A stretch of DNA of 64,000 nucleotides, from assembly GCF_000269805.1 (NCBI RefSeq), contig NZ_JH711481.1:1104569-1168568 (forward strand), read 5' to 3'. Shown piece by piece: positions 1-64,000 of this stretch. Position 1 is the first letter of the stretch; each line of letters opens with the position of its first letter. Below the pieces are notes generated by a model. It ran no database searches and was not told the origin of the DNA. It saw only the letters and a program-made list of their open reading frames with translations. Origin of the DNA: Actinomyces massiliensis 4401292 (GTDB lineage: Bacteria; Actinomycetota; Actinomycetes; Actinomycetales; Actinomycetaceae). The translations under genes and the position numbers were made by a program.

Positions 1-579
1 TCGTACCGACGTCATATAGGCCGCGCGCTCCCGGCCTCCGCCGGCCTCCCAGACCGCCGGATCGGGGGGAGCGGTCCGCGTGTCGATTCTGCGAAGCCGT
101 TCGGCCCAGCGCTCGTCCATGGCGAAGATGGCGCGCGACCGCGGATCCATGAGGTCGATGATCACCTCGTGATCCCTGTCGGTGACTCGGGGCGCGGCTC
201 GATCCAGGAGCCTGGGCGGCAGGCGCAGTCCCCGACTCCGTATGAGGCGCAGCGTCCGGACGACCAGCTCCGTCTGCCCATGCAGGTCCAGCATCCGCGC
301 CAGTAGGTCGGCCAGATCGTCGGAAATGACCGGACCAGTGGGCGCGGGCGGCAGCTCCAGGGCGGTCACGGGCGCGGAGGGGATGATGCTGCGCCGCGCG
401 ACGGCGCAGGCCGCGGCCGCCTCAAGGGTGAGCTCGGGGCCTGATGCCCCGCTGAGCGCCCCCGCCACCGGCCCCGGCAGAGCCGCAGGGGTCAGGGGGC
501 GGCCGCGCGTGGTCAGGGTGGTGGAGTGTGCGATGGCGGTGCTGCGATCGGTGTTGTTGATCCTGTCGGAGCTGTTCAC
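1..579 (-). CDS. DUF5691 family protein, C-terminus cut by window edge
   Basis: A minus-strand reading frame begins with GTG at 579 and runs off the left edge (193 codons visible). Its start overlaps the stop of the upstream gene as GTGA, a classic translational coupling. The translation starts MNSSDRINNTDRS and later reads VWEAGGGRERAAYMTSVR, matching the W-x-G-x-x-x-ER pattern I associate with DUF5691 proteins, which sit directly downstream of SWIM-type proteins in actinobacterial and proteobacterial operons. No biochemical function is established for this family. The assignment rests on context plus this weak motif. Confidence 0.6.
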   Translation of the reverse strand, partial: MNSSDRINNTDRSTAIAHSTTLTTRGRPLTPAALPGPVAGALSGASGPELTLEAAAACAVARRSIIPSAPVTALELPPAPTGPVISDDLADLLARMLDLHGQTELVVRTLRLIRSRGLRLPPRLLDRAAPRVTDRDHEVIIDLMDPRSRAIFAMDERWAERLRRIDTRTAPPDPAVWEAGGGRERAAYMTSVR

Positions 580-1637
580 AGTGGGACCACCGTTCCCCCG
601 GTCACCAGGCTCAGGGGCTGCAGCCCCTTGGGCGATAGCAATCCCGCCACGACGGCGTCGTCCGAGGCGATGCTCAGCGCCAGTCGCCTGTGCTGCTCGG
701 TTCCGCCCGTCAGCGGCAGCATGGAGGAGCGGTCGGTCAGCGCGAGATGCCCGGCCTCATCAATGGCGAGCCGTCCGGCCACGATCGCCGGGCGGGCGTC
801 CGCCCACGGATCGGCGGACAGGGCGTCGCGCCAGGCCTTGCGGGCGCCGGTGATCGGCGCGGGGGTGGGGGTCCAGCCGGTGACCGCCCCCGTTGAGGGG
901 TACTCCTGCCGTGACAGTGCGCGCAGGGAATCACCCGGGTAGAAGTGCAGGCGGGCCTCGACCTGGGTGCCGGCGGTATAGGTCCGTGGAAGCTCGTCGC
1001 GCTCGCGCGCATAGGCGATGACCCGTGCCCAGCGGTGCGTCTTCCTGCCGTACAGCCAGGAGTGCCGGGCCACGCCCCGCCCCTCGCTGCGGTCCTGCGA
1101 GCCCACGACCACCCAGTGGTCCTTGACCTCCGGTTCGGTGAGGACGACCTCGGTCCGGACGCTCATGCCCAGTTGATGGCGCATGGCCGTCGCCAGGTCG
1201 GACGGCAGGTGCGTGCGCTCCCTCCAGGCGCGCACGAGCAGATGGATGGTGCCGAGCTCATCGGTGGCGGTCTGCACCCAGGCGGGGTCCTCGTCGTCGG
1301 CCGCGGCCGTCTCGGTCAGCTCGGCTAACTCGTCGGCCAGCTCGTCGGCCAACTCCGTCAGGCGCGTGGCCAGTGCGGGCGCCTGCGCCTCGACCATGCG
1401 AGCGGCTAGTCGACGCAGAGCTGTCGGCAGTCCCTCGCCGGATGCGGCGATGCCCTGCTCGACCTGCTCCGCCATCCAGTGGTCGAGTTCGTCCAGGCCA
1501 TCGGTCATGCGCTGCTCGCCGTGGGAGGTAGGTGCGTCGGCCGGGCGACGGTCCGATCCGCTGGGCGAGGAGGTGCGCGCAGCCGCCTCTGTGGATGCAG
1601 CGGACTCGGTGGACTCAGCGGGCGTGGTCATCACCAT
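576..1637 (-). CDS. SWIM-family C-terminal region protein lacking its zinc finger
   Basis: The 353-residue product matches the part of SWIM zinc-finger family proteins that follows the finger: GLDELDHWMAEQVEQGI, then MVEAQAPALATRL, later HFYPGDSLRAL and a C-terminal PLSLVTGGTVVPL. The expected N-terminal CxCx(n)CxH finger is absent. The protein has no cysteine, and the first 40 residues are a low-complexity S/T/A/E stretch. No SWIM-like frame is visible in the 600 bases upstream. It overlaps the DUF5691 gene by 4 bp. Several ATG/GTG codons cluster at the start (1637, 1634, 1631), so the exact start is uncertain. Role unknown; the family is usually linked to AAA/VWA gene neighbourhoods. Confidence 0.65.
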   Translation of the reverse strand: MVMTTPAESTESAASTEAAARTSSPSGSDRRPADAPTSHGEQRMTDGLDELDHWMAEQVEQGIAASGEGLPTALRRLAARMVEAQAPALATRLTELADELADELAELTETAAADDEDPAWVQTATDELGTIHLLVRAWRERTHLPSDLATAMRHQLGMSVRTEVVLTEPEVKDHWVVVGSQDRSEGRGVARHSWLYGRKTHRWARVIAYARERDELPRTYTAGTQVEARLHFYPGDSLRALSRQEYPSTGAVTGWTPTPAPITGARKAWRDALSADPWADARPAIVAGRLAIDEAGHLALTDRSSMLPLTGGTEQHRRLALSIASDDAVVAGLLSPKGLQPLSLVTGGTVVPL

Positions 1638-2259
1638 GGTGCCCTGCTCGGGTGATCGGTCGGGTGGGCATGTGCCGTGGTCATGAGCCAGAGTTCCTCA
1701 AGGACGTCATTTGGATTGTGAAGGACCGCGTGGCGCCGGAAGCAGGGTTCATCACGGTTGGCAAAGCCTCCAGAGGCCTCCAACGACCTCCAAAGGCCTC
1801 GGTGTAATGAACCGATACAATCCTATGGCGCAAAATTACGATTCGGCAACGAATCGTATGTCCCTGAGATGAGTGCGTCCCGGAAGCGCGCCGGAGTGGC
1901 GTGGCGATAGATTTTCTGAACGGCGCATAAAAATGCAATGATACTCATTCTCGCTCGATGGGCTTTGAATCGTTTGCGGGACCGCTATGCCTGCGTCTCC
2001 ACACAGTCGATGCGGCCGCACTGACGCCCTGAGACCGTGCCGCCCTGAGACCGTGCCGCCCTGCAGCCCTTGGGCTCTGGACAGGATGCGGCTCGGTTTC
2101 GAGCGACTGCGCAGGGATGTTGCACATGGGAGGACGAGGTTTTCTCCGAGCGTTCAGTGTCGTGCGAAAATACCTGCCTTGTCGGGGTAGGAGCGCGGAT
2201 GCCTGCGAGTGAGCGCTCCCAGCGCTCGGCACATGTCAGGAGTGGAGTAAGGAGGCCGT
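1638..2259. other. Gene-free 620-bp region with an inverted repeat
   Basis: No supported gene. The middle (about 1800-1990) is clearly more AT-rich than the surroundings and probably holds the divergent promoters for the flanking genes. It contains a 9-bp perfect inverted repeat, TACGATTCG (1837-1845) and CGAATCGTA (1850-1858), a candidate operator. There is a direct repetition of GGCCTCC-like words at 1764-1800 and a duplicated CTGAGACCGTGCCGCC at 2029-2060. Confidence 0.4.
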
Positions 2260-3015
2260 ATGACTCGCCAGTTCCATCGCCCCGCCCGTCTTGATCCCGA
2301 GACTGCCGAGAGCATCGAGGGCGCCGCTGATACCGCTTCCTCCTCCGAGCTCGCCCATCGGGCGGCTCAGGCGCTCATCGGCGGCCGACCGTCTGCTGGC
2401 GGGCACTCCGGCGATCCCGACGTCTCCAGTGACGCCGGCGCACCCGACGACCCGGGGGAGTGGATCACTCGTCCCGGCGTCGTGGCGGCCGTCGCCTCCC
2501 ATGGCGTCGACACCGTGGCCGAGTTGTGGGCCGACTCCCCGGCCACCACCCTGCCGGGCACGTTGTGGCGCCTGTTCCTCGTGCGCGAGTGGATTCGCCG
2601 CGATCCGGCGCTGGTCGCCCGGCGCTACGCCACCGTCATCGACCTGAGCGCCCTCAGTGCAGATGCTGACGGCACCGACAGCACCGACAGCACTGACAGC
2701 ACCGACGGTGGAGCCCTGTCCCGCTTCGAAGCCGCCCGCGCCGAGGCGCGACCGGTCCCCTCTCCCGAGGATCTGCGCGCCGCCCTGGACCGGGTGCTGG
2801 CCGGACAGACGGCCGACGTCGTCTCTCTGACGCCGATTCTTCGCACGACCGCCGCCTTCCTGCGGGCGCTCGCGGTCGGCTCGGATGCGGTGTGGATCGA
2901 CGACGACGCCGATGAGCTCGCCGATCGGGTCACCCGCCGGGATTCGGCGCTCCTGGCCACCGCCGCCGAGCTCGCCGAGGCCTCGCGCAGAGCCGCCTCC
3001 GGTCGACTCGATTGA
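2260..3015 (+). CDS. Conserved hypothetical actinobacterial protein
   Basis: A 251-residue soluble protein with no recognised catalytic motif. The start is well supported by GTAAGGAGG 8 bp upstream of ATG 2260. Residues 70-130 (WITRPGVVAAVASHGVDTV, then LWRLFLVREWIRRDP) are the best-ordered part and resemble a small helical domain repeated in actinobacterial hypothetical proteins. Around residue 145 a four-fold T-D-S tripeptide repeat (9-bp DNA repeat) interrupts the sequence. It lies alone ahead of ppk with a 120-bp gap. Function unknown. Confidence 0.7.
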   Translation: MTRQFHRPARLDPETAESIEGAADTASSSELAHRAAQALIGGRPSAGGHSGDPDVSSDAGAPDDPGEWITRPGVVAAVASHGVDTVAELWADSPATTLPGTLWRLFLVREWIRRDPALVARRYATVIDLSALSADADGTDSTDSTDSTDGGALSRFEAARAEARPVPSPEDLRAALDRVLAGQTADVVSLTPILRTTAAFLRALAVGSDAVWIDDDADELADRVTRRDSALLATAAELAEASRRAASGRLD

Positions 3016-3134
3016 CGGCCTTATCGCCCATGTCCGGCGCATTTCCCCTCTGAAGAGCCGAGCAAGGGCGGAATGGGGCAGATTTCTCGGCCAACAGACT
3101 CCTCACGGAGGCCGGGACGTGGGATCATGCCCTC

Positions 3135-6041
3135 ATGACGACGCCTGACCCCGACGAGACCCCCCAACCCAGCCGTGCGCTGCTGTCAGCCTTCCTCGGG
3201 GGCTGGGCGCGATTCCAGTCCAAGAACGGCGACAAGGACGGCGACTCGGCCCCCGAGGCCGAGTCCGGCGCAGAGAGCTCCGCCCCGGATGCCGAGTCCG
3301 GCGGGGAGCCCGACGGCCGGGCAGGGGTTGAGGACGTGCAGGCCGCTGCTGACGCCGACGACGCCGAAGGCTCAGCCGCCTCAGCTACCTCAGCCACAGA
3401 GGCCGCCACGGCCAATGAGGCCGCCTCGGATGGGGGTGCCGAGATTGATACCGGCGATGAGGCCGATGCCGGCGACGAGGCCGATTCTTCCGCTGCGGAC
3501 GCTCGTGCCGACGAGGACGGTCACGACGACTCCGTCGACGAGCTGGCCGAGCTGGACGACGAGGACGCCGATCTGGACGACCACGTCATCGAGGTCGCCG
3601 ACCCCCGCGATTTCGCCGACGATGCCGGGCCTCTGTACGAGGACGAGGACTTCGATGAGGATTTTGGGCAGGAGGCCGAGGTCGCCGACCCCGATCGATC
3701 CTCCACCGGGCAGGCGGAGGCCGCCGTCGACCAGACGGCCGCGGGCACTGCGCAGGAGCAGCCGACCACCGGTGCAGCGGCATCGGCCGATGAGGGGGCG
3801 GCCGAGCAGACGGACCCGGACGAGCGTGTCGAGCGTGCCGAGGGGACGGAGTCGGAGGCACGGGCCGGCCAGGCCGGCCGGGCGGATTCCCCCGCCTCCC
3901 CCGCCTCCCCGGCCGCTTCCGAGGACGATCTGCCTCCGTTGGAGTCCTTCACGAGCCGTTACACCGACCGCGAGCTGACCTGGATGGACTTCAACGAGCG
4001 GGTCCTGGAGCAGGCCGAGGATCGGGACCTCCCGCTGCTGGAGCGGGCCTGGTTCCTGGCGATCTTCTCCTCCAACCTCGATGAGTTCTACATGGTGCGC
4101 GTGGCGGGGCTCATGCGGCGCATCAAGGCGGGCATCACCCCGGTGCGCGCCTCGGGCCTGGACGCCAACCAGGTCCTGGCCGAGGTGACCCGCCGCGCCA
4201 AGGAGCTCACGGCTCGTCAGGCCGCCCTCTTCGAAGAGGACATCCGTCCCGGACTGGCCGAGCACAACGTGGACATCCTGGGATGGGGCGACCTCAACCT
4301 TCAGCAGCAGGAGCGCCTGACCCGCTACTTCCGGCATCACATCTACCCGGTGCTCACGCCCCTGGCCGTGGACCCCTCCCACCCCTTCCCCTACATCTCG
4401 GGCCTGTCCCTGAACCTCGCCGTCATCCTGCGCAATCCGCGCAGCGGCAAGGAGCACTTCGCCCGTGTCAAGGTCCCCGACTCCCTGCCCCGCCTGGTGA
4501 CCGTTCCCGGCCGTGAGCTGGGCACCACCGACAAGGGCGCCGGCTCCGCCGTCATCCCCCTGGAGGTGGTCATCGGCCAGCACCTGGACCACCTCTTCCC
4601 GGGCATGGACATCCTGGAGCACCACCTCTTCCGGGTCACCCGCAATGAGGATCTCGAGGTGGAGGAGGACGACGCCGAGAACCTTCTCAAGGCGATGGAG
4701 AAGGAGCTGGAGCGCCGTCGCTTCGGCGACTGCGTGCGCCTGGAGGTGGAGAACACGATCTCCTCCTTCGCCCGCCGCTACCTGGTGCGCGCCCTGGGGC
4801 TGCGGCCCGACGACGTCTTCGAGCTCCCGGCGCCCCTGGACCTGACCTGCCTCAACCAGCTTCACGATCTGGACATCCCCGCTCTGAAGTATCCGCGCTT
4901 CGTGCCGGTCACCGCCGCGGGTCTGGCCGCCCACGAGTCCTCCACCGCCCCGAACGTCTTCGCCGCCATGCGCGATCATGATGTTCTGCTACACCACCCC
5001 TACGACTCCTTCTCCACCTCGGTGCAGGAGTTCATCTCCCAGGCCGCCGCCGACCCCAAGGTGCTGGCCATCAAACAGACCCTCTACCGCACGTCCGGGG
5101 ACTCCCCGATCGTGGACGCCCTCATCGAGGCCGCCGAGGCGGGCAAGCAGGTGGTGGCGATCGTGGAGATCAAGGCCCGTTTCGACGAGGAGGCCAACAT
5201 CTCCTGGGCGCGCAAGCTCGAGCGCGCCGGCGTGCACGTCGTCTACGGCATGGTCGGGCTCAAGACCCACTGCAAGTTGCTGCTCGTCGTGCGTCAGGAG
5301 GGCGACGGCCTGCGCCGCTACTGCCATGTGGGCACCGGCAACTACCACCCCAAGACTGCGCGCGGATACGAGGACCTGGGACTGCTGACATGCGATCGCG
5401 ACGTCGCCCAGGACATGACCACGCTGTTCAACATGCTCTCCGGCTACGCTCCGCGCGCCCGCTTCCGGCGCCTGCTGGTGGCTCCGCGCACCGTGCGCGA
5501 CGGCCTGCTCGAGCGCATCGAGCGGGAGATCGAGAACAAGCGCGCGGGCGGGCCCGCCTGGATCCGCATCAAGGTCAACTCCATCATCGACGAGGCCTGC
5601 ATCGACGCCCTGTACCGCGCCAGCCGTGCCGGGGTGGAGGTGGACATCGTCGTGCGGGGCATCTGCGGTATTCGCGCGGGTGTGCCCGGGCTCAGTGACA
5701 ATATCCGGGTGCGCTCCATCCTGGGGCGCTACCTGGAGCACTCGCGCGTCTACGCCTTCTGCAATGACGGGAGCACCGAGCTGTTCATCGGGTCGGCCGA
5801 CCTCATGCATCGCAACCTGGATCGGCGCGTGGAGGAGCTGGTACGCATCACCGACCCGGCGATGGTCGATGAGCTGGAGTGGCTGGTGACCCATGCCGCT
5901 TCCGACGCCGTCTCCTCCTGGTGGCTCGAGCCCGACGGCACGTGGGTCCGGCACGCCTACGGTCCCGATGGGGAGAAGCTGGAGGACATCCAGACCACTC
6001 TCATGGCCCGGGCGCGCTCGCGCGTCAAGGGTCGCCACTGA
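3135..6041 (+). CDS. ppk: Polyphosphate kinase 1
   Basis: Catalyses reversible transfer of the terminal phosphate of ATP to polyphosphate. The PPK1 core starts near residue 271 ([15 protein letters not shown]), followed by the head and the two phospholipase-D-like C-terminal domains. The phosphohistidine is H712 ([10 protein letters not shown]), and the second conserved histidine is H892 ([17 protein letters not shown]). At 968 residues it is about 250-280 residues longer than typical PPK1, because of an acidic, low-complexity N-terminal extension rich in D/E/A (residues about 15-265). The start at 3135 lacks a close Shine-Dalgarno and could be elsewhere in the extension. The MutT1-like gene follows after 24 bp, as in mycobacteria. 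Confidence 0.95.
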
Positions 6042-6065
6042 AGCGCCCCTGAGGAGTGCAGGCCC

Positions 6066-7085
6066 ATGTCATCATCATCGCGTGCCAAGCACGTGGTGCG
6101 CGCCGCCGGCGCGCTCGTGTGGAGGGAGCGCCGCGGCCGCCTCGAAGTGCTCCTGGTGCACCGCCCCCGGTACGACGACTGGTCGTTCCCCAAGGGGAAG
6201 GTGGAGCCGGGGGAGTCGGTGCGCACCTGCGCGGTGCGGGAGGTCGCCGAGGAGACCGGTGCTCGTATCGCGCTCGGCCAGCCGTTGGAGACCATCCGCT
6301 ACAAGCTCTCGGACGGACGGCGCAAGCGCGTCCACTACTGGGCCGCGCGCGAGCTTGACGACGACGAACCGGGCGCCCGCGCCCGTGCGGCGGTGGCCCC
6401 GGCGTCGGCCCGCGAGATAGACGACGTGACGTGGGTGCGCGTCAAGAAGGCCCGGGGCATGCTCACGCACGCGGTGGACCGCGACCTACTGGGCAGCCTG
6501 GTGGACCTGTGGGAGGACGGCAAGCTCGATACCTGGACCTTCGTGCTGGTGCGGCACGCCCGCGCCGTCAAGCGGTCGGTGTGGAATCGCCCCAAGACGC
6601 GCGACAAGGAGACCAACGAGGCCACTCGCCCGCTCACTGATGATCAGGGCGAGGTGCGCGCCCGGGCGCTCGTGCCGGTGCTGGCCGCCTACGGCGTGGG
6701 CCGGGTCGTGTCCAGCCCGTGGAGGCGCTGCATGGACACGGTGGCGCCCTATGCGAGGGCGGCCGGGATCGACATCGTGGCGGAGCCGGCCCTCACGGAG
6801 CTGGCGCACGCCGATTCCCGCAAGGCGGCGCGCAAGGTCGTCTCCGATGTCCTGCGTCATCGGGATGTGCCGGTGGCCCTGTGCACTCACCGGCCCGTAC
6901 TGCCCTCCGTCATGGAGGTGATCTCCCGGTACGCGCCGGGCAAGTTGCTGCGCTCAGTGCCGGACCGGGACCCGTGGCTCAAGACGGGGGAGATCATGGT
7001 GGTGCACCTGGCGCGCCGACCGCGCGGCAGGATTCGGGCCGTGGCGATTGAGAAGCAGCGCCCGGTCCTGTCAGAGGGCCGCTGA
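6066..7085 (+). CDS. MutT1-like NUDIX hydrolase / histidine phosphatase fusion
   Basis: Two domains in 339 residues. The N-terminal NUDIX domain carries a complete box starting at G44 (GKVEPGESVRTCAVREV, then AEETGA). The C-terminal histidine-phosphatase-like domain starts with LVRHARAV (H164), with SSPWRRCMDT and CTHRP further on. This is the architecture of mycobacterial MutT1, which hydrolyses 8-oxo-GTP-type nucleotides and diadenosine polyphosphates. RHA replaces the usual RHG. It lies 24 bp after ppk, the same order as in mycobacteria, so co-transcription is likely. The exact substrate is inference. Confidence 0.9.
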   Translation: MSSSSRAKHVVRAAGALVWRERRGRLEVLLVHRPRYDDWSFPKGKVEPGESVRTCAVREVAEETGARIALGQPLETIRYKLSDGRRKRVHYWAARELDDDEPGARARAAVAPASAREIDDVTWVRVKKARGMLTHAVDRDLLGSLVDLWEDGKLDTWTFVLVRHARAVKRSVWNRPKTRDKETNEATRPLTDDQGEVRARALVPVLAAYGVGRVVSSPWRRCMDTVAPYARAAGIDIVAEPALTELAHADSRKAARKVVSDVLRHRDVPVALCTHRPVLPSVMEVISRYAPGKLLRSVPDRDPWLKTGEIMVVHLARRPRGRIRAVAIEKQRPVLSEGR

Positions 7086-7132
7086 GGCGTCGAGGTCCGC
7101 GTCCCGGCATCAACAAGGCCGCCTCCTTCGTC

Positions 7133-7242
7133 GAGATCGGTCCGGTTCCGCGTCGAGATCGGTCGCAGTCCGCATCGAGATCGGTCCGCTTCCGGCTCGA
7201 GATCGGTCGCAGTCCGCCGCGAGATCGGTCCGAGGCGCGCAC
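7133..7242 (+). repeat. 22-bp repeat array A, 5 units, GAGATCGGTC orientation
   Basis: GAGATCGGTC starts at 7133, 7155, 7177, 7199 and 7221, an exact 22-bp period. The twelve bases between cores are variable but keep a CCG (for example GCAGTCCGCATC). The array fills the gap between the convergent mutT1-like and VOC genes and has no right-hand partner. Confidence 0.95.
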
Positions 7243-7252
7243 CGGGCACTGC

Positions 7253-7645
7253 TCAGGACGGGGCCTGGCCGACTGGGCCCTGGTGGCAGACCGCTTCGAT
7301 GTTGTGCCCGTCGGGGTCCAGGACGAAGGCGCCGTAGTAACCGGGATGGTAGTGAGGGCGTTCACCGGGTGCGCCGTTGTCGGTGCCTCCCGCTGCCAGG
7401 GCGGCCTCATGGAAGGCGTCCACCTGCTCGGTGGAGTCCGCACTCAGGGCGAGGTGGACGGTGGTGGGATTCTGACTTGGGACCAGCCAGAGATCTGGAC
7501 CGGCGCCCTGGGGCTTGGCCACCCCCATGCCGCACACGTCTCCGAACACCATGAGGACGGTATACCCCAGCGGTTCCAGGGCCTGTTCGTAGAAGGCTCG
7601 AGAGGCCGCAGGATCATGGACAGCAAGCGATGCGTGATCAATCAT
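7253..7645 (-). CDS. VOC (glyoxalase/bleomycin-resistance) family protein
   Basis: A single vicinal-oxygen-chelate domain of 130 residues: MIDHASLAVHDPAASRAFYE at the start, VHLALSADSTEQVDAFHEAA in the middle, and FVLDPDGHNIEAVCH at the end, which is the typical C-terminal metal-ligand region. The closest character is a glyoxalase-like or dioxygenase-like protein of unknown substrate. ATG at 7645 fits the family start; an in-frame GTG at 7669 is the alternative. No good Shine-Dalgarno is visible at either. It converges on the mutT1-like gene across array A. Confidence 0.85.
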   Translation of the reverse strand: MIDHASLAVHDPAASRAFYEQALEPLGYTVLMVFGDVCGMGVAKPQGAGPDLWLVPSQNPTTVHLALSADSTEQVDAFHEAALAAGGTDNGAPGERPHYHPGYYGAFVLDPDGHNIEAVCHQGPVGQAPS

Positions 7646-7863
7646 GCTCGGCAATCTAAGGCTTGACACCGTGCGAAGGTCCAGCGCTTCGTGTCGGCTA
7701 CCCGTTAAGCCCCGTTAAGCGTCGTGCCGGGAGTCGGGCGCGGTTGCTGCGGAACAGGACGCAGCGCGCCCCGCTCCGCGCCGGTTGCGCCGACGGCGCC
7801 GACTGCGCTGGCTGGGTCCGGGCTCAGTGATCCATCGGGCTCAGTGATCCATGCGCCGTCGGC

Positions 7864-8952
7864 TCACCAAGACGCGCCCTGCCGCCGGATCTCGAACGGC
7901 GTGCGCAGCGCCGTCACCGGATTCTCCTCGCACAGGCTCTGCGGCAGGACTCCGCGCAGTCCGGTGAGGAAGCCCTCGCCATCGGCGACATCCGCGGGCG
8001 TCGCCCGTTCCACATGAACCCCGGCAGCCTCTATCGCCGTCTCGCGCCTGTACTGCGCCGAAAGCGCGGCGTCGGCGTCCTGCAAGTACTTGATCTCGCC
8101 GTCGATCTCGTAGGCGAGCATCGCCGCCCGCCAGCCGAGATCGGCGTAGAAGACGCCGGCCTCAGTGTGCACGGGCATCTGGGGCTGCGGCGCCGCGATC
8201 CCGTCGATCAGGCACAGTCTGCGCGCCTCGGTCTCCCACACCGATTGGCTCCACGGCGTCGCGGCCATGACGACGGCGCGGGCCCGCCGCACGCCCCGCT
8301 CGTGCGGCCGGGCGTCAAGCCGCTTGAGGAGCGCTCGGCGGAACCGCGCGGCCTCGGCGTCGATTTCGGGGCGATGATCCCAGGGGCGGTCGCCGGCCCC
8401 GGCCGCGATCGCGAACAGCGAGTCGACGACGGCGAGCGCACGGTTGGGCGGCAGGAACCGGGCGCAGTCCTCGGCTGTGCGCTCCAACGAGGTCACGCGC
8501 AGCCCATCGAGCTCGACGATGTCGGAGTCGGCAAGGTCGTAGCGATGCCGGATGAATGGGCGGGCCCCGAGCGCCCGACGGCGGTCGCGCGGCCCGAGCG
8601 CGCGCGAGGCCGGCCGATTGGGCGGACGCCTCCGAGAAGCGCGTCTGAGGCCGGCGGCGTTCCAGCCCACGATGAGGTGAACCGCCGCCGGCTCGTAGAG
8701 CGCGCGCCCACCGTGGAGGAGCGCGGCGGTCTCGAGGGCGACGACGCCGTCGAGCCTTTCAGTGCGGACGACGCGCAGGAGGACTTCGCGGATGGTGCGG
8801 TGGGTGGTGAAGTCGGGTGCGTCGGGGCTGGCCGGTATGTAGGTGCTGCGGCGCACTCGTCGGATCTCGCCGGTGGCCAGGCGGCTCTCGATCTCGCGCG
8901 GATTGCGCTGATCCTGGGGAATTCGCGGGGTGGGACACGTCTTCGGGCTCAT
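7864..8952 (-). CDS. AbiEi/DUF559-like protein (winged helix plus nuclease-fold C-terminus)
   Basis: 362 residues from ATG 8952. The N-terminal part (REIESRLATGEIRRVRRSTY, VVALETAALLHG) resembles the AbiEi antitoxin-type winged helix. The C-terminal part (ETEARRLCLIDGIAAPQPQ, YADLGWRAAMLAYEIDGE, ETAIEAAGVHVERAT) follows the DUF559/endonuclease-like pattern with an acidic E-x-D-G-E motif. Such proteins are abundant in actinobacteria and usually occur alone; no AbiEii-type nucleotidyltransferase toxin is next to it. An upstream ATG at 9048 would add 32 atypical residues. Function is unproven; a type IV antitoxin role cannot be claimed without a partner. Confidence 0.65.
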   Translation of the reverse strand: MSPKTCPTPRIPQDQRNPREIESRLATGEIRRVRRSTYIPASPDAPDFTTHRTIREVLLRVVRTERLDGVVALETAALLHGGRALYEPAAVHLIVGWNAAGLRRASRRRPPNRPASRALGPRDRRRALGARPFIRHRYDLADSDIVELDGLRVTSLERTAEDCARFLPPNRALAVVDSLFAIAAGAGDRPWDHRPEIDAEAARFRRALLKRLDARPHERGVRRARAVVMAATPWSQSVWETEARRLCLIDGIAAPQPQMPVHTEAGVFYADLGWRAAMLAYEIDGEIKYLQDADAALSAQYRRETAIEAAGVHVERATPADVADGEGFLTGLRGVLPQSLCEENPVTALRTPFEIRRQGASW

Positions 8953-9067
8953 GTACCGACAGTGCCCGATGACGCAGCAATTCGCCAGGTGGCGGCAGGC
9001 GCCTGTGGATAACTGCGGTGCCCGGCAGGGCCGCAATCGGTTATCCACAGGTCTGTGCTGCGGGAGG

Positions 9068-9148
9068 TGCCGATCTCGGTGCGGAGTACGACCGATCTCG
9101 GTGCGGAACCGGACCGATCTCGAGCCGGAGAGCGACCGATCTCGGCGA
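9068..9148 (-). repeat. 22-bp repeat array B, 4 units, GACCGATCTC orientation
   Basis: GACCGATCTC occurs at 9090, 9112 and 9134, with a degenerate first copy at 9068. The array lies at the right end of the gap and ends in the CTCGGCG signature that closes the right-hand arrays in this window. It touches the stop codon of the membrane-protein gene. Confidence 0.9.
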
Positions 9149-10072
9149 TCAGCCGGCGATGAAGCTGCCCATGAGGCGCGCGATCGTGTACACCGGTGCG
9201 CCCAGCGCCAGGATCGGCACGATCGCGCTGGCTACCGCGGCGCGCCCGCCCGGCACCCAGCGGTGCGTCCACAGCACTCGGTTGGAGGACGCCATGAGCA
9301 CACCGGCGACGAAGCCGACGATCACGCACGCGGCCGCCGACTGGAGCTCCTGCTGAAGCCCGACATGGCTCGGCCCGAAGAATCCCGCCGCCGCCAGGAT
9401 GCCTCCTGCCACCCCGGCCACGAGCGCGGGAACCGTCAGGGTCAGCGCCTCCAGAACGGTGGCTCGCACCTCGAGCACCGTCAGCAGCGCCCCCGAGAAC
9501 AGCGCCAGCGCGCAGGGGACGATGACCGCCGGATCGGCCAGTCCCGGGGCCAGGGCGCACCAGGCCGCACCCGAGACCGTGATGAGGCCTCCCGCGACTG
9601 TGGCGGACAGATTCTCCACGAGATCCTGACGGCCGTCGTGACGGGCCATCTGGGCGACGAACGCCGCCAGCACGCTGAAGGCCATCACCACGCCCGCGGA
9701 TCCGTAATCTCCGCGCAGGGCGACGACGACGGCCGCGGCCAGACCCGTCAGGGCGACGACGCCGGTGGCGCCCTGGTCGTGCTCGGAGCGGACGAGGGCG
9801 GGCCAGCCCTGCGCAGTCAGCGGCACGAGCAGGCAGATGACGATGAGTCGCACCCACCCCGGCAGCGCCGCGGACACGGCCAGCAGTATGGGCACGATGC
9901 CGGCCATGGCCAGACGCGTCCAGGCCGGATCGACCAGTCCGGGCTCGATCGGATGGTGCCCGCCGCGTCGAGTGCCGTACGCGCCGGGCTCGGCCATCGC
10001 CCCGGAGGACGGCGCGGCGACCGGGGAAATCGGGGAGTCGATGGAGCCCTGGGCGTTCTCCTGGTGGTTCAC
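9149..10072 (-). CDS. Polytopic membrane protein, divergent from glnR
   Basis: About 307 residues with roughly nine hydrophobic segments (for example IVPILLAVSAALPGWVRLIV, VIVGFVAGVLMASSNRVL) and a short polar N-terminus. I do not recognise a family motif. The GTG at 10072 is chosen because it leaves an 84-bp divergent promoter region to glnR; longer upstream starts would overlap glnR. An internal ATG (MAEPGAYGTRRGG) is an alternative. The position next to GlnR suggests, but does not show, a link to its regulon. Confidence 0.6.
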   Translation of the reverse strand: MNHQENAQGSIDSPISPVAAPSSGAMAEPGAYGTRRGGHHPIEPGLVDPAWTRLAMAGIVPILLAVSAALPGWVRLIVICLLVPLTAQGWPALVRSEHDQGATGVVALTGLAAAVVVALRGDYGSAGVVMAFSVLAAFVAQMARHDGRQDLVENLSATVAGGLITVSGAAWCALAPGLADPAVIVPCALALFSGALLTVLEVRATVLEALTLTVPALVAGVAGGILAAAGFFGPSHVGLQQELQSAAACVIVGFVAGVLMASSNRVLWTHRWVPGGRAAVASAIVPILALGAPVYTIARLMGSFIAG

Positions 10073-10156
10073 AGAGGCATCGTCCCACACCTGAAACGGG
10101 CGCATGTGGTTCACTGACACCCGGAACCTCACCGGAGCGCGGAAGGAGTCCGGAGC

Positions 10157-10828
10157 ATGCGCGTCATCATGTTCACCCATGAGGGTGAGGTTGCCAACGT
10201 TCTCCCATCTGCCTGCTTCCTTGATGCCCACGTGGAGTGCCATCCCCCCACGCCCGCCTTCTACAGCGCGATCGATGACGCCGACGTCGTCATGATCGAT
10301 GGCCGCGGGGATCTCATGCGAGCGCGGGCACTGTGCCAGCTGCTGTCCGGTCCGATGGACTGCCCGCCGATCATCCTGGTGATGGAGGAGGGCGGGGCCG
10401 CGGTCGTTCAGCCGGACTGGGGCGCCTCCGACTTCGTCATGGCCGGTGCGACGCCGGCCGAGCTCTCCGCGCGCCTGCGGCTGCTGCGCACTCGGGCGAT
10501 CGCCCCGGAGCCCCTCGGCGATGACCAGATCGAGGTCGGCGACCTGGTCATCGACGCGACCGCCTACACCGCACGCATACGCGGCACGATCATCGACCTG
10601 ACGTACAAGGAGTTCGAGCTGTTGAAGTATCTCGCGCTCAATCAGGGGCGGGTGCTGACTCGCGAGGTGCTTCTGGACGAGGTGTGGGGCGAGGACTACA
10701 TCGGCGGCTCGCGCACGGTCGATGTCCATATCCGCCGCCTGCGCGCCAAGCTCGGCACCGAGCACGACCATTTGATCGGCACGGTCCGCAACGTGGGCTA
10801 CCGTCTCGACGCTCCCGACGAGGAGTAG
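10157..10828 (+). CDS. glnR: GlnR-type orphan response regulator
   Basis: OmpR/PhoB-fold regulator of 223 residues. The receiver is atypical and very close in pattern to streptomycete GlnR: DADVVMIDGRGDLMRARALC (D48), CPPIILVMEEGGAAV, DWGASDFVMAGATPAELSAR. The C-terminal winged helix reads DLTYKEFELLKYLALNQGRV, then SRTVDVHIRRLRAKLG and LIGTVRNVGYR. GlnR is the global nitrogen regulator of actinobacteria and works without a cognate kinase; none is adjacent here. GGAAGGAG precedes ATG 10157. The gene is monocistronic, with a hairpin behind it. Confidence 0.88.
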   Translation: MRVIMFTHEGEVANVLPSACFLDAHVECHPPTPAFYSAIDDADVVMIDGRGDLMRARALCQLLSGPMDCPPIILVMEEGGAAVVQPDWGASDFVMAGATPAELSARLRLLRTRAIAPEPLGDDQIEVGDLVIDATAYTARIRGTIIDLTYKEFELLKYLALNQGRVLTREVLLDEVWGEDYIGGSRTVDVHIRRLRAKLGTEHDHLIGTVRNVGYRLDAPDEE

Positions 10829-10837
10829 GCGCCGGGG

Positions 10838-10867
10838 CGAACGGGGCGGATCCGGAGCGCCCGTTCG
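10838..10867 (+). terminator. Weak hairpin after glnR
   Basis: CGAACGGG (10838-10845) pairs with CCCGTTCG (10860-10867) around a 14-nt loop, starting 9 bp after the glnR stop. There is no T-tract, so it is only a candidate terminator. Confidence 0.4.
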
Positions 10868-11242
10868 GTCGGCGGCTTCCCAGGAGGGACGCCCCGGTGG
10901 ATTGCGCGCTCAGCGGACGGCCGGTAGCCGGGCCGTTCGTGGCTGCGCCGTCGTGGACCGCATGCCCGAGAGCCGCGCAGTCGGGGGCGAGTCGGGGTGA
11001 CGGCGCAGTGACGGCTCGACTGCTCGGCGGTCGCGGGGCCGACTTCCGGCGGACTGCGACGCGCCTGTACTGTGGGGGCGGCGTCGGGCCGTGACGGGCC
11101 CCGGGCTCCACCTCAAGCCGCCGCGAGCGGCATTCGCGCCGACTGGCGCTCTCCGGCCCGACGTCTTTTCTCCTCCCCGCCACCTCCCGCCGGTGCGGGT
11201 CCTTCTACCGTGTGGTCGCTGTCGTGCTGCACTGTGCGGACG

Positions 11243-11308
11243 GACCGATTTCGAGCCGGAAGTGGACCGATCTCGATGCGGAACTCGACCGATCTCGGCG
11301 CGGAGTCG
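11243..11308 (-). repeat. 22-bp repeat array C, 3 units, GACCGATCTC orientation
   Basis: Cores at 11243 (GACCGATTTC), 11265 and 11287. The last unit ends with CTCGGCG and lies only about 20-30 bp upstream of the nitrobindin-like start codon, so promoter or leader sequence overlaps the array. Confidence 0.9.
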
Positions 11309-11326
11309 GCGTTGTACCCTGCGGGC

Positions 11327-12124
11327 ATGGCTTTCACGCTTCCCGATGACCTCGCGCCCGAGATCTACCCGCTGGCCTGGCTGGTGGGAACCTGGCGCGG
11401 CTACGGCATCCTCACCTACGGCGAGACGGTGCCCGAGCAGGCCGTGCTCCAGGAGATCACCTTCGATCACGACGGCGGCCCCTACCTGCGCCAGACCACC
11501 ACCATCTGGACCGTGGACGCCACCCGCTCCGCCGACCTCGACTTCGAGATGCCCGGCCTTGAGGGCGCATCGCGCCTGACGCCGGCTCAGGTCTGGTCCA
11601 CCGAGACCACGTACTGGCGACCGGTCGGGCAGGAGGCCCCGGAGCCCGACGGTGCGGATGCTGCCGACGGCGCGGACGCCGGTAAGGGCGCGGCCCCCAG
11701 CACTCCGGTGACTCGGCTCGAGCTCGTCTCCGCCGATCCGGCCGGGCACGTCGCCGTATGGGAGGGTTGGATTCAGGGGCCTCGCGCCCAGGTCGGCACC
11801 CAGGCCGTGGGCCGCACCCGCACCGCTGCCGACCTCACCGAGATGACTCGCATGTTCGGGCTCGTCAGCGGCGATCTCATGTGGACCCAGGACATGGCGG
11901 CCTTCGGAGTCGAGGAGCCGCGGACCTACGCCTCGGGCAGGCTCGGCCGGGTCGATGACCCAGATGACCCCGATGACCCCGCCAACGCCCCCGGTGCCGC
12001 GCTGCGCGCCGCCATCGCCGCCGACGAGGCCGGCAAGAGTGCGGCCGGATCGGACGCCGAGGCCGCCGGCAGTCCCGAGAATCCTGACGGCCCAGCCGAC
12101 GCCGAGACCGACGGGACCGCCTGA
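11327..12124 (+). CDS. Nitrobindin / FABP-family beta-barrel protein
   Basis: 265 residues from ATG 11327. The family signature GTWRGYG (in YPLAWLVGTWRGYGI) is present near residue 20, followed by beta-barrel sequence and the MFGLVSGDLMWTQDMAAFGV segment. Nitrobindins bind ferric heme and isomerise peroxynitrite. The C-terminal strand, where relatives usually carry the heme-ligand histidine, reads EEPRTYASGRLGRV with no histidine, so heme binding is doubtful. Two low-complexity insertions (A/D/G-rich about residue 105-125, and the last 55 residues) make it longer than usual. Its stop overlaps the ygfZ start (TGATG). An upstream frame extension through array C is rejected. Confidence 0.82.
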   Translation: MAFTLPDDLAPEIYPLAWLVGTWRGYGILTYGETVPEQAVLQEITFDHDGGPYLRQTTTIWTVDATRSADLDFEMPGLEGASRLTPAQVWSTETTYWRPVGQEAPEPDGADAADGADAGKGAAPSTPVTRLELVSADPAGHVAVWEGWIQGPRAQVGTQAVGRTRTAADLTEMTRMFGLVSGDLMWTQDMAAFGVEEPRTYASGRLGRVDDPDDPDDPANAPGAALRAAIAADEAGKSAAGSDAEAAGSPENPDGPADAETDGTA

Positions 12125-13320
12125 TGCGACGCTCCCCGCTGCTGGACCGGGCCGGTGCCGTTCCCAATGCCGTCGGCGACCCCGACGAGCTCGTCCCCGC
12201 CCACTACGGCGACCCCTTGCGGGAGCAGCGTCTTCTGGAGTCCGCGGCCGCGGTGACCGTTCTGGCCCGCGATGTCGTCGCCGTGACCGGTGCGGACCGG
12301 CTCTCCTGGCTCACGACCCTGTCCAGCCAGGTGCTCACGGATCTGACGCCGGGCGACGGCGGTGTGGAGACGCTCGTCCTGGACGCCAAGGGGCGCATCG
12401 TCCATGCGCTCGCCGCCCTGGACGACGCCGAGACCCTCTGGCTCGTCACCGAGGCGGGGCGCGGCCCCGCACTGGTCGAGTTCCTCGAGCGCATGCGCTT
12501 CATGCTGCGCGTCGAGGTGAGCGTGCGCGACGACGTCGCCGTGGTGGCGGCCCTGGGGGAGGGGCTGGAGCGTCTGGAGACGGCGATCTCGGCGTCTCCG
12601 GCCGTCTGCCTGGGCGTGTGGCGGGACCCGTGGCCCGGTGTCGTCGAGGGCGGCACCAGTTACGACGTCGGGCTCACCCGCGCCCACCCCGGCTCGAATT
12701 ACCGGGCCGGGCTTGCGCTCGTCGCCGAGGATGCGCTCGGCGCCGTCGTCGATGCCTTCCTGGCGGTCGCGCCGGAGCGCGGGCTGGCGGGATCGTCGGC
12801 GTGGGAGGCGCTGCGGGTCGAGGCGGGGCGTCCCCGGTGGGCCCGCGAGGCCGATGAGCGCGCCATCCCGCATGAGCTCGACTGGCTGCGCACCGCCGTC
12901 CATCTGACCAAGGGCTGCTACCCGGGGCAGGAGACGGTTGCGAGGACTCTCAATCTGGGCAAGCCTCCGCGCCGTCTGGCCATCCTTCAGCTCGATGGGC
13001 TCGCCGGCGCGCTGCCCGAGCCCGGCGCCGTCGTGAGACTGGGGGAGCGCGCCGCAGGGGTTGCGACCTCGGTGGTCCGGCACCATGACTTGGGGCCGAT
13101 GGCTCTCGCCCTGCTGCGTCGGGGCGTGCCCGCGGATGCGGCGCTTGCCGTGGAGGTCGCTGAAAGTACTGAAGGTGCTGAAAATACGGAAAGTGACGGG
13201 CCCGCGGTGCTCACGTGTGTGGACGCCGCCCAGGAAGTACTCGTCTCACCGGAGGGCAGGGCGCAGGCCAGTCCTGCTGAGCGCCCGGGGGCGGGGCTGC
13301 GCAAGAGTCTGCTGCACTGA
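12124..13320 (+). CDS. ygfZ: YgfZ/GcvT-type folate-binding protein
   Basis: 398 residues related to the aminomethyltransferase fold. The diagnostic K-G-C-Y-x-G-Q-E motif is intact (TKGCYPGQETVART). YgfZ proteins support iron-sulfur cluster assembly using folate and lack the glycine-cleavage function of GcvT. Start ATG 12124 overlaps the previous stop by one base, so the two genes are translationally coupled, an arrangement common in actinobacteria. Near the C-terminus there is a small repetitive stretch (AESTEGAENTESDG). Confidence 0.88.
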   Translation: MRRSPLLDRAGAVPNAVGDPDELVPAHYGDPLREQRLLESAAAVTVLARDVVAVTGADRLSWLTTLSSQVLTDLTPGDGGVETLVLDAKGRIVHALAALDDAETLWLVTEAGRGPALVEFLERMRFMLRVEVSVRDDVAVVAALGEGLERLETAISASPAVCLGVWRDPWPGVVEGGTSYDVGLTRAHPGSNYRAGLALVAEDALGAVVDAFLAVAPERGLAGSSAWEALRVEAGRPRWAREADERAIPHELDWLRTAVHLTKGCYPGQETVARTLNLGKPPRRLAILQLDGLAGALPEPGAVVRLGERAAGVATSVVRHHDLGPMALALLRRGVPADAALAVEVAESTEGAENTESDGPAVLTCVDAAQEVLVSPEGRAQASPAERPGAGLRKSLLH

Positions 13321-13472
13321 GCCGCGCCACTGACAGCCACTGCCACTGAGCCGCGCCACTGACCGCCCGCTGATGACCGACTCCCCGGCATCCCCGCTGT
13401 TCTCGAGTTTCTTTTCATGTTCTCCAAGGCCTTCTTCACTGCGGTCCGCTGCACGACCGGTAGGGTGGGCAT

Positions 13473-13850
13473 GTGACCGCTCTTGTCCTGACCGATTATT
13501 ACCTGGACCTCGCAGTGGCGGGGATCTGGTATCTGACTTGGATCGTTGCCATCGTTCTGGGCGTTTGGGCTCTCATCGACACCGGGCTGCGTCCGAGCCA
13601 GAACTTCATCGCAGCGGACAAGCGCACCAAGGGCTTCTGGCTCGGTGTCAATGCCGTCGGAGTGATGGTGGTCGCGCTCATGGGGGTGAGCTCGATGTTC
13701 GGACTGCTCGGCGTGATTGCCAACGCCGTCTATCTGGCGGATGTTCGCCCGACCCTCAACTACTACCAGCCCGTGCATGTGCGCACGCGCATCCGCCGGC
13801 GCGGCCAGGGAGGTTCGGGCTTTCAGGGACGCGGCGGCTGGCGGCGCTGA
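13473..13850 (+). CDS. DUF2516 family membrane protein
   Basis: 125 residues with three hydrophobic helices ([58 protein letters not shown]) and a basic glycine/arginine tail; this matches the actinobacterial DUF2516 family. Start is GTG 13473. The stop TGA shares its last A with the dtd ATG, so translation is coupled. In the 150 bp upstream the words CACTGAGCCGCGCCACTGAC are repeated. Function unknown. Confidence 0.8.
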
Positions 13851-14317
13851 TGCGCGCTGTTCTTCAGCGGGTCAACCGCGCTGCTGTCCATGTGGATGGC
13901 GAGGATGGGCCGGTGACCGTCGGGGAGATCGCCCGTCCCGGGCTGCTTGCGCTCGTGGGCGCCACCCACGACGACGGTCCCGCCCAGGTCGCCACGATCG
14001 CCCGCAAGATCGCCGAGTTGCGCCTGTTCGACGGCCCCGGCGATGACGGCGGCGCCCCCGGCCGCGAGGTCTCGGTGAGCGATCTCGGGGCGCCGGTGCT
14101 CGTCGTCTCCCAGTTCACGCTCTACGCCGACGTGCGCAAGGGGCGCCGGCCGTCCTGGAACGCCGCCGCGCCGGGCCCCGTGGCCGAACCGCTGGTCGAT
14201 GCCGTCGTCGAGGCGCTGCGCGGTCGCGGCCTGGAGGTGGCCACCGGGAGCTTCGGAGCCCATATGAGGATCTCCATGGAGGCCGACGGTCCGGTGACGA
14301 TTGTGGTGGAGGCGTGA
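13850..14317 (+). CDS. dtd: D-aminoacyl-tRNA deacylase
   Basis: 155 residues, the normal length of the family. It recycles D-aminoacyl-tRNA. Conserved motifs are [17 protein letters not shown] in the middle and the C-terminal GPVTIVVEA, which includes the Gly-cisPro motif. ATG 13850 overlaps the DUF2516 stop by one base. The last 12 codons and stop are the first copy of an 83-bp tandem repeat that continues downstream. Confidence 0.95.
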
Positions 14318-14540
14318 GGCGTGGGGTGTGTCAGCGGTGAGGAGGCCGACGGTCGGGTGCTGAGGCCGACGGTCCGGTGACGATTGTGGTGGAGGCGTGA
14401 GGCGTGGGGTGTGTCAGCGGTGAGGAGGCCGACGGTCGGGTGCTGAGGCCGACGGTCCGGTGACGATTGTGGTGGAGGCGTGAGGCGTGGGGTGTGTCAG
14501 CGGTGAGGAGGCCGACGGTTGGGTGCTGAGGCCGACGGTC
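14281..14540 (+). repeat. 83-bp tandem repeat copied from the dtd 3' end
   Basis: GGCCGACGGTCCGGTGACGA recurs at 14281, 14364 and 14447, with a partial fourth copy at 14530: an 83-bp period, about 3.1 nearly identical copies. Each unit contains the last codons of dtd, its stop and about 45 bp of downstream sequence. The near-identity suggests recent slippage or unequal crossing-over. The period is not a multiple of three, and the copies lie outside the reading frame. Confidence 0.95.
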
Positions 14541-14545
14541 GCTAC

Positions 14546-14620
14546 CGCTTACTACGCTCCTTTCCCTCTTCCTACGCTCCTTCTCCCCGTGCAGTAAGGG
14601 GGAAAGGAGCGTAGTAAGCG
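14546..14620. repeat. Long hairpin element, copy 1
   Basis: A perfect 21-bp inverted repeat: the left arm 14546-14566 begins CGCTTACTACGCTCC and the right arm 14600-14620 ends GGAGCGTAGTAAGCG, with a 33-nt loop that carries another CCTACGCTCCTT. A related element lies at 16880-16953. It may act as a terminator for dtd or be a small palindromic mobile element. Confidence 0.85.
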
Positions 14621-14658
14621 TTGAGGAAGACGCGTTGACCTCGATAACCACATAGCGC

Positions 14659-14674
14659 TACGCTACGTAGCGTA
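14659..14674. promoter_or_regulatory. Perfect 16-bp palindrome, candidate TetR operator
   Basis: TACGCTACGTAGCGTA lies 26 bp upstream of the DUF3995 start, followed by ATTAAGGAGATCGGAGG. Size and symmetry fit a TetR-family operator, and a tetR gene is the convergent neighbour. A similar TAGCGTACG word lies at about 15862, between tetR and the oxidoreductase gene. Binding is inferred. Confidence 0.45.
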
Positions 14675-14699
14675 TTAAGGAGATCGGAGGTGATGCCGT

Positions 14700-15233
14700 G
14701 TGCGGCCGGCTGGGAGGAGGGGCGATTCCGCGCGCGCCCGCGCTCCCGTGGGGTGGCTGCTCCTTGCGGTGGGCTGCGGTACTGCACACGCGGTCTTCTC
14801 CGCGATCTGGGCGACGGGCAGTGATCTTCTACTCGTGACGGTGGGAGATGTTGCTGATCGGGTGGCCGCCATGGGGGAGTGGCGGCGGATGCTTCTGCTT
14901 GGCGGCATCGCCCTGCTCAAAGGCGGGGTGACGCTTGGTCTTGTGCTCGATTCCCGCGGTCTGCTCGGCAGGGGCCGTGTCCGCGACCTGGTTCGCAGCG
15001 GTGAATTCGTGGTGGGCGCCGGACTTCTCGCCTATGGGCTGGTGACGATGGCGGTCAGTGGTCGTCGACTCGTCGTGGCGCTTGGGGCCTCCGAGCCGGA
15101 ACCGGCGGCGGTGGCGGCCTCGTGGGGGCATCTGCTGATCTGGGATCCGCTCTTCGCGCTCTGGGGAATGGGAACCGCTGCTTACGTCGTGAGAGCGTCA
15201 CGGCGTCCATCGGGTCTTAGGCGCCCTGTGTGA
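14700..15233 (+). CDS. DUF3995-like membrane protein
   Basis: 177 residues with four hydrophobic segments. The first (GWLLLAVGCGTAHAVFSAIW) and the following ATGSDLLLVTVG and LLLGGIALLKGGVTL resemble DUF3995 proteins, small membrane proteins of unknown function often beside regulators. Start GTG 14700 has a strong GGAGGTGAT upstream. Its 3' end overlaps the convergent tetR gene by 17 bp. The palindrome at 14659 suggests TetR control. Confidence 0.65.
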   Translation: MRPAGRRGDSARARAPVGWLLLAVGCGTAHAVFSAIWATGSDLLLVTVGDVADRVAAMGEWRRMLLLGGIALLKGGVTLGLVLDSRGLLGRGRVRDLVRSGEFVVGAGLLAYGLVTMAVSGRRLVVALGASEPEPAAVAASWGHLLIWDPLFALWGMGTAAYVVRASRRPSGLRRPV

Positions 15234-15807
15234 CCAGAAGAAGAAGGTGGTCGGTGAGCTGCTCGATAATGTGATTCTTGTCGGTCTCGTTGAGTACGTG
15301 GATCTGGAAGTAGGGGACGCCCAGAAGGGTGGCATGGAACTCATTGATGTCAACGGCGTTCGAGGTAATCAGGCTGAGGGTGGAGGCGATGTCCTGCTGG
15401 GCCTTCTTGACGAAAAGACTGTTCATGGTGGACCGCAGTCCTTCATTTCCCTGCATGTCCGCCAGTAAGCCGGGAATAATGGCGAGGCCGGATGGTGAGG
15501 AGATCATCTCGATGGCGTTCTCCGCGAGCTCCCTGAGGCCGTCCCGCATGTTGTCAGAATTGTTGTCCTTATTTTTTCTTCCGCTCGGGAGGTGAATCAT
15601 GAGTTCGAAGACCATCTCGGCCTTGGAGCTCCAGCGCCGGTAGATGGTGGTCTTCGCGACCCCCGATTCCCGTGCGACGCTCTCGATGGTCAGGGCGGCG
15701 TAGCCCTGCCGGGCCAGGAGGTGGTTGACGGCTGTGGTGAGTTTGGCGTCTGTTCGGGCGCGTCGTGAGGCATGGCGGTCGCCGGGGCCCGTCGTCTGGC
15801 TGTCCAT
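15217..15807 (-). CDS. TetR/AcrR-family transcriptional regulator
   Basis: 196 residues. The N-terminal helix-turn-helix reads AALTIESVARESGVAKTTIY followed by RRWSSKAEMV, typical of TetR. The ligand domain is not assignable to a specific inducer. Base composition is lower in GC than its neighbours (for example NKDNNSDNMRDG, NETDKNHIIEQL), consistent with transfer. It is divergent from the oxidoreductase (118-bp gap) and convergent with the DUF3995 gene, so it probably controls one or both. Confidence 0.88.
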   Translation of the reverse strand: MDSQTTGPGDRHASRRARTDAKLTTAVNHLLARQGYAALTIESVARESGVAKTTIYRRWSSKAEMVFELMIHLPSGRKNKDNNSDNMRDGLRELAENAIEMISSPSGLAIIPGLLADMQGNEGLRSTMNSLFVKKAQQDIASTLSLITSNAVDINEFHATLLGVPYFQIHVLNETDKNHIIEQLTDHLLLLVTQGA

Positions 15808-15925
15808 GACTGTATATGGCTCCTATGACTCCGCTCGGTGGGTGAATGGAAGATCATTCTAGCGTACGACAATAATGAAGAGGTGTCGGATATGCCTCTG
15901 GTTCTTGTTGAAGGAGAAGAATGCT

Positions 15926-16885
15926 ATGAGCGTGATGAAAGCTGTTAGATTCGATGAATACGGGGACTCCTCGGTGCTTCAGGTCCGCGATGCTCCTGTC
16001 GTGCCGCCCGGCCCTGGTCAGGTGTGCGTCGAAACCGCTTATGCGGGAATCAATCCGGGGGAGATCATTATTCGGGAGGGGGTCATGCATGATTTCTTCC
16101 CGGGGAATTTTCCCGATGAGGGGCAGGGGAGTGATTTTTCCGGCACCGTGGTCGAAGTCGGTGAAGGGGTGAACGACGTCAAGGCGGGGGATGCGGTCAT
16201 CGGCATGAGCGACGAGCGCAGCGCTCAGGCGGAGTATGTCACCATCGCCCAGGAGCGCCTCGTGCCCATGCCCGAAGGGCTCGATCCTGCTGTCGCCGCC
16301 TGCCTGTACGTCGCCGGGACCACGGCGTGGGCCGCCGTCGGTGCGGTTGCTCCCCAATCGGGCGAGACCGTGGCGGTCTCCGCCGCTGCGGGCGGCGTCG
16401 GACTCCTGGCTGCGCAGTTGGCCCGGCGCGCTGGAGCCGACGTCATCGGCATTGCCGGCCCCTCGAGTGCGCAGGTTTTGCGCGACATCGGGGTCCGTCC
16501 GGTCGAGTACGGCGACGGGCTGGTCGAGCGCCTGCGCGCTGCGGCGCCCAGTGGTATCGACGCCTTCATCGACTGCTACGGCAGCGGATACGTCGAGGCG
16601 GCGCTCGAGCTCGGTGTGAGCACGAAGAGGATCAACACGATCATCGACTTCGAGGCGGTGCAGCTTCACGGCGTCCAGATGGCCGGCATGGCGGTCATCA
16701 AGGACCCTGCGCCTGTGGTCTCGCGGATCGCCGAGCTCCTCGCCTCCGGGGAGATCGTCCTGCCCATCCGCGCCGTCTACCCGTTGAGCGAGGTCCGCTC
16801 GGCCTATGAGGATCTTGCCACTCGACACGGCGTGGGCAAGATCGCCCTGCGCACGGGGCGGCATGCCGTGGTTCCGACGGCTTAG
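15926..16885 (+). CDS. NADP-dependent quinone-type oxidoreductase (zinc-free MDR)
   Basis: 319 residues of the medium-chain dehydrogenase/reductase family. The N-terminal GroES-like domain begins MKAVRFDEYGDSSVLQVRDA, and the Rossmann motif is SAAAGGVGLLAAQLARRAGA. The structural and catalytic zinc cysteines of alcohol dehydrogenases are missing, so it is a quinone-reductase-like enzyme. AAGGAGAAG lies 7 bp upstream of ATG 15926; an earlier ATG at 15875 lacks a site. The stop codon (16883-16885) sits inside a long hairpin. It is probably controlled by the divergent TetR. Confidence 0.88.
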   Translation: MSVMKAVRFDEYGDSSVLQVRDAPVVPPGPGQVCVETAYAGINPGEIIIREGVMHDFFPGNFPDEGQGSDFSGTVVEVGEGVNDVKAGDAVIGMSDERSAQAEYVTIAQERLVPMPEGLDPAVAACLYVAGTTAWAAVGAVAPQSGETVAVSAAAGGVGLLAAQLARRAGADVIGIAGPSSAQVLRDIGVRPVEYGDGLVERLRAAAPSGIDAFIDCYGSGYVEAALELGVSTKRINTIIDFEAVQLHGVQMAGMAVIKDPAPVVSRIAELLASGEIVLPIRAVYPLSEVRSAYEDLATRHGVGKIALRTGRHAVVPTA

Positions 16886-16953
16886 TACGCTCCTTTCCCC
16901 CTTTCCGTACGAGGAAAAGGGGCGTAACAAGGGGGAAAGAAGCGTACTAAGCG
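16880..16953. terminator. Long hairpin element, copy 2 (bidirectional terminator candidate)
   Basis: GCTTAGTACGCTCCTTTCCC on the left pairs with a right arm ending GAAAGAAGCGTACTAAGC, about 24 bp with one mismatch. It shares arm sequence with the element at 14546-14620. It separates the convergent oxidoreductase and PLP dehydratase genes and includes the oxidoreductase stop codon. Confidence 0.75.
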
Positions 16954-16966
16954 CTGGGGCGGCGGG

Positions 16967-18181
16967 TCAGGCCGCCTCGGTGAGGCTCGCTGCTCCGGCC
17001 TGCCCGGCCTGCCCGGCCAGCCCGGCCAGCCCGGCCAGCTCAGCCAGTTCGCCGTCGTCGGCATTGCCACCGGTGCAGATGACGGCGCAGGGGCCGCCGG
17101 GCGCGGAACCGCGTGCGGAATCGGCCATGAGGCCGGCCAGGCTCGCGGCGCCGGCCCCTTCGGTCAGGGTGTGGGCATGGGTGCTCATGAGTCCTACAGC
17201 GCGCAGGATCTCGTCGTCGCCCACCAGAATGAAGTCGTCCAGGTTCCGGCGCAGAATCGACTGCGTCAGTGCGAAGCTCGCCCCCACCGCGAGACCCGCA
17301 ACCCGCGTGCGACTGGGGTCGCTCGTCGGCTTTCCGGTTCGCCAGGCACGGTGCGCGGCGGGTGCGGCGCTGGACTGCACCCCGACGATCCGGCAGTCGG
17401 GGGCCAGCGCGTCGCGCACCAGGCAGGCCCCTGCCGCTCCGGATCCGGAGCCGACCGGCACGTAGACGGTTCCCAGATCGCGATGTCGGCGGAAGAGCTC
17501 CAGATACACGGTGGCGTGCCCGAGGATGATCGCCGGCTCGTCGCCCGGCGACACCAGTCGCATCCCCTCCGCAGCGGCCAGGCGGCCGGCATGGGCGAGG
17601 GAGTCGCACATGGTCTCGCCCTCAACGATCACCCGGGCGCCCAGGGCGCGAACCGCGGAGATCTTGCGGGCCGGGGCGCTCGTCGGCACGACGACGGTCA
17701 CCGGCGCGCCCCAGCGGGCTCCCGCCCAGGCCAGGGACTGGGCGTGGTTGCCAGTGGAGGCGGTGACCACGCCGCGGCTCCGCTCCTCCTCGCTGAGAGT
17801 CGCCATGAGCGCCACTCCGCCGCGTACCTTGAAGGCGCCGGTCGGCTGGACGTTCTCATGCTTGACGACGACGTCGACTCCAGCCGCCATGGTGAGGAGG
17901 GGGTATGACCAGGCGGGCGTTTCGGGCAGAACCGCGGACAGGGCGTCATGAGTGCGCACCACGGCGTCGAAGTCGAGGCTTGGCGGGGCGGGATTCGGGT
18001 CGCCGGTGTTGGGAGCCTGGTGGGTGTTGGGAGTCCGCCGGTGGGTGTTGGGAGCCTGGCGGCAGTCGAGCGCGGGGGTGGTCCCGGCGGGTTCAACGGA
18101 TGCGGTAGGCGCAGTCGGCATAGTAGGCGCAGTGGGCGTAGCGGGCACAGTCATGTCATTCATGATCGGTGCCATCGGCAT
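16967..18181 (-). CDS. PLP-dependent threonine/serine dehydratase-like enzyme
   Basis: A fold-type II PLP enzyme, about 404 residues. The lysine is K118 in NVQPTGAFKVRGG, the substrate/phosphate loop is TASTGNHAQSLAWAG, and the PLP-phosphate glycine loop is VPVGSGSGAAGACLV. There is no ACT regulatory domain, so it fits catabolic threonine dehydratase, serine dehydratase or hydroxyaspartate ammonia-lyase. The first 65 residues are repetitive P/T/A-rich sequence and the start is uncertain (ATG at 18181, 18175 or 18163). The C-terminus has a 9-bp repeat coding AGLAGLAGQAGQAG. It is divergent from a LysR gene. Confidence 0.85.
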   Translation of the reverse strand: MPMAPIMNDMTVPATPTAPTMPTAPTASVEPAGTTPALDCRQAPNTHRRTPNTHQAPNTGDPNPAPPSLDFDAVVRTHDALSAVLPETPAWSYPLLTMAAGVDVVVKHENVQPTGAFKVRGGVALMATLSEEERSRGVVTASTGNHAQSLAWAGARWGAPVTVVVPTSAPARKISAVRALGARVIVEGETMCDSLAHAGRLAAAEGMRLVSPGDEPAIILGHATVYLELFRRHRDLGTVYVPVGSGSGAAGACLVRDALAPDCRIVGVQSSAAPAAHRAWRTGKPTSDPSRTRVAGLAVGASFALTQSILRRNLDDFILVGDDEILRAVGLMSTHAHTLTEGAGAASLAGLMADSARGSAPGGPCAVICTGGNADDGELAELAGLAGLAGQAGQAGAASLTEAA

Positions 18182-18237
18182 ATCGGTCCAATGAATGTTT
18201 TGTCGAATATCTATCGATCTGGAGCATAATATGCGGC

Positions 18238-19149
18238 GTGATCGATGTGCATCAGCTCCGCGCTCTTGTGGAGCTCTCCCGCCTGGGAACCGTCTCGGCC
18301 GTCGCCGAGTCCCTGGGCTACAGTCAGTCCACCGTCTCCCATCAGCTGGCCGCGCTATCGCGGACAACTGGCGCCGTCCTGCTCACCCGGGCGGGGCGCG
18401 GAGTCCGTCTCACCGAGGAGGGGCGGGCGCTGGCCGACCGCGGTCAGGAGGTTCTCGACCTGCTGGAGCGGACGGAGCGCGAGGCGATCGCCATGGCGCA
18501 TGCCGAGACCGGGCGCATTCGTCTGGCCGCCTTTCCGTCGGCGGTGGCCGCCCTCGTCCCGGGAGTACTCGATGTCGTCTCCCGGCAGTATCCGGGCCTG
18601 GAGGTCGAACTGGTCGACGCCGAACCGCCCGAGGCGCTGGACGCTCTGCGACGCGGGCGAGTCGATGCGGCCCTGTCCTTCTCCTACATCGACGACGACG
18701 CCGGCCCGGAGCTCCGGACGGTCCGCCTCCTCGACGACGTCCTCTACCTCGTGACCCATCGCGGCGGCATCGAGAACATCGCCGATGGTGCGCAGTGCCG
18801 CTGGATCACCGGTTGCGCGCGCTGTCATGAGGAGCTGATCGCTGTGGGGAGGGCCAACGGATTCAGCCCCGAGACCGCCTACGCCAGCGATGACTATGTG
18901 GCCGTTCAGGCTCTGGTTGCTGCCGGCGTGGGTGCGGCGCTCCTGCCCGGAATGGCGCTGTGCGCCTATCGTCATCCGGCGGTGGAGGTGCGTCCGCTGG
19001 CCCAGGAGCACCGTCGGGTCGAGATCGTCACCCGGAGTGAGCGGCCGCGCCCCGCCGTCATCGATGTGATCGTCGAGGCCTGCCGCACGGCTGCGCGGCA
19101 TACGGACATCTCCCGGCCCGCCCTGAGGATTGCCGGGGCCGGCGCCTGA
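18238..19149 (+). CDS. LysR-family transcriptional regulator
   Basis: 303 residues from GTG 18238. The N-terminal winged helix reads VAESLGYSQSTVSHQLAALS, and the effector domain begins GRIRLAAFPSAVAALVPGVL. It lies 56 bp from the divergent PLP dehydratase, the classic LysR arrangement, so that gene is the likely target. The intergenic sequence is AT-rich (ATCTATCGAT, CATAATATGC) and would carry both promoters. The longer frame from 18169 is rejected because it reads into this promoter. Confidence 0.9.
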   Translation: MIDVHQLRALVELSRLGTVSAVAESLGYSQSTVSHQLAALSRTTGAVLLTRAGRGVRLTEEGRALADRGQEVLDLLERTEREAIAMAHAETGRIRLAAFPSAVAALVPGVLDVVSRQYPGLEVELVDAEPPEALDALRRGRVDAALSFSYIDDDAGPELRTVRLLDDVLYLVTHRGGIENIADGAQCRWITGCARCHEELIAVGRANGFSPETAYASDDYVAVQALVAAGVGAALLPGMALCAYRHPAVEVRPLAQEHRRVEIVTRSERPRPAVIDVIVEACRTAARHTDISRPALRIAGAGA

Positions 19150-19224
19150 CTGGCTCCCGACTGGCCTCCGACGAGATTGACGCAGGAGCCCTGCCACACC
19201 CAGCCCCTCGCGCCAAGCCTCGCC

Positions 19225-19890
19225 GAGATCGGTCGCTCTCCGCGTCGAGATCGGTCCGGTTCCGGCTCGAGATCGGTCGTACTCCGCGCCGAGATCGGTC
19301 CGCTTCCGTGTTGAGGTTGTGGTGTGTCAGGGCATCTGGGACGGGTGTGTGTTTGGGGTGTGGTGGTGTCCGGTGGGGTGGTTTTCGGGGTTGGGGGTCG
19401 TGTGAAGTGGGTTGGATGGCCGTGGGGTGGCTCTGCCGGTGTCCTCGTGGCACCCGTGTGCAACACCGAAAACAACCGACGCCCATGGGGTGGTTTTCGG
19501 GGTTGGGGGTCGTGTGAAGTGGGTTGGATGGCCGTGGGGTGGCTCTGCCGGTGTCCTCGTGGCACCCGTGTGCAACACCGAAAACAACCGACGTCCACCA
19601 GGTATCACCCACCACGCCCCGCACTGAGATCGGTCCGGCTCGGCCCGGCCAACCCGACGTCGAGGCGCGCACGACGAGCTCGAGAGCGAAAGCTGCATGC
19701 CACGCACCTCAGAACCATCAACACACAGCAGACCCGCGGAACCTGACCGATCTCGATGCGGAGATCGACCGATCTCGGTGCGGGTTGCGACCGATCTCGA
19801 TGCGGGTTGCGACCGATCTCGATGCGGAGATCGACCGATCTCGGCACGGGTTACGACCGATCTCGAGCCGGAGTGCGACCGATCTCGGCG
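19225..19890. mobile_element. Composite repeat module 1 (inverted 22-bp arrays around a core)
   Basis: Left array D (cores at 19225, 19247, 19269, 19291; GAGATCGGTC), a T/G-rich core starting GTTGAGGTTGTGGTGTGTCAG, one more GAGATCGGTC at 19627, a conserved segment around GACGAGCTCGAGAGCGAAAG, then right array E in the opposite orientation. Same layout as modules at 23.8, 50.9 and 57.8 kb, but without the hairpin element the others carry. No coding frame in the core is conserved between copies. It fills most of the 19150-20012 gap. Confidence 0.75.
19374..19597 (+). repeat. 112-bp tandem duplication inside module 1
   Basis: GTTTTCGGGGTTGGGGGTCG occurs at 19381 and again at 19493, and the following bases match to about 19597, giving two almost identical 112-bp copies. 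Only this module has the duplication. Confidence 0.95.
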
Positions 19891-19898
19891 AAGGGGGA
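19745..19898 (-). repeat. 22-bp repeat array E, 7 units, GACCGATCTC orientation
   Basis: Cores at 19745, 19767, 19789, 19811, 19833, 19855 and 19877, exact 22-bp steps, closing with CTCGGCG. It is the right-hand arm of module 1. Confidence 0.95.
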
Positions 19899-19935
19899 GG
19901 CTAGGCGGGCCGAAGAAAAGAGGGACGCGACGGGC

Positions 19936-19953
19936 GTCCACCGATCGGTGGAC
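19936..19953. promoter_or_regulatory. Perfect 18-bp palindrome upstream of the ABC operon
   Basis: GTCCACCGATCGGTGGAC is fully self-complementary and lies 20 bp upstream of the proposed -35 box of the exporter operon. It is a candidate binding site, for example for the operon's own response regulator. Its centre (ACCGATCGGT) resembles two 22-bp-unit cores head to head. Confidence 0.45.
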
Positions 19954-19972
19954 ACCGCTGTCGCTCGGCCGG

Positions 19973-20001
19973 TTGTCGCAGGTATCGTACCTCGTTCATA
20001 A
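19973..20001 (+). promoter_or_regulatory. Putative promoter of the ABC exporter operon
   Basis: TTGTCG (19973-19978), a 17-bp spacer containing the palindrome GGTATCGTACC, then TCATAA (19996-20001). Transcription would start only a few bases before GTG 20013, suggesting a leaderless or near-leaderless message, which fits the lack of a Shine-Dalgarno there. Confidence 0.4.
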
Positions 20002-20012
20002 AATTGAGACCC

Positions 20013-20876
20013 GTGGCACATTCTCCTGCGATCCAGATCAATAACCTCACTAAGTCCTACGGGGACAAGCACGTCTTGACCGGCTTGAACCTCGATGTTC
20101 CCACCGGCACTGTTCTGGCTCTCCTGGGCCCCAATGGTGCGGGCAAGACCACCACCGTCGAGATTCTTCAGGGTCTGCGACGGCCCGGCTCCGGCACCGT
20201 CTCCGTCCTGGGGCAGGACCCCCAGAGCGGCTCGCGCGCCTGGCGGGCGCGCATAGGCGTCGTGTCCCAGTCGTCGAAAGATATGGAGAAGCTCACCGTC
20301 ACCGAGGCCATCACCCATGTCGCCCGCTTCTACTCCTCACCCGCCGACGTCGCGGCCACCATCGAGCAGGTCGGCCTGAGCGACGATGCCCGCACCCGGC
20401 TCTCGCGCCTATCCGGGGGCCGGCGCCGGCGGCTCGACGTCGGGGTGGCGATCGTCGGCCGTCCCGCCCTCCTCTTCCTGGACGAGCCCACCACGGGATT
20501 CGACCCGGAGGCGCGTCGCGAGTTCTGGGACCTGGTGAAGAATCTGCGCTCCGACGGCACGACCGTGCTGCTGACCACTCACTACCTCGACGAGGCCGCT
20601 CACCTGGCCGACGACGTCGCCATCGTCCTGGGCGGCAAGATCGTCACCCGCGGCACCCCCGAGGACCTCACGCGGCAGGCCGGCAACGAGCGCACCGTGA
20701 GCTGGATCGAGGGCGGCGTCAGGCGCTCCGAGCAGGCTGCCGCTCCGACCGCCGTCGTGCGCGACCTCATCAACCGCCTGGCCGGCCCCGACGGCGAGGT
20801 CCCCGGCCTGGAGGTGACCAACCCCTCGCTCGAGGACTTCTACCTCAACCTCGTCTCCCGCCACCACGCCGCCTGA
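20013..20876 (+). CDS. ABC transporter ATP-binding protein
   Basis: 287 residues. Walker A GPNGAGKTTT, signature LSGGRRRRLDV, Walker B ALLFLDEPTTGFDPEAR and the switch histidine in TTHYLDEAAH are all present. The type (DrrA/CcmA-like, single domain with a C-terminal extension) fits drug or lipid export with a separate permease. Start GTG 20013 (or TTG 20004) has no clear ribosome site. First gene of a four-gene unit with permease, histidine kinase and response regulator. Confidence 0.92.
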   Translation: MAHSPAIQINNLTKSYGDKHVLTGLNLDVPTGTVLALLGPNGAGKTTTVEILQGLRRPGSGTVSVLGQDPQSGSRAWRARIGVVSQSSKDMEKLTVTEAITHVARFYSSPADVAATIEQVGLSDDARTRLSRLSGGRRRRLDVGVAIVGRPALLFLDEPTTGFDPEARREFWDLVKNLRSDGTTVLLTTHYLDEAAHLADDVAIVLGGKIVTRGTPEDLTRQAGNERTVSWIEGGVRRSEQAAAPTAVVRDLINRLAGPDGEVPGLEVTNPSLEDFYLNLVSRHHAA

Positions 20877-20923
20877 GTGCGGCCACCGGACCCCGCCCCT
20901 CACTGGACTCGAAGGACTCCCTC

Positions 20924-21793
20924 ATGACGACCGCCAATCCCACCTCTCCGACTGCGCCGGCCGGCGCCAAGCATCCCGTCTCCACGCATCGCTCCCAGGC
21001 GCCCGGTTCCAGTCTCGCCGCTGTTGCCGCTCTGACCCGGTCGAGCCTGATCTCCTTCGTGCGCGAGCCGGTCGCCTTCATCATGACCATCTTCTACCCG
21101 CTGCTCATGCTGATCATCTTCGCCTCCGTCTTCAGCAACGACATCGTTCCCGGCGTCAGCTATGCCGACTACATGCTGCCGGCCATGATCAGCACCGGAA
21201 CCATCATGAGCTGCCTGCTGACCCTGGCCATCGGGGTGGCCAGTGAGCGGGAGAGCGGTGAGCTCAAGCGCCTGGCCGTCCTGCCGGTCCCCACCTGGGC
21301 GTATGTGGCGAGCAAGTGCGTCTACAACACCATCCTCGCCGTGGTCAGCGCCGTTCTCCTCCTGCTCGTCGGCCACTTCGCCCTGGGCGCCTCACTGCCG
21401 GCCGATGGTCGCGCCTGGGGGCTGTTCGTGGGCGGACTCGTTCTCACGGTCGCCGTCTACACCCCGTTGGGGCTGGCCGCGGGGCGCCTGTCGCCTTCTC
21501 CAGGTGCCGCTTCTGGCGCGCTGCTGCCGGCGGTTATGGTCTTCCAGTTCGTCTCCGGCCTCCTCCTGCCCCTGTCCATGCTGCCATCCTGGATGGTCCA
21601 CGGCTTCTCGGTCTTCCCGGTGCGCTGGTCGGCGGGGCTCATGCGACAGGCATTCCTCCCCGACTTCTTCGCCTCCACTGAGCCGACCGGCACGTGGGAG
21701 ACCGGCAAGGCGCTGGCCGTCATCGCCGCCTGGATCGTGGGCGGGGTTGTGGTGGCCTTCATCGTCTCCCGCCGCGATACGGTGGATCGGTGA
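20924..21793 (+). CDS. ABC-2 type transporter permease
   Basis: 289 residues with six predicted membrane helices (for example PVAFIMTIFYPLLMLIIFAS, YMLPAMISTGTIMSCLLTLA, AVVSAVLLLLVGHFALGA) in the arrangement of ABC-2 exporters. It pairs with the upstream ATPase. The N-terminal 30 residues are polar. Its stop overlaps the kinase start as GTGA. The substrate is unknown. Confidence 0.9.
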   Translation: MTTANPTSPTAPAGAKHPVSTHRSQAPGSSLAAVAALTRSSLISFVREPVAFIMTIFYPLLMLIIFASVFSNDIVPGVSYADYMLPAMISTGTIMSCLLTLAIGVASERESGELKRLAVLPVPTWAYVASKCVYNTILAVVSAVLLLLVGHFALGASLPADGRAWGLFVGGLVLTVAVYTPLGLAAGRLSPSPGAASGALLPAVMVFQFVSGLLLPLSMLPSWMVHGFSVFPVRWSAGLMRQAFLPDFFASTEPTGTWETGKALAVIAAWIVGGVVVAFIVSRRDTVDR

Positions 21794-22923
21794 CTGACGA
21801 CGCGGAGGTCCCCTCCCGCTCTTACCCGCGCGAGGAGACCTTCGCCGCCTTCGTGGCCCGTGGGGTCCGCGGCTCCCGGCCTCCCCGCGGCGTGCATCCG
21901 CCTCTTGATAAGAGCGGTCTGCCCGGATGGGCCTGGCGTCTTATTGCCTGGGCGCTTGCTGTCGTCACCCTGGTGCTGATGGCTCATAACGGCTGGACCG
22001 CTCTCCTGCTCTTCCTCGTCGTCCCACTGCTATGGCTGGTTCATCCCAGGTTCTGGGTGGCGACGACGGTGCAGCTCATCTTCGGCTTGGGCGTCGGTGC
22101 CGCCGCCTTTGCCAAGGGCGATAGGTCTTGGTGGGTGAGCGCCATGGTGGAGACTCTCGTATCTCTTTTCGGCGGGACCTGGCTGACCTGGGTCCAGGCG
22201 GCCCGTGTCGATGTCGTCAGGGTGCTTGCGGACAAGGAGAAGGTGCTCACGGCGCTGGCTCACACCCAGGGCGAGCTCGCCGCCGCTGAGCGTGCCGCCG
22301 GAATCGCGGCCGAGCACGAGCGCTGGTCCCGCGAGGTCCACGACACTCTGGCGCAGGGGTTCATCTCTGTCATCACCCTTGCGCAGGCTGCTCGTGGCGA
22401 GCTGGACAGCGGTGAGATCGGAATGGTCATTCGCCGTCTGGATCAGCTGGAGGCGGTTGGCCGTGACAATCTCGCCGAGTCCCGTGCGCTCGTTGCCGGT
22501 GAGGGTCCCAGTGCTCTCAAGGACGGAGATCTCGCCCAGGCGCTGCGGCGCCTCGTGAGCGTCCAGCGCGAGCGCGGACTGAACACTGGTCTTGAGCTGG
22601 ATCTGCCGGTGGGCCTGTCCTCGGCTGTGCAGGTCGCGATTCTGCGCACTGCCCAGGAGGGACTGAGCAATGTGACCCGTCATGCTCATGCCGAACGTGT
22701 GGAGGTTATTGTGGGAGTGGAGAGCACGGGCCTGGGTCGGGAGCTCGTCGTCACCGTGGCCGACGACGGCGTCGGCACCGGGGGTCGTCCAGAGGGAAAG
22801 GGGCTGACCGGGATGCGCTCGCGGGTGGAGGCCCTTGGCGGAACGCTGACGGTCGATCCGCTCCACTCGCCGGACGAGCGCAGGCGTGTCGGAACCGTGA
22901 TCGAAGCCAGAATGCCCCTGTGA
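21790..22923 (+). CDS. Sensor histidine kinase, NarL/DesK type
   Basis: 377 residues. The N-terminus has about four membrane helices (LIAWALAVVTLVLMAHNGWT, ALLLFLVVPLLWLVHPRFWV and following), then a HisKA_3 dimerisation domain with phosphoacceptor H184 (SREVHDTLAQGFISV) and an HATPase domain (EGLSNVTRHAHA, VADDGVG). No extracytoplasmic sensor loop is obvious, so it may sense the membrane or the transporter itself. Start GTG 21790 overlaps the permease stop by 4 bp; the longer frame starting inside the permease gene is a shadow. Confidence 0.92.
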   Translation: MTDDAEVPSRSYPREETFAAFVARGVRGSRPPRGVHPPLDKSGLPGWAWRLIAWALAVVTLVLMAHNGWTALLLFLVVPLLWLVHPRFWVATTVQLIFGLGVGAAAFAKGDRSWWVSAMVETLVSLFGGTWLTWVQAARVDVVRVLADKEKVLTALAHTQGELAAAERAAGIAAEHERWSREVHDTLAQGFISVITLAQAARGELDSGEIGMVIRRLDQLEAVGRDNLAESRALVAGEGPSALKDGDLAQALRRLVSVQRERGLNTGLELDLPVGLSSAVQVAILRTAQEGLSNVTRHAHAERVEVIVGVESTGLGRELVVTVADDGVGTGGRPEGKGLTGMRSRVEALGGTLTVDPLHSPDERRRVGTVIEARMPL

Positions 22924-23732
22924 GCACAGCCGTTCTTTCGTCTAGTTCTTCGACAGGCCCGGGCGCGCGCCGGGTCCGCCTTCTGGTGGTTGATGATCAC
23001 CCGGTGGTGCGGTCCGGAATCGTCGGCATGTTCTCCTCCGAGGCGGATCTCGCCGTCGTCGGGGAGGCTGCCGACGGCGACCAGGCCGTCGAGCTCGTCG
23101 CCGAACTCGCCCCCGATGTCGTGCTCATGGATCTGCGCATGCCCGGCGTCGACGGCGTGGAGGCCATCCGCCGTATTTCGGCTGGGGCGGGCACGGCGCA
23201 TGGTGCTGCTGGGGCGGGCACGGCGCATGGTGCTGTTGGGGCGGGCACGGCGCATGGTGCTGTTGGGGCGGGCACGGCCGCTCATGCTCCTGCTCCCCGC
23301 ATCGTGGTTCTCACCACCTACGACACCGACGGTGACATTCTGCGTGCCGTCGAGGCCGGCGCCATCGGCTACCTGTTGAAGGATTCTGCGCGCGAGGACA
23401 TTCTCGCGGCCGTGCGGGCCGCCGCCGTCGGGCGCAGCGCGTTGAGTCCGACCGTCACGACGCGTCTGCTGGGGGCTGCGCGCGGTGCGGGCCAGAGTGC
23501 CGCCGGCGCTCCCAGAGGCGCCCGTGTTCCGGTGAGCCTGTCGCCGCGTGAGCGGGAGGTGCTGGCGGCGGTGTCGCGGGGGCTGTCCAATAGTCAGATC
23601 GGAGTCGAGCTATACATCACTGAGGCGACCGTCAAGACGCACTTGCTGCGCGCCTACGCCAAGCTCGGCGTCGACTCGCGCGCGGCGGCGGTTACTGAGG
23701 CCTTGCGTCGTGGTCTGCTGGAGCTGGAGTAG
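22920..23732 (+). CDS. LuxR/NarL-family response regulator with repeat insertion
   Basis: 270 residues. Receiver domain with phosphoacceptor D71 (DVVLMDLRMPG) and C-terminal LuxR helix-turn-helix (SLSPREREVLAAVSRGLSN, ATVKTHLLRAYAKLG). Between the third receiver helix (EAIRRISA) and the fourth strand (RIVVLTTYDTD) there is an insertion of four 9-residue repeats, G-A-G-T-A-H-G-A-A/V, from a 27-bp DNA repeat (about 23184-23290). Typical regulators have only a few residues there. GTG 22920 overlaps the kinase stop as GTGA. Likely target is the same exporter operon. Confidence 0.92.
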   Translation: MSTAVLSSSSSTGPGARRVRLLVVDDHPVVRSGIVGMFSSEADLAVVGEAADGDQAVELVAELAPDVVLMDLRMPGVDGVEAIRRISAGAGTAHGAAGAGTAHGAVGAGTAHGAVGAGTAAHAPAPRIVVLTTYDTDGDILRAVEAGAIGYLLKDSAREDILAAVRAAAVGRSALSPTVTTRLLGAARGAGQSAAGAPRGARVPVSLSPREREVLAAVSRGLSNSQIGVELYITEATVKTHLLRAYAKLGVDSRAAAVTEALRRGLLELE

Positions 23733-24100
23733 CCAGTGGCCAGGCCGTTGCAGCGTCCTGGTCCTGACGGGCCTTGACGGGCCTTGACGGGACTTGATGG
23801 TCCTGACGGCCCTGACGTCGAGATCGGTCGTACTCCGCCTCGAGATCGGTCCACTTCCGCGTCGAGATCGGTCGAAGCCCGCATCGAGATCGGTTCGGGG
23901 CGGGGCGCGCCTCTTTCTTCTCGGGTTCTCGGAACTTCTCGATTTCGAGGTATCTCGGCTTGCGCGGTCCGCAGATCTGAATGTTGACGTGCCCGAGCGA
24001 CCATCCGTCGGGGTGCATGGGCGGCTTTGAAGGTGCCCGTTTCGATGGGACTGCAGGAGGCCGGCAGCTTCAGGCGCTGAACGGACAATACTGACAATGT

Positions 24101-24309
24101 TGCACATTCGTCCGCGATCTGTGCCGATAGAAACCTTGGAATCACGCGAAAAGAGATTCTGGTGAGTGCGGTTGTCCTTACTCCCATGTGTACAGACCCC
24201 CTCAGTGCACATGGGAATGTGATGACTGGTATTGACGCGTCTTGAGAATCCCTGGAATCTAAGCGAAAAACGGCTGTCGCTTTTTGAGGGGATCTTCCTC
24301 CCGTGTGCA
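24101..24309 (+). ncRNA. Conserved structured element, copy in module 4
   Basis: Starts TGCACATTCG. GGAATC follows in the middle, and the hairpin CCCATGTG / CACATGGG (24183-24216) comes 82 bases after the start, exactly as in the copies at 51.2 and 58.2 kb. The loop contains the shared AGACCCCCT. A terminal CCCGTGTGCA lies at 24300. Between them AAGCGA (24261) pairs with TCGCTT (24277), followed by TTTTG, resembling an intrinsic terminator on the plus strand. Transcription is inferred. Confidence 0.5.
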
Positions 24310-24571
24310 GCCCCGTCTGAGCCGTCTGAGTCGGTCGACCGATCCGAAGGGTGAACGAGATGCGCTCCTCACGTTGACGGCGGCTGGCCGTAAGAACGGT
24401 TCTCTCTGACTCTCGTGTTCTCGTCTTCGGATTCCTGTCCTCGGAAAGATCGGGACGAGGGCGGAACGCACTGTCGATGTGTGGTGGTGCTGGGCGCCTT
24501 TCGTGCTCTCAGACCTTGAGGCGGCACTTCGAGTCGCCTTCTCTGAGCGTCCTGAACTCGGTGTGGAGTGC

Positions 24572-24747
24572 GACCGATTTCGATGCGGAACTCGACCGAT
24601 CTCGACGCGGAAGTGGACCGATCTCGCGGCGGAGTGCGACCGATCTCGAGCCGGAAGTGGACCGATCTCGCGGCGGAGTGCGACCGATTTCGACGCGGAA
24701 CTCGACCGATCTCGAGCCGGAAGTGGACCGATCTCGGCGGGGAGGCT
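24572..24747 (-). repeat. 22-bp repeat array G, 8 units, GACCGATCTC orientation
   Basis: Cores at 24572, 24594, 24616, 24638, 24660, 24682, 24704 and 24726. Two of the cores are GACCGATTTC, and the array closes with CTCGGCG. It is the right arm of module 4, about 210 bp upstream of clpC. Confidence 0.95.
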
Positions 24748-24955
24748 CCTCCGCCCGCCATGGCGCCGATTCGCGGCCTGCGGACCTTGCCCTGAGCGTC
24801 CTCGACTCAACTCTTGCTCACGCCCACTGCGAACAGGGGCATGAGTGTCGTGCCGGTGCCGTTAGCCTTGTCAGCACGTGCCAGCGCCCCATGTGTATCT
24901 GCACCATTCCCGGACGGGCGCCCTACCGACCGCACGTGCCGAGGAGATACCAGCG

Positions 24956-27511
<2,556 letters not shown>

Positions 27512-27669
27512 CCTCTCGCACGTGAGCTCCGCGCCGGGGCGCGGCACCTCTGCGTCCGCAGCTGGGAGAGCCGAGAGAGCATCGTTACGGTAGTGTGATC
27601 TTGCTGCCGGGTGGGCGGGGATGCGTCCCCGGTGCCGGCCGGTTCCTGGCTCGTTGACGATGGATCTGA

Positions 27670-29277
27670 ATGATGCGACGACCCTTGAATGAGGCAATCG
27701 CGGGCGCTCCCGCCGATACAGAGATCAGTTCCCGGCATGCCGGTGCGCGCGCCCGCTGGATATCCGTCTTCCTGGCGGCTGCGGCCGTGGAGGCGGTGAT
27801 CGTTCTGGCGTTCCTGGGCGCAACGCGCGCGGCCGTCATCGTTGCCCTCATCGCGCTCTCGGCCACGGCGCTGATGCTGATCACCGCGCCTCCTGCGAGC
27901 GCGGCGGTCGGCAGCGCCGAGGAGCTCGCATCCTCCCCCGCCAGAATTGCCCTCACCGGGGTCGCCCCCGTGCGCCTGCGCACGCGCGCGACCATGGCGG
28001 TCGGCGGGCCGCGGGATCGCTCCGCCCGCGCCCGGGCCGCGTCGTCGTGGAGCATGCTGCAGGCCATGTCGCCCGCCATCCTCCTGGGGGCCGGCTACCC
28101 GATCGTGGGCTCCCAACTCGGCAGCCACAGCATCGGGGGCATTCCTCTGTTCTCCTTGGTCGTCAGCGTCTCCGTGGCCGTGCCGTGGCTCAGCCAGGTC
28201 GCCGGCACGCCCGTTTACCGGCTCATCGGCGACGTCCCGTACAGGGGCGACGACGGCGCCGCCCGCCGCTTCGCGCGCATGTGGCCGGCTCTGCTCGTGC
28301 TGATCGCGCCCCCGGTCCTGGTGGTGACCGCCCTGGTCGCGGTCACCACCGGCTGGTCGGCGACGGCGCTGGGCGCCCATGTCGTGCTGACACTGGTGAA
28401 CATGCTCTTCGTCCAGTCCCTCGTCGTCGCCGACATCGCGGGCAGTCGCGGGCGCTGGGCTCTCGGCTGGGTCGCCTACGCGGTCGCACTGCTGGCCGCG
28501 CCCACGATCTGGTTCCTGCCGCCGTTGGCGGGCCTGGTGAGTCAGATGCTTCTCATGGGGCGGGCGCTGGGCGGTCTCATCCATCCTGTGGGGGTGCCCA
28601 TGCGGTCCTTCACCGCCGACACCGCTCGAGGACTCGTTCTGGGCGGCGTCCTGTGGTCGGACAAGCTCCTCCTGTTCCTGGTCAACGGGACGAACTTCGA
28701 TATCGCCACCGTCTACCTCTGCCTCCAGCCCGCAGTGGTCGCCTACTCCTACTACTTCGCGATCACCGCGCCCAGCATCAACCGCGCCGTCGCGCGTTTC
28801 CGCATCCAGCTCGCCGACTCGAGCATGAACAGGCTGCGCGATCAGGGGCGTTTCCTGCACGGGACCGTGAGCGCCTCACTGCGGCGCACGACCGTCGTGG
28901 GCATCGTGAGCGTGGGCATCGCCGTTCTCGTGGCCGCTCTGCTGGACGGGGGCGGGGAGTCCACCTGGACGCTGAGCGCCTCCGGAGTGCTCACGGTGAC
29001 CGTGATCGCCGGCGCCAGCCTGCTCTTGACCCTGCTCACGCTTCTGGCCTACGAGATCGAGCACGTCGGGGACCGTACCGCCGCCATTGTGCTGTCGGGG
29101 GCCCACCTGGCCGCCGCGCTGCTCCTGTTCATCGGCCTCGGCACGATCCCCGTGCGAGCGTACGCCGCCGTCGGTATCGTTGACCTGGCTCTGGTAGCGG
29201 TGGCGGTGGCCGTGTACCGGTCCCGGTGGAGCTCACCGGAGTACGCGTTCTTCTGGGGGAAGGCACTATCGTGGTAG
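27670..29277 (+). CDS. PelG-like polysaccharide transporter (12 TM)
   Basis: 535 residues, about 12 membrane helices in a MOP-exporter-like arrangement. Cytoplasmic stretches such as RAVARFRIQLADSSMNRLRDQ, and VLWSDKLLLFLVNGTNFDIA in the helical part, recall PelG. The identification is strengthened by the next gene, a PelF-like glycosyltransferase that overlaps it by 7 bp. PelF and PelG are the cytoplasmic synthase and membrane exporter of the cationic exopolysaccharide Pel. ATG 27670 or 27673 has no clear Shine-Dalgarno. A 10-codon frame (27660-27692) overlaps the start and may be a leader peptide. Confidence 0.75.
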   Translation: MMRRPLNEAIAGAPADTEISSRHAGARARWISVFLAAAAVEAVIVLAFLGATRAAVIVALIALSATALMLITAPPASAAVGSAEELASSPARIALTGVAPVRLRTRATMAVGGPRDRSARARAASSWSMLQAMSPAILLGAGYPIVGSQLGSHSIGGIPLFSLVVSVSVAVPWLSQVAGTPVYRLIGDVPYRGDDGAARRFARMWPALLVLIAPPVLVVTALVAVTTGWSATALGAHVVLTLVNMLFVQSLVVADIAGSRGRWALGWVAYAVALLAAPTIWFLPPLAGLVSQMLLMGRALGGLIHPVGVPMRSFTADTARGLVLGGVLWSDKLLLFLVNGTNFDIATVYLCLQPAVVAYSYYFAITAPSINRAVARFRIQLADSSMNRLRDQGRFLHGTVSASLRRTTVVGIVSVGIAVLVAALLDGGGESTWTLSASGVLTVTVIAGASLLLTLLTLLAYEIEHVGDRTAAIVLSGAHLAAALLLFIGLGTIPVRAYAAVGIVDLALVAVAVAVYRSRWSSPEYAFFWGKALSW

Positions 29278-31268
29278 GCAGCGCGGGCGGCAACCAGGGG
29301 GGTGCGCCCCGCGGCTACGGGTACCCGGCTCCCGCCACCGGTGAGGGCGGTGACACCATCCACCCCGATGGAGTTCCCCTGGACGGCTCCTACGAGGATG
29401 TCGACGTGGCCATTGTCATGGAGTCCACCTACCCGTACCTGAAGGGCGGGGTGAGCGCGGTCATCCACGACATCGTCACCGGCAACCCCGACCTCACATT
29501 CGGCATCATTCACATCGCCTGGTCCTCGACTTCTCCGCTGACCGACCTCTATCACATGCCCGACAATGTGGCGTGGGTGCGGGTGCTCTACCTGTCGATG
29601 GACGAGCACGAGGAATTCCTGCGCACCAGGCCGCAGGTTCTTCGCATGGGTAAGCGGGGACGCCGGGCCCTGGCCGAGAGACTCGTCGCCGCCCTGCGCT
29701 CGCTGGCCGAGGACGCGGACAGCGAGCCGGTGTGGGACCTCATCGCCGATGGCATGGCCGCCTCGACCCGCCGCTACCCGCTGTGGGCCCTGCTCGGCAC
29801 CCGGGAGTTCATGGAGGTCTATCGCGACTCCATGCCGGGCCTGGGCATGAGCATGGCCGACCTGTTCTGGCTACTGCGCGACTTCTTCTCCCTCGCCTAT
29901 GCGGTGCTGTCCGAAACCATGCCGCGAGCCGCCGTCTACCACGCTCACACCACCGGCTACGCCGCGCTTCTGGCCGCCAACGCGGCCCGTGAGCATGGCA
30001 CCTCCTACCTGCTCACCGAGCACAATCTCTACGTGCGCGACACCGTCAACACGCTCCTGGACCGCCGGATGGACCAGATCGTCACGCTGACGGACTACCG
30101 GTTCTTCGACGTCACGCCGCGTGAGCGCATGTGGATGGCCTGGTGGCTGGAGATGGGGCGCATGTGCTATCCGGGCGCCTATGCCACCACCTACCTCTAC
30201 CCGGCCGCCATCGAGGAGGCCCGGGCGCTGGGCGGCGACCCCTCCAAGGCCATCGTCATCCCCAACGGGATCTCCATCGAGGAGTTCGACGCCGCTTTCG
30301 CGACGCGGCGCCAGAAGACCGGGCGGATCCGCGCCGAGGGCGCGGGCAACCATCTGTGGCGACTCGCTTACATCGCCCGCGTGGTTCCCATCAAGGGGCT
30401 CATGGATCTCATCGAGTCGATACGGATCCTGCGCGAGCGGGGCCGCTCGATCCACCTGGACGTATGCGGTCCGACCGAGCACGTGCCCGAGTACTACGAG
30501 CGCTGCCGGAAGCGCATCGCCGAGCTCGGCCTGGAGGACACCATCACCATCCGCGGCACGGTCAAGGTCCGCCAATGGCTCACCGAGTTCGACCTCTTCC
30601 TCCTGCCGTCCTACAACGAGGGATTGCCCGTCGTGTCCCTGGAGACCATGGGGGCCGGCATTCCCACTGTGAGCACCGACGTCGGGGCCGTGCGCACCGT
30701 GGTGGAGGATCGGATCGTGGGGCCGGACTCCAGGGCCTGGGGGCCGTGCGGCCTGGTCATCGCGCCGGGGGATCCCACGATCATGGCGGACGGCGTGGAT
30801 CGGATCATCGGGGACATCGACCTGTACGAGAACCTGAGCCTGGCCGCCAGGGGCAGAGCGGAGGCCGCATACGACCTTCGTCGTGTCAACGCCGCCTACA
30901 ACGACCTCTATCGGCGGGGCGGTGCTGGTCGCGTGGGCGCCGAACGGAGAAGCGCTGCCGCGTCGCGAGCTGCCAGGACCGGGCCGCCGACGGCGCCCCA
31001 GCCCGCCGCGGGCTCGCCTCCCACGGGTCCTCCTCGGCCGGCTGCTGCGGGTGGAGCTCACGCAGCGGGGGCGCCTCGTCCCATGACTACTGCCGAGCCG
31101 GCTGCCGCGGCCCGTCCCGCCGGCGCGCATGCCGCGGGTGCGGCCCGCCCCGCCGGGGCGCATGCTGCGAGCGCGGCCCGTCCCGCCGGAGCCCATGCTG
31201 CGAGCGCCGCTTATCCCGCCGGCGCTGCAGTTCCGCCGTCCGAGGCGCGGCCGGTGAGGCGATCATGA
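29271..31268 (+). CDS. PelF-like GT4 glycosyltransferase
   Basis: 665 residues. The N-terminal part VDVAIVMESTYPYLKGGVSA and the later LTEHNLYVRDTVN and VCGPTEHVPEYYERCR are characteristic of PelF. The GT-B C-domain has IARVVPIKG and the E-x7-E pair E450/E457 (NEGLPVVSLETMGAGIP). PelF uses a UDP-sugar to build Pel polysaccharide. Beyond residue 555 there is a low-complexity Ala/Pro/Gly tail with a 33-bp repeat coding A-H-A-A-S-A-A-R-P-A-G, absent from typical PelF. GTG 29271 is preceded by GGGGAAGG. Its stop overlaps the next start (ATGA). Confidence 0.88.
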   Translation: MVGSAGGNQGGAPRGYGYPAPATGEGGDTIHPDGVPLDGSYEDVDVAIVMESTYPYLKGGVSAVIHDIVTGNPDLTFGIIHIAWSSTSPLTDLYHMPDNVAWVRVLYLSMDEHEEFLRTRPQVLRMGKRGRRALAERLVAALRSLAEDADSEPVWDLIADGMAASTRRYPLWALLGTREFMEVYRDSMPGLGMSMADLFWLLRDFFSLAYAVLSETMPRAAVYHAHTTGYAALLAANAAREHGTSYLLTEHNLYVRDTVNTLLDRRMDQIVTLTDYRFFDVTPRERMWMAWWLEMGRMCYPGAYATTYLYPAAIEEARALGGDPSKAIVIPNGISIEEFDAAFATRRQKTGRIRAEGAGNHLWRLAYIARVVPIKGLMDLIESIRILRERGRSIHLDVCGPTEHVPEYYERCRKRIAELGLEDTITIRGTVKVRQWLTEFDLFLLPSYNEGLPVVSLETMGAGIPTVSTDVGAVRTVVEDRIVGPDSRAWGPCGLVIAPGDPTIMADGVDRIIGDIDLYENLSLAARGRAEAAYDLRRVNAAYNDLYRRGGAGRVGAERRSAAASRAARTGPPTAPQPAAGSPPTGPPRPAAAGGAHAAGAPRPMTTAEPAAAARPAGAHAAGAARPAGAHAASAARPAGAHAASAAYPAGAAVPPSEARPVRRS

Positions 31269-32602
31269 CGCCGAAGCGGGGATCGGGCGCCTGGATCCGC
31301 TACGGCGAGCGGCTGGCCGATGGCGAGATCGCCTTCGCCGCGGCCCACTACCGCACGGCGATCCTCCAGCCGTGGGAGACCGAGGCGGCGGCCCGGCTCA
31401 AGGACCTCCGCGATGACATGGTGATCCTCGCCTACCGGTGCCTGTCCTCGGCGCGCGACTTCGAGCCCGCCCACCGACGCGCCTCGGGCCTGGGCTTCGC
31501 CGAGGCTCAACGTCGCGGTTGGTTGGCGCGGCGCGCCTCCGGGCGGACTCTCGAGTGGAGCACCTATCCGGGCCACTACCAGATGAGGGTATGGGACGAG
31601 GCCTACCGGCGACGGTGGATCGAGCGGGTGCTGGAGGCCACCGCGGGCACCCCGTTCGACGGCATCATGGCGGACAACGACGTCTTCGACGACTACTACG
31701 GCCTCGACCTGCGCTCCCTGGCTCCCGATGACGCCGCCGCGCCCCACGACCTCGCCGGACTGCGCGCCGCCCTGGGTGATTTCGTCGATGACGTCGGGCG
31801 CTCCCTGACGGATGAGGGGCTGTTGCTCGTGCCCAATATCGCTGAGGCGCGCCGCGAGGCGGGCCGCTGGGAGCGTCACGCCGCCTGGGGCGGAGGCTTC
31901 GACGAATGCTGGCTCGGTTGGGGCGACAAGGCCCTGTTCGATGAGGAGACCGCGCTCGCGCAGGCGCCGCAGCTCGACGGACCGGGGCTGTGCATTGTGC
32001 GCACGCCATCGGGCGGGGTCGGTCCGCGCTTCGACCGCTCTGCGTCGGCCCTGTACGGGCTCGCCGCATTCTGGGTCTTCGGGGGCGGGCCCGACCATAT
32101 CGATGATTCGGCGGGTGACAGCGAGTCGGCCGGCTTGGCCGGCTCAGCCGGCTCAGCCGGCTCAGCTGACCCGGCCGGCCCGGTTAGCTCAGCCGGCCCA
32201 GCTGACCCGGCCGGCCCGGTTAGCTCAGTCGGCCCGGCCAGCCCTGCCGGCTCGGCCGAGGCGCGCTCACGGGCCGCCGGCGCGCTGCGGCTTCCGCGCG
32301 GCGCCGCCCTGCGCACCTATGCGGCTACGGGGGCGGACGACTATTCGCGAACTCCCTGGTTCCCCGCACTGGACGCCGACCTCGGCGCCCCTCTCGGCGA
32401 GGCCTCGAAGGAGGACGGCGTGTGGCGCCGCGACTTCGAGGGCGGAGTGGCCGCCGTCGTGCTGGGTGAGGGGCGGGGTGGCACCGTGCGTCTTCCCGCC
32501 GGTCTCAGAGCGCCGGGGCCGGCCGGCGATCCGGACGGCAGGGCACTGGGATCTGAGATGCCCCTGGCTGCTGGCAGTGGGATAATCGCCCTGCGTGCCT
32601 GA
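31265..32602 (+). CDS. Putative glycoside hydrolase, GH114/GHL15-like
   Basis: 445 residues. The TIM-barrel-like portion includes AILQPWETEAAARLKDLR, YQMRVWDEAYRRRWIERVLE, FDGIMADNDVFDDYYGLD and GGFDECWLGWGDKA, which resemble putative polysaccharide hydrolases of the GH114/GHL15 type. D and E residues in DGIMADND and DECW are candidate catalytic acids. In Pel systems a related hydrolase domain is part of PelA, so this may trim the polymer. There is no signal peptide. Residues about 285-330 are a repetitive A/G/P/S insertion from a 36-bp repeat. Translation is coupled to pelF (ATGA). Confidence 0.68.
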   Translation: MTPKRGSGAWIRYGERLADGEIAFAAAHYRTAILQPWETEAAARLKDLRDDMVILAYRCLSSARDFEPAHRRASGLGFAEAQRRGWLARRASGRTLEWSTYPGHYQMRVWDEAYRRRWIERVLEATAGTPFDGIMADNDVFDDYYGLDLRSLAPDDAAAPHDLAGLRAALGDFVDDVGRSLTDEGLLLVPNIAEARREAGRWERHAAWGGGFDECWLGWGDKALFDEETALAQAPQLDGPGLCIVRTPSGGVGPRFDRSASALYGLAAFWVFGGGPDHIDDSAGDSESAGLAGSAGSAGSADPAGPVSSAGPADPAGPVSSVGPASPAGSAEARSRAAGALRLPRGAALRTYAATGADDYSRTPWFPALDADLGAPLGEASKEDGVWRRDFEGGVAAVVLGEGRGGTVRLPAGLRAPGPAGDPDGRALGSEMPLAAGSGIIALRA

Positions 32603-32799
32603 GGCGCGCTCGGATTCGGCTCGCGCGAGATTCTTTAGGGACTAAGGTCCTGTCAAACGTCGGCCAGGTCGGGGAGATCATGGTGCCGCTTGCTCCCCTG
32701 AGAATCCCGCCGTCCCGTACAGCGCCCTCTCAGGCTGGAAGCGCGGCGTCCGCTTCGGGCGGCGCCGGTCACCCGCAGGGCTCAGGACAAGGACGACCT

Positions 32800-34209
32800 A
32801 TGGCACAGACCTCCCAGAACGGCGCGGTGGATCTCGCGCATAAGCCCACGATGAGTACGGCCCAGATCCTGCTGATGAACGTCGGTTTCTTCGGCATCCA
32901 GTACTCCTTCGGCATGCAGCAGAACATCATGTCGCCCATTTACCAGTTCCTCGGGGCCTCCCCCGACGAGCTGCCCATCCTCAACCTGGCCGGACCCGTC
33001 ACCGGTCTGCTCATCCAGCCGCTCATCGGGGCGCTGTCGGACCGGACCTGGAGCGATAAGTGGGGCCGCCGTAAGCCCTTCTTCCTGATCGGGGCCGTCG
33101 GCTGCTCCGTGTTCCTGTTCCTCATGCCCTTCGTCACCGCCGTGTGGATGGCGGTGCTGTGCCTGTGGCTGCTGGACGCCTCGAACAACACGGCCATGGA
33201 GCCCTACCGGGCCTTCATCGGCGACCGCGTGCCCGACAAGCAGCTCGCCAAGGGCTTCCTCGCCCAGTCCCTGTTCATCGGCGCCGGCTCGGCCCTGGCT
33301 GGCGGCACCCTCGCCGTCCTGGAGAAGATCCTGAAGGGCGCCACCGCCGCGGGCATCCCCTACTGGGTGTTCGGGGCCTTCATGGTGGGCTCGGTGTGCT
33401 CCATCGGCTCCGTGCTCATCTCGGTGCTCTCCACCAAGGAGCTGCCGCCCACGCCGGAGGACCGCGCCGAGCTCGAGCGCAAGAAGAGGGAGGAGGGCCC
33501 CTTCGGCTTCCTCAAGGACATCGGCGTCGCCATTGTCGAGATGCCCCGCGGCCTGAAGAAGATGGCCCTCGTCTACCTCTTCCAGTGGTACGCCATGAAC
33601 GTCTTCTGGCAGTACCTCGGGCTCATGTGCGCCGTCGCCTACTTCGGCGTCAATCTCGAGGAGGCCGGCTACGCCGAGACCGATGCCTTCAGTGACGCCT
33701 CGGGCTTCGCCACCGGCCTCATGGTCGTCTACTACATCGCCTGCACGATCGTGGCCCTCTTCCTGGCGCGGCTGGCCAACAAGGTCGGCCCCAAGCACGT
33801 CCACACCGCGGCCCTCTTCCTGGCCGCCATCTGCCTCTACCTGCTGACCCACATCGGCGGCCCCGACAACACGACGGTCCTCTACCTGCCGATGATCGGC
33901 ATTGGTGTGGCCTGGGCCTCAATCGTGGGCATACCCTACGTTATGGCCACCGAGATGATCCGCAAGGAGCGCCGGGGCGTCTACATGGGCGTCATCAACA
34001 TGATGATCGTCGTCCCCCAGCTCCTTCAGACCCTCACCTTCGGCTTCATCTACAAGAACCTGCTCGGCAACCACCCTGTCAACGCCCTGCTCTTCGTCGC
34101 AGTCTTCCTCGTCATCGCCGGCCTGCTCATCGAGTGGATCGACACCGACAAGGACGCGGACCCGCTGGTGCGTGCCGCCATCACCACGACCGAGACCGCC
34201 GTCGCCTGA
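32800..34209 (+). CDS. MFS sugar symporter (SLC45/GPH-like)
   Basis: 469 residues with 12 hydrophobic segments. The N-terminal GFFGIQYSFGMQQNIMSPIY, the loop GALSDRTWSDKWGRRKPFF and the repeat DASNNTAMEPYRAFIGDRVP match disaccharide:cation symporters of the SLC45/SUC type. The substrate is probably sucrose, maltose or a related glucoside; this is inference. ATG 32800 (MAQTSQNGAVDL) is preferred over upstream in-frame starts because the 40 extra residues are low complexity. The universal stress gene follows after 28 bp. Confidence 0.85.
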   Translation: MAQTSQNGAVDLAHKPTMSTAQILLMNVGFFGIQYSFGMQQNIMSPIYQFLGASPDELPILNLAGPVTGLLIQPLIGALSDRTWSDKWGRRKPFFLIGAVGCSVFLFLMPFVTAVWMAVLCLWLLDASNNTAMEPYRAFIGDRVPDKQLAKGFLAQSLFIGAGSALAGGTLAVLEKILKGATAAGIPYWVFGAFMVGSVCSIGSVLISVLSTKELPPTPEDRAELERKKREEGPFGFLKDIGVAIVEMPRGLKKMALVYLFQWYAMNVFWQYLGLMCAVAYFGVNLEEAGYAETDAFSDASGFATGLMVVYYIACTIVALFLARLANKVGPKHVHTAALFLAAICLYLLTHIGGPDNTTVLYLPMIGIGVAWASIVGIPYVMATEMIRKERRGVYMGVINMMIVVPQLLQTLTFGFIYKNLLGNHPVNALLFVAVFLVIAGLLIEWIDTDKDADPLVRAAITTTETAVA

Positions 34210-34237
34210 GCGGGCGCCACACGAAAGGATGACATCC

Positions 34238-34693
34238 GTGACCTACAGCACCATAGTCGCCGGAGTCGGAAACCTTGAGGAGAACACGCACGTCATCGAC
34301 CGGGCCTGTGAGATGGCGCGCCTGTGCGATGCCACGCTGCTTCTCGTCGCCGGTTTCGACCCCGTCTCAGCCCGGGATAAAGCCCGCCTCGCCGGCCCCG
34401 CGCAGGTCGCCGATGTGCGCGTGGCCGAGGTCCAGCTGACCGAGGACGAGGCCTACGCCGTCGTCGAGAGGGCGCGCGACATCGCCGTCGAGCGCGGCGT
34501 CGGCCTCGCCCAGGGCGTCGTCGTCGAGGGGACGGCGGTCTCCGCTGTAACTCTTGTCACGCTGGAGGCCGAGGCGGACCTCGTCGTCGTCAGCTCCCAG
34601 GGCGTGGACTCCCTGCTCGGTCGCATCTTCGGTGCCGTGTCCGTCCAGGTGCTGCGCAAGGCGCAGTGCGACGTCCTCGTTGTTGTTCCCTAG
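34238..34693 (+). CDS. Universal stress protein (UspA domain)
   Basis: 151 residues, one Usp domain. The start YSTIVAGVG and the C-terminal VVVSSQGVDSLLGRIFGAVS, then VLRKAQCDVLVVVP, are typical, although the ATP-binding G-x2-G-x9-G-S/T motif is altered (QGVDSLLGRIFGAVS keeps the spacing only partly). GTG 34238 is chosen for the GAAAGGA site 8 bp upstream. Probably co-transcribed with the symporter. Confidence 0.9.
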   Translation: MTYSTIVAGVGNLEENTHVIDRACEMARLCDATLLLVAGFDPVSARDKARLAGPAQVADVRVAEVQLTEDEAYAVVERARDIAVERGVGLAQGVVVEGTAVSAVTLVTLEAEADLVVVSSQGVDSLLGRIFGAVSVQVLRKAQCDVLVVVP

Positions 34694-34766
34694 ACGCCGG
34701 ATAGGGGCAGGATAGGCGCCGGGCCTGCTCGCCGGAGTCGCGCGTCGGATCCTGTGCGATCGGACC

Positions 34767-34812
34767 AGCGGCGGACGCTCGCCATGCGGAAGTGTGGGGA
34801 GCGTCCGCCGCT
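34767..34812 (+). terminator. Strong hairpin after the universal stress gene
   Basis: AGCGGCGGACGCTC (34767-34780) pairs perfectly with GAGCGTCCGCCGCT (34799-34812), followed by ACTGTTTT. Stem of 14 bp with a short T-run: a likely intrinsic terminator. Confidence 0.75.
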
Positions 34813-34965
34813 ACTGTTTTCAACAGTTGCTGCACCCCTGTGGTGCCTGAGGCCGTGCTGGACGCGTGGTGGCGCAGCGCCTGCCGGGAGGCCGCGCGCG
34901 CCGACCCGCTCCAGGGCGCGGCGCTCGGCGTTCCCTGAATCCCCTCCCCTCGACGTCGGCCGCTC

Positions 34966-34998
34966 ATGCCCGCCGAGCTCCACGGCATCGGCGGGCAT
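34966..34998. other. Hairpin upstream of the transporter pseudogene
   Basis: ATGCCCGCCGA (34966-34976) pairs perfectly with TCGGCGGGCAT (34988-34998), loop 11 nt, 50 bp before the pseudogene start. The 34694-35048 gap otherwise holds the terminator at 34767 and nothing recognised as a gene. Confidence 0.5.
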
Positions 34999-35048
34999 TG
35001 AAGCACGAGGGGCCCTGGCTCCAGGGGGTGCGCGAGGACCGGAACGCA

Positions 35049-36948
35049 ATGGACTGCACGTCCACCACGCGGGACGAACGACTCGACAGGCGCTCATCCG
35101 GGCACGGCATTGGGCTGGCGCGCGCGGAGCGCGAGGTCGAGCGGATCCGCCGGGAGCAACGACGGCTGGCGTGGATGCGGCGACGTCGCCGGTTGCGCGC
35201 GGATGACGTCACCGTCGTCGAGGAGTCGGCGCTCCGCAGGGCGATCATGGGCTCGGTCGTCGGCAACATCATGGAGTGGGTGGTACGACGTCGGCGTCTA
35301 CGCCTACGTCGTCGTCCTGATCGGCAGGGCCTTCCTGCCCTCCGCGTCCCCCTCGGCCCAGACCTTGTCCGTCCTGGGCGTCTTCGCCGTCACCTTCGTG
35401 GCCCGACCGCTGGGCGGGGTGATCCTGGGGCGGCTCGGCGACCGCCTCGGCCGCAAGAAGGTCCTCGCCTTCACCCTCATGATGATGGCGCTGGCGACCT
35501 TCGGAATCGGTGCACTGCCGCCCGCTTCCGTGCTCGGCATCTAGGCGCCCATCCTGCTTATCTGCCTCAAGCTCGTTCAGGGCTTCTCCACCGGTGGCGA
35601 GTACGCGGGCGCTACGACCTTCGTCACCGAGTACGCCCCCGACAAGCGGCGCGGCTTCTACGCGGCCATGCTCGACTGGGGCTCGTACGTGGGCAACGCC
35701 CTGGGCGCGGGCTTCGTCACGGCCCTCATGCTGACGCTCCCCGCTGATGTCATGGAGACCTGGGGATGGCGACTGCCCTTCCTCATCGCCCTGCCCATGG
35801 GCGGCATCGCCCTCTATCTGCGAACCCGTATCGAGGACACGCCCGCCTTCCGCGATGCGCAGGCCGAGAGCGATGACGAGGAGCCCGCCGACCTGGCCGC
35901 CGCCGAGACCGACATCATGCTGCCCGAGGAGGGCCCGCTGGGGGTCTGGGACATGCTGCGCACCTACTGGCGCGAGCTCCTCATCGCCATTGTGCTGGTT
36001 ACCGGGGCCAACACGGTGGGTTACGCCCTGACCTCCTACATGCCGACCTACCTGACGACGACCCTGGGTTACGACGCTGAGCACGGCCCGCTGCTCACTC
36101 TGCCGATCCTGGTACTCGTCGCCTTCCTCGTGCCGACGATGGGCTGGGTCTCGGATCACCTGGGGCGCAAGCCGGTCCTCTTCTCGGCGGCGCTGAGCAC
36201 CGTCGTCCTGGCCGTGCCGTCCTTCCTGCTCATGGAGCACGGAGAGCTGTGGTCGACTCTGCTGGGCCTGACCCTGTTCGCCTACCCGACGGCCGCCTAC
36301 GTCGGCAACCTGGCCTCCTCCCTGCCCGCGCTGTTCCCGACGGCCTCGCGCTACGGCGGCATGGGCATCTCCTACAACGTCGCCGTGGCGCTCTTCGGCG
36401 GTACCGCCGCCTTCATCATGGAGGCGCTGGTCACCTACACCGGAAGCAAGCTCGCGCCCGCCTTCTGGCTCATGGGGACCTCCGGCGCCGCCTTCATCGC
36501 GCTGTTCAAGCTGCGTGAGACCGCGCGGCGCCCGTTGCCCGGCTCCATGCCGTCGGTCGCCTCCCAGGAGGAGGTCGTCGAGCTCGTCGAGACCCAGGAG
36601 GACAACCCCGACCTGGACGTTGAGGAGATCTTCGCCGTCGCTCCGGCGCACCTGGTGGACACCGAGCCGACCGTCGCCGAGGCGCAGGCCGAGGTCGAGG
36701 TCGCCCTGGCCAATGAGGCCGAGGCGCGCGAGCACCTGGAGCGGGCCGAGCGGGCAACCGCCGCGGCGCAGCAGGCCGTGGCCGCCGCCCAGAAGCGTGA
36801 GGACGTCTCCGGGAACGTCACGTACCTCTCCCAGGGGTCGGCCGCCGCCTAGGAGCGTGAGGAGCACGAGTCCGAGTCTGACGAGGCGGACGAGGCGGAC
36901 GAGGCGGACGAGGGCGACCGGGCCGGTGAGGCTGACGGGGACGCTTAA
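35049..36948 (+). pseudogene. MHS/ProP-type MFS transporter, broken by frameshift and amber codons
   Basis: The product would be a metabolite:H+ symporter. Frame one codes MDCTSTTRDERLDRR to GSVVGNIMEW; the family continuation YDVGVYAYVVVLIG then lies in the +1 frame because GTGG is duplicated at about 35278-35283. The second frame meets TAG at 35542-35544 inside VLGI-APILL, where a tryptophan is expected (TGG to TAG). The remainder (LVQGFSTGGEYAGATTF, 12-TM C-half, a long acidic coiled tail) is intact to TAG at 36850. In frame past this TAG the sequence still codes an acidic E-R-E-E-H-E-S-E-S-D-E tail ending at TAA 36946, so this amber may also be secondary. No product expected unless there is sequencing error or suppression. 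Confidence 0.85.
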
Positions 36949-36988
36949 GGCAGCGGCCGGCCCTGCGACCCCTCCCGCTCCCGTCTGA

Positions 36989-37047
36989 ATAGACATTTTC
37001 GGACGAGACCGACGGTGACACCGTCGGTCTCGTCCGAAAATGTCTAT
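36989..37047. terminator. Perfect 28-bp inverted repeat with 3-nt loop
   Basis: The left arm 36989-37016 begins ATAGACATTTTCGGACGAGA and the right arm 37020-37047 is its exact complement, separated by GAC. Because the arm carries an A/T-rich outer part, it can act as a terminator in both directions. It is unusually long and perfect. Confidence 0.85.
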
Positions 37048-37152
37048 CTCGACGGAGCGCGGCGCGCTGGCACCGATGAGTGCTGATTGAGTGGTATGAG
37101 CACTGATGAGTTTGGCCTAGGACTGAAGTCACACTAGAGTGCGGTGAGGAAC

Positions 37153-37168
37153 GACGCGTCGACGCGTC
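37153..37168. promoter_or_regulatory. Perfect 16-bp palindrome upstream of ppdK
   Basis: GACGCGTCGACGCGTC lies 73 bp before the ppdK start, in the only region that can carry its promoter. Candidate operator; the regulator is unknown. Confidence 0.4.
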
Positions 37169-37241
37169 ACGCCTGTATCAGGACGACCTGAGGCAGATCC
37201 GAGACAGATTCAGATCAGAATCAGAACAGAAAGAGGCATCG

Positions 37242-39947
37242 ATGCCCAAGTACGTGTATCGCTTCAGTGAGGGAGACAAGGACCAGAAGGACCTCCTGGG
37301 CGGCAAGGGGGCCAACCTCGCCGAGATGACCCGCCTCGGCCTGCCGGTTCCTCCCGGATTCACCATCACCACCGACGCCTGTCGCGCCTACCTGGCCGAC
37401 GGCGCCGTCCCCGACGAACTCGCCGTCCAGGTCACCACGGCGCTGCGGCAGGTCGAGGAGGAGCTGGGCCGCGAGCTGGGAGTCGCGAAGAATCCGCTCC
37501 TGGTCTCCGTCCGCTCCGGAGCGAAGTTCTCCATGCCCGGCATGATGGAGACGGTGCTGAACATCGGCCTCAATGACGAGTCGGTCGAGGGTCTGGCCGA
37601 GGCGTCCGACGACGAGCGCTTCGCCTGGGACTCCTACCGGCGTCTGATCCAGATGTTCGGCAAGACCGTCCTGGACATCGACGGCGAGCACTTCTCCGAG
37701 GCCCTGGACGCCAAGAAGGCCGACCGCGGCGTCGCGCTCGACTACGAGCTGGACGTGGCCGCTCTCAAGGAGCTCGTCGATGAGTACAAGCAGATCGTGC
37801 TCGAGCAGGCGGGCATGGAGTTCCCCCAGGACCCGCGCGCCCAGCTCGACATGGCCACCGAGGCCGTCTTCCGCTCGTGGAACACCGAGCGCGCACACAT
37901 CTACCGGCGTCGTGAGAAGATCCCGCACGACCTGGGCACCGCCGTCAACGTGTGCACCATGGTCTTCGGCAACATGGGCCAGACCTCCGGCACCGGGGTG
38001 TGCTTCACCCGCGACCCCTCCACCGGCCGCAGCGGCGTCTACGGCGACTACCTGGTCAACGCCCAGGGGGAGGACGTCGTCGCCGGTATCCGCAACACCC
38101 TGTCGCTGGCGGACCTGGAGCGGTTGGACAAGAAGTCCTACGACGAACTGCGCGCCGCCATGCGCAAGCTCGAGACCCACTACCGGGACCTGTGCGACAT
38201 CGAGTTCACCATCGAGCGCGGCAAGCTGTGGCTCCTGCAGACCCGCGTGGGCAAGCGCACCGCGGCGGCAGCCTTCCGCGTGGCCACTCAGCTGGTCGAT
38301 GAGAAGCTCATCACCATGGACGAGGCCCTCACCCGCGTCACCGGCGAGCAGCTCACCCAGCTCATGTTCCCCCAGTTCGCCGCCACGACCAGCCGCGACC
38401 TGCTGACCCGCGCCATGCCGGCCTCTCCGGGTGCGGCCGTTGGCTACATCGCCTTCGACAACGACGAGGCCGTCGAGCGCTCGGAGGCGGGCGAGTCCGT
38501 CATCCTCGTGCGTCGCGAGACCAATCCGGACGACCTGCCCGGCATGGTGGCCGCAACCGGCGTGCTCACCGCCCGCGGCGGCAAGACCAGCCACGCCGCC
38601 GTCGTCGCCCGTGGCATGGGCAAGACCTGCGTGTGCGGCGCCGACACCCTCGAGATCGACGCCGCCGCCAAGACCGTGCGCGTGGCCGGTCGCGAGGAGG
38701 TGCTCACCTCGTCCTCGATCATCGCCATCGACGGGCAGTCGGGTGAGGTCTTCCTCGGCGAGGTCCCCGTCGTCGACTCTCCCGTCATGACCTACCTGCG
38801 TCGTGGTCTGGAGACCGCTCTGGACACCGCCGGCGACGTCGATACCCGCGAGCTCGTCACGAGCGTGGACCGCATCATGCGCCACTCGGACGCGGTCGGT
38901 CGCCTGCAGGTGCGCGCCAACGCCGACACCCCCGACGACGCCCGCCACGCCATCCACCGCGGCGCTCAGGGCGTGGGCCTGTGCCGCACCGAGCACATGT
39001 TCCTTGGCGAGCGCAAGCAGTTCGTCCAGAACCTCATTCTGGCCGAGTCCGATGACGAGCGCGAGAAGGCCCTGGCGGCCCTGCTGCCCTTGCAGAAGGG
39101 CGACTTCGTGCAGATGTTCGAGACGATGAACGGCAAGCCCATGACGGTGCGCCTCATCGACCCCCCGCTGCACGAGTTCCTTCCGGATCTGACCGAGCTG
39201 AGCGTCAAGGTGGCGGTGGACAGCGAGCGCGGTGAGCTCGATCCCGCCGACGAGGAGCTCCTGGCCGTGGTGCGCAAGAGCCACGAGTCCAACCCGATGC
39301 TGGGTCTGCGCGGCGTGCGCCTGCTGCTGACCATGCCGGGCCTGATCGAGCTGCAGGTGCGCGCCATCGCGGAGGCCGCCGTCGAGCGGCTGCGCTCCGG
39401 GGGCGACCCGCACCCGGAGATCATGATTCCGCTGATCGGATCGGTCCGTGAGCTGCAGATCGCTCGCGATCGCGCCGAGAAGGTGCTCGCCACGGTGTCG
39501 GCCGAGTCCGGCTACGAGCTGAACTTCCCGATCGGCTGCATGATCGAGCTGCCCCGCGCGGCGGTCACGGCCGCCCACGTGGCCGAGGAGGCGGACTTCT
39601 TCTCCTTCGGCACCAACGACCTGACCCAGACGACCTGGGGCTTCTCCCGGGACGACGTCGAGTCCTCCTTCGTGGGGCGCTACATCACCCAGGGCATCTT
39701 CGGCACCTCGCCGTTCGAGTCCATCGACATCGATGGCGTGGGCGGCATGGTGCGTCTTGGTGTTGAGGGCGGGCGCGAGACCAAGCCTGGCATGAAGATG
39801 GGCGTGTGCGGGGAGCATGGCGGCGACCCGGAGTCCATCCTCTTCTTCCACAAGGCGGGGCTGGACTACGTGTCTTGTTCGCCGTTCCGCGTTCCGGTCG
39901 CCCGGCTGGAGGCCGGTCGTGCGGCGGTGCTCTCGCCGGTTGAGTGA
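37242..39947 (+). CDS. ppdK: Pyruvate, phosphate dikinase
   Basis: Interconverts pyruvate + ATP + Pi and phosphoenolpyruvate + AMP + PPi. 901 residues, the family length. The N-terminal ATP-grasp region begins KYVYRFSEGDKDQKDLLGGK, the swivelling domain carries catalytic H451 (GGKTSHAAVVARGMGKTCV), and the PEP domain carries C856 (GVCGEHGGDPESI). ATG 37242 follows AAAGAGG. It has its own terminator-like hairpin downstream. A soluble pyrophosphatase gene (ppa) occurs at 58.8 kb. Confidence 0.97.
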   Translation: MPKYVYRFSEGDKDQKDLLGGKGANLAEMTRLGLPVPPGFTITTDACRAYLADGAVPDELAVQVTTALRQVEEELGRELGVAKNPLLVSVRSGAKFSMPGMMETVLNIGLNDESVEGLAEASDDERFAWDSYRRLIQMFGKTVLDIDGEHFSEALDAKKADRGVALDYELDVAALKELVDEYKQIVLEQAGMEFPQDPRAQLDMATEAVFRSWNTERAHIYRRREKIPHDLGTAVNVCTMVFGNMGQTSGTGVCFTRDPSTGRSGVYGDYLVNAQGEDVVAGIRNTLSLADLERLDKKSYDELRAAMRKLETHYRDLCDIEFTIERGKLWLLQTRVGKRTAAAAFRVATQLVDEKLITMDEALTRVTGEQLTQLMFPQFAATTSRDLLTRAMPASPGAAVGYIAFDNDEAVERSEAGESVILVRRETNPDDLPGMVAATGVLTARGGKTSHAAVVARGMGKTCVCGADTLEIDAAAKTVRVAGREEVLTSSSIIAIDGQSGEVFLGEVPVVDSPVMTYLRRGLETALDTAGDVDTRELVTSVDRIMRHSDAVGRLQVRANADTPDDARHAIHRGAQGVGLCRTEHMFLGERKQFVQNLILAESDDEREKALAALLPLQKGDFVQMFETMNGKPMTVRLIDPPLHEFLPDLTELSVKVAVDSERGELDPADEELLAVVRKSHESNPMLGLRGVRLLLTMPGLIELQVRAIAEAAVERLRSGGDPHPEIMIPLIGSVRELQIARDRAEKVLATVSAESGYELNFPIGCMIELPRAAVTAAHVAEEADFFSFGTNDLTQTTWGFSRDDVESSFVGRYITQGIFGTSPFESIDIDGVGGMVRLGVEGGRETKPGMKMGVCGEHGGDPESILFFHKAGLDYVSCSPFRVPVARLEAGRAAVLSPVE

Positions 39948-40015
39948 GAGTGAGCTTGAGTGAGCCGGTGGCCGGCAGGCGTCGGTAGGCGACTGAGCAA
40001 CTGACCAACCGACCA

Positions 40016-40055
40016 GAGGCCCGGGCGGGTGCTGTTGAAGCTCCGCCCGGGCCTC
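40016..40055 (+). terminator. Hairpin after ppdK
   Basis: GAGGCCCGGGCGG (40016-40028) pairs perfectly with CCGCCCGGGCCTC (40043-40055), loop 14 nt, 69 bp after the ppdK stop. No T-tract. Confidence 0.6.
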
Positions 40056-40063
40056 ACGTCGTC

Positions 40064-40232
40064 GAGATCGGTCTGAGGAACCGATCTCGGTGCGGAACTG
40101 GACCGATCTCGGCACGGAGTACGACCGATCTCGCGGCGGAAACGGACCGATCTCGAGCCGGAACTGGACCGATCTCGAGGCGGAAGCGGACCGATCTCGG
40201 CGCGGAGTGCGACCGATCTCGGCGAGAAGGGG
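40064..40232. repeat. 22-bp repeat array H, 1 inverted + 7 units
   Basis: One GAGATCGGTC (40064) is followed after CTGAGGA-type spacing by ACCGATCTCG, then cores at 40101, 40123, 40145, 40167, 40189 and 40211. The first two units face each other and form a hairpin with an 11-bp stem. The array ends CTCGGCG, just upstream of the moxR ribosome site. It looks like a composite module whose core has been lost. Confidence 0.95.
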
Positions 40233-40241
40233 AGGGTGGCC

Positions 40242-41228
40242 GTGCGGCAGGATGTGCTCATGAGTCCCGCCTCCTTCGGGCCCGACGCCCTGCGCGCGCT
40301 CGTCGACACCTTGCGCTCGCGCATCGAGACCGTGGTCGTCGGCAAGCCGAAAGCGGTTAACGCCACCATCGCCACCTTCCTCGCCGGCGGGCACCTCCTC
40401 ATTGAGGACGTGCCCGGAGTCGGCAAGACGACTCTCGCGCTGAGCCTGGCCCGCTGCCTGGACCTGTCCGCCTCCCGCATCCAGTTCACCGCGGACCTCA
40501 TGCCCACCGACGTCACCGGACTGTCCATCTACGACCAGTCCACCCGGGAGTTCCAGTTCCATCCGGGTCCGGTCTTCGCCGGAATCGTCATCGCCGACGA
40601 GATCAACCGCGCCACCCCGCGCACCCAGTCCGCACTCCTGGAGGCCATGGGGGAGGGCCGAGTCAGCGTGGAGGGGCGCACCCTCGATCTGCCCGACCCC
40701 TTCATGGTGGTCGCCACCCAGAATCCCCTCGACATGGAGGGCACCTTTCGCCTGCCCGAGGCCCAGCGCGACCGCTTCATGACCCGTCTGTCCATCGGCT
40801 ACCCCGATTCGAAGGCGGAGTCCGCCATGCTCCTGGCTCGCTCGGGCGCTGATCCGGTCGATTCGCTTGTGCCGGTTGCCGTTGCCGACGACGTCATCCG
40901 CGCGCGCAGAACCGTGGCCGGCCTGTATGTCGATCCCGCCGTCGCCGCCTATGTCGTCGCCCTCGTCTCAGCCACGCGCACCGACCCGAATCTGGCCCTG
41001 GGGGCGAGCCCGCGCGCCGGACTGCATCTGCTCGCCATGGCCCGGGCCCGTGCGGCTATGGCGGGCCGCGCCTACGTCTCTCCCGACGACGTCGCCCGGG
41101 CCGCTCCGAGAGTCCTGACCCATCGACTCGTGCCCGCGGGTCGTCAAGCCTCGGACGCCTCCGCCTCCAAGGCCGCAGCGCGCGCCCTGGCCCGTCACAT
41201 CAAGTCCATCCCGGTGCCCGGAAGTTAG
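40242..41228 (+). CDS. MoxR-family AAA ATPase
   Basis: 328 residues from GTG 40242, which has AAGGGGAGG at the right distance; GTG 40236 and ATG 40260 are alternatives. Walker A (EDVPGVGKTTLALSLARCL), Walker B region (VIADEINRATPRTQSALLEA), sensor region (VVATQNPLDMEGTFRLPEAQ) and the C-terminal lid are intact. MoxR ATPases act as chaperones and typically head operons with DUF58 and transglutaminase-like genes, as here. The repeat array H ends about 10 bp upstream. Confidence 0.93.
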   Translation: MRQDVLMSPASFGPDALRALVDTLRSRIETVVVGKPKAVNATIATFLAGGHLLIEDVPGVGKTTLALSLARCLDLSASRIQFTADLMPTDVTGLSIYDQSTREFQFHPGPVFAGIVIADEINRATPRTQSALLEAMGEGRVSVEGRTLDLPDPFMVVATQNPLDMEGTFRLPEAQRDRFMTRLSIGYPDSKAESAMLLARSGADPVDSLVPVAVADDVIRARRTVAGLYVDPAVAAYVVALVSATRTDPNLALGASPRAGLHLLAMARARAAMAGRAYVSPDDVARAAPRVLTHRLVPAGRQASDASASKAAARALARHIKSIPVPGS

Positions 41229-41233
41229 CCGGC

Positions 41234-42553
41234 GTGAGAACCACGACGACAACGGCTCCTCGCGGACTCCCGGAGGCTCGTCGCGTCCCGTTCCGGAGCG
41301 GGGCGATGCGGAGGTTCCGCTTGCCGTGGATCGCCCCGACCGCGCACGGGGGATGGCTCCTCGTCATCGTCGCGGCGCTGATCGCGGGCGGCCGCTATCT
41401 GGGCCTCCACCTCGTGCGCGATGCCGGACTCCTGCTGGCCTGCGTATCGGCGGCGGCCCTGGCGGCGGCCCTCCTCAAGGTGGCGATCCGCATCGCGACG
41501 TTCGTTCGCAGCCGCCCGCGGCTGGTCGGCCCCACACGGGTCCGGGTCGGTGAGACCGCCCGTTGGATCCTCGCCGCCGGCCGTACGGGCCGCTACTATC
41601 CCGCCTGGGTTCTGTGGCGCACTCCGGAGAGTCGTGAACTGCAGATCCTCGTCGAAGGGCGCAGCGATCTGCTGTTCGCGCCGTCGCAGCGCGGCCCGTG
41701 TCGTCTGAGGGCGGGCAGTCTCCTGTTCACCGACCCGCTCGGCCTGTGGCGGGCGCACGTACCGCTGAGAGCGGAGCTGGAGGCGCTCGCCCTTCCGCGA
41801 CCCGTGATGGTGGGCGATCTGCCGATGGGCGGCGCGGTCTCCGCGGACCGCCTGCGCGCCGACCGCGGTGACGATCTCGCAGGACTGCGGGACTACCGGC
41901 GAGGTGACCACCTCTCCTCGGTGCACTGGCGTCAGTCCGCCCGCCTCGACCGCCTCGTCGTCGTCGACGCCGAGCGACCCGCCCGCGTACGGCGCACCGT
42001 CCTGCTCGATACCCGTGCGGGCTCGTACGGCACGGCCCCGGCGGCCCCGGCGGCCTCAGGGACACCGGGGGCACCGGGGGCACAGCCCGTGCGGCGGTCG
42101 GGCCGGTCGGGGCGGGCGGAGGCCGGCGCCTTCGAGACGGCCGTCAGTCTCGCCGCCGGTGTGCTGGGGGCGTGGGAGTCCACCGGTGCGGATCTGCGCC
42201 TGGTGATGGGCCGACGGGTGCTTGAGGCGGACGCCGGAGGGCACGAGGGGATCATGCCCCTGCTGGAGGCCCTGGCGCTGGTGGGCCTGACGGCGGAGTT
42301 CGAGAGGGCCGGATCCGAGGAGCCCGGATCGCCGGACGGCGATCCGCCCGATGTGGTGATCACCGGAGCTGCTGCGCTGGCCGGACTCGGACGGGAACTG
42401 GCCGCGCCGCGGGCGACGGGCGATCTGCTCGTCGTCGGGTCGGCTGCGGATGCGCGGGCCGGCGCTGCGCTCGGAGCGTGGGGGATGCGCACCGTCCCCG
42501 TGGGCGCCGAGCGCTTCGGGGACGCCGCTGCCGTCCGGGGTGATGCGGCGTGA
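41234..42553 (+). CDS. DUF58 domain protein
   Basis: 439 residues. Two hydrophobic helices at the N-terminus (GGWLLVIVAALIAGGRYLGL, DAGLLLACVSAAALAAALL) are followed by the DUF58 signature GLRDYRRGDHLSSVHWRQSA. The C-terminal half is a von-Willebrand-like fold and includes an A/G/P-rich loop. It lies 5 bp after moxR and overlaps the next gene as GTGA. With MoxR and TgpA it forms the usual envelope-associated MoxR operon of unknown detail. Confidence 0.88.
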   Translation: MRTTTTTAPRGLPEARRVPFRSGAMRRFRLPWIAPTAHGGWLLVIVAALIAGGRYLGLHLVRDAGLLLACVSAAALAAALLKVAIRIATFVRSRPRLVGPTRVRVGETARWILAAGRTGRYYPAWVLWRTPESRELQILVEGRSDLLFAPSQRGPCRLRAGSLLFTDPLGLWRAHVPLRAELEALALPRPVMVGDLPMGGAVSADRLRADRGDDLAGLRDYRRGDHLSSVHWRQSARLDRLVVVDAERPARVRRTVLLDTRAGSYGTAPAAPAASGTPGAPGAQPVRRSGRSGRAEAGAFETAVSLAAGVLGAWESTGADLRLVMGRRVLEADAGGHEGIMPLLEALALVGLTAEFERAGSEEPGSPDGDPPDVVITGAAALAGLGRELAAPRATGDLLVVGSAADARAGAALGAWGMRTVPVGAERFGDAAAVRGDAA

Positions 42554-45321
42554 CCAGTCCCGCGCCCACGGGCCTCGACCCCCTCGACCCTCCCGGATGG
42601 ACGGGCGCGCGCATGTCGCCGCCGTCCGATCCCGTCCGCTGGCAGCCGCTCCTGGCCGCCGTCCTCATCGTCGTCCTCTGGGCGAACGGCCTGGGCGCTC
42701 TGGGAGCGGTCCTGGTCCCCGGCGCCTGGATCGTCCAGAGCACGCTGATCGCAGCCCTGACCCTGGTGCCTGCCGGGGCGATGCGCACCATCTGGCCCCA
42801 TCGCCTTGTGAGCGCCGTCGTCGTGGGGCTGGTCGTCGGCTTCATCCCCACCGTGCTGGTGCTCCGCTCCACGACGGGACTGGCGCCCTGGTACACGGCC
42901 CCCGTCACGCAGTTCGGGGAGGCGGCCGCCGCCGTCCGCCAGGGCGTCGCGCCGCTGGAGGTCACGCCGGCGATGGCCGCCGTAGTGGCGCTGACCGGCC
43001 TCCTGCTCGCCTGGGCCTGCGTTCTCATGAGCGCGGGAAGCGGGGACGTGACCGGGTCCAGCGGGTTCGTACCGGCCGGCGCTCTCCTGATCCCCGGCCT
43101 CGTGTCGGGACAGTCCCCGCCCGCGAGGTCGGTTCTCGTGGCGGCGGTGTGCCTGGTCCTGCTCGTGGGCTCCACCGCGCCCGCCGTGGGCCAGTACGCG
43201 GTTCTGCCGCGCAGAACCCGCCTGTGCCGGGCCGTTGCGCGCGCCGGCGCTCGCGCCTGCGTACTCGCCACCGCGTTGTGCCTGGCGGCGAGCGCGCTGT
43301 GGCTCGCCCCGACCCTTCCCGACCGCTTGCGCCAGCCTCCGGGACGGCCCGCCGCCGATACCCCCGATACCAGCCTCGCTCTGAATCGGGATCTCGTGCG
43401 CGGTTCGGCGGCCACCGCCTTCGACTACGACGACACCGGCTTTCCGGAGAATACGAGTCTGCGCTTCACCCTCGCCGTCGTCCGCGATCTCGATGGATCG
43501 GACTGGGAGCCCCTGGCGACGACCGAGGGCGTCACCGCGCTCTCGGATCCGCCGACGTCGTCCGGTCCGAATGCCCTGACCGCGGGCGGAGCCGTGAAGG
43601 CGGCGGCCGGCGTCGATGCCGATGCCCCTGATAGTGCTGATAGTGCTGCCTCCCACGAGTCGCTTCCCCGGGTGCGTGTGCATGTTCGCGCCCTGTCTAG
43701 TCGTCGGCTGCCCCTGCTGCAGGCGACCGTTCGGGTGGAGTCCGCGGCGGAGAGCGCCGGTGATGGGGCGTCAGAGTCTGCCACCGCCGTCGAGCAGCCG
43801 CTGAGCCCGACGGACTGGCAATGGGTCGTCGGGACGAGTACGGCGATCTCCTCCGGCGCCGAGACTCGGCCCGGCACCTCCTTCACCGCCTACGGCTGGT
43901 CCGCCGTCGCCGATGCGACCGGTCGCCCGCAGCTGGCCCCGCCGGTGGCTCCGGCCACTCCCTCCGCCGAGCTGCTCGCCCCCTATGTCGCGGTGCCCGA
44001 GCAGGACCGGGCTGTTCAGGACGCCGCGACCGAGGCGATCGAGACGGCGGGCGCGGCCGGCGCCGACGACGCCACTCGGGCCGCCGCCCTGGCCGCATGG
44101 TTCCATGGCAACGGCTTCGTCTACGACGAGTCCGCTCCGGGGAGCTTCGACGGGGCCGATGGCGGTAACGGCGCGTCGAGCGCTGCCGCGTCCGAGGGGC
44201 CGACGGCGACGGTGAGCGCCTTCCTGACCGAGCGCCGCGGCTACTGCATCCACTACGCCGCCGCCTTCACGCTCATGGCCCGCAGTCTCGGCATCCCCAC
44301 GCGCATCGCCATCGGCTACGCCTCGCAGGCGGCGGGGGGCGACGCCGATGCTGATGCAACGGACGCGGCCGCGAGGACCTTCGTGTCTGGCCAGGATCTG
44401 CACGCCTGGCCCGAGGTCTGGATCGACGACGTCGGCTGGGTGGCCTTCGAGCCGACGCCCGGGGGAGCCGGAGCGCGCGCGGACGCGGCCCCCGCCCCGT
44501 CGGACTCCTCGTCTTCCGCCTCCCCGACGGCTCCCACCGGGAGCCGGACGGATGCCGCCCCCTCGGCCCCGGCGTCGTCGGGAGCGCCGGGAGCACCGGG
44601 AGTCCCGAATGGGCAGGCCGGTTCCGCCGAGGAGTCCGGGCTGCGCCCGGTGCCGCTGCTCCTCGCCCTGATCGCGGCGGGCGCGCTCGTCCTGGCCCTG
44701 CCCGGCGCACTGCGATGGCGGCACCGCCGTCGTCGCCGCCGGCTGGTGGCCGTCGGGGGTGCGCCGGCCGGGGCCGCCTGGGACGAGGTCATGGCCACCG
44801 CCGTGGATCTGGGTCTGCTGGGGCGCCCGGGCGGGTCGCCGCCGATCGACGAGGCGGAAGAAGGGCCGACCGGTTCCCTCGGCATGCGGCCCCGGGCGCG
44901 GACGCCGGAGGCGATCGCCGAGTACCTGTGCGGCTTCATCGCCGACAGCGGAGCAGGCGGAGTCGGTGAGGCCGGCGCGGTTGATGGAGCCGGCGCGGCC
45001 GGTGAGGCCGGTGGAGCCGTTCCGCAGACGCAGGAGAGCGGCGGCAGCGGGCGGCAGTCGCATCGTTCGCCGGAGGCGGTCGGGGCGCTGGGGACCCTCG
45101 CAGCACAGGTTGTCGCCGAACGCTTCTCGCTCAGCGCGGAACTCCCGGGACAGGTGGGGAGAGAGTGTCGCATGGGGCATGTGAATCCTAGTTCTCCCAA
45201 CGAACGCCTCCATGACCTCGACCTGATTCGGGTGGCGCTCATCACATCTGCGTCTCGTCGTCGGCGCCTCATAGCACTCCTCGCGCCGAAGTCCGTGATG
45301 CCGCACCGGTGGCGGTCGTGA
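42550..45321 (+). CDS. Transglutaminase-like membrane protein (TgpA type)
   Basis: 923 residues. About six N-terminal membrane helices, a long extracytoplasmic part with the transglutaminase core (ERRGYCIHYAAAFTLMARSL with catalytic Cys; DLHAWPEVWIDDVGWVAFEP with His and Asp), a further helix near residue 705 (PVPLLLALIAAGALVLALPG) and a cytoplasmic tail. It probably modifies or cleaves an envelope protein or peptide. Coupled to DUF58 by GTGA. The final 55 residues (from VGRECRMGHVNP) are atypical and may be a local frame extension. Confidence 0.87.
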   Translation: MTSPAPTGLDPLDPPGWTGARMSPPSDPVRWQPLLAAVLIVVLWANGLGALGAVLVPGAWIVQSTLIAALTLVPAGAMRTIWPHRLVSAVVVGLVVGFIPTVLVLRSTTGLAPWYTAPVTQFGEAAAAVRQGVAPLEVTPAMAAVVALTGLLLAWACVLMSAGSGDVTGSSGFVPAGALLIPGLVSGQSPPARSVLVAAVCLVLLVGSTAPAVGQYAVLPRRTRLCRAVARAGARACVLATALCLAASALWLAPTLPDRLRQPPGRPAADTPDTSLALNRDLVRGSAATAFDYDDTGFPENTSLRFTLAVVRDLDGSDWEPLATTEGVTALSDPPTSSGPNALTAGGAVKAAAGVDADAPDSADSAASHESLPRVRVHVRALSSRRLPLLQATVRVESAAESAGDGASESATAVEQPLSPTDWQWVVGTSTAISSGAETRPGTSFTAYGWSAVADATGRPQLAPPVAPATPSAELLAPYVAVPEQDRAVQDAATEAIETAGAAGADDATRAAALAAWFHGNGFVYDESAPGSFDGADGGNGASSAAASEGPTATVSAFLTERRGYCIHYAAAFTLMARSLGIPTRIAIGYASQAAGGDADADATDAAARTFVSGQDLHAWPEVWIDDVGWVAFEPTPGGAGARADAAPAPSDSSSSASPTAPTGSRTDAAPSAPASSGAPGAPGVPNGQAGSAEESGLRPVPLLLALIAAGALVLALPGALRWRHRRRRRRLVAVGGAPAGAAWDEVMATAVDLGLLGRPGGSPPIDEAEEGPTGSLGMRPRARTPEAIAEYLCGFIADSGAGGVGEAGAVDGAGAAGEAGGAVPQTQESGGSGRQSHRSPEAVGALGTLAAQVVAERFSLSAELPGQVGRECRMGHVNPSSPNERLHDLDLIRVALITSASRRRRLIALLAPKSVMPHRWRS

Positions 45322-45394
45322 GAGGATGACAAGCGGACGGCGCCACCTCTTCGTGAGTCGCCGTGAGGACCGAGATGATCCAGAAAGGCACGTC

Positions 45395-46777
45395 ATGGCG
45401 CTGTTCGAGCTCTCCGGTACCCGACTTGAGGCCGCGGTCTTGGGTGAGCCCGCCGAGGCCCCTCAACGCCAGACGGTGCTGGGGGCCGTGCGCAGTCAGC
45501 TCGTCGATGTCCTGCGGCGTCCCGTCTTCCCCGTCGCGTGGGAGCGCGAGGGCGAGACCGATGTGCTCACCGCCCTGGACGCCTCCAGTCAGGTCATGTG
45601 CATCGAGCTGCTCGACAGCCTCGACGCCGATGCGCTCGTCGCGGCAATGGCGCGCACCGCAGTGGCGGCGCAGAGCGGGTGGTCGGAGCTCGCCTCGCGC
45701 TATCCGGGCGGGAGCGCGGCCTTCCGGGACGACTGGGACGAGTTTCGCGAGGCGGTTCCGATCAACGCCGGGCAGGGCCCGCGGCTGACGCTCATCGCCC
45801 TGGGCGTGCACGAGGAGGTTCGGGCCGCCCTCGCCATGCTGCTGTGCTCCGGCATTGAGGTTCAGGAGGCGCAGGTTCGCACTGCCCCCGACGGGCGCCT
45901 CCTGGTCGGGCTGGAGCCGGTGCGTCATGACGTTCTGGGAGGCTCCAGTGCGGTCCTCGTGGCCAGGGCGTCGCGCGCGGCTCTCGGCGGGTCGGACGAG
46001 GGCCGGGATGGTCGCAACAGCCAGGACGGCGGGGACGGCCAGGACGGTCAGGAAGACCCGGACAGTCGGGACGGCCGGAACGGCCGGGACGGTGAGGAGG
46101 GGGACAAGCCCGCTCCCACCATTCCGGTGCCGAACGTCAGGCGGGGGAATCGGGCCTCTCGGGCGGTGAAGAAGGAGCACGCGGCCGTGCCGCCGGGCGG
46201 GCGCGTCGAGTCGACCGGGCATGTCGAGGCGGCCCGCGTGCGCGCTGCGGGAGTACGTGCCGGACGGTCGCGGGCCCCCCGGGGCGTTCCCGCCGGCCCC
46301 GCTGCCGCCGTCGTCTCCGCCGCCACGGCGATCGTCGAGCCGGGCCCCGTTGAGACGGTTGCGACGGCAGCAGTGCCCAACGACACGGCCGCGTCCACGG
46401 TGCGGATGATGGAGTCGCCGGAGCTCGTGGGCACGGACACCGCTGGAATCGACCGCAATCACCGGGCCGCGGGTCCTGTCCTCGGCGCGCAGCCGACGGT
46501 GCCCTCCGGCGGGAAGTCGGCGGCCGCGCTCGCCTCCGTCGCCTCTCGGATCAACACCCCGGCGACGCTCGTGTGGCAGCGCGTGCGCCGCGGCATTCAT
46601 CATGAGGCGGTTCTCAACGCCGACGGCATCATCACTCTGTCCAATGGCATGCGGTTCCGCGATCCTTCGGCCGCCGCCAATGCCGCGCAGCACACGCAGG
46701 ACATCGATGGGTGGCGCGTGTGGCGCATCGGCGCGCAGGGACCGGCTCTGCGCGACTTCATCGACGACCAGGGCTGA
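45395..46777 (+). CDS. Hypothetical protein with C-terminal RAMA/DUF4357-like domain
   Basis: 460 residues from ATG 45395 (AAAGG site upstream). The N-terminal domain (ALFELSGTRLEAAVLG, LGAVRSQLVDVLRRPVFPVA, LEPVRHDVLGGSSAVLVARA) is not recognised. A disordered D/G/R-rich repeat region follows. The C-terminus ADGIITLSNGMRFRDPSAAA, then NAAQHTQDIDGWRVWRI, has the form of a RAMA/DUF4357 module, which is common at the ends of adenine methyltransferases and other DNA-modification proteins. It sits 74 bp behind the MoxR operon, but a role there is not shown. Confidence 0.65.
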   Translation: MALFELSGTRLEAAVLGEPAEAPQRQTVLGAVRSQLVDVLRRPVFPVAWEREGETDVLTALDASSQVMCIELLDSLDADALVAAMARTAVAAQSGWSELASRYPGGSAAFRDDWDEFREAVPINAGQGPRLTLIALGVHEEVRAALAMLLCSGIEVQEAQVRTAPDGRLLVGLEPVRHDVLGGSSAVLVARASRAALGGSDEGRDGRNSQDGGDGQDGQEDPDSRDGRNGRDGEEGDKPAPTIPVPNVRRGNRASRAVKKEHAAVPPGGRVESTGHVEAARVRAAGVRAGRSRAPRGVPAGPAAAVVSAATAIVEPGPVETVATAAVPNDTAASTVRMMESPELVGTDTAGIDRNHRAAGPVLGAQPTVPSGGKSAAALASVASRINTPATLVWQRVRRGIHHEAVLNADGIITLSNGMRFRDPSAAANAAQHTQDIDGWRVWRIGAQGPALRDFIDDQG

Positions 46778-46830
46778 TCCGCGGGTCCTCCGGGCTCTCT
46801 GATCTCTCCGCCTCTCCGCCTCTCCACCGC

Positions 46831-46910
46831 GAGATCGGTCGTACTCCGCGTCGAGATCGGTCCGGTTCCGCCTCGAGATCGGTCCGATTCCGTACCGATA
46901 TCGGCGACAA
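46831..46910 (+). repeat. 22-bp repeat array I, 3-4 units, GAGATCGGTC orientation
   Basis: Cores at 46831, 46853 and 46875 and a degenerate one near 46897 (ACCGATATCGGC). Left-end type only; no inverted partner before the MprF-like gene. Confidence 0.9.
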
Positions 46911-47026
46911 GAGGGGCGGGGCGAGCCGGTCGTCGTCCGGCGCGCATCCTTCCTCACAACCAGGGGCGCGGTCCGCTCCTCCGCTAGGCGGAGGCTGTCC
47001 CCGGGCCGATCCGCAATGATGTGTCC

Positions 47027-49549
47027 ATGTCGACCCAGGACGCCTCCCACTCCGCCCGATACACAATGCGTTTATCGCCGCGCATGGCCGCCAGTGCCCG
47101 CACCACCCTCACCTGGTTGCGCAGCGGACGCGTCTCCTCCGCACTCGCGGCTCTCCTCATGCTCAGCACGGCAGTACTGGCCGCTATCGGCCACGCCTCG
47201 CCTCTGCATGTCCTGAGCAACCCTTTTGCGGCCGACCTCTCCCATCCGCTGCGCCTGTGGAGTCTGCTGACCGCCTGGGCGGGCGCGACCCGCCTCAGCC
47301 CCCTGATAGGGGCCCTCACCCTGCTCACCGCCGGCATCGCCCTCGAGCGGTTCATCGGTCGCCGACGCCTCGTCCTGGCAGCCTTCCTTCCGCATGCGAT
47401 CGGCGTCGGCATCGCCCTTGTCGCCCACCCTCTCATCAGCGCCGTCGCACCCACATGGGGCCACGCCACGAACCACTACCAGATCTCGGGAGCGCCGCTC
47501 CTCCTCCTGGGCCCCCTGCTCGCCTCGACGGAGCTGATGAACCACACCTGGAGCCGCCGCACCCGCGTGGGCGTCCTCGTCTTCCTCGCCGTGGAGACCG
47601 CCGTCACCGGGACTCCGGGCGCCCTCGCCCGCCTCGCCACCGCCGTCGCGGGTCTGCTCCTGGGAATGGTCGCCTGGCGCAGGTCGGTCTCCGCGGTGCG
47701 GTTGGCGCGCACGCGCAGATCGTCCCGGAATCTCCTGTCGCTGCTCGTCGCCTGCTGGACGCTCACACTGACGCTGGCCACCGTCACGCACACGGACTTC
47801 GGTCCGCTGGCCAGCGTCCGCTACGGCGTCGTCCCGGGGCCCGAGGGCCCGCAGCCGGCCACCGGAGCCGTCATCCTCAGCCTCATGCCGCTCCTCCTCC
47901 AGCTCGCCCTGGCCGACGGTCTGCGCCGAGGGCGTCGCGCAGCCGCCCTGGGCACGATCCTCCTTCAGAGCTTCCTGGCACTGTGCTCGATCATGTCGGT
48001 CAACGCCCTGGCGGTCAGCGATGGCGACACCGCTGCCGACAACACATCCGGTCCGGTGGTCATCGCCACCTCATCCGGTTCCTGGGACAGCCCCTACCAC
48101 ATCGTCATGCCGGTCATGCTCAACCTCGGCATCGTGCTGCTGGTCGTGTGGAACCGCGAGCACCTGGGGCTGCACACCCGTTCCGGAGTCGTGCTCAAGG
48201 CGATCGGGACCTGGGCGGTCGGCGCGCTCATCTGCGCCGTGGCCAGCGTCGGCCTGGGCATGGCCGTCGCGGCGGACTTCATGCCCGCGGCGACTCCTCT
48301 GGATCTGATCATCGACTTCCTCATACGACTCCTGCCGACCGCCGCCGAGGGCCTGCTCATCCCACCGCTGACACCGACGGGACCGCTGGCGAGCCTGTCG
48401 GCCTGGTTCTTCCCGATCCTCGCCTGGAGCATCGCCGTCGTGTGCACCTGGGCGGCCCTGACCAAGCCCGCGATCACCCCCAGCGTCAACCACGAGGACC
48501 TCGTGGCCCTGGTGCGGGCGCGCGGCGCGGGCACGCTGGGCTGGATGCTCAGCTGGCCCGGCAATGAAGCGTGGATCGCCGATGACAGGCGCACCGGTTT
48601 CGCCTATCGCGCCGGATCCGGGGTCGCCCTGACGCTGGGGGACCCCGTCGCCTCCGGACCCGAGGGGGCCAAGGCCGCGGTCGAGGGCTTCACCGCCTTC
48701 GCCACGGATGCCGGACTGGTGCCCGCCCTGTACTCCGTGCACGAGCCCACCATGCTCGCCGCCCGCGAGCAGGGGTGGACGGTTCTGCAGGTCGCCGAGG
48801 AGGCCGTCATCGACCTGCCCGACCTCGCCTTCAAGGGCAAGGCGTTCCAGGACGTGCGCACCGCCCTCAACCACTCGCGCCGCGAGGGCATCACCGCGGA
48901 GTGGACCACGTGGCGCACCGCCCCGGAGGGGCGCCGTGATCAGATTCGCGCGATCTCTCAGGGCTGGGTCGGGGAGAAGGCCCTGCCCGAGATGGGCTTC
49001 ACGCTCGGCGGCCTGAATGAGATCGACGACGACGACACGCGACTGCTGCTCGCCGTCGACGAGAGCGGAACCGTCCACGCGGTGACCTCCTGGATGCCGG
49101 TGCATCGCAACGGCGAGGTGATCGGCTTGACCCTGGATCTCATGCGCCGTCGGGAGGGCGGCTGGCGTCCGGCCATCGAGTTCCTCATCGCCCGCGCCGC
49201 CCAGGACGCCCAGGCCGAGGGGCTGGAGGTGCTCTCGCTGTCGGGGGCGCCGCTGGCCCGTTCCGGAACCTCCGGCGACCTGACCGGGGACGGGACCGAC
49301 GACGTCGGCGCCTCCCGCTTCGACCCGCTGCTGGATCTGCTGGCCTCGCTGCTCGAGCCCGCTTACGGCTTCGGATCGCTGCACGCCTTCAAGCGGAAGT
49401 TCAAACCGCGCAAGGTTCCCATGTATCTGGCCGTGCCCGACGTCGTGGACCTGGCCGCCGTCGGCGTTGCGATCGGGCGCGCGTATGTTCCCGACCTGAC
49501 GCCGGCCCAGACGGCGCGTTTCGCTCAGGTGCTCGTGGCGCATGATTGA
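47027..49549 (+). CDS. MprF-like aminoacyl-phosphatidylglycerol synthase
   Basis: 840 residues. The N-terminal half is membrane-embedded, with a rhomboid-like block (NPFAADLSHPLRLWSLLTAW, TAGIALERFIGRRRLVLAAF) and about 10-12 helices. The C-terminal half is a DUF2156/phosphatidylglycerol lysyltransferase domain (NEAWIADDRRTGFAYRAGSG, FKGKAFQDVRTALNHSRREG, YGFGSLHAFKRKFKPRKVPM). Such enzymes move Lys or Ala from tRNA to phosphatidylglycerol and lower surface charge; the amino acid cannot be read from sequence. GTG 47021 is an alternative start. It overlaps the esterase gene by 8 bp. Confidence 0.88.
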   Translation: MSTQDASHSARYTMRLSPRMAASARTTLTWLRSGRVSSALAALLMLSTAVLAAIGHASPLHVLSNPFAADLSHPLRLWSLLTAWAGATRLSPLIGALTLLTAGIALERFIGRRRLVLAAFLPHAIGVGIALVAHPLISAVAPTWGHATNHYQISGAPLLLLGPLLASTELMNHTWSRRTRVGVLVFLAVETAVTGTPGALARLATAVAGLLLGMVAWRRSVSAVRLARTRRSSRNLLSLLVACWTLTLTLATVTHTDFGPLASVRYGVVPGPEGPQPATGAVILSLMPLLLQLALADGLRRGRRAAALGTILLQSFLALCSIMSVNALAVSDGDTAADNTSGPVVIATSSGSWDSPYHIVMPVMLNLGIVLLVVWNREHLGLHTRSGVVLKAIGTWAVGALICAVASVGLGMAVAADFMPAATPLDLIIDFLIRLLPTAAEGLLIPPLTPTGPLASLSAWFFPILAWSIAVVCTWAALTKPAITPSVNHEDLVALVRARGAGTLGWMLSWPGNEAWIADDRRTGFAYRAGSGVALTLGDPVASGPEGAKAAVEGFTAFATDAGLVPALYSVHEPTMLAAREQGWTVLQVAEEAVIDLPDLAFKGKAFQDVRTALNHSRREGITAEWTTWRTAPEGRRDQIRAISQGWVGEKALPEMGFTLGGLNEIDDDDTRLLLAVDESGTVHAVTSWMPVHRNGEVIGLTLDLMRRREGGWRPAIEFLIARAAQDAQAEGLEVLSLSGAPLARSGTSGDLTGDGTDDVGASRFDPLLDLLASLLEPAYGFGSLHAFKRKFKPRKVPMYLAVPDVVDLAAVGVAIGRAYVPDLTPAQTARFAQVLVAHD

Positions 49550-50927
49550 GGCTCTCGCCGGGGTGCTCGGCGCTGTTCACCTGCGCCAGCCGTGGCTGGG
49601 CGGTGCGTGCCTGGCCTTCATCGCCGTCCTCGCCCTCGCCCTGTGGGCGGCGTGGACCCGTCACCTGCCCTGGCGCCGTCAGCTGGCGGCGCCGGCGGCG
49701 GGGCTGGGGGTCGCCCTGATCAGCTGGGGCGCGGTGGATCTGGTGTGGCGGCCGGTGGCCGATGGCGTGAAGACGGTGGTGTGGCTCTGGGTGGGCCTGT
49801 CCGTCACCGTGATCGTCCAGGTGCTGCTGGGCGGCAGCGCCCAGGCGGACCGTGATCGCGTGCATCAGTGGAAGCGGCGGCTGGTGCGCGTGGTCGGATC
49901 GGGCACGAGCATCGCGGCGACGGTGGCGACGGCCTTCCTGGCCATCAATGCGTTCTTCGCGGCCTTCCCCACGCTGGCGGCGGTGTTCGGCATGGGCGTG
50001 GCGACGACGCCCTTGGCCGCGCTGCCCGCAGCGGCGGGTCAGCCCCGGGCCCCGCAGCGGGGCGAGGGGCCGCTGGCGGCGTCGTGGAGCGCTCCCGGCG
50101 ACATGCCCGCGCACGGCGAGGTGGTCACGGCGGAGATTCCCGCGGGCGACCAGTCCGGTACGCGGGGTTTCAAGCCCCGGGACGCCGTGATCTACCTTCC
50201 GCCGGCCTATCTGACGGAGCAGCGGCCGGCCCTGCCGGTGGTCGTTGCGCTCACGGGGCAGCCCGGAAGTCCCTCGGACTGGTACGAGCTGGGCGCCCTC
50301 AAGGACACGCTCGACGCCTACGCGGAGGCGCACGACGGCCTGGCGCCGGTGGTCGTGGTCGCCGACCTGCTCGGCACTCCCTACCGCAACCCCCTGTGCT
50401 CCGACACCGTGCGCGGCGGGAGGGTGGCGACCTATCTTGAGCGCGACGTTCCGGCCTGGATACGCGACAACCTGCAGGTGGACCCCGATCCCTCGCACTG
50501 GGCGGTCGCGGGGCTGTCCAACGGCGGGACCTGCGCGCTGCAGGTGGTCAGCCGGTCTCCGCAGGTGTACCCGACTTTCTTGGCGATGAGCGCGGAGGAG
50601 CATCCGAGCCTGGGCTCCGAGGAGCGGACGGTGGAGGTGGGCTTCGACGGCGATCGGGCGGCCTATGAGGCCAACGACCCGCTCTCGATCATGGCGGCAG
50701 CACCGGCGGGCCGGTACGCCGGCGTGGAGGGGATCGTGTCCGTCGGGCGCGACGACGAGGAGTACGCGCCCGTGGCGCCCGTGCTGGCGGACGCCGCGAC
50801 GCAGGCGGGCATGAGCGTCTCGCAGCGCGACTACGCCGGCAGGCACACCTGGGCGACGTGGTCGGTGGCGATGGCGGACCAGATGGAGTGGCTCGGTCGT
50901 CGCCTGGGGATTACGCAGGCCGCCTGA
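49542..50927 (+). CDS. Membrane-anchored esterase (PF00756-like alpha/beta hydrolase)
   Basis: 461 residues. Four N-terminal membrane helices, then an extracytoplasmic esterase domain: RDAVIYLPPAYLTEQRPALP, nucleophile serine in HWAVAGLSNGGTCALQV, and the C-terminal histidine in DYAGRHTWATWSVAM. It is translationally coupled to the MprF-like gene. Because actinobacterial aminoacyl-lipid synthases can be paired with an esterase, it may remove the amino acid from the lipid; this is inference. A mycolyltransferase-like or general esterase role is the alternative. Confidence 0.8.
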   Translation: MIEALAGVLGAVHLRQPWLGGACLAFIAVLALALWAAWTRHLPWRRQLAAPAAGLGVALISWGAVDLVWRPVADGVKTVVWLWVGLSVTVIVQVLLGGSAQADRDRVHQWKRRLVRVVGSGTSIAATVATAFLAINAFFAAFPTLAAVFGMGVATTPLAALPAAAGQPRAPQRGEGPLAASWSAPGDMPAHGEVVTAEIPAGDQSGTRGFKPRDAVIYLPPAYLTEQRPALPVVVALTGQPGSPSDWYELGALKDTLDAYAEAHDGLAPVVVVADLLGTPYRNPLCSDTVRGGRVATYLERDVPAWIRDNLQVDPDPSHWAVAGLSNGGTCALQVVSRSPQVYPTFLAMSAEEHPSLGSEERTVEVGFDGDRAAYEANDPLSIMAAAPAGRYAGVEGIVSVGRDDEEYAPVAPVLADAATQAGMSVSQRDYAGRHTWATWSVAMADQMEWLGRRLGITQAA

Positions 50928-50937
50928 CACCCGCGTC

Positions 50938-51717
50938 GAGATCGGTCGAGTTCCGCGTCGAGATCGGTCGTACTCCGCGTCGAGATCGGTCCGGTTCCGG
51001 CTTGAGATCGGTCCGGTTCCGGCTCGAGATCGGTTCGGTTTTGTGTTGGGGTTGTGGTGTGTGAGGGCATCTGGGGCGGGTGCGTGTGTGGGGTGTGGTG
51101 GTTTCCGGTGGTGTGGTTTTTGGGGTTGGGGGTCTTGTGAGGTGGGTTGGATGGCCGTGGGGTGGCTCTGCCGGTGTCCTCGTGGCTTCCGTGTGCCGGA
51201 TGGTGGGTGTTGCACACTCGTGTGCATTCGGCGTTGGTGGGAGCAGCGGAATCGTGCGGAACAGCAAAGTCAGTAGCGGGCGCGGTCCTGTTCCCATGTG
51301 CGTAGACCCCCTAGGTGCACATGGGAGCAAGACCGCCGCGCGCGATGATCGCTGGAAAATTCCGTCATTCCAACAAGAACCAGCCTCGCCCTACAGAGGC
51401 CCCAGCCTCCCATGTGCAACATCGAAGACGACCGACGCCCGCCAGGTACACCCGCCACGTCCCGCATTGAGATCGGTCCGGTTCCGGTTCGAGATCGGTC
51501 CGGCTCAGCCTGGCCGGCCCGACGTCGAGGCACGCACGACGAGCTCGAGGGCGAAAGCCGCATGCCGCACCTCGGAACCATCAACACACAGCAGACCTGC
51601 GGAACCGGACCGATCTCGGCACGGGTTACGACCGATCTCGAGCCGGAATGCGACCGATCTCGAGGCGGAAGTGGACCGATCTCGGCACGGGTTACGACCG
51701 ATCTCGGCAAAAATGAG
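50938..51717. mobile_element. Composite repeat module 2 (inverted 22-bp arrays around a core)
   Basis: Left array J (cores at 50938, 50960, 50982, 51004, 51026), T/G-rich block starting TTGTGTTGGGGTTGTGGTG, the RNA-like element, two further GAGATCGGTC units (51469, 51491), the GACGAGCTCGAGGGCGAAAG segment, then right array K in opposite orientation (51608, 51630, 51652, 51674, 51696). It fills the whole gap between the convergent esterase and hydrolase genes. No gene recognised inside. Confidence 0.78.
51211..51418 (+). ncRNA. Conserved structured element, copy in module 2
   Basis: Begins with TGCACACTCGTGTGCA, itself a hairpin, then GGAATCGTGCGGAACAGCA, then the CCCATGTGC / GCACATGGG hairpin 82 bases from the start with AGACCCCCT in the loop. 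Further on GCCTC pairs with GAGGC; in module 3 the same stem is GCCCC with GGGGC, a compensatory change. It ends at CCCATGTGCA (51409). No open frame is preserved between copies. Strand of transcription unknown. Confidence 0.55.
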
Positions 51718-51721
51718 CGGC

Positions 51722-52792
51722 TCAGCGCAGGACGTAGCCGCCGAGCCACCGCCGCATGGCAGAGAAGACCTGCTCTCGCACGGGCGGAGCCGACAGCACC
51801 AGGTCGTGCACGCCGCCGTCGAAGCGGGCCACCGTCACGAGCTTGCCCAATCCGATGGCGCGGCGGGCCGTCCCGTCGGCATCGACGATCGTGTCGGTCC
51901 GCCGCGAGTCCTCGGTCCACGTCACTCCCAGGTGGCTGCGCGCCGATCCCATCGACAGGACGGGGCAGCGGATGTCGAGCCCGGCGGCCACGCGCGCCTG
52001 CCCGGCCAGAATGGCCAGCAGCCAGCCGGGTCGGATCGGGGCCGAGGGGAGGAACGACCACCCGGGCTCGATATGCCAGCCGGTGACGTAGGGATCCTCC
52101 GCCCAGGCGGGATCCGGCAGTTCGCCGTCGCGCTCCTTCCAACCGTCGGTGATGCAGAAGAGGGTCTCGGGCGCATAGGTGGGCGTGGGGATCGACATGC
52201 GCGGGTCTCGCCGCGCCAGCGTCCTGAGCACCGGCTCGCCGACCATGCGCACCAGCTCGGATCCCTGGAGCTCCAGCCACGCCGAGTTCAGCATGAGCGC
52301 CGTCAGGGCCCCGGGGTGCCGGTCGGCCCACAGGCAGGCGGTGAGGCCGCCGGCGGAGTGCCCGCACATGACGACGTCGGTCTCCCAACCGCGCTCGGAG
52401 CGGATGGCCGCCAAGGCCAGGCTGATCTCCTCGTCGTAGTCGGTCAGCGAGGTGATCCACCCCGGCATCTGCCCCTCGCGCAGGGAACGCCCGTAGCGGC
52501 GCAGGTCCAGGGCGTAGAAGGCTCCGCCCAGGCGCGAGATCTGGCGCGCCAGCTCGGTCTGGAAGAAGTAGTCGTTCCAGCCGTGGAGGTAGAGCAGGGC
52601 GAAGGTCGGCGTCGTCGGGGTGCCCGGCAGGGCGGCGGGGTCCGAGACCGGCACGTGCCGCACCAGCGTGGCGACGGCGCCGTCGTCCTCCTCATCGGGC
52701 AGGAGCTCGAGCGTGCGCGCCTCGAAGCCGGGGCCGAGCACGTCGGGGCCCCAGGCGTCGGTCGGTGCAGGGGCCGGAGCGGGCTCGCTCAT
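51722..52792 (-). CDS. Alpha/beta hydrolase
   Basis: 356 residues. Lid-less alpha/beta hydrolase with FALLYLHGWNDYFFQTELAR (oxyanion region), nucleophile VVMCGHSAGGLTACLWAD (G-H-S-A-G), and the C-terminal catalytic-histidine region DGGVHDLVLSAP. It resembles monoacylglycerol-lipase-like serine hydrolases, of unknown substrate. Its ATG overlaps the metX stop by 4 bp, so it is the last gene of a metY/metX-linked minus-strand unit. The frame continuing upstream inside metX is a shadow. Confidence 0.85.
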   Translation of the reverse strand: MSEPAPAPAPTDAWGPDVLGPGFEARTLELLPDEEDDGAVATLVRHVPVSDPAALPGTPTTPTFALLYLHGWNDYFFQTELARQISRLGGAFYALDLRRYGRSLREGQMPGWITSLTDYDEEISLALAAIRSERGWETDVVMCGHSAGGLTACLWADRHPGALTALMLNSAWLELQGSELVRMVGEPVLRTLARRDPRMSIPTPTYAPETLFCITDGWKERDGELPDPAWAEDPYVTGWHIEPGWSFLPSAPIRPGWLLAILAGQARVAAGLDIRCPVLSMGSARSHLGVTWTEDSRRTDTIVDADGTARRAIGLGKLVTVARFDGGVHDLVLSAPPVREQVFSAMRRWLGGYVLR

Positions 52793-53985
52793 GCCTCGGC
52801 TTCCGATTCGGCCAGGAAACGGCGCAGGACGGCCTCCATCTGGCCGGTCTCGATGAGGAAGCCGTCGTGCCCGTGCAACGAGTGCACGGTTTCGCGATGG
52901 GCTCCCGGGATGCCGTCTGCGAGCTCCTCCGCCTGGGCCGGCTGGAAGAGGCGGTCGGAATCGACGTCGATCACGAGGGTGCGGGCGGTGACGGTGCTCA
53001 GCGCGGCCTGGATGCCTCCCCGCCCGGTGCCGACGTCGTGGACCATCATCGAGTGGGTGACGATGAGGTAGGTGTTGGCGTCGAAGCGGGCCAGCAGTTT
53101 GCCGGCGTGGTAGTCGAGGTAGGACTCGATCTGGTAGCGGCCGCCGACGGCGGGGTCCTCCTCGCCCTGATGGGCCCGTCCGAAGCGGGTGTCGAGTTCG
53201 GCGGCGCTGCGGTAGGTCGTGTGCGCCAGCGCCCGGGCCAGGCCCAGGCCCCGTACGGGGCCGACGGCGTGGGAGTAGTAGTCGCCGTCGAAGAAGAAGG
53301 GGTCCGCCACGATGGCGAGCTCCTGGAGGTGGCACCAGGCGAGCTGGTCGGCGGTGGTCGAAGCGCCGGTGGCCACGAGCACCAGGTTGCGTACCCGCTG
53401 CGGGTGGCTGACGGCCCATTCGATGGCGCGGTGCCCGCCCAGGGAGGCGCCGACGACCAGGTGGAAGGCATCGATTCCCAGGGCGTCCGCCAGGCGCGTC
53501 TCGGCTGCGACGGCATCGCGTGTGGTCAGCCATGGGAAGCGCGAGCCCCAGGGGCGGCCGTCGGGTGCGATGGAGGAGGGGCCGGTCGAGCCCTGGCACC
53601 CGCCCAGGATGTTGGCGGCGACGACGAAGTAGCGGTCGGTGTCGATGGCCCGGCCGGGGCCGATCAGGGCGCTCCACCAGCCCGGGGTGGGGTGGCCGGG
53701 GCCGGCCTCGCCGGTCACGTGGGAGTCGCCGGTCAGCGCATGCAGGACCAGGACGGCGTTGTCGTGCTCGGGGGTCAGCTCGCCCCAGGTCTCGAAGGCG
53801 AGGTGGGTATCGGGCAGAACCTCGCCGGACTCCAGGGGCAGGTCGCCGATCTCCACGAAGCGGCGGTGGCCGGGGTCGTCGCCGGGACGCCATGCGCCGG
53901 TGGGGGAGCCCGCTTTGCGGTCCACGAGCTTGAGGGCCGCAGTGCCGACGCCGGGGGCGGGAGGTGGCGAGCTCATGGCCGTCAT
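52789..53985 (-). CDS. metX: Homoserine O-acetyltransferase
   Basis: 398 residues. Alpha/beta-hydrolase-fold acyltransferase that activates homoserine for methionine synthesis. Typical segments are DTHLAFETWGELTPEHDNAV, VLHALTGDSHVTG, ANILGGCQGSTGPSS, nucleophile S181 in VVGASLGGHRAIEWA, and the C-terminal His in HSLHGHDGFLIE. Start ATG 53985 or 53976; neither has an obvious Shine-Dalgarno. It works with MetY upstream, from which it is separated by repeat array L (about 250 bp). Confidence 0.95.
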   Translation of the reverse strand: MTAMSSPPPAPGVGTAALKLVDRKAGSPTGAWRPGDDPGHRRFVEIGDLPLESGEVLPDTHLAFETWGELTPEHDNAVLVLHALTGDSHVTGEAGPGHPTPGWWSALIGPGRAIDTDRYFVVAANILGGCQGSTGPSSIAPDGRPWGSRFPWLTTRDAVAAETRLADALGIDAFHLVVGASLGGHRAIEWAVSHPQRVRNLVLVATGASTTADQLAWCHLQELAIVADPFFFDGDYYSHAVGPVRGLGLARALAHTTYRSAAELDTRFGRAHQGEEDPAVGGRYQIESYLDYHAGKLLARFDANTYLIVTHSMMVHDVGTGRGGIQAALSTVTARTLVIDVDSDRLFQPAQAEELADGIPGAHRETVHSLHGHDGFLIETGQMEAVLRRFLAESEAEA

Positions 53986-54054
53986 CGTATCGCGATGGGG
54001 CGCGGTTCCCGATTCCTGGGATGCCGGCTTCCGGGTGTCCGAGGGGGCGACGTC

Positions 54055-54223
54055 GAGATCGGTCCGAAGAACCGATCTCGAGCCGGAAGTGGACCGATCT
54101 CGAGCCGGAAGTGGACCGATCTCGAGACGGAGTGGGACCGATCTGGGTGCGGAGATGGACCGATCTCGAGCCGGAAGCGGACCGATCTCGAGCCGGAGTT
54201 CGACCGATCTCGGCGCGGGTGGG
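54055..54223. repeat. 22-bp repeat array L, 1 inverted + 7 units
   Basis: GAGATCGGTC at 54055 faces ACCGATCTCG about 15 bp further on, forming a hairpin like array H, then cores at 54092, 54114, 54136 (GACCGATCTG), 54158, 54180 and 54202, closing CTCGGCG. It lies between metX and metY. Confidence 0.95.
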
Positions 54224-54233
54224 CAGCGGCGCG

Positions 54234-55580
54234 TTAGCGCGCGGCGGCGTTCAGGCCCCGCTCGAGGTCGGCGATGATGTCGTCGATGTGCTCGATGCCG
54301 ATGCTCAGGCGCACCGTGCCGGCGTTGATGCCCGCCTTGGCCAGGCCGGCGTCGTCGAGTTGGGAGTGGGTCGTGGTCGCCGGGTGGGCGCACAGCGAGC
54401 GGACGTCGCCGATGTTGGCGAGGTTGGAGAACAGGCTCAGGGCGTCGATTAAGGCCGCCCCCGCCTCGCGTCCGCCGGCCAGGTCGAAGGCGAAGACGCT
54501 GCCGGCGCCGCGCGGGCAGTACCTGCGGTGCAGGTCGTAGTACGGGCTGGACTCCAGGCCGGAGTAGCGCACCTCGGCCACCTCGGGACGGTCCTGAAGC
54601 CATCGGGCCGCCGCCAGGGCGTTGTCGACGTGACGCTCCATGCGCAGCGACAGCGTTTCGACGCCCTGGGCGAGGAGGAAGGCATTGAATGGGCTGGCGG
54701 CGAAGCCGAAGTCGCGCTGCCCCCTGGTGTGGGCCTTGAGGATGAAGGCCAGGTTGGCGCCCATCGCCCCGTCCACCCCGAGGTCGCGGGCGTAGACGAG
54801 TCCGTTGTACGAGGGGTCGGGGGTGTTGAAGCCGGGGAAGCGCTCGGGATGGGCGGCGTAGTCGAAGTTGCCCGAATCGACGATGACGCCGGCCACCGAT
54901 GAGCCATGGCCGCCCAGGAACTTCGTGGCCGACTCCACCACGATGTCGGCGCCCCATTCGATGGGCCGGGTCAGGTAGGGCGATGCCATGGTGTTGTCCA
55001 CGACGAGCGGGACGCCCAGGTCGTGAGCGGCCGCGGCGATGGGCTCGATGTCGAGGATGTCCCCCTTGGGGTTGGGGATCGACTCGCCGAAGAAGCAGGT
55101 GGTGGTCTCGTCGGCCGCGGCGGTCCAGGAGGCGGGGTCTGCCGGGTCGTCCACGAAGTGGGTGGTGATTCCGAGCTCGGGCAGGGTGTGGGTCAGGAGG
55201 TTGATGGTGCCGCCGTACAGCGATGGCGAGGCCACGATGGAGCTGCCCGCGCCGCCGAGCGTGAGGAAGGTCAGGGTTTCTGCGCCCATGCCGGAGGCGA
55301 CCAGGTGCGCGCCCACTCCGCCTTCGAGTGCGGCGATGCGGGCGGCGACGGTCTGGTTGGTGGGGTTGTCGAGGCGCGTGTAGATCGGGCCCAGTGAGCG
55401 CAGGGCGAAGCGGTCGGCGGCCTCGGCGGCGTCGGGGAAGACGAAGGACGTCGACTGGTAGATGGGGATCGCCCGCGCTCCGGTGACGGCGTCGGGGGTG
55501 TGCCCGGCCTGGACCTGCTTGGTCTCGAAGCGCCACCCCTGCGGGTCGGCGGCGGTGGGAGGGGTGGTGCCGGTGGGCAT
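54234..55580 (-). CDS. metY: O-acetylhomoserine sulfhydrylase/aminocarboxypropyltransferase
   Basis: 448 residues, PLP-dependent Cys/Met metabolism family. FETKQVQAGHTPDAVTGARA, PIYQSTSFVFPDA, YTRLDNPTNQTVAARIAALE, and the PLP lysine K220 (VVESATKFLGGHGSSVAGVI). It makes homocysteine from O-acetylhomoserine and sulfide. AAGGAG lies 7 bp upstream of ATG 55580; a longer frame to 55706 is leader sequence. Together with metX it completes direct sulfhydrylation. Confidence 0.95.
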   Translation of the reverse strand: MPTGTTPPTAADPQGWRFETKQVQAGHTPDAVTGARAIPIYQSTSFVFPDAAEAADRFALRSLGPIYTRLDNPTNQTVAARIAALEGGVGAHLVASGMGAETLTFLTLGGAGSSIVASPSLYGGTINLLTHTLPELGITTHFVDDPADPASWTAAADETTTCFFGESIPNPKGDILDIEPIAAAAHDLGVPLVVDNTMASPYLTRPIEWGADIVVESATKFLGGHGSSVAGVIVDSGNFDYAAHPERFPGFNTPDPSYNGLVYARDLGVDGAMGANLAFILKAHTRGQRDFGFAASPFNAFLLAQGVETLSLRMERHVDNALAAARWLQDRPEVAEVRYSGLESSPYYDLHRRYCPRGAGSVFAFDLAGGREAGAALIDALSLFSNLANIGDVRSLCAHPATTTHSQLDDAGLAKAGINAGTVRLSIGIEHIDDIIADLERGLNAAAR

Positions 55581-55933
55581 GTGGTGCTCCTTCGCGTGGG
55601 TTTGCCTGGGTTGCGCGGGTTCGCGCGGGCGGCCGGGCGCGCTGCGCTCACCGTAGCGGGAGCGATCCGCATCGGCATCCCGGTTCCACCACTGGCGCCC
55701 GCGCACAACTCGCTAGCAGTTCGCACGGCCTCGCCTGGGCCTTGTGAGGGAACTCATCGCGACGGCTCGGAGGGTGCGTCGTCGCGGGATTGCGGTGAGA
55801 ACAGGGATTCCGGGCGGTGTTACTGGTGTGAAACCTGATGTGCTTGTTTCTCTGTGGGGCTCGTGCGACTATTGTGCTCATTGATCCAGGACGCGTCCAT
55901 CAAAGCGACGCGCCATGACATGACGGAGAACTT
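55581..55933. other. Divergent promoter region between metY and the NlpC/P60 gene
   Basis: 353 bp, the only place for both promoters. The metY leader side is GC-rich and could hold a regulatory leader, but I could not match a SAM-type riboswitch. The NlpC/P60 side is AT-richer (TTGTTTCTCTGTGG, ACTATTGTGCTCATTG). No ydaO-type riboswitch, which often precedes such peptidase genes, could be seen. Confidence 0.4.
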
Positions 55934-57709
55934 GTGAGCCTGACCCATCGCACGCGGCGACCGCGCGGTGCCGTGCGCCTCACTGGGCTGACCGGTGAGC
56001 GCTTCGGTACTGCTCTGGCCGCCCTCACTCTCACTGTGGCGCTCATGCCGTCGGTGAGCCCCACTGCCCTTGCCGACGAAGTGACGAAGCAGGATGTTGA
56101 CCAGTCCAAGACGGCTGAGGGCGGCGCATCCACGTCGATCGCCGACCTCGAAGCCCAGCTCAGCCAGCTCAATGTCGATCTCGACTCGGCGCGGCTGACC
56201 GCCCAGACGGCCACGGAGGACTACCTCGTGGCGGTCAACGACCTCGAGACCGCCACTTCGGACGCCGAGACCGCTCAGCAGACCGCCGTCGACGCGGCCG
56301 CGGACGTCAGTGCGGCGCGGGTGGAGCTGGGCGCCGTCGTCTCCCAGACCTATGAGGAGGGCAACACCGGCCCGCTCGACGCTCTGGCCCCGTTCCTGAC
56401 GACTCAGTCGATGGGGGACATCTCCGATGTCAGCGTCACCCTGGAGAGCATCGGGGCCAGCGCCGATTCCCGGGTGCAGAAGGTCGAGGCCTGTCAGGCG
56501 GCCGCGGATACCGCGCAGACGCTGGCCGATCAGAAGGTCACCGACAAGCAGACTGCGGCCACCGAGGCGGAGAACGCCAAGAACACCGCCACCACTGCGG
56601 TGACGACGGCGGAGACGGCCGTCACGGAGACCGAGACCAAGCGGTCCGGCCTCATCACGAAGCTGGCCGTGCAGCGCAACACGACCTATGAGCTCGAGGT
56701 CAAGTACCAGGACAAGGTCGAGACCGAGCGCAAGGCCCGTGAGGAGTCGGCCGCCAGGGAGGCCGTAGGGGTTCCCGCTTCGTCCTCGGCTCCTAAGGAC
56801 CCCGGGGAGGCCGTGCCGACGGCATCGGCCTCGCCGACCGCTGAGACCGAGCCGACGTCCGGGGCGACGCCGACTGGTGCGCCGAGCGCTGAGCCGACTG
56901 CAGAGCCATCTGCGCAGCCGACCCAGGTCCCTGAGCCCACGCGGAGCGCCGAGCCCACTGCCGACCCCACGCGGAGCGCCGGGCCGACCAATGACCCCAC
57001 TCCCGCCCCCACTCCGACTGCGGAGCCGACTTCCGAGCCCACACGGACTGCTGGGCCGACGGCCGGGCCGACGCCATCCGCCAAGCCGAGTGCTGAGCCG
57101 ACCCCGGAGCCCACGCGGAACGCCGAGCCGACGGCCGGGCCGACGCCATCCGCCAAGCCGAGTGCTGAGCCGACCCCGGAGCCCACGCCGAGCGCTGAGC
57201 CGACTGCCGAGCCGACTCAGGCCCCGGAGCCCGAGCAGACTCCCGAGGCGCCGGCCGCCGAACCCGAGCCGGACGCCGAGGAGCCCGCGCCGGAGCCCGA
57301 GGAGGATGCTGAGGAGCCGGCCCCGGAGCCCGAGCACGTCTACGGTGCGGGTGCCGACACCGCGATCGCCGCGGCCCAGGAGTACCTCGGTGTGCCTTAC
57401 GTGTGGGCCGGTGAATCATTCGACGGCGTCGACTGCTCCGGTCTGACGATGCTCGCCTACCAGTCCGCAGGGGTGGACCTCACGCACTCCTCGCGTGTGC
57501 AGTACGGAGAGGGCGAGCAGGTCGATCTGGCTGATGCGCAGCCCGGCGACCTCGTCTTCTGGTCCTCCGACGGCAGCCAGGAGGGCATCTACCACGTCGC
57601 CATCTACCTGGGCGACGATCAGATGATCGAGGCTCCGACCTTCGGCATTCCCGTTCGTATCACCGAGATGCGCTACGCCGACATCATGCCTTACGCCGTG
57701 CGCCCCTGA
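55934..57709 (+). CDS. Secreted NlpC/P60 (C40) peptidoglycan endopeptidase
   Basis: 591 residues. A basic N-terminus and hydrophobic stretch (ALAALTLTVALMPSVSPTAL) give a signal peptide. Residues about 60-280 form a RipA-like coiled coil. Then comes a Pro/Thr/Ala/Glu region of about 180 residues containing a 72-bp (24-residue) repeat at about 57061-57204, and finally the catalytic domain with C501 (GVDCSGLTMLAYQSAG) and H554 (GIYHVAIYLG). It would cleave peptide stems of the wall. GTG 55934 has GGAGA 6 bp upstream. The P/T-rich region is likely a wall-spanning spacer. Confidence 0.93.
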   Translation: MSLTHRTRRPRGAVRLTGLTGERFGTALAALTLTVALMPSVSPTALADEVTKQDVDQSKTAEGGASTSIADLEAQLSQLNVDLDSARLTAQTATEDYLVAVNDLETATSDAETAQQTAVDAAADVSAARVELGAVVSQTYEEGNTGPLDALAPFLTTQSMGDISDVSVTLESIGASADSRVQKVEACQAAADTAQTLADQKVTDKQTAATEAENAKNTATTAVTTAETAVTETETKRSGLITKLAVQRNTTYELEVKYQDKVETERKAREESAAREAVGVPASSSAPKDPGEAVPTASASPTAETEPTSGATPTGAPSAEPTAEPSAQPTQVPEPTRSAEPTADPTRSAGPTNDPTPAPTPTAEPTSEPTRTAGPTAGPTPSAKPSAEPTPEPTRNAEPTAGPTPSAKPSAEPTPEPTPSAEPTAEPTQAPEPEQTPEAPAAEPEPDAEEPAPEPEEDAEEPAPEPEHVYGAGADTAIAAAQEYLGVPYVWAGESFDGVDCSGLTMLAYQSAGVDLTHSSRVQYGEGEQVDLADAQPGDLVFWSSDGSQEGIYHVAIYLGDDQMIEAPTFGIPVRITEMRYADIMPYAVRP

Positions 57710-57757
57710 CGGGCTGCGGACTCGCGCCCCGGCAGCGCCGGCTGTGAAGCACCGACG

Positions 57758-57793
57758 CGTCGCCCCCTGCCTCTCTTGAGGCAGGGGGCGACG
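57758..57793. terminator. Terminator hairpin after the NlpC/P60 gene
   Basis: CGTCGCCCCCTGCCTC (57758-57773) pairs perfectly with GAGGCAGGGGGCGACG (57778-57793), loop TCTT. It starts 48 bp after the stop codon. Confidence 0.85.
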
Positions 57794-57846
57794 TCGTCTC
57801 GGCGGGGTCCGCCGGGGCTAGTCAGGCCTGCGAGCCGAACTCCGCC

Positions 57847-58723
57847 GAGATCGGTTCGGTTCCGCGTCGAGATCGGTTGCTCTCCGGCTCGAGATCGGTC
57901 GTAACCCGTGCCGAGATCGGTCCGCTTCCGGTTCGAGATCGGTTGCTCTCCGGCTCGAGATCGGTCGTAACCCGTGCCGAGATCGGTCCGCTTCCGGTTC
58001 GAGATCGGTCGCTCTCCGCGTCGAGATCGGTCCGGTTTTGTGTTGGGGTTGTGGTGTGTCAGGGCGCCTGGGACGGGGTGCGTGTGTGGGGTGTGGTGGT
58101 TTTCGGGGTTGGGAGTCGTGTGGGCTGGACGGCCGGGGGGGCTCTGCCGGCGTCCTCGTGACCCTCGTGGACAGGGGGTGGCGGGTGTGTTGCACACTCG
58201 CGTGCATCCGGCGTCGGTGGGAACCACGGAATCATGCGGAACAGCACTATCAGTAGTGGTCGCGGTCCTGTTCCCATGTGCGTAGACCCCCCTGACCGCA
58301 CATGGGAGCCCGACCGCCACACACAGTTATCACCGGAAGATCCCGTCATTCCAACAAAAAACAGCCCCCGCCCTACAGGGGCCCCAGCCTCCCATGTGCA
58401 ACATCGAAGACAACCAACACCCGCCAGGTATCACCCGCCACGCCCCGCACCGAGATCGGTCCGCTTCCGGTTCGAGATCGGTCCGGCTCAGCCTGACCAA
58501 ACCGACGTCGAGGCGCGCACGACGAGCTCGAGAGCGAAAGCCACATGCCGCACCTCGGAACCATCGGAGAGCAGCAGACCCGTGGAAACTCGACCGATCT
58601 CGAGCCGGAGTGCGACCGATCTCGGTGCGGAGATGGACCGATCTCGCGGCGGAGATGGACCGATCTCGAGCCGGAGTACGACCGATCTCGATGCGGAAGC
58701 GGACCGATCTCGGCGAAGGGGTG
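57847..58723. mobile_element. Composite repeat module 3 (inverted 22-bp arrays around a core)
   Basis: Left array M has nine units (57847 to 58023) with an internal exact 66-bp (three-unit) duplication, 57869-57934 and 57935-58000. Then come the T/G-rich block, the RNA-like element, two GAGATCGGTC units (58452, 58474), the GACGAGCTCGAGAGCGAAAG segment, and right array N in opposite orientation (58592, 58614, 58636, 58658, 58680, 58702). It occupies most of the 1.07-kb gap between convergent genes; no protein gene recognised. Confidence 0.8.
58191..58400 (+). ncRNA. Conserved structured element, copy in module 3
   Basis: Begins TGCACACTCGCGTGCA, continues GGAATCATGCGGAACAGCA, and carries the CCCATGTGC / GCACATGGG hairpin at the same 82-base distance, with AGACCCCCC in the loop. 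The later stem GCCCC/GGGGC replaces GCCTC/GAGGC of module 2. Ends CCCATGTGCA (58391). Strand of transcription unknown. Confidence 0.55.
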
Positions 58724-58776
58724 CGCGGGCGCGGTCAGGGCCGGCCAGGGTCAGGGCCGGCCAGGGGCGGGCGCGG

Positions 58777-59286
58777 TCAGTGGCTCTCGGGGCTCTCGCG
58801 GGCGATCCGCTCGGCCTCGCGCTCGTAGGAGCGCCGAATCTCCTCCTCGGCCTCCTCGCGGCCGACCCAGTGAGCGCCCTCCACGCTCTTCCCGGGCTCG
58901 AGGTCCTTGTAGACCTCGAAGAAGTGCTGAATCTCCAAGCGGTGGAACTCGGAGACGTCCTCGATGTCGGTGCGCCAGGAGGCGCGCTGATCCGCGGACG
59001 GGACGCACAGGACCTTGTCGTCGCCGCCCTTCTCGTCGCGCATGCGGAACATGCCCAGGGCGCGACAGCGGATGAGGCAGCCGGGGAACGTGGGCTCCTC
59101 CAGCAGCACCAGCGCATCGAGCGGATCCCCGTCCTCGCCGAGCGTGCCGTCGATGAAGCCATAGTCATCCGGGTATCGCGTCGAGGTGAACAGCATGCGG
59201 TCCAGCATGATGCGGCCCGTGGCGTGATCCACCTCGTACTTGTTGCGGTTGCCCTTGGGGATCTCGATCGTGACGTCGAACTCCAC
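58777..59286 (-). CDS. ppa: Inorganic pyrophosphatase (family I)
   Basis: 169 residues, soluble Mg-dependent enzyme. Conserved [20 protein letters not shown], the metal site [18 protein letters not shown] and the loop [14 protein letters not shown] are present. It pulls pyrophosphate-releasing reactions forward. It is divergent from dacB (160 bp apart), a gene order seen in many actinobacteria. Right array N ends about 55 bp beyond its stop. Confidence 0.96.
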
Positions 59287-59448
59287 GGGTCTCTCCTTAC
59301 AGTAGTATCGGCTTCAGCCGTCCCAGTGGCACTAGTGTGGCCTACGACGGCGCTCCTGCGGGACATCCTACGGCCCGGTTCCCCGCGGCGGGGTCCCGGT
59401 CGCATCCGTGGGGCCGTCCGACCTGTGGGCCAACCCATTGGAGGAGAT

Positions 59449-60846
59449 GTGCGCAAGGCTCAGATCGCGGCGCTCACTGTCGCCACGCTCGCCGTCGCGA
59501 GTGCCTACTACGGGCTCGCCGACTCCCTCGACCTCGTTCCGGGGCCGCTGAGCGCGGCCTCCAGCTCCTATCGTCCGCAGCCCTACCCCACGCCGTCGCC
59601 GCCGGCGGAGGAGTCGGGGACGCCGTCGGGGCTCGATGCCGATGCGCCGGCCCCCACGGCCGCGGCGCTGAACTCCATGGCCTCCACGCTGGCCTCGGAT
59701 CCCATGGTCGGCAAGGGCACGACCGCCACCACCGTGATCGACGTCGCCACCGGCGAGACCCTGCTCGACGTCAACGGGGGGAGCGCGCTCACGCCGGCAT
59801 CGTCCAACAAGGTCCTCACCGCCTGGGCGGCGCTGTCGGCGCTCGGCCCCGATCACACGCTGACGACCAAGGCGGTCGTGTCGGGAGGAACCGTCACACT
59901 GGTCGGCGGCGGGGATGTGCTGCTGGCGGCCGACGCCGGAGATCCGAGCGCCACCGTGGGGCACGCGGGCCTGGGCGACCTCGCCCGCAGCACCGCCGAG
60001 GCCCTGAAGGACAAGGGCGTCACCAGCGTCAGCGTCGCCCTGGACGACACCCTGTTCACCGGCCCCAGCTGGAACAGCAGTTGGGAGGACGGCAATCAGG
60101 CCTGGGTCGCCCCGATCCAGCCGATCATGCTCGACGTCACCGCCCACTCCCACAGCGGCGCCTATCCGAGCGACCCCGCGATGGAGGCCGCGAAGGCCTT
60201 CTCCGACCAGCTCACGGCCGCGGGCGTCGCGGTGACGGGCGACGTCACACGGGGCGCCGCCTCCTCGGACGCCTCCGAGCTCGCCTCCGTCGAGTCCGCG
60301 CCCCTGGCCGATGTCCTATCCGTATCCCTGAAGACCTCCGACAACACCATGACCGAGGTCGAGGGGCGCCTGGTCGCCATCGACGCGCACCGGGAGGCCA
60401 CCTTCGAGGGGGCCACCGGGGCCGTGCTCGCCCAGCTGGGGACCGACGGTTTCGACACCACCGGCGTCACCATGCTCGACTGCTCGGGATTGGCGCTGGG
60501 GGACAAGGTCTCCAGCCGGCTCCTGGCGCAGATCATCGCCCGATCCGCGGGCGCCGACGGCGGCACCGTCGGGCGGACGCTGCTCACCGACCTGCCCGTG
60601 GGGGCGCTGGACGGCACGCTGGGGGATCGGTTCGAGGGAGTCGGGGGCGCGGGGACCGTGCGCGCCAAGACCGGGTCCCTGGGCACCACCGCATCCTTGA
60701 CGGGGACGGTCGTGACCAAGGATGGGCGGCAGCTGGCCTTCGCGGTGATCGTCGACGACTTCGAGGACGGTGGTCTGACCTCGGCGCGCACGGCGATCGA
60801 CAACGACTTCGTGATTCCACTGGCCGACTGCGGCTGCAGCGGCTGA
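59449..60846 (+). CDS. dacB: D-alanyl-D-alanine carboxypeptidase/endopeptidase (PBP4, S13)
   Basis: 465 residues. The N-terminal hydrophobic stretch IAALTVATLAVASAYYGLAD acts as signal or anchor. Active-site motifs are S118-S-N-K121 (TPASSNKVLTAWAAL), S297-D-N299 (LKTSDNTMTEVEGR) and K407-T-G409 (RAKTGSLGTTASLTG). It trims peptidoglycan stems. GTG 59449 with GGAGGAG is chosen; the much longer frame beginning at 58234 runs through repeat module 3 and ppa and is not real. Confidence 0.93.
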   Translation: MRKAQIAALTVATLAVASAYYGLADSLDLVPGPLSAASSSYRPQPYPTPSPPAEESGTPSGLDADAPAPTAAALNSMASTLASDPMVGKGTTATTVIDVATGETLLDVNGGSALTPASSNKVLTAWAALSALGPDHTLTTKAVVSGGTVTLVGGGDVLLAADAGDPSATVGHAGLGDLARSTAEALKDKGVTSVSVALDDTLFTGPSWNSSWEDGNQAWVAPIQPIMLDVTAHSHSGAYPSDPAMEAAKAFSDQLTAAGVAVTGDVTRGAASSDASELASVESAPLADVLSVSLKTSDNTMTEVEGRLVAIDAHREATFEGATGAVLAQLGTDGFDTTGVTMLDCSGLALGDKVSSRLLAQIIARSAGADGGTVGRTLLTDLPVGALDGTLGDRFEGVGGAGTVRAKTGSLGTTASLTGTVVTKDGRQLAFAVIVDDFEDGGLTSARTAIDNDFVIPLADCGCSG

Positions 60847-60946
60847 GGCGGCCGAGCCGAGACAGTCGAGCTGAGACAGCAGAAACAGCCGACATAGCCG
60901 AGGCGGCCGAGATGGTTACAGGATGATCAGCGGGGACAATAGGCGG

Positions 60947-62089
60947 GTGAGCCCGAGTACCGCTTCCGCGCCGACCGCCGCCGACCTCGTCGACTGGGAC
61001 GCCGCCGTGCGCCTGGCGCGCCTCGCCGTTCCCGCGGGTCCGCGTGTGCCCACGGCAACCCGCCGCGCGACCGTCGCCCTGCTGCACCGCAGCATCGTCG
61101 GCGCTACGCCCTGGGCCGGCCGTATCACCGGTCTGCCCGATGCCGCCCGGCACGCGGCCGCGACGGCCGAGGTCCTGGTGGTGGACCGCACGGGCCTCAT
61201 GACCGCCTCAGCGGCCTGGCTGCGCGGGCTCATGAGGAATATGGGGGATAGGGGTATCGCCGCTCCCGACGTCGGTCGCGGCACGCGTGCACTCGCCACC
61301 GCCCACGTCGGCGCCGTCCTGGGATACATGTCCACCCGGCTCCTCGGCCAGGTCCTGCCCCCGCTCGGAGCCTCCGCCGGCACCCGACCCGGCGCCCGGC
61401 TGCTCCTGGTGGCGCCCAACGTTCTGGCGATCCGGCAGCGGCTCGACCTCGATGTCCTCGACCTGCCCGCCTGGATCACGCTCCACGAGGCCACGCATCT
61501 GATCCAGCTGAGCGCCGCGCCGTGGCTGGCCGAGCACCTTGTCGCTCAACTGGGCGCGGTCGTGCGCGGACTCGTTGACGCGAGCCGGCGCACGGCTTCC
61601 GGCAGGGCGGAGCGGTGCGCCCGACTCGCCCGGGCCGCCGCACGTGCGCGGAGCGCGGATGGGCGCCCGTCCGAACCGGCCGCCCTCCTGCTCGGCGGTC
61701 TCCTCGAACCGTCCGAGCGGGCCGCGCTGGCGCGCGTCGTCGCGCTCCTGACGCTGCTGGAGGGGCATGCGGAAGCGGTCCTCGACGCCGTCGATCCCAG
61801 CCGTATGCCCTCGGTCCACCGGTTGCGCGCCGTGCTGGCCCGCACGCGCCGCGATGCCGGTGATGCCGGCGGCGTCGGGCCCGGGTCGGGCTCGGGGTCG
61901 CTGCTGCACCATATGATCGGCATGGAAGCCAAGGAGGCCCAGTACGCCGACGGCGCGGCCTTCGTGCGCGCGGTCGTGGCGCGGGTGGGCCATGCGGGAC
62001 TCAATGCGGTGTGGGCCGCGCCGGATCATCTGCCCCGGCCGGGTGAGCTCGCCCGGCCCGATCAGTGGATCGAGCGCCTCGGACTGTGA
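60947..62089 (+). CDS. Zinc-dependent metalloprotease-like protein (DUF2342 family)
   Basis: 380 residues. The zinc motif is H180-E-A-T-H184 (WITLHEATHLIQLSAAPWLA), with the segment EGHAEAVLDAVDP downstream as the likely third ligand region. This actinobacterial family is sometimes labelled as coenzyme-F420-associated; its substrate is unknown. ATG 60923 would add eight residues. It follows dacB as in many actinobacteria, but the gene expected next, tilS, is not there. Confidence 0.85.
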   Translation: MSPSTASAPTAADLVDWDAAVRLARLAVPAGPRVPTATRRATVALLHRSIVGATPWAGRITGLPDAARHAAATAEVLVVDRTGLMTASAAWLRGLMRNMGDRGIAAPDVGRGTRALATAHVGAVLGYMSTRLLGQVLPPLGASAGTRPGARLLLVAPNVLAIRQRLDLDVLDLPAWITLHEATHLIQLSAAPWLAEHLVAQLGAVVRGLVDASRRTASGRAERCARLARAAARARSADGRPSEPAALLLGGLLEPSERAALARVVALLTLLEGHAEAVLDAVDPSRMPSVHRLRAVLARTRRDAGDAGGVGPGSGSGSLLHHMIGMEAKEAQYADGAAFVRAVVARVGHAGLNAVWAAPDHLPRPGELARPDQWIERLGL

Positions 62090-62191
62090 TCTGACCGTGA
62101 AGGGCGAGGGCGGTCGCGTTATGGCAGGCTTGGCGGTGCCGGCAACCGCTTAGCACCGCTTACGACCGCTTACGCACATTGAGGAGCGCAC

Positions 62192-62746
62192 ATGGACGCC
62201 GCGGACATGGGACCCGACCTCGCGCAGGTCCTCATCACCGAGGAGCAGATCGCTCAACGCCTTGATGAGATGGCCGCCCGGATCGATGCCGACTACGAGG
62301 GGCGGGACCTGCTGCTGGTCGGCGTGCTCAAGGGAGCGGTCTACGTCATGGCCGATCTCTCACGGCGTCTGCACCGCAGTGCGCCCATGGACTGGATGGC
62401 CGTGTCCTCCTACGGGTCTGGAACCAAGTCCAGTGGCGTGGTGCGCATCCTGAAGGATCTCGACACCGACCTGACCGGTCGTCATGTCCTCATTGTGGAG
62501 GACATTATCGACTCCGGACTGACGCTGTCGTGGCTGGTGGGCAATCTGTCGAGCCGAGGGGCCGCCAGTGTTGAGATCGCGGCGCTCCTGCGCAAACCGG
62601 AAGCGGCCAAGGTGGAGGTGGACGTCAAGTACGTCGGCTTCGACATCCCCACCGAATTCGTTGTGGGCTACGGGCTGGATTATGCCGAGGAGTACCGGAA
62701 CCTCTCCTTCATCGGAACGCTGCGCCCCGAGGTGTACGGGGGCTGA
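62192..62746 (+). CDS. hpt: Hypoxanthine phosphoribosyltransferase
   Basis: 184 residues. PRPP-binding loop VLIVEDIIDSGLTL, N-terminal VGVLKGAVYVMADLSRRL, and the C-terminal FVVGYGLDYAEEYRNLSFIG. It salvages hypoxanthine and guanine. ATTGAGGAG lies 5 bp upstream of ATG 62192. Upstream the word CCGCTTA occurs three times (62149-62176). The usual tilS in front and ftsH behind are absent here. Confidence 0.96.
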   Translation: MDAADMGPDLAQVLITEEQIAQRLDEMAARIDADYEGRDLLLVGVLKGAVYVMADLSRRLHRSAPMDWMAVSSYGSGTKSSGVVRILKDLDTDLTGRHVLIVEDIIDSGLTLSWLVGNLSSRGAASVEIAALLRKPEAAKVEVDVKYVGFDIPTEFVVGYGLDYAEEYRNLSFIGTLRPEVYGG

Positions 62747-62776
62747 GCCCGCCGAGTCGGTCGAGGCCCTTGCGTC

Positions 62777-62842
62777 GAGATCGGTCCGCTTCCGCGTCGA
62801 GATCGGTCGTACTCCGCACCGAGATCGGTCCGGGGGGGGGCG
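62777..62842 (+). repeat. 22-bp repeat array O, 3 units, GAGATCGGTC orientation
   Basis: Cores at 62777, 62799 and 62821; the last runs into a G9-10 homopolymer. Left-end type only, 30 bp after the hpt stop. Confidence 0.9.
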
Positions 62843-63029
62843 GGACCCGCCTGCGGCGGCCGTTCCTCTCCGGGGCTCAAGATCGCCGGGATCGCCGGGC
62901 GAGGGCGTGAGTGCTGTGGGTACTGCTGCCCAAGACGTGACGCCGTTCCCTCCGATACTCTGTGCATGGAAGATTCCATTTCTGAAGATTCCATCACAGT
63001 GACAGTGAAACAGTGAATTGGAGCCCCTT

Positions 63030-63698
63030 ATGCGCAGCCCCATCTTCGACCAGAACCACCGCGAGCAGGAGACCGGCCAGCGCTGGACGCTCCAGTCGGA
63101 CAAGATGCTTCGCGTCGCTCTGGGCCCCGAGGTGCTCGCCGCTCAAGGCGCCATGGTTGCCTACCAGGGCGCCATGGACTTCTCCTACCAGGGCTCGAAG
63201 AACCTCAGCGGCATGCTCAAGAAGGCCGTGTCCGGGGAGGGAGGCAACCTCATGCGCGTGACCGGCCAGGGTGAGGTCTTCTTCGCCCGCGCCGCGCACA
63301 ACGTCTTCCTCCTCCAGCTCGAGGGCGACGCCATCACCGTGAACACGCGCTCTCTGCTCGCCTTCGACGCCAACCTCGGCTACGACATCCGCCTCATCGG
63401 CAACGCCGGGATCCTCGCGGGCGGGCTGTTCAACCTCCTCGTCCAGGGGCAGGGGGTGGTCGCCGTCTCCTCCGACGGCCCGCCGATGCTCCTCGACTGC
63501 TCCCAGCAGCCCACCTTCGTCGACCCTCAGGCCGCGGTCTGCTGGTCCGCGAACCTTCAGCCGCAGGTCAAGAGCACCTTCAAGATGGGCTCTCTCATCG
63601 GCCGGGGCTCGGGGGAGTCCTTCCAGCTGGGCTTCCACGGCCCGGGCTTCGTCGTCGTCCAGCCGAGCGAGGGACAGCCGGTCGTCGCCGCCTCCTGA
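63030..63698 (+). CDS. AIM24 family protein
   Basis: 222 residues with a double-psi beta-sheet-like pattern: MVAYQGAMDFSYQGSKNLSG, TGQGEVFFARAAHNVFLLQL, LLAFDANLGYDIRLIGNAGI and LIGRGSGESFQLGFHGPGFV. AIM24 proteins are conserved in bacteria and mitochondria, without a clear biochemical role. TTGGAG lies 7 bp before ATG 63030; TTG 63018 is an alternative. Upstream is a direct repeat GAAGATTCCAT (62968 and 62985). Confidence 0.85.
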   Translation: MRSPIFDQNHREQETGQRWTLQSDKMLRVALGPEVLAAQGAMVAYQGAMDFSYQGSKNLSGMLKKAVSGEGGNLMRVTGQGEVFFARAAHNVFLLQLEGDAITVNTRSLLAFDANLGYDIRLIGNAGILAGGLFNLLVQGQGVVAVSSDGPPMLLDCSQQPTFVDPQAAVCWSANLQPQVKSTFKMGSLIGRGSGESFQLGFHGPGFVVVQPSEGQPVVAAS

Positions 63699-64000
63699 GT
63701 CCGCCGGGCCTTGAGGCTGTCCGCCGCGGCGGTCTAGGACTGTTGCTGACGGGATAAGGGTCCGCGTGATTCCGCCGTTGTGGGCCGCTGACCGATCTTG
63801 ATGCCTGGTTCTAAGCCACCGCGATTGGCAGGGCGGGGCAGCCCGGCCGGCGCTGGACGCTCCAGACGGCGTGAGGCGAACCTGAGGCGAACTGCACTGT
63901 GATGTTCTTGCAACCTCGGGTACAGTACTGCAGCATGTGGTCCCGTCGTGGCGTCCCGGCCATGATATAAGGGCGACCACCCATCCCATCCCCGATTCCC
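63699..64000. other. Gene-free right end of the window
   Basis: No supported gene start. CGCTGGACGCTCCAG at about 63851 repeats a word from the 5' part of the AIM24 gene (63081). A short frame beginning ATG 63935 ends after 11 codons. Confidence 0.4.

What the first reader, a model, noticed from the sequence alone, without database searches (positions are those of the whole stretch)
7133..62842. A dispersed family of 22-bp tandem arrays in at least 15 intergenic tracts
The unit is GAGATCGGTC followed by NNNNYCCGNNNC with an exact 22-bp period. Arrays lie at 7133, 9068, 11243, 19225, 19745, 23820, 24572, 40064, 46831, 50938, 51608, 54055, 57847, 58592 and 62777, with extra pairs at 51469 and 58452; I count close to 90 units. 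They avoid genes almost entirely. The core is constant while the 12-nt remainder varies within a limited vocabulary, so this is neither CRISPR nor simple slippage. I know of no named repeat that matches.
Basis: seen in the sequence. Interest (0 to 1): 0.9.

Follow-up and report, generated by a model that had tools for sequence, protein, structure and literature searches.

The report
Inverted 22-bp repeat arrays in Actinomyces
Some Actinomyces bacteria have a couple of hundred short, exactly spaced 22-letter repeat arrays between their genes, often set as mirror-image pairs, which look like scattered mobile or protein-binding elements unlike the known repeats they were tested against.

Summary
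In detail: 87 units in 20 runs, all 17 listed places real; the 10-mer occurs 75 times against 0.64 expected. The genome is an Actinomyces. (1) Polarity: all 32 opposite-facing neighbours found are tail-to-tail, from palindromes with a 4-nt loop to arms 0.8 kb apart. (2) Multi-copy carriers were seen only in Actinomyces, with cores and linkers differing between lineages. (3) Pairs enclose other DNA; five of five spacers compared are the 3' end of one regulator gene. (4) An unrelated 19-bp family has the same layout. Fixed and free positions alternate within the unit, spacing never drifts and six single arms show no excess RNA structure, which fits phased DNA-protein sites. Y1/RAYT transposases are absent from 49 of 49 genomes searched; Mu/Tn7-type is in one non-carrier only. 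Best reading: non-autonomous dispersed elements whose inverted ends are binding-site arrays for an unidentified protein. Mobility is inferred: no target duplication and no partner enzyme were found.

The parts
7133..7230 (+). lone arm, 5 cores, 22-bp period, 47 bp after the stop of the predicted + gene 6066-7085
9068..9143 (-). lone arm, 4 cores (innermost decayed), 5 bp beyond the stop of the predicted - gene 9149-10771
11243..11296 (-). lone arm, 3 cores (one GAAATCGGTC); overlaps the predicted start of a + gene by 21 bp
19225..19300 (+). left arm, 4 cores, of a composite element
19313..19732 (.). enclosed DNA, 420 bp, sharing pieces with the ~540-bp core family; holds a 112-bp direct duplication (19374-19597), a lone + core (19626-19635) and a regulator-gene 3' fragment (about 19648-19732)
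19745..19886 (-). right arm, 7 cores
23820..23895 (+). left arm, 4 cores (last GAGATCGGTT)
23908..24559 (.). enclosed DNA, 652 bp, with only 36-37 bp local matches elsewhere in the 464 kb searched
24572..24735 (-). right arm, 8 cores
40016..40055 (+). GC-rich terminator-like hairpin between the upstream gene and the palindrome; a similar hairpin stands at the same place in A. israelii
   Evidence: read by eye
40064..40220 (.). palindrome: one + core, short loop, 7 cores on - (innermost GAGATCGGTT); a 2+2 palindrome stands in the orthologous A. israelii gap; RNA fold z -2.1
46831..46884 (+). lone arm, 3 cores
50938..51035 (+). left arm, 5 cores (last GAGATCGGTT)
51048..51595 (.). enclosed DNA of the ~540-bp family, with a + pair at 51469-51500 and a regulator-gene 3' fragment at about 51513-51595; the same gap in A. 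gerencseriae holds only a compact palindrome
51608..51705 (-). right arm, 5 cores
54055..54211 (.). palindrome: one + core, short loop, 7 cores on - (two decayed); RNA fold z -3.6
57759..57792 (+). GC-rich terminator-like hairpin between gene 55934-57709 and the array; also present in A. israelii, whose gap has no array
   Evidence: read by eye
57847..58032 (+). left arm, 9 cores (three GAGATCGGTT), with a 66-bp higher-order period
58045..58579 (.). enclosed DNA, type copy of the ~540-bp family, with a + pair at 58452-58483 and a regulator-gene 3' fragment at about 58496-58579
58592..58711 (-). right arm, 6 cores
62777..62830 (+). lone arm, 3 cores

Best explanation
A family of non-autonomous dispersed elements, seen in multiple copies only in Actinomyces. 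The simplest form is a palindrome: core-linker-core, 4-nt loop, core'-linker'-core' (68 bp). Arms lengthen and shorten by whole 22-bp units, and other DNA can lie between the two arms. Each 22-bp unit is most likely a site, two helical turns long, for a lineage-specific DNA-binding protein, most simply the enzyme that copies or homogenises the elements. Shown: position-specific conservation, tail-to-tail polarity, lineage differences in core and linker, unit turnover at the same site, enclosed gene fragments. Inferred: binding, the protein, and active mobility.
For: Spacing is 22 (296) or 44 (26), nothing else below 60. In 168 units lying between two exact cores, whose own letters were not used to find them, core positions are 89-100% conserved, CCG 96-99% and the last C 99%, while positions 11-14 and 19-21 have a top letter of 28-64% (same picture in 391 units). 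Six single arms from the window fold no better than shuffles (z -1.2 to +1.5), three perfect palindromes reach z -12.6 to -15.1, two window palindromes -2.1 and -3.6. Opposite-facing neighbours within 3 kb and with no predicted gene between: 32 tail-to-tail, 0 head-to-head. Lineages differ: GAGATCGGTC with YCCG linkers (G000, and the contigs named A. israelii and A. gerencseriae), GAGACCGGTC (G033, G036, G004), GAGTTCGGT (G005), mostly GAGGTCGGTC (G030). Units change in place between G036 and G033: two against three; [++][--] against [+++]. Seven of 15 array gaps of G000 also bear arrays in A. israelii against 3 of 44 array-free gaps, p=0.0015. G036/G033 orthologous arrays are more conserved than flanks, 302/315 against 1388/1582. 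Five of the nine 83-85-bp spacers were compared and all five match codons about 306-337 of the 338-codon gene C1:119997-121013.
Against: No protein was identified. No target-site duplication was seen (by eye). No gene between sampled tail-to-tail arrays looked like a transposase by eye, without a family search. In G036/G033 the core is not significantly more conserved than the linker (200/206 against 102/109, p=0.15), so homogenisation or constraint of whole units explains at least part. Most arms in the window are not complementary in their linkers. Cores do not track clades strictly: G014, G063 and G066 mix GAGATCGGTC and GAGGTCGGTC, and the first is also the core of the distant G000 group. 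In A. gerencseriae all three comparable array gaps were scored empty, though one holds a compact palindrome. Presence/absence cannot be oriented as gain or loss.
Confidence: 0.55

Rival explanations
1. Bidirectional transcription terminators or 3'-UTR RNA elements: the inverted arrays form long hairpins between genes, with a C-rich leader acting like a rut region.
For: Arrays favour convergent gaps (28 of 85) over tandem (45 of 238) and divergent (10 of 98). The outer flank is C-rich (46% C, 27% G in 42 stop-to-array stretches against 34/35% after 261 stops without arrays). Perfect palindromes are very stable.
Against: The C-rich flank also occurs where an array faces a gene's 5' end (42% C, 25% G, 38 cases). 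Lone arms in tandem gaps are not sense-biased (19 against 13, p=0.38), and the six single arms folded have no excess structure. At three gaps read by eye a separate GC-rich terminator-like hairpin stands beside the array, with a counterpart in A. israelii (W57759-57792, W40016-40055, the C1:152981 gap).
Confidence: 0.15
2. Chromosome-organising or insulating binding sites (gyrase- or IHF-like, nucleoid protein), kept by selection where they stand rather than spread as selfish elements.
For: Same-site retention across species, exact phasing, position-specific conservation.
Against: Not detected in most of the genus, including relatives close to carriers (G029, G015, G022; patterns with other cores would be missed). 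Presence/absence is common: 8 of 15 gaps scored empty in A. israelii, of which at least three hold decayed arrays (C1:86688, C1:152981, W23732). Density uneven, 1 to 17 arrays per 50 kb.
Confidence: 0.2
3. Neutral satellite-like repeats spread only by recombination and gene conversion, without a dedicated binder.
For: 44-bp higher-order similarity (units i and i+2 share the first four linker letters in 23.5% of 170 against 8.7% expected), unit gain and loss in place, core not significantly above linker in one species pair.
Against: Conserved positions alternate with free ones inside the same unit; inverted polarity; no length drift.
Confidence: 0.1

Closest known systems
REP / REPIN / BIME (passages of PMC3116915 and PMC3733652)
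   Same: High-copy, intergenic, inverted doublets forming hairpins; lone copies; family differences between lineages.
   Different: No stem-loop in the unit; exact 22-bp direct arrays inside each arm; no Y1 transposase in 49 of 49 Actinomyces genomes.
MITEs (features recalled)
   Same: Short, non-coding, dispersed, inverted ends, some with enclosed DNA.
   Different: Ends are phased arrays of variable length; no target duplication or parent transposase found.
Tn7 / Mu transposon ends (22-bp TnsB / MuA sites, recalled)
   Same: Several 22-bp protein sites per end, inverted between the two ends.
   Different: Mu-transpos_C (PF09299) is in 1 of 49 genomes, G010, which has neither repeat family.
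Plasmid iterons (about 17-22 bp direct repeats, recalled)
   Same: Two-turn exact phasing, conserved core with variable remainder.
   Different: Chromosomal, dispersed at an estimated 220 places, inverted pairs; one composite element searched had no plasmid match.
DNA uptake sequences and their dialects (passages of PMC3630211)
   Same: Short cores with lineage dialects; inverted pairs between genes.
   Different: Here 408 of 418 exact cores sit in 22-bp arrays; the paper's passage says intragenic DUS are common.

Membership tests
REP/REPIN | each unit is itself a short stem-loop | tested here: not met
   six single arms of the window, z -1.2 to +1.5
REP/REPIN | RAYT (Y1, PF01797) transposase in the genome | tested here: not met
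   0 of 49 genomes; the control search rings in 5 of 14. CGTC-type REPs are reported to lack a dedicated transposase
REP/REPIN (CGTC type) | CGTC tag beside an 8-9 bp stem | tested here: not met
   CGYC precedes the first core in 75 of 122 arrays, CGTC in 20, but single arms show no stem; definition from passages of PMC3733652
MITE | inverted terminal repeats, dispersed copies | tested here: met
   32 tail-to-tail pairs; 9 of 20 G036 loci with perfect palindromes
MITE | target-site duplication | tested here: inconclusive
   flanks of 20 G036 loci and nine cross-species gaps read by eye (a tenth gave no sequence); none visible, flanks diverged
MITE | ends shared with an autonomous transposon | tested here: inconclusive
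   none seen by eye among sampled array pairs; about a quarter of the genome was read
Tn7/Mu-type ends | TnsB/MuA-type transposase (PF09299) | tested here: not met
   1 of 49 genomes, not a carrier; none of the 14 control genomes rings for this family
CRISPR | repeats of about 23-50 bp with unique longer spacers (recalled) | tested here: not met
   10-bp core, 12-nt linkers of a shared vocabulary
DNA uptake sequence | copies scattered singly, also in genes | tested here: not met
   408 of 418 exact cores in arrays; 408 of 11,308 array bases in predicted genes
Rfam family | match at gathering score | tested here: not met
   0 in the window; over 57500-59000 the one match up to E=1 is a sub-threshold Pxr hit at 57706-57799, outside the arrays
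ISfinder/Dfam entry | sequence match | not testable with these tools
   libraries not on hand

The most novel reading that the evidence does not exclude
A new class of bacterial mobile element, 'array-ended' elements: a protein recognises exactly two-turn-phased sites and moves whatever lies between two inverted arrays, from a 4-nt loop to about 1 kb including captured gene ends. The class exists in at least two unrelated sequence families (22 bp and 19 bp) in one genus, and its cores and linkers differ between lineages as if following a changing protein.
Probability: 0.28. Interest if true: 0.82.

Novelty: new variant of a known kind. Interest (0 to 1): 0.6.

Why it matters
If the arrays are the ends of mobile elements, a common genus of human oral bacteria carries a transposition or homogenisation system that does not use the Y1 enzyme of REP elements or the Mu/Tn7-type enzymes. 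Exact phasing plus lineage-specific cores gives a ready assay: a protein that binds the core of one lineage should bind another's less well. The repeats may also complicate assembly of these genomes and could serve as species or strain markers.

Tried and rejected
CRISPR, simple slippage, uptake sequences, REP/RAYT and Tn7/Mu ends were tested and set aside (membership tests). No transposase was recognised by eye inside array pairs. An IS1634-like transposase in pieces (C1:127649-129196; name recalled, no family search) sits within an array, but flanked by a 173-bp direct repeat, so I read it as a passenger. The RNA unit-hairpin idea was dropped. Strand bias of lone arms: none. The viral collection (exact two-unit pattern) and the plasmid collection (one composite element, window 57840-58720) gave no match.

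Papers: none of the listed results of my searches is about such a repeat in Actinomyces (10 listed of 119,541; 2 of 2; 12 of 19; 10 of 10). One search found the 10-mer's letters in PMC9001825, whose listing is about single-strand annealing; I did not open it. Passages only were seen of PMC3733652, PMC4666352, PMC2266710, PMC3630211 and PMC3116915.

Mended on re-check: 'each clade has its own core' was too strong, and core conservation was partly built into the way units were found, so repeats it without that bias.

Full report
CHECK. GAGATCGGTC occurs 75 times in the window; 100 dinucleotide shuffles average 0.64. The two-unit pattern occurs 430 times in the genome, 207 forward and 223 reverse, 0 in the reversed control. 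I sampled 864 kb (C1:1-800000 plus the window); the 235 exact pairs there extrapolate the genome to about 220 arrays and 940 units.

ANATOMY. The unit is GAGATCGGTC-SNNN-YCCG-NNNC. Because runs were found by their cores, I also read 168 units lying between two exact cores: core letters are 89-100% conserved, CCG 96-99%, the last C 99%, while the top letter at positions 11-14 and 19-21 reaches only 28-64%. The 391 internal units give the same picture. The first core is preceded by CGYC in 75 of 122 arrays. By eye the array ends on a core, so the form is core-(12-nt linker-core)n. Distances between exact cores are 22 (296) or 44 (26), nothing else below 60. Units two apart resemble each other more than neighbours do. 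On average a C-rich flank of some 25-40 nt precedes the array, whether it faces a gene's 3' or 5' end.

POLARITY. Of opposite-facing neighbouring runs within 3 kb and with no predicted gene between, 32 are tail-to-tail and 0 head-to-head. One search, on the smaller 464-kb sample, had 24 tail-to-tail and also 8 same-facing neighbours. Spacings run from six overlapping or near-overlapping palindromes, through nine pairs with a spacer of 83-85 bp, to 822 bp. C1:439778-439846 is a perfect palindrome; the stretch folds at -75 kcal/mol, z -15. Some pairs enclose a diverged ~540-bp family. Five of the nine 83-85-bp spacers were compared with predicted proteins, and all five match the last ~30 codons of one gene, C1:119997-121013, which itself lies beside an array. 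I call it LacI-type from recall of the family's sequence; no family search was made. So some packages carried a piece of a host gene.

CONTEXT. Gaps of at least 80 bp with an array: convergent 28 of 85, tandem 45 of 238, divergent 10 of 98; convergent against divergent p=0.0002. Lone arms in tandem gaps point sense 19 and antisense 13 times, no bias. Gene calls are from my own codon-usage caller.

RELATIVES. Matching contig lengths show that G060 and G028 hold these records (inference). In 49 genus genomes a looser pattern matches 16, eight of them with 19 or more matches and four with one. On a single-gene ClpC tree the high-count carriers fall in three places: A (G000, G028, G060), B (G005, G030 and others with few copies), C (G033, G036, G004); G059 has four matches elsewhere. 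A uses GAGATCGGTC with YCCG linkers, C uses GAGACCGGTC. B is mixed: GAGTTCGGT in G005, mostly GAGGTCGGTC in G030, GAGATCGGTC and GAGGTCGGTC in G014, G063 and G066, mostly with linkers of the type NNNNTWACC. So the dialect is by lineage, not strictly by clade. In an even sample of 396 genomes of the order, 3 of 389 outside the genus have one or two matches, and 0 of 28 other-genus members of the family have any.

EVOLUTION IN PLACE. G036 and G033 are mostly 90-94% alike over the loci compared. At one site [++][--] faces [+++]; at another a compact palindrome faces arms with about 1 kb between them; at a third two units face three; at a fourth (L188) G033 has no array. Six of the seven G036 loci with a counterpart in the G033 sample have arrays in both. 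Over seven alignments cores agree in 200/206, linkers in 102/109, flanks in 1388/1582 positions, gaps set aside; the inverted arm of L176 aligns poorly and is included. Between G000 and A. israelii 7 of 15 array gaps are shared against 3 of 44 array-free ones. At least three of the eight gaps scored empty hold decayed arrays by eye (C1:86688, C1:152981, W23732); the 44 array-free gaps were not read that way, so I leave the test as it was. In A. gerencseriae three of three comparable array gaps were scored empty; one (W50927) holds a compact palindrome.

FUNCTION. Fixed and free positions within one unit, exact two-turn phasing and no excess RNA structure in six single arms point to a DNA-binding protein. 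Inverted polarity, palindromic simplest forms, nine perfect palindromes among 20 G036 loci and enclosed gene pieces point to dispersal as inverted-ended units. Y1 and Mu/Tn7-type enzymes do not co-occur. Which protein does it is unknown, and mobility is not shown.

SECOND FAMILY. In lineage B a 19-bp family, core GTTGGACC/GGTCCAAC, has the same layout around a 21-nt palindromic centre, with 185 exact pairs in G030, 123 in G014 and 54 in G005; 10 of 49 genomes match, G000 with one. At one locus compared between G014 and G066 the arms differ in unit number. Two unrelated sequences with one architecture argue for a shared mechanism.

NOVELTY. Passages of PMC3733652, PMC3116915, PMC3630211, PMC2266710 and PMC4666352 were read; none of those passages describes such arrays. 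The listed results of searches show no account in Actinomyces. Most subscription papers are not held.

Noticed in passing
G030, G014, G005, G066, G063, G012; L123:5407-5563, L115:17212-17380: An unrelated 19-bp-period family (core GTTGGACC/GGTCCAAC) with the same inverted-array layout around a 21-nt palindromic centre; in several listed G014 loci one arm uses linker GGGGCGTGGGC and the other SGGGGAACAGS.
   Followed up: partly
G000 C1:127300-129520 (L015:7300-9520): An IS1634-like transposase, in pieces, inserted in an array and flanked by a 173-bp direct repeat (99.4% identical). A passage of PMC2266710 reports long variable target duplications of 8-514 bp for IS1634 and IS1549.
   Followed up: partly
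L122:694-822 (G015), L123:19127-19221 (G030): Further short-period intergenic arrays: 20 bp in G015 and 23 bp (TCGGTACGTAAGATCTACCGACC, 4.1 copies) in G030.
   Followed up: no
L118 and other G005 stretches: In G005 most arrays share an outer flank and an inner sequence with an inverted repeat AAGTGTCCAGATTCGGCACGAAC, MITE-like.
   Followed up: partly
G000 C1:154095-154418 (L016:14095-14418): A small gene that looks by eye like the nucleoid protein Lsr2 lies between a + array (153014) and a - array (154536); no family search was made.
   Followed up: no
window 14279-14540: 3.2 near-identical 83-bp tandem copies (99%) running over the end of a predicted gene.
   Followed up: no
window 19374-19597: A 99% identical 112-bp direct duplication inside the enclosed DNA of one element.
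   Followed up: no
window 57706-57799: Sub-threshold Rfam Pxr hit (30 bits, gathering 80) over the GC hairpin after gene 55934-57709; probably chance.
   Followed up: no
G030, many loci: A dispersed repeat of about 450 bp matching about L115:16563-17012.
   Followed up: no
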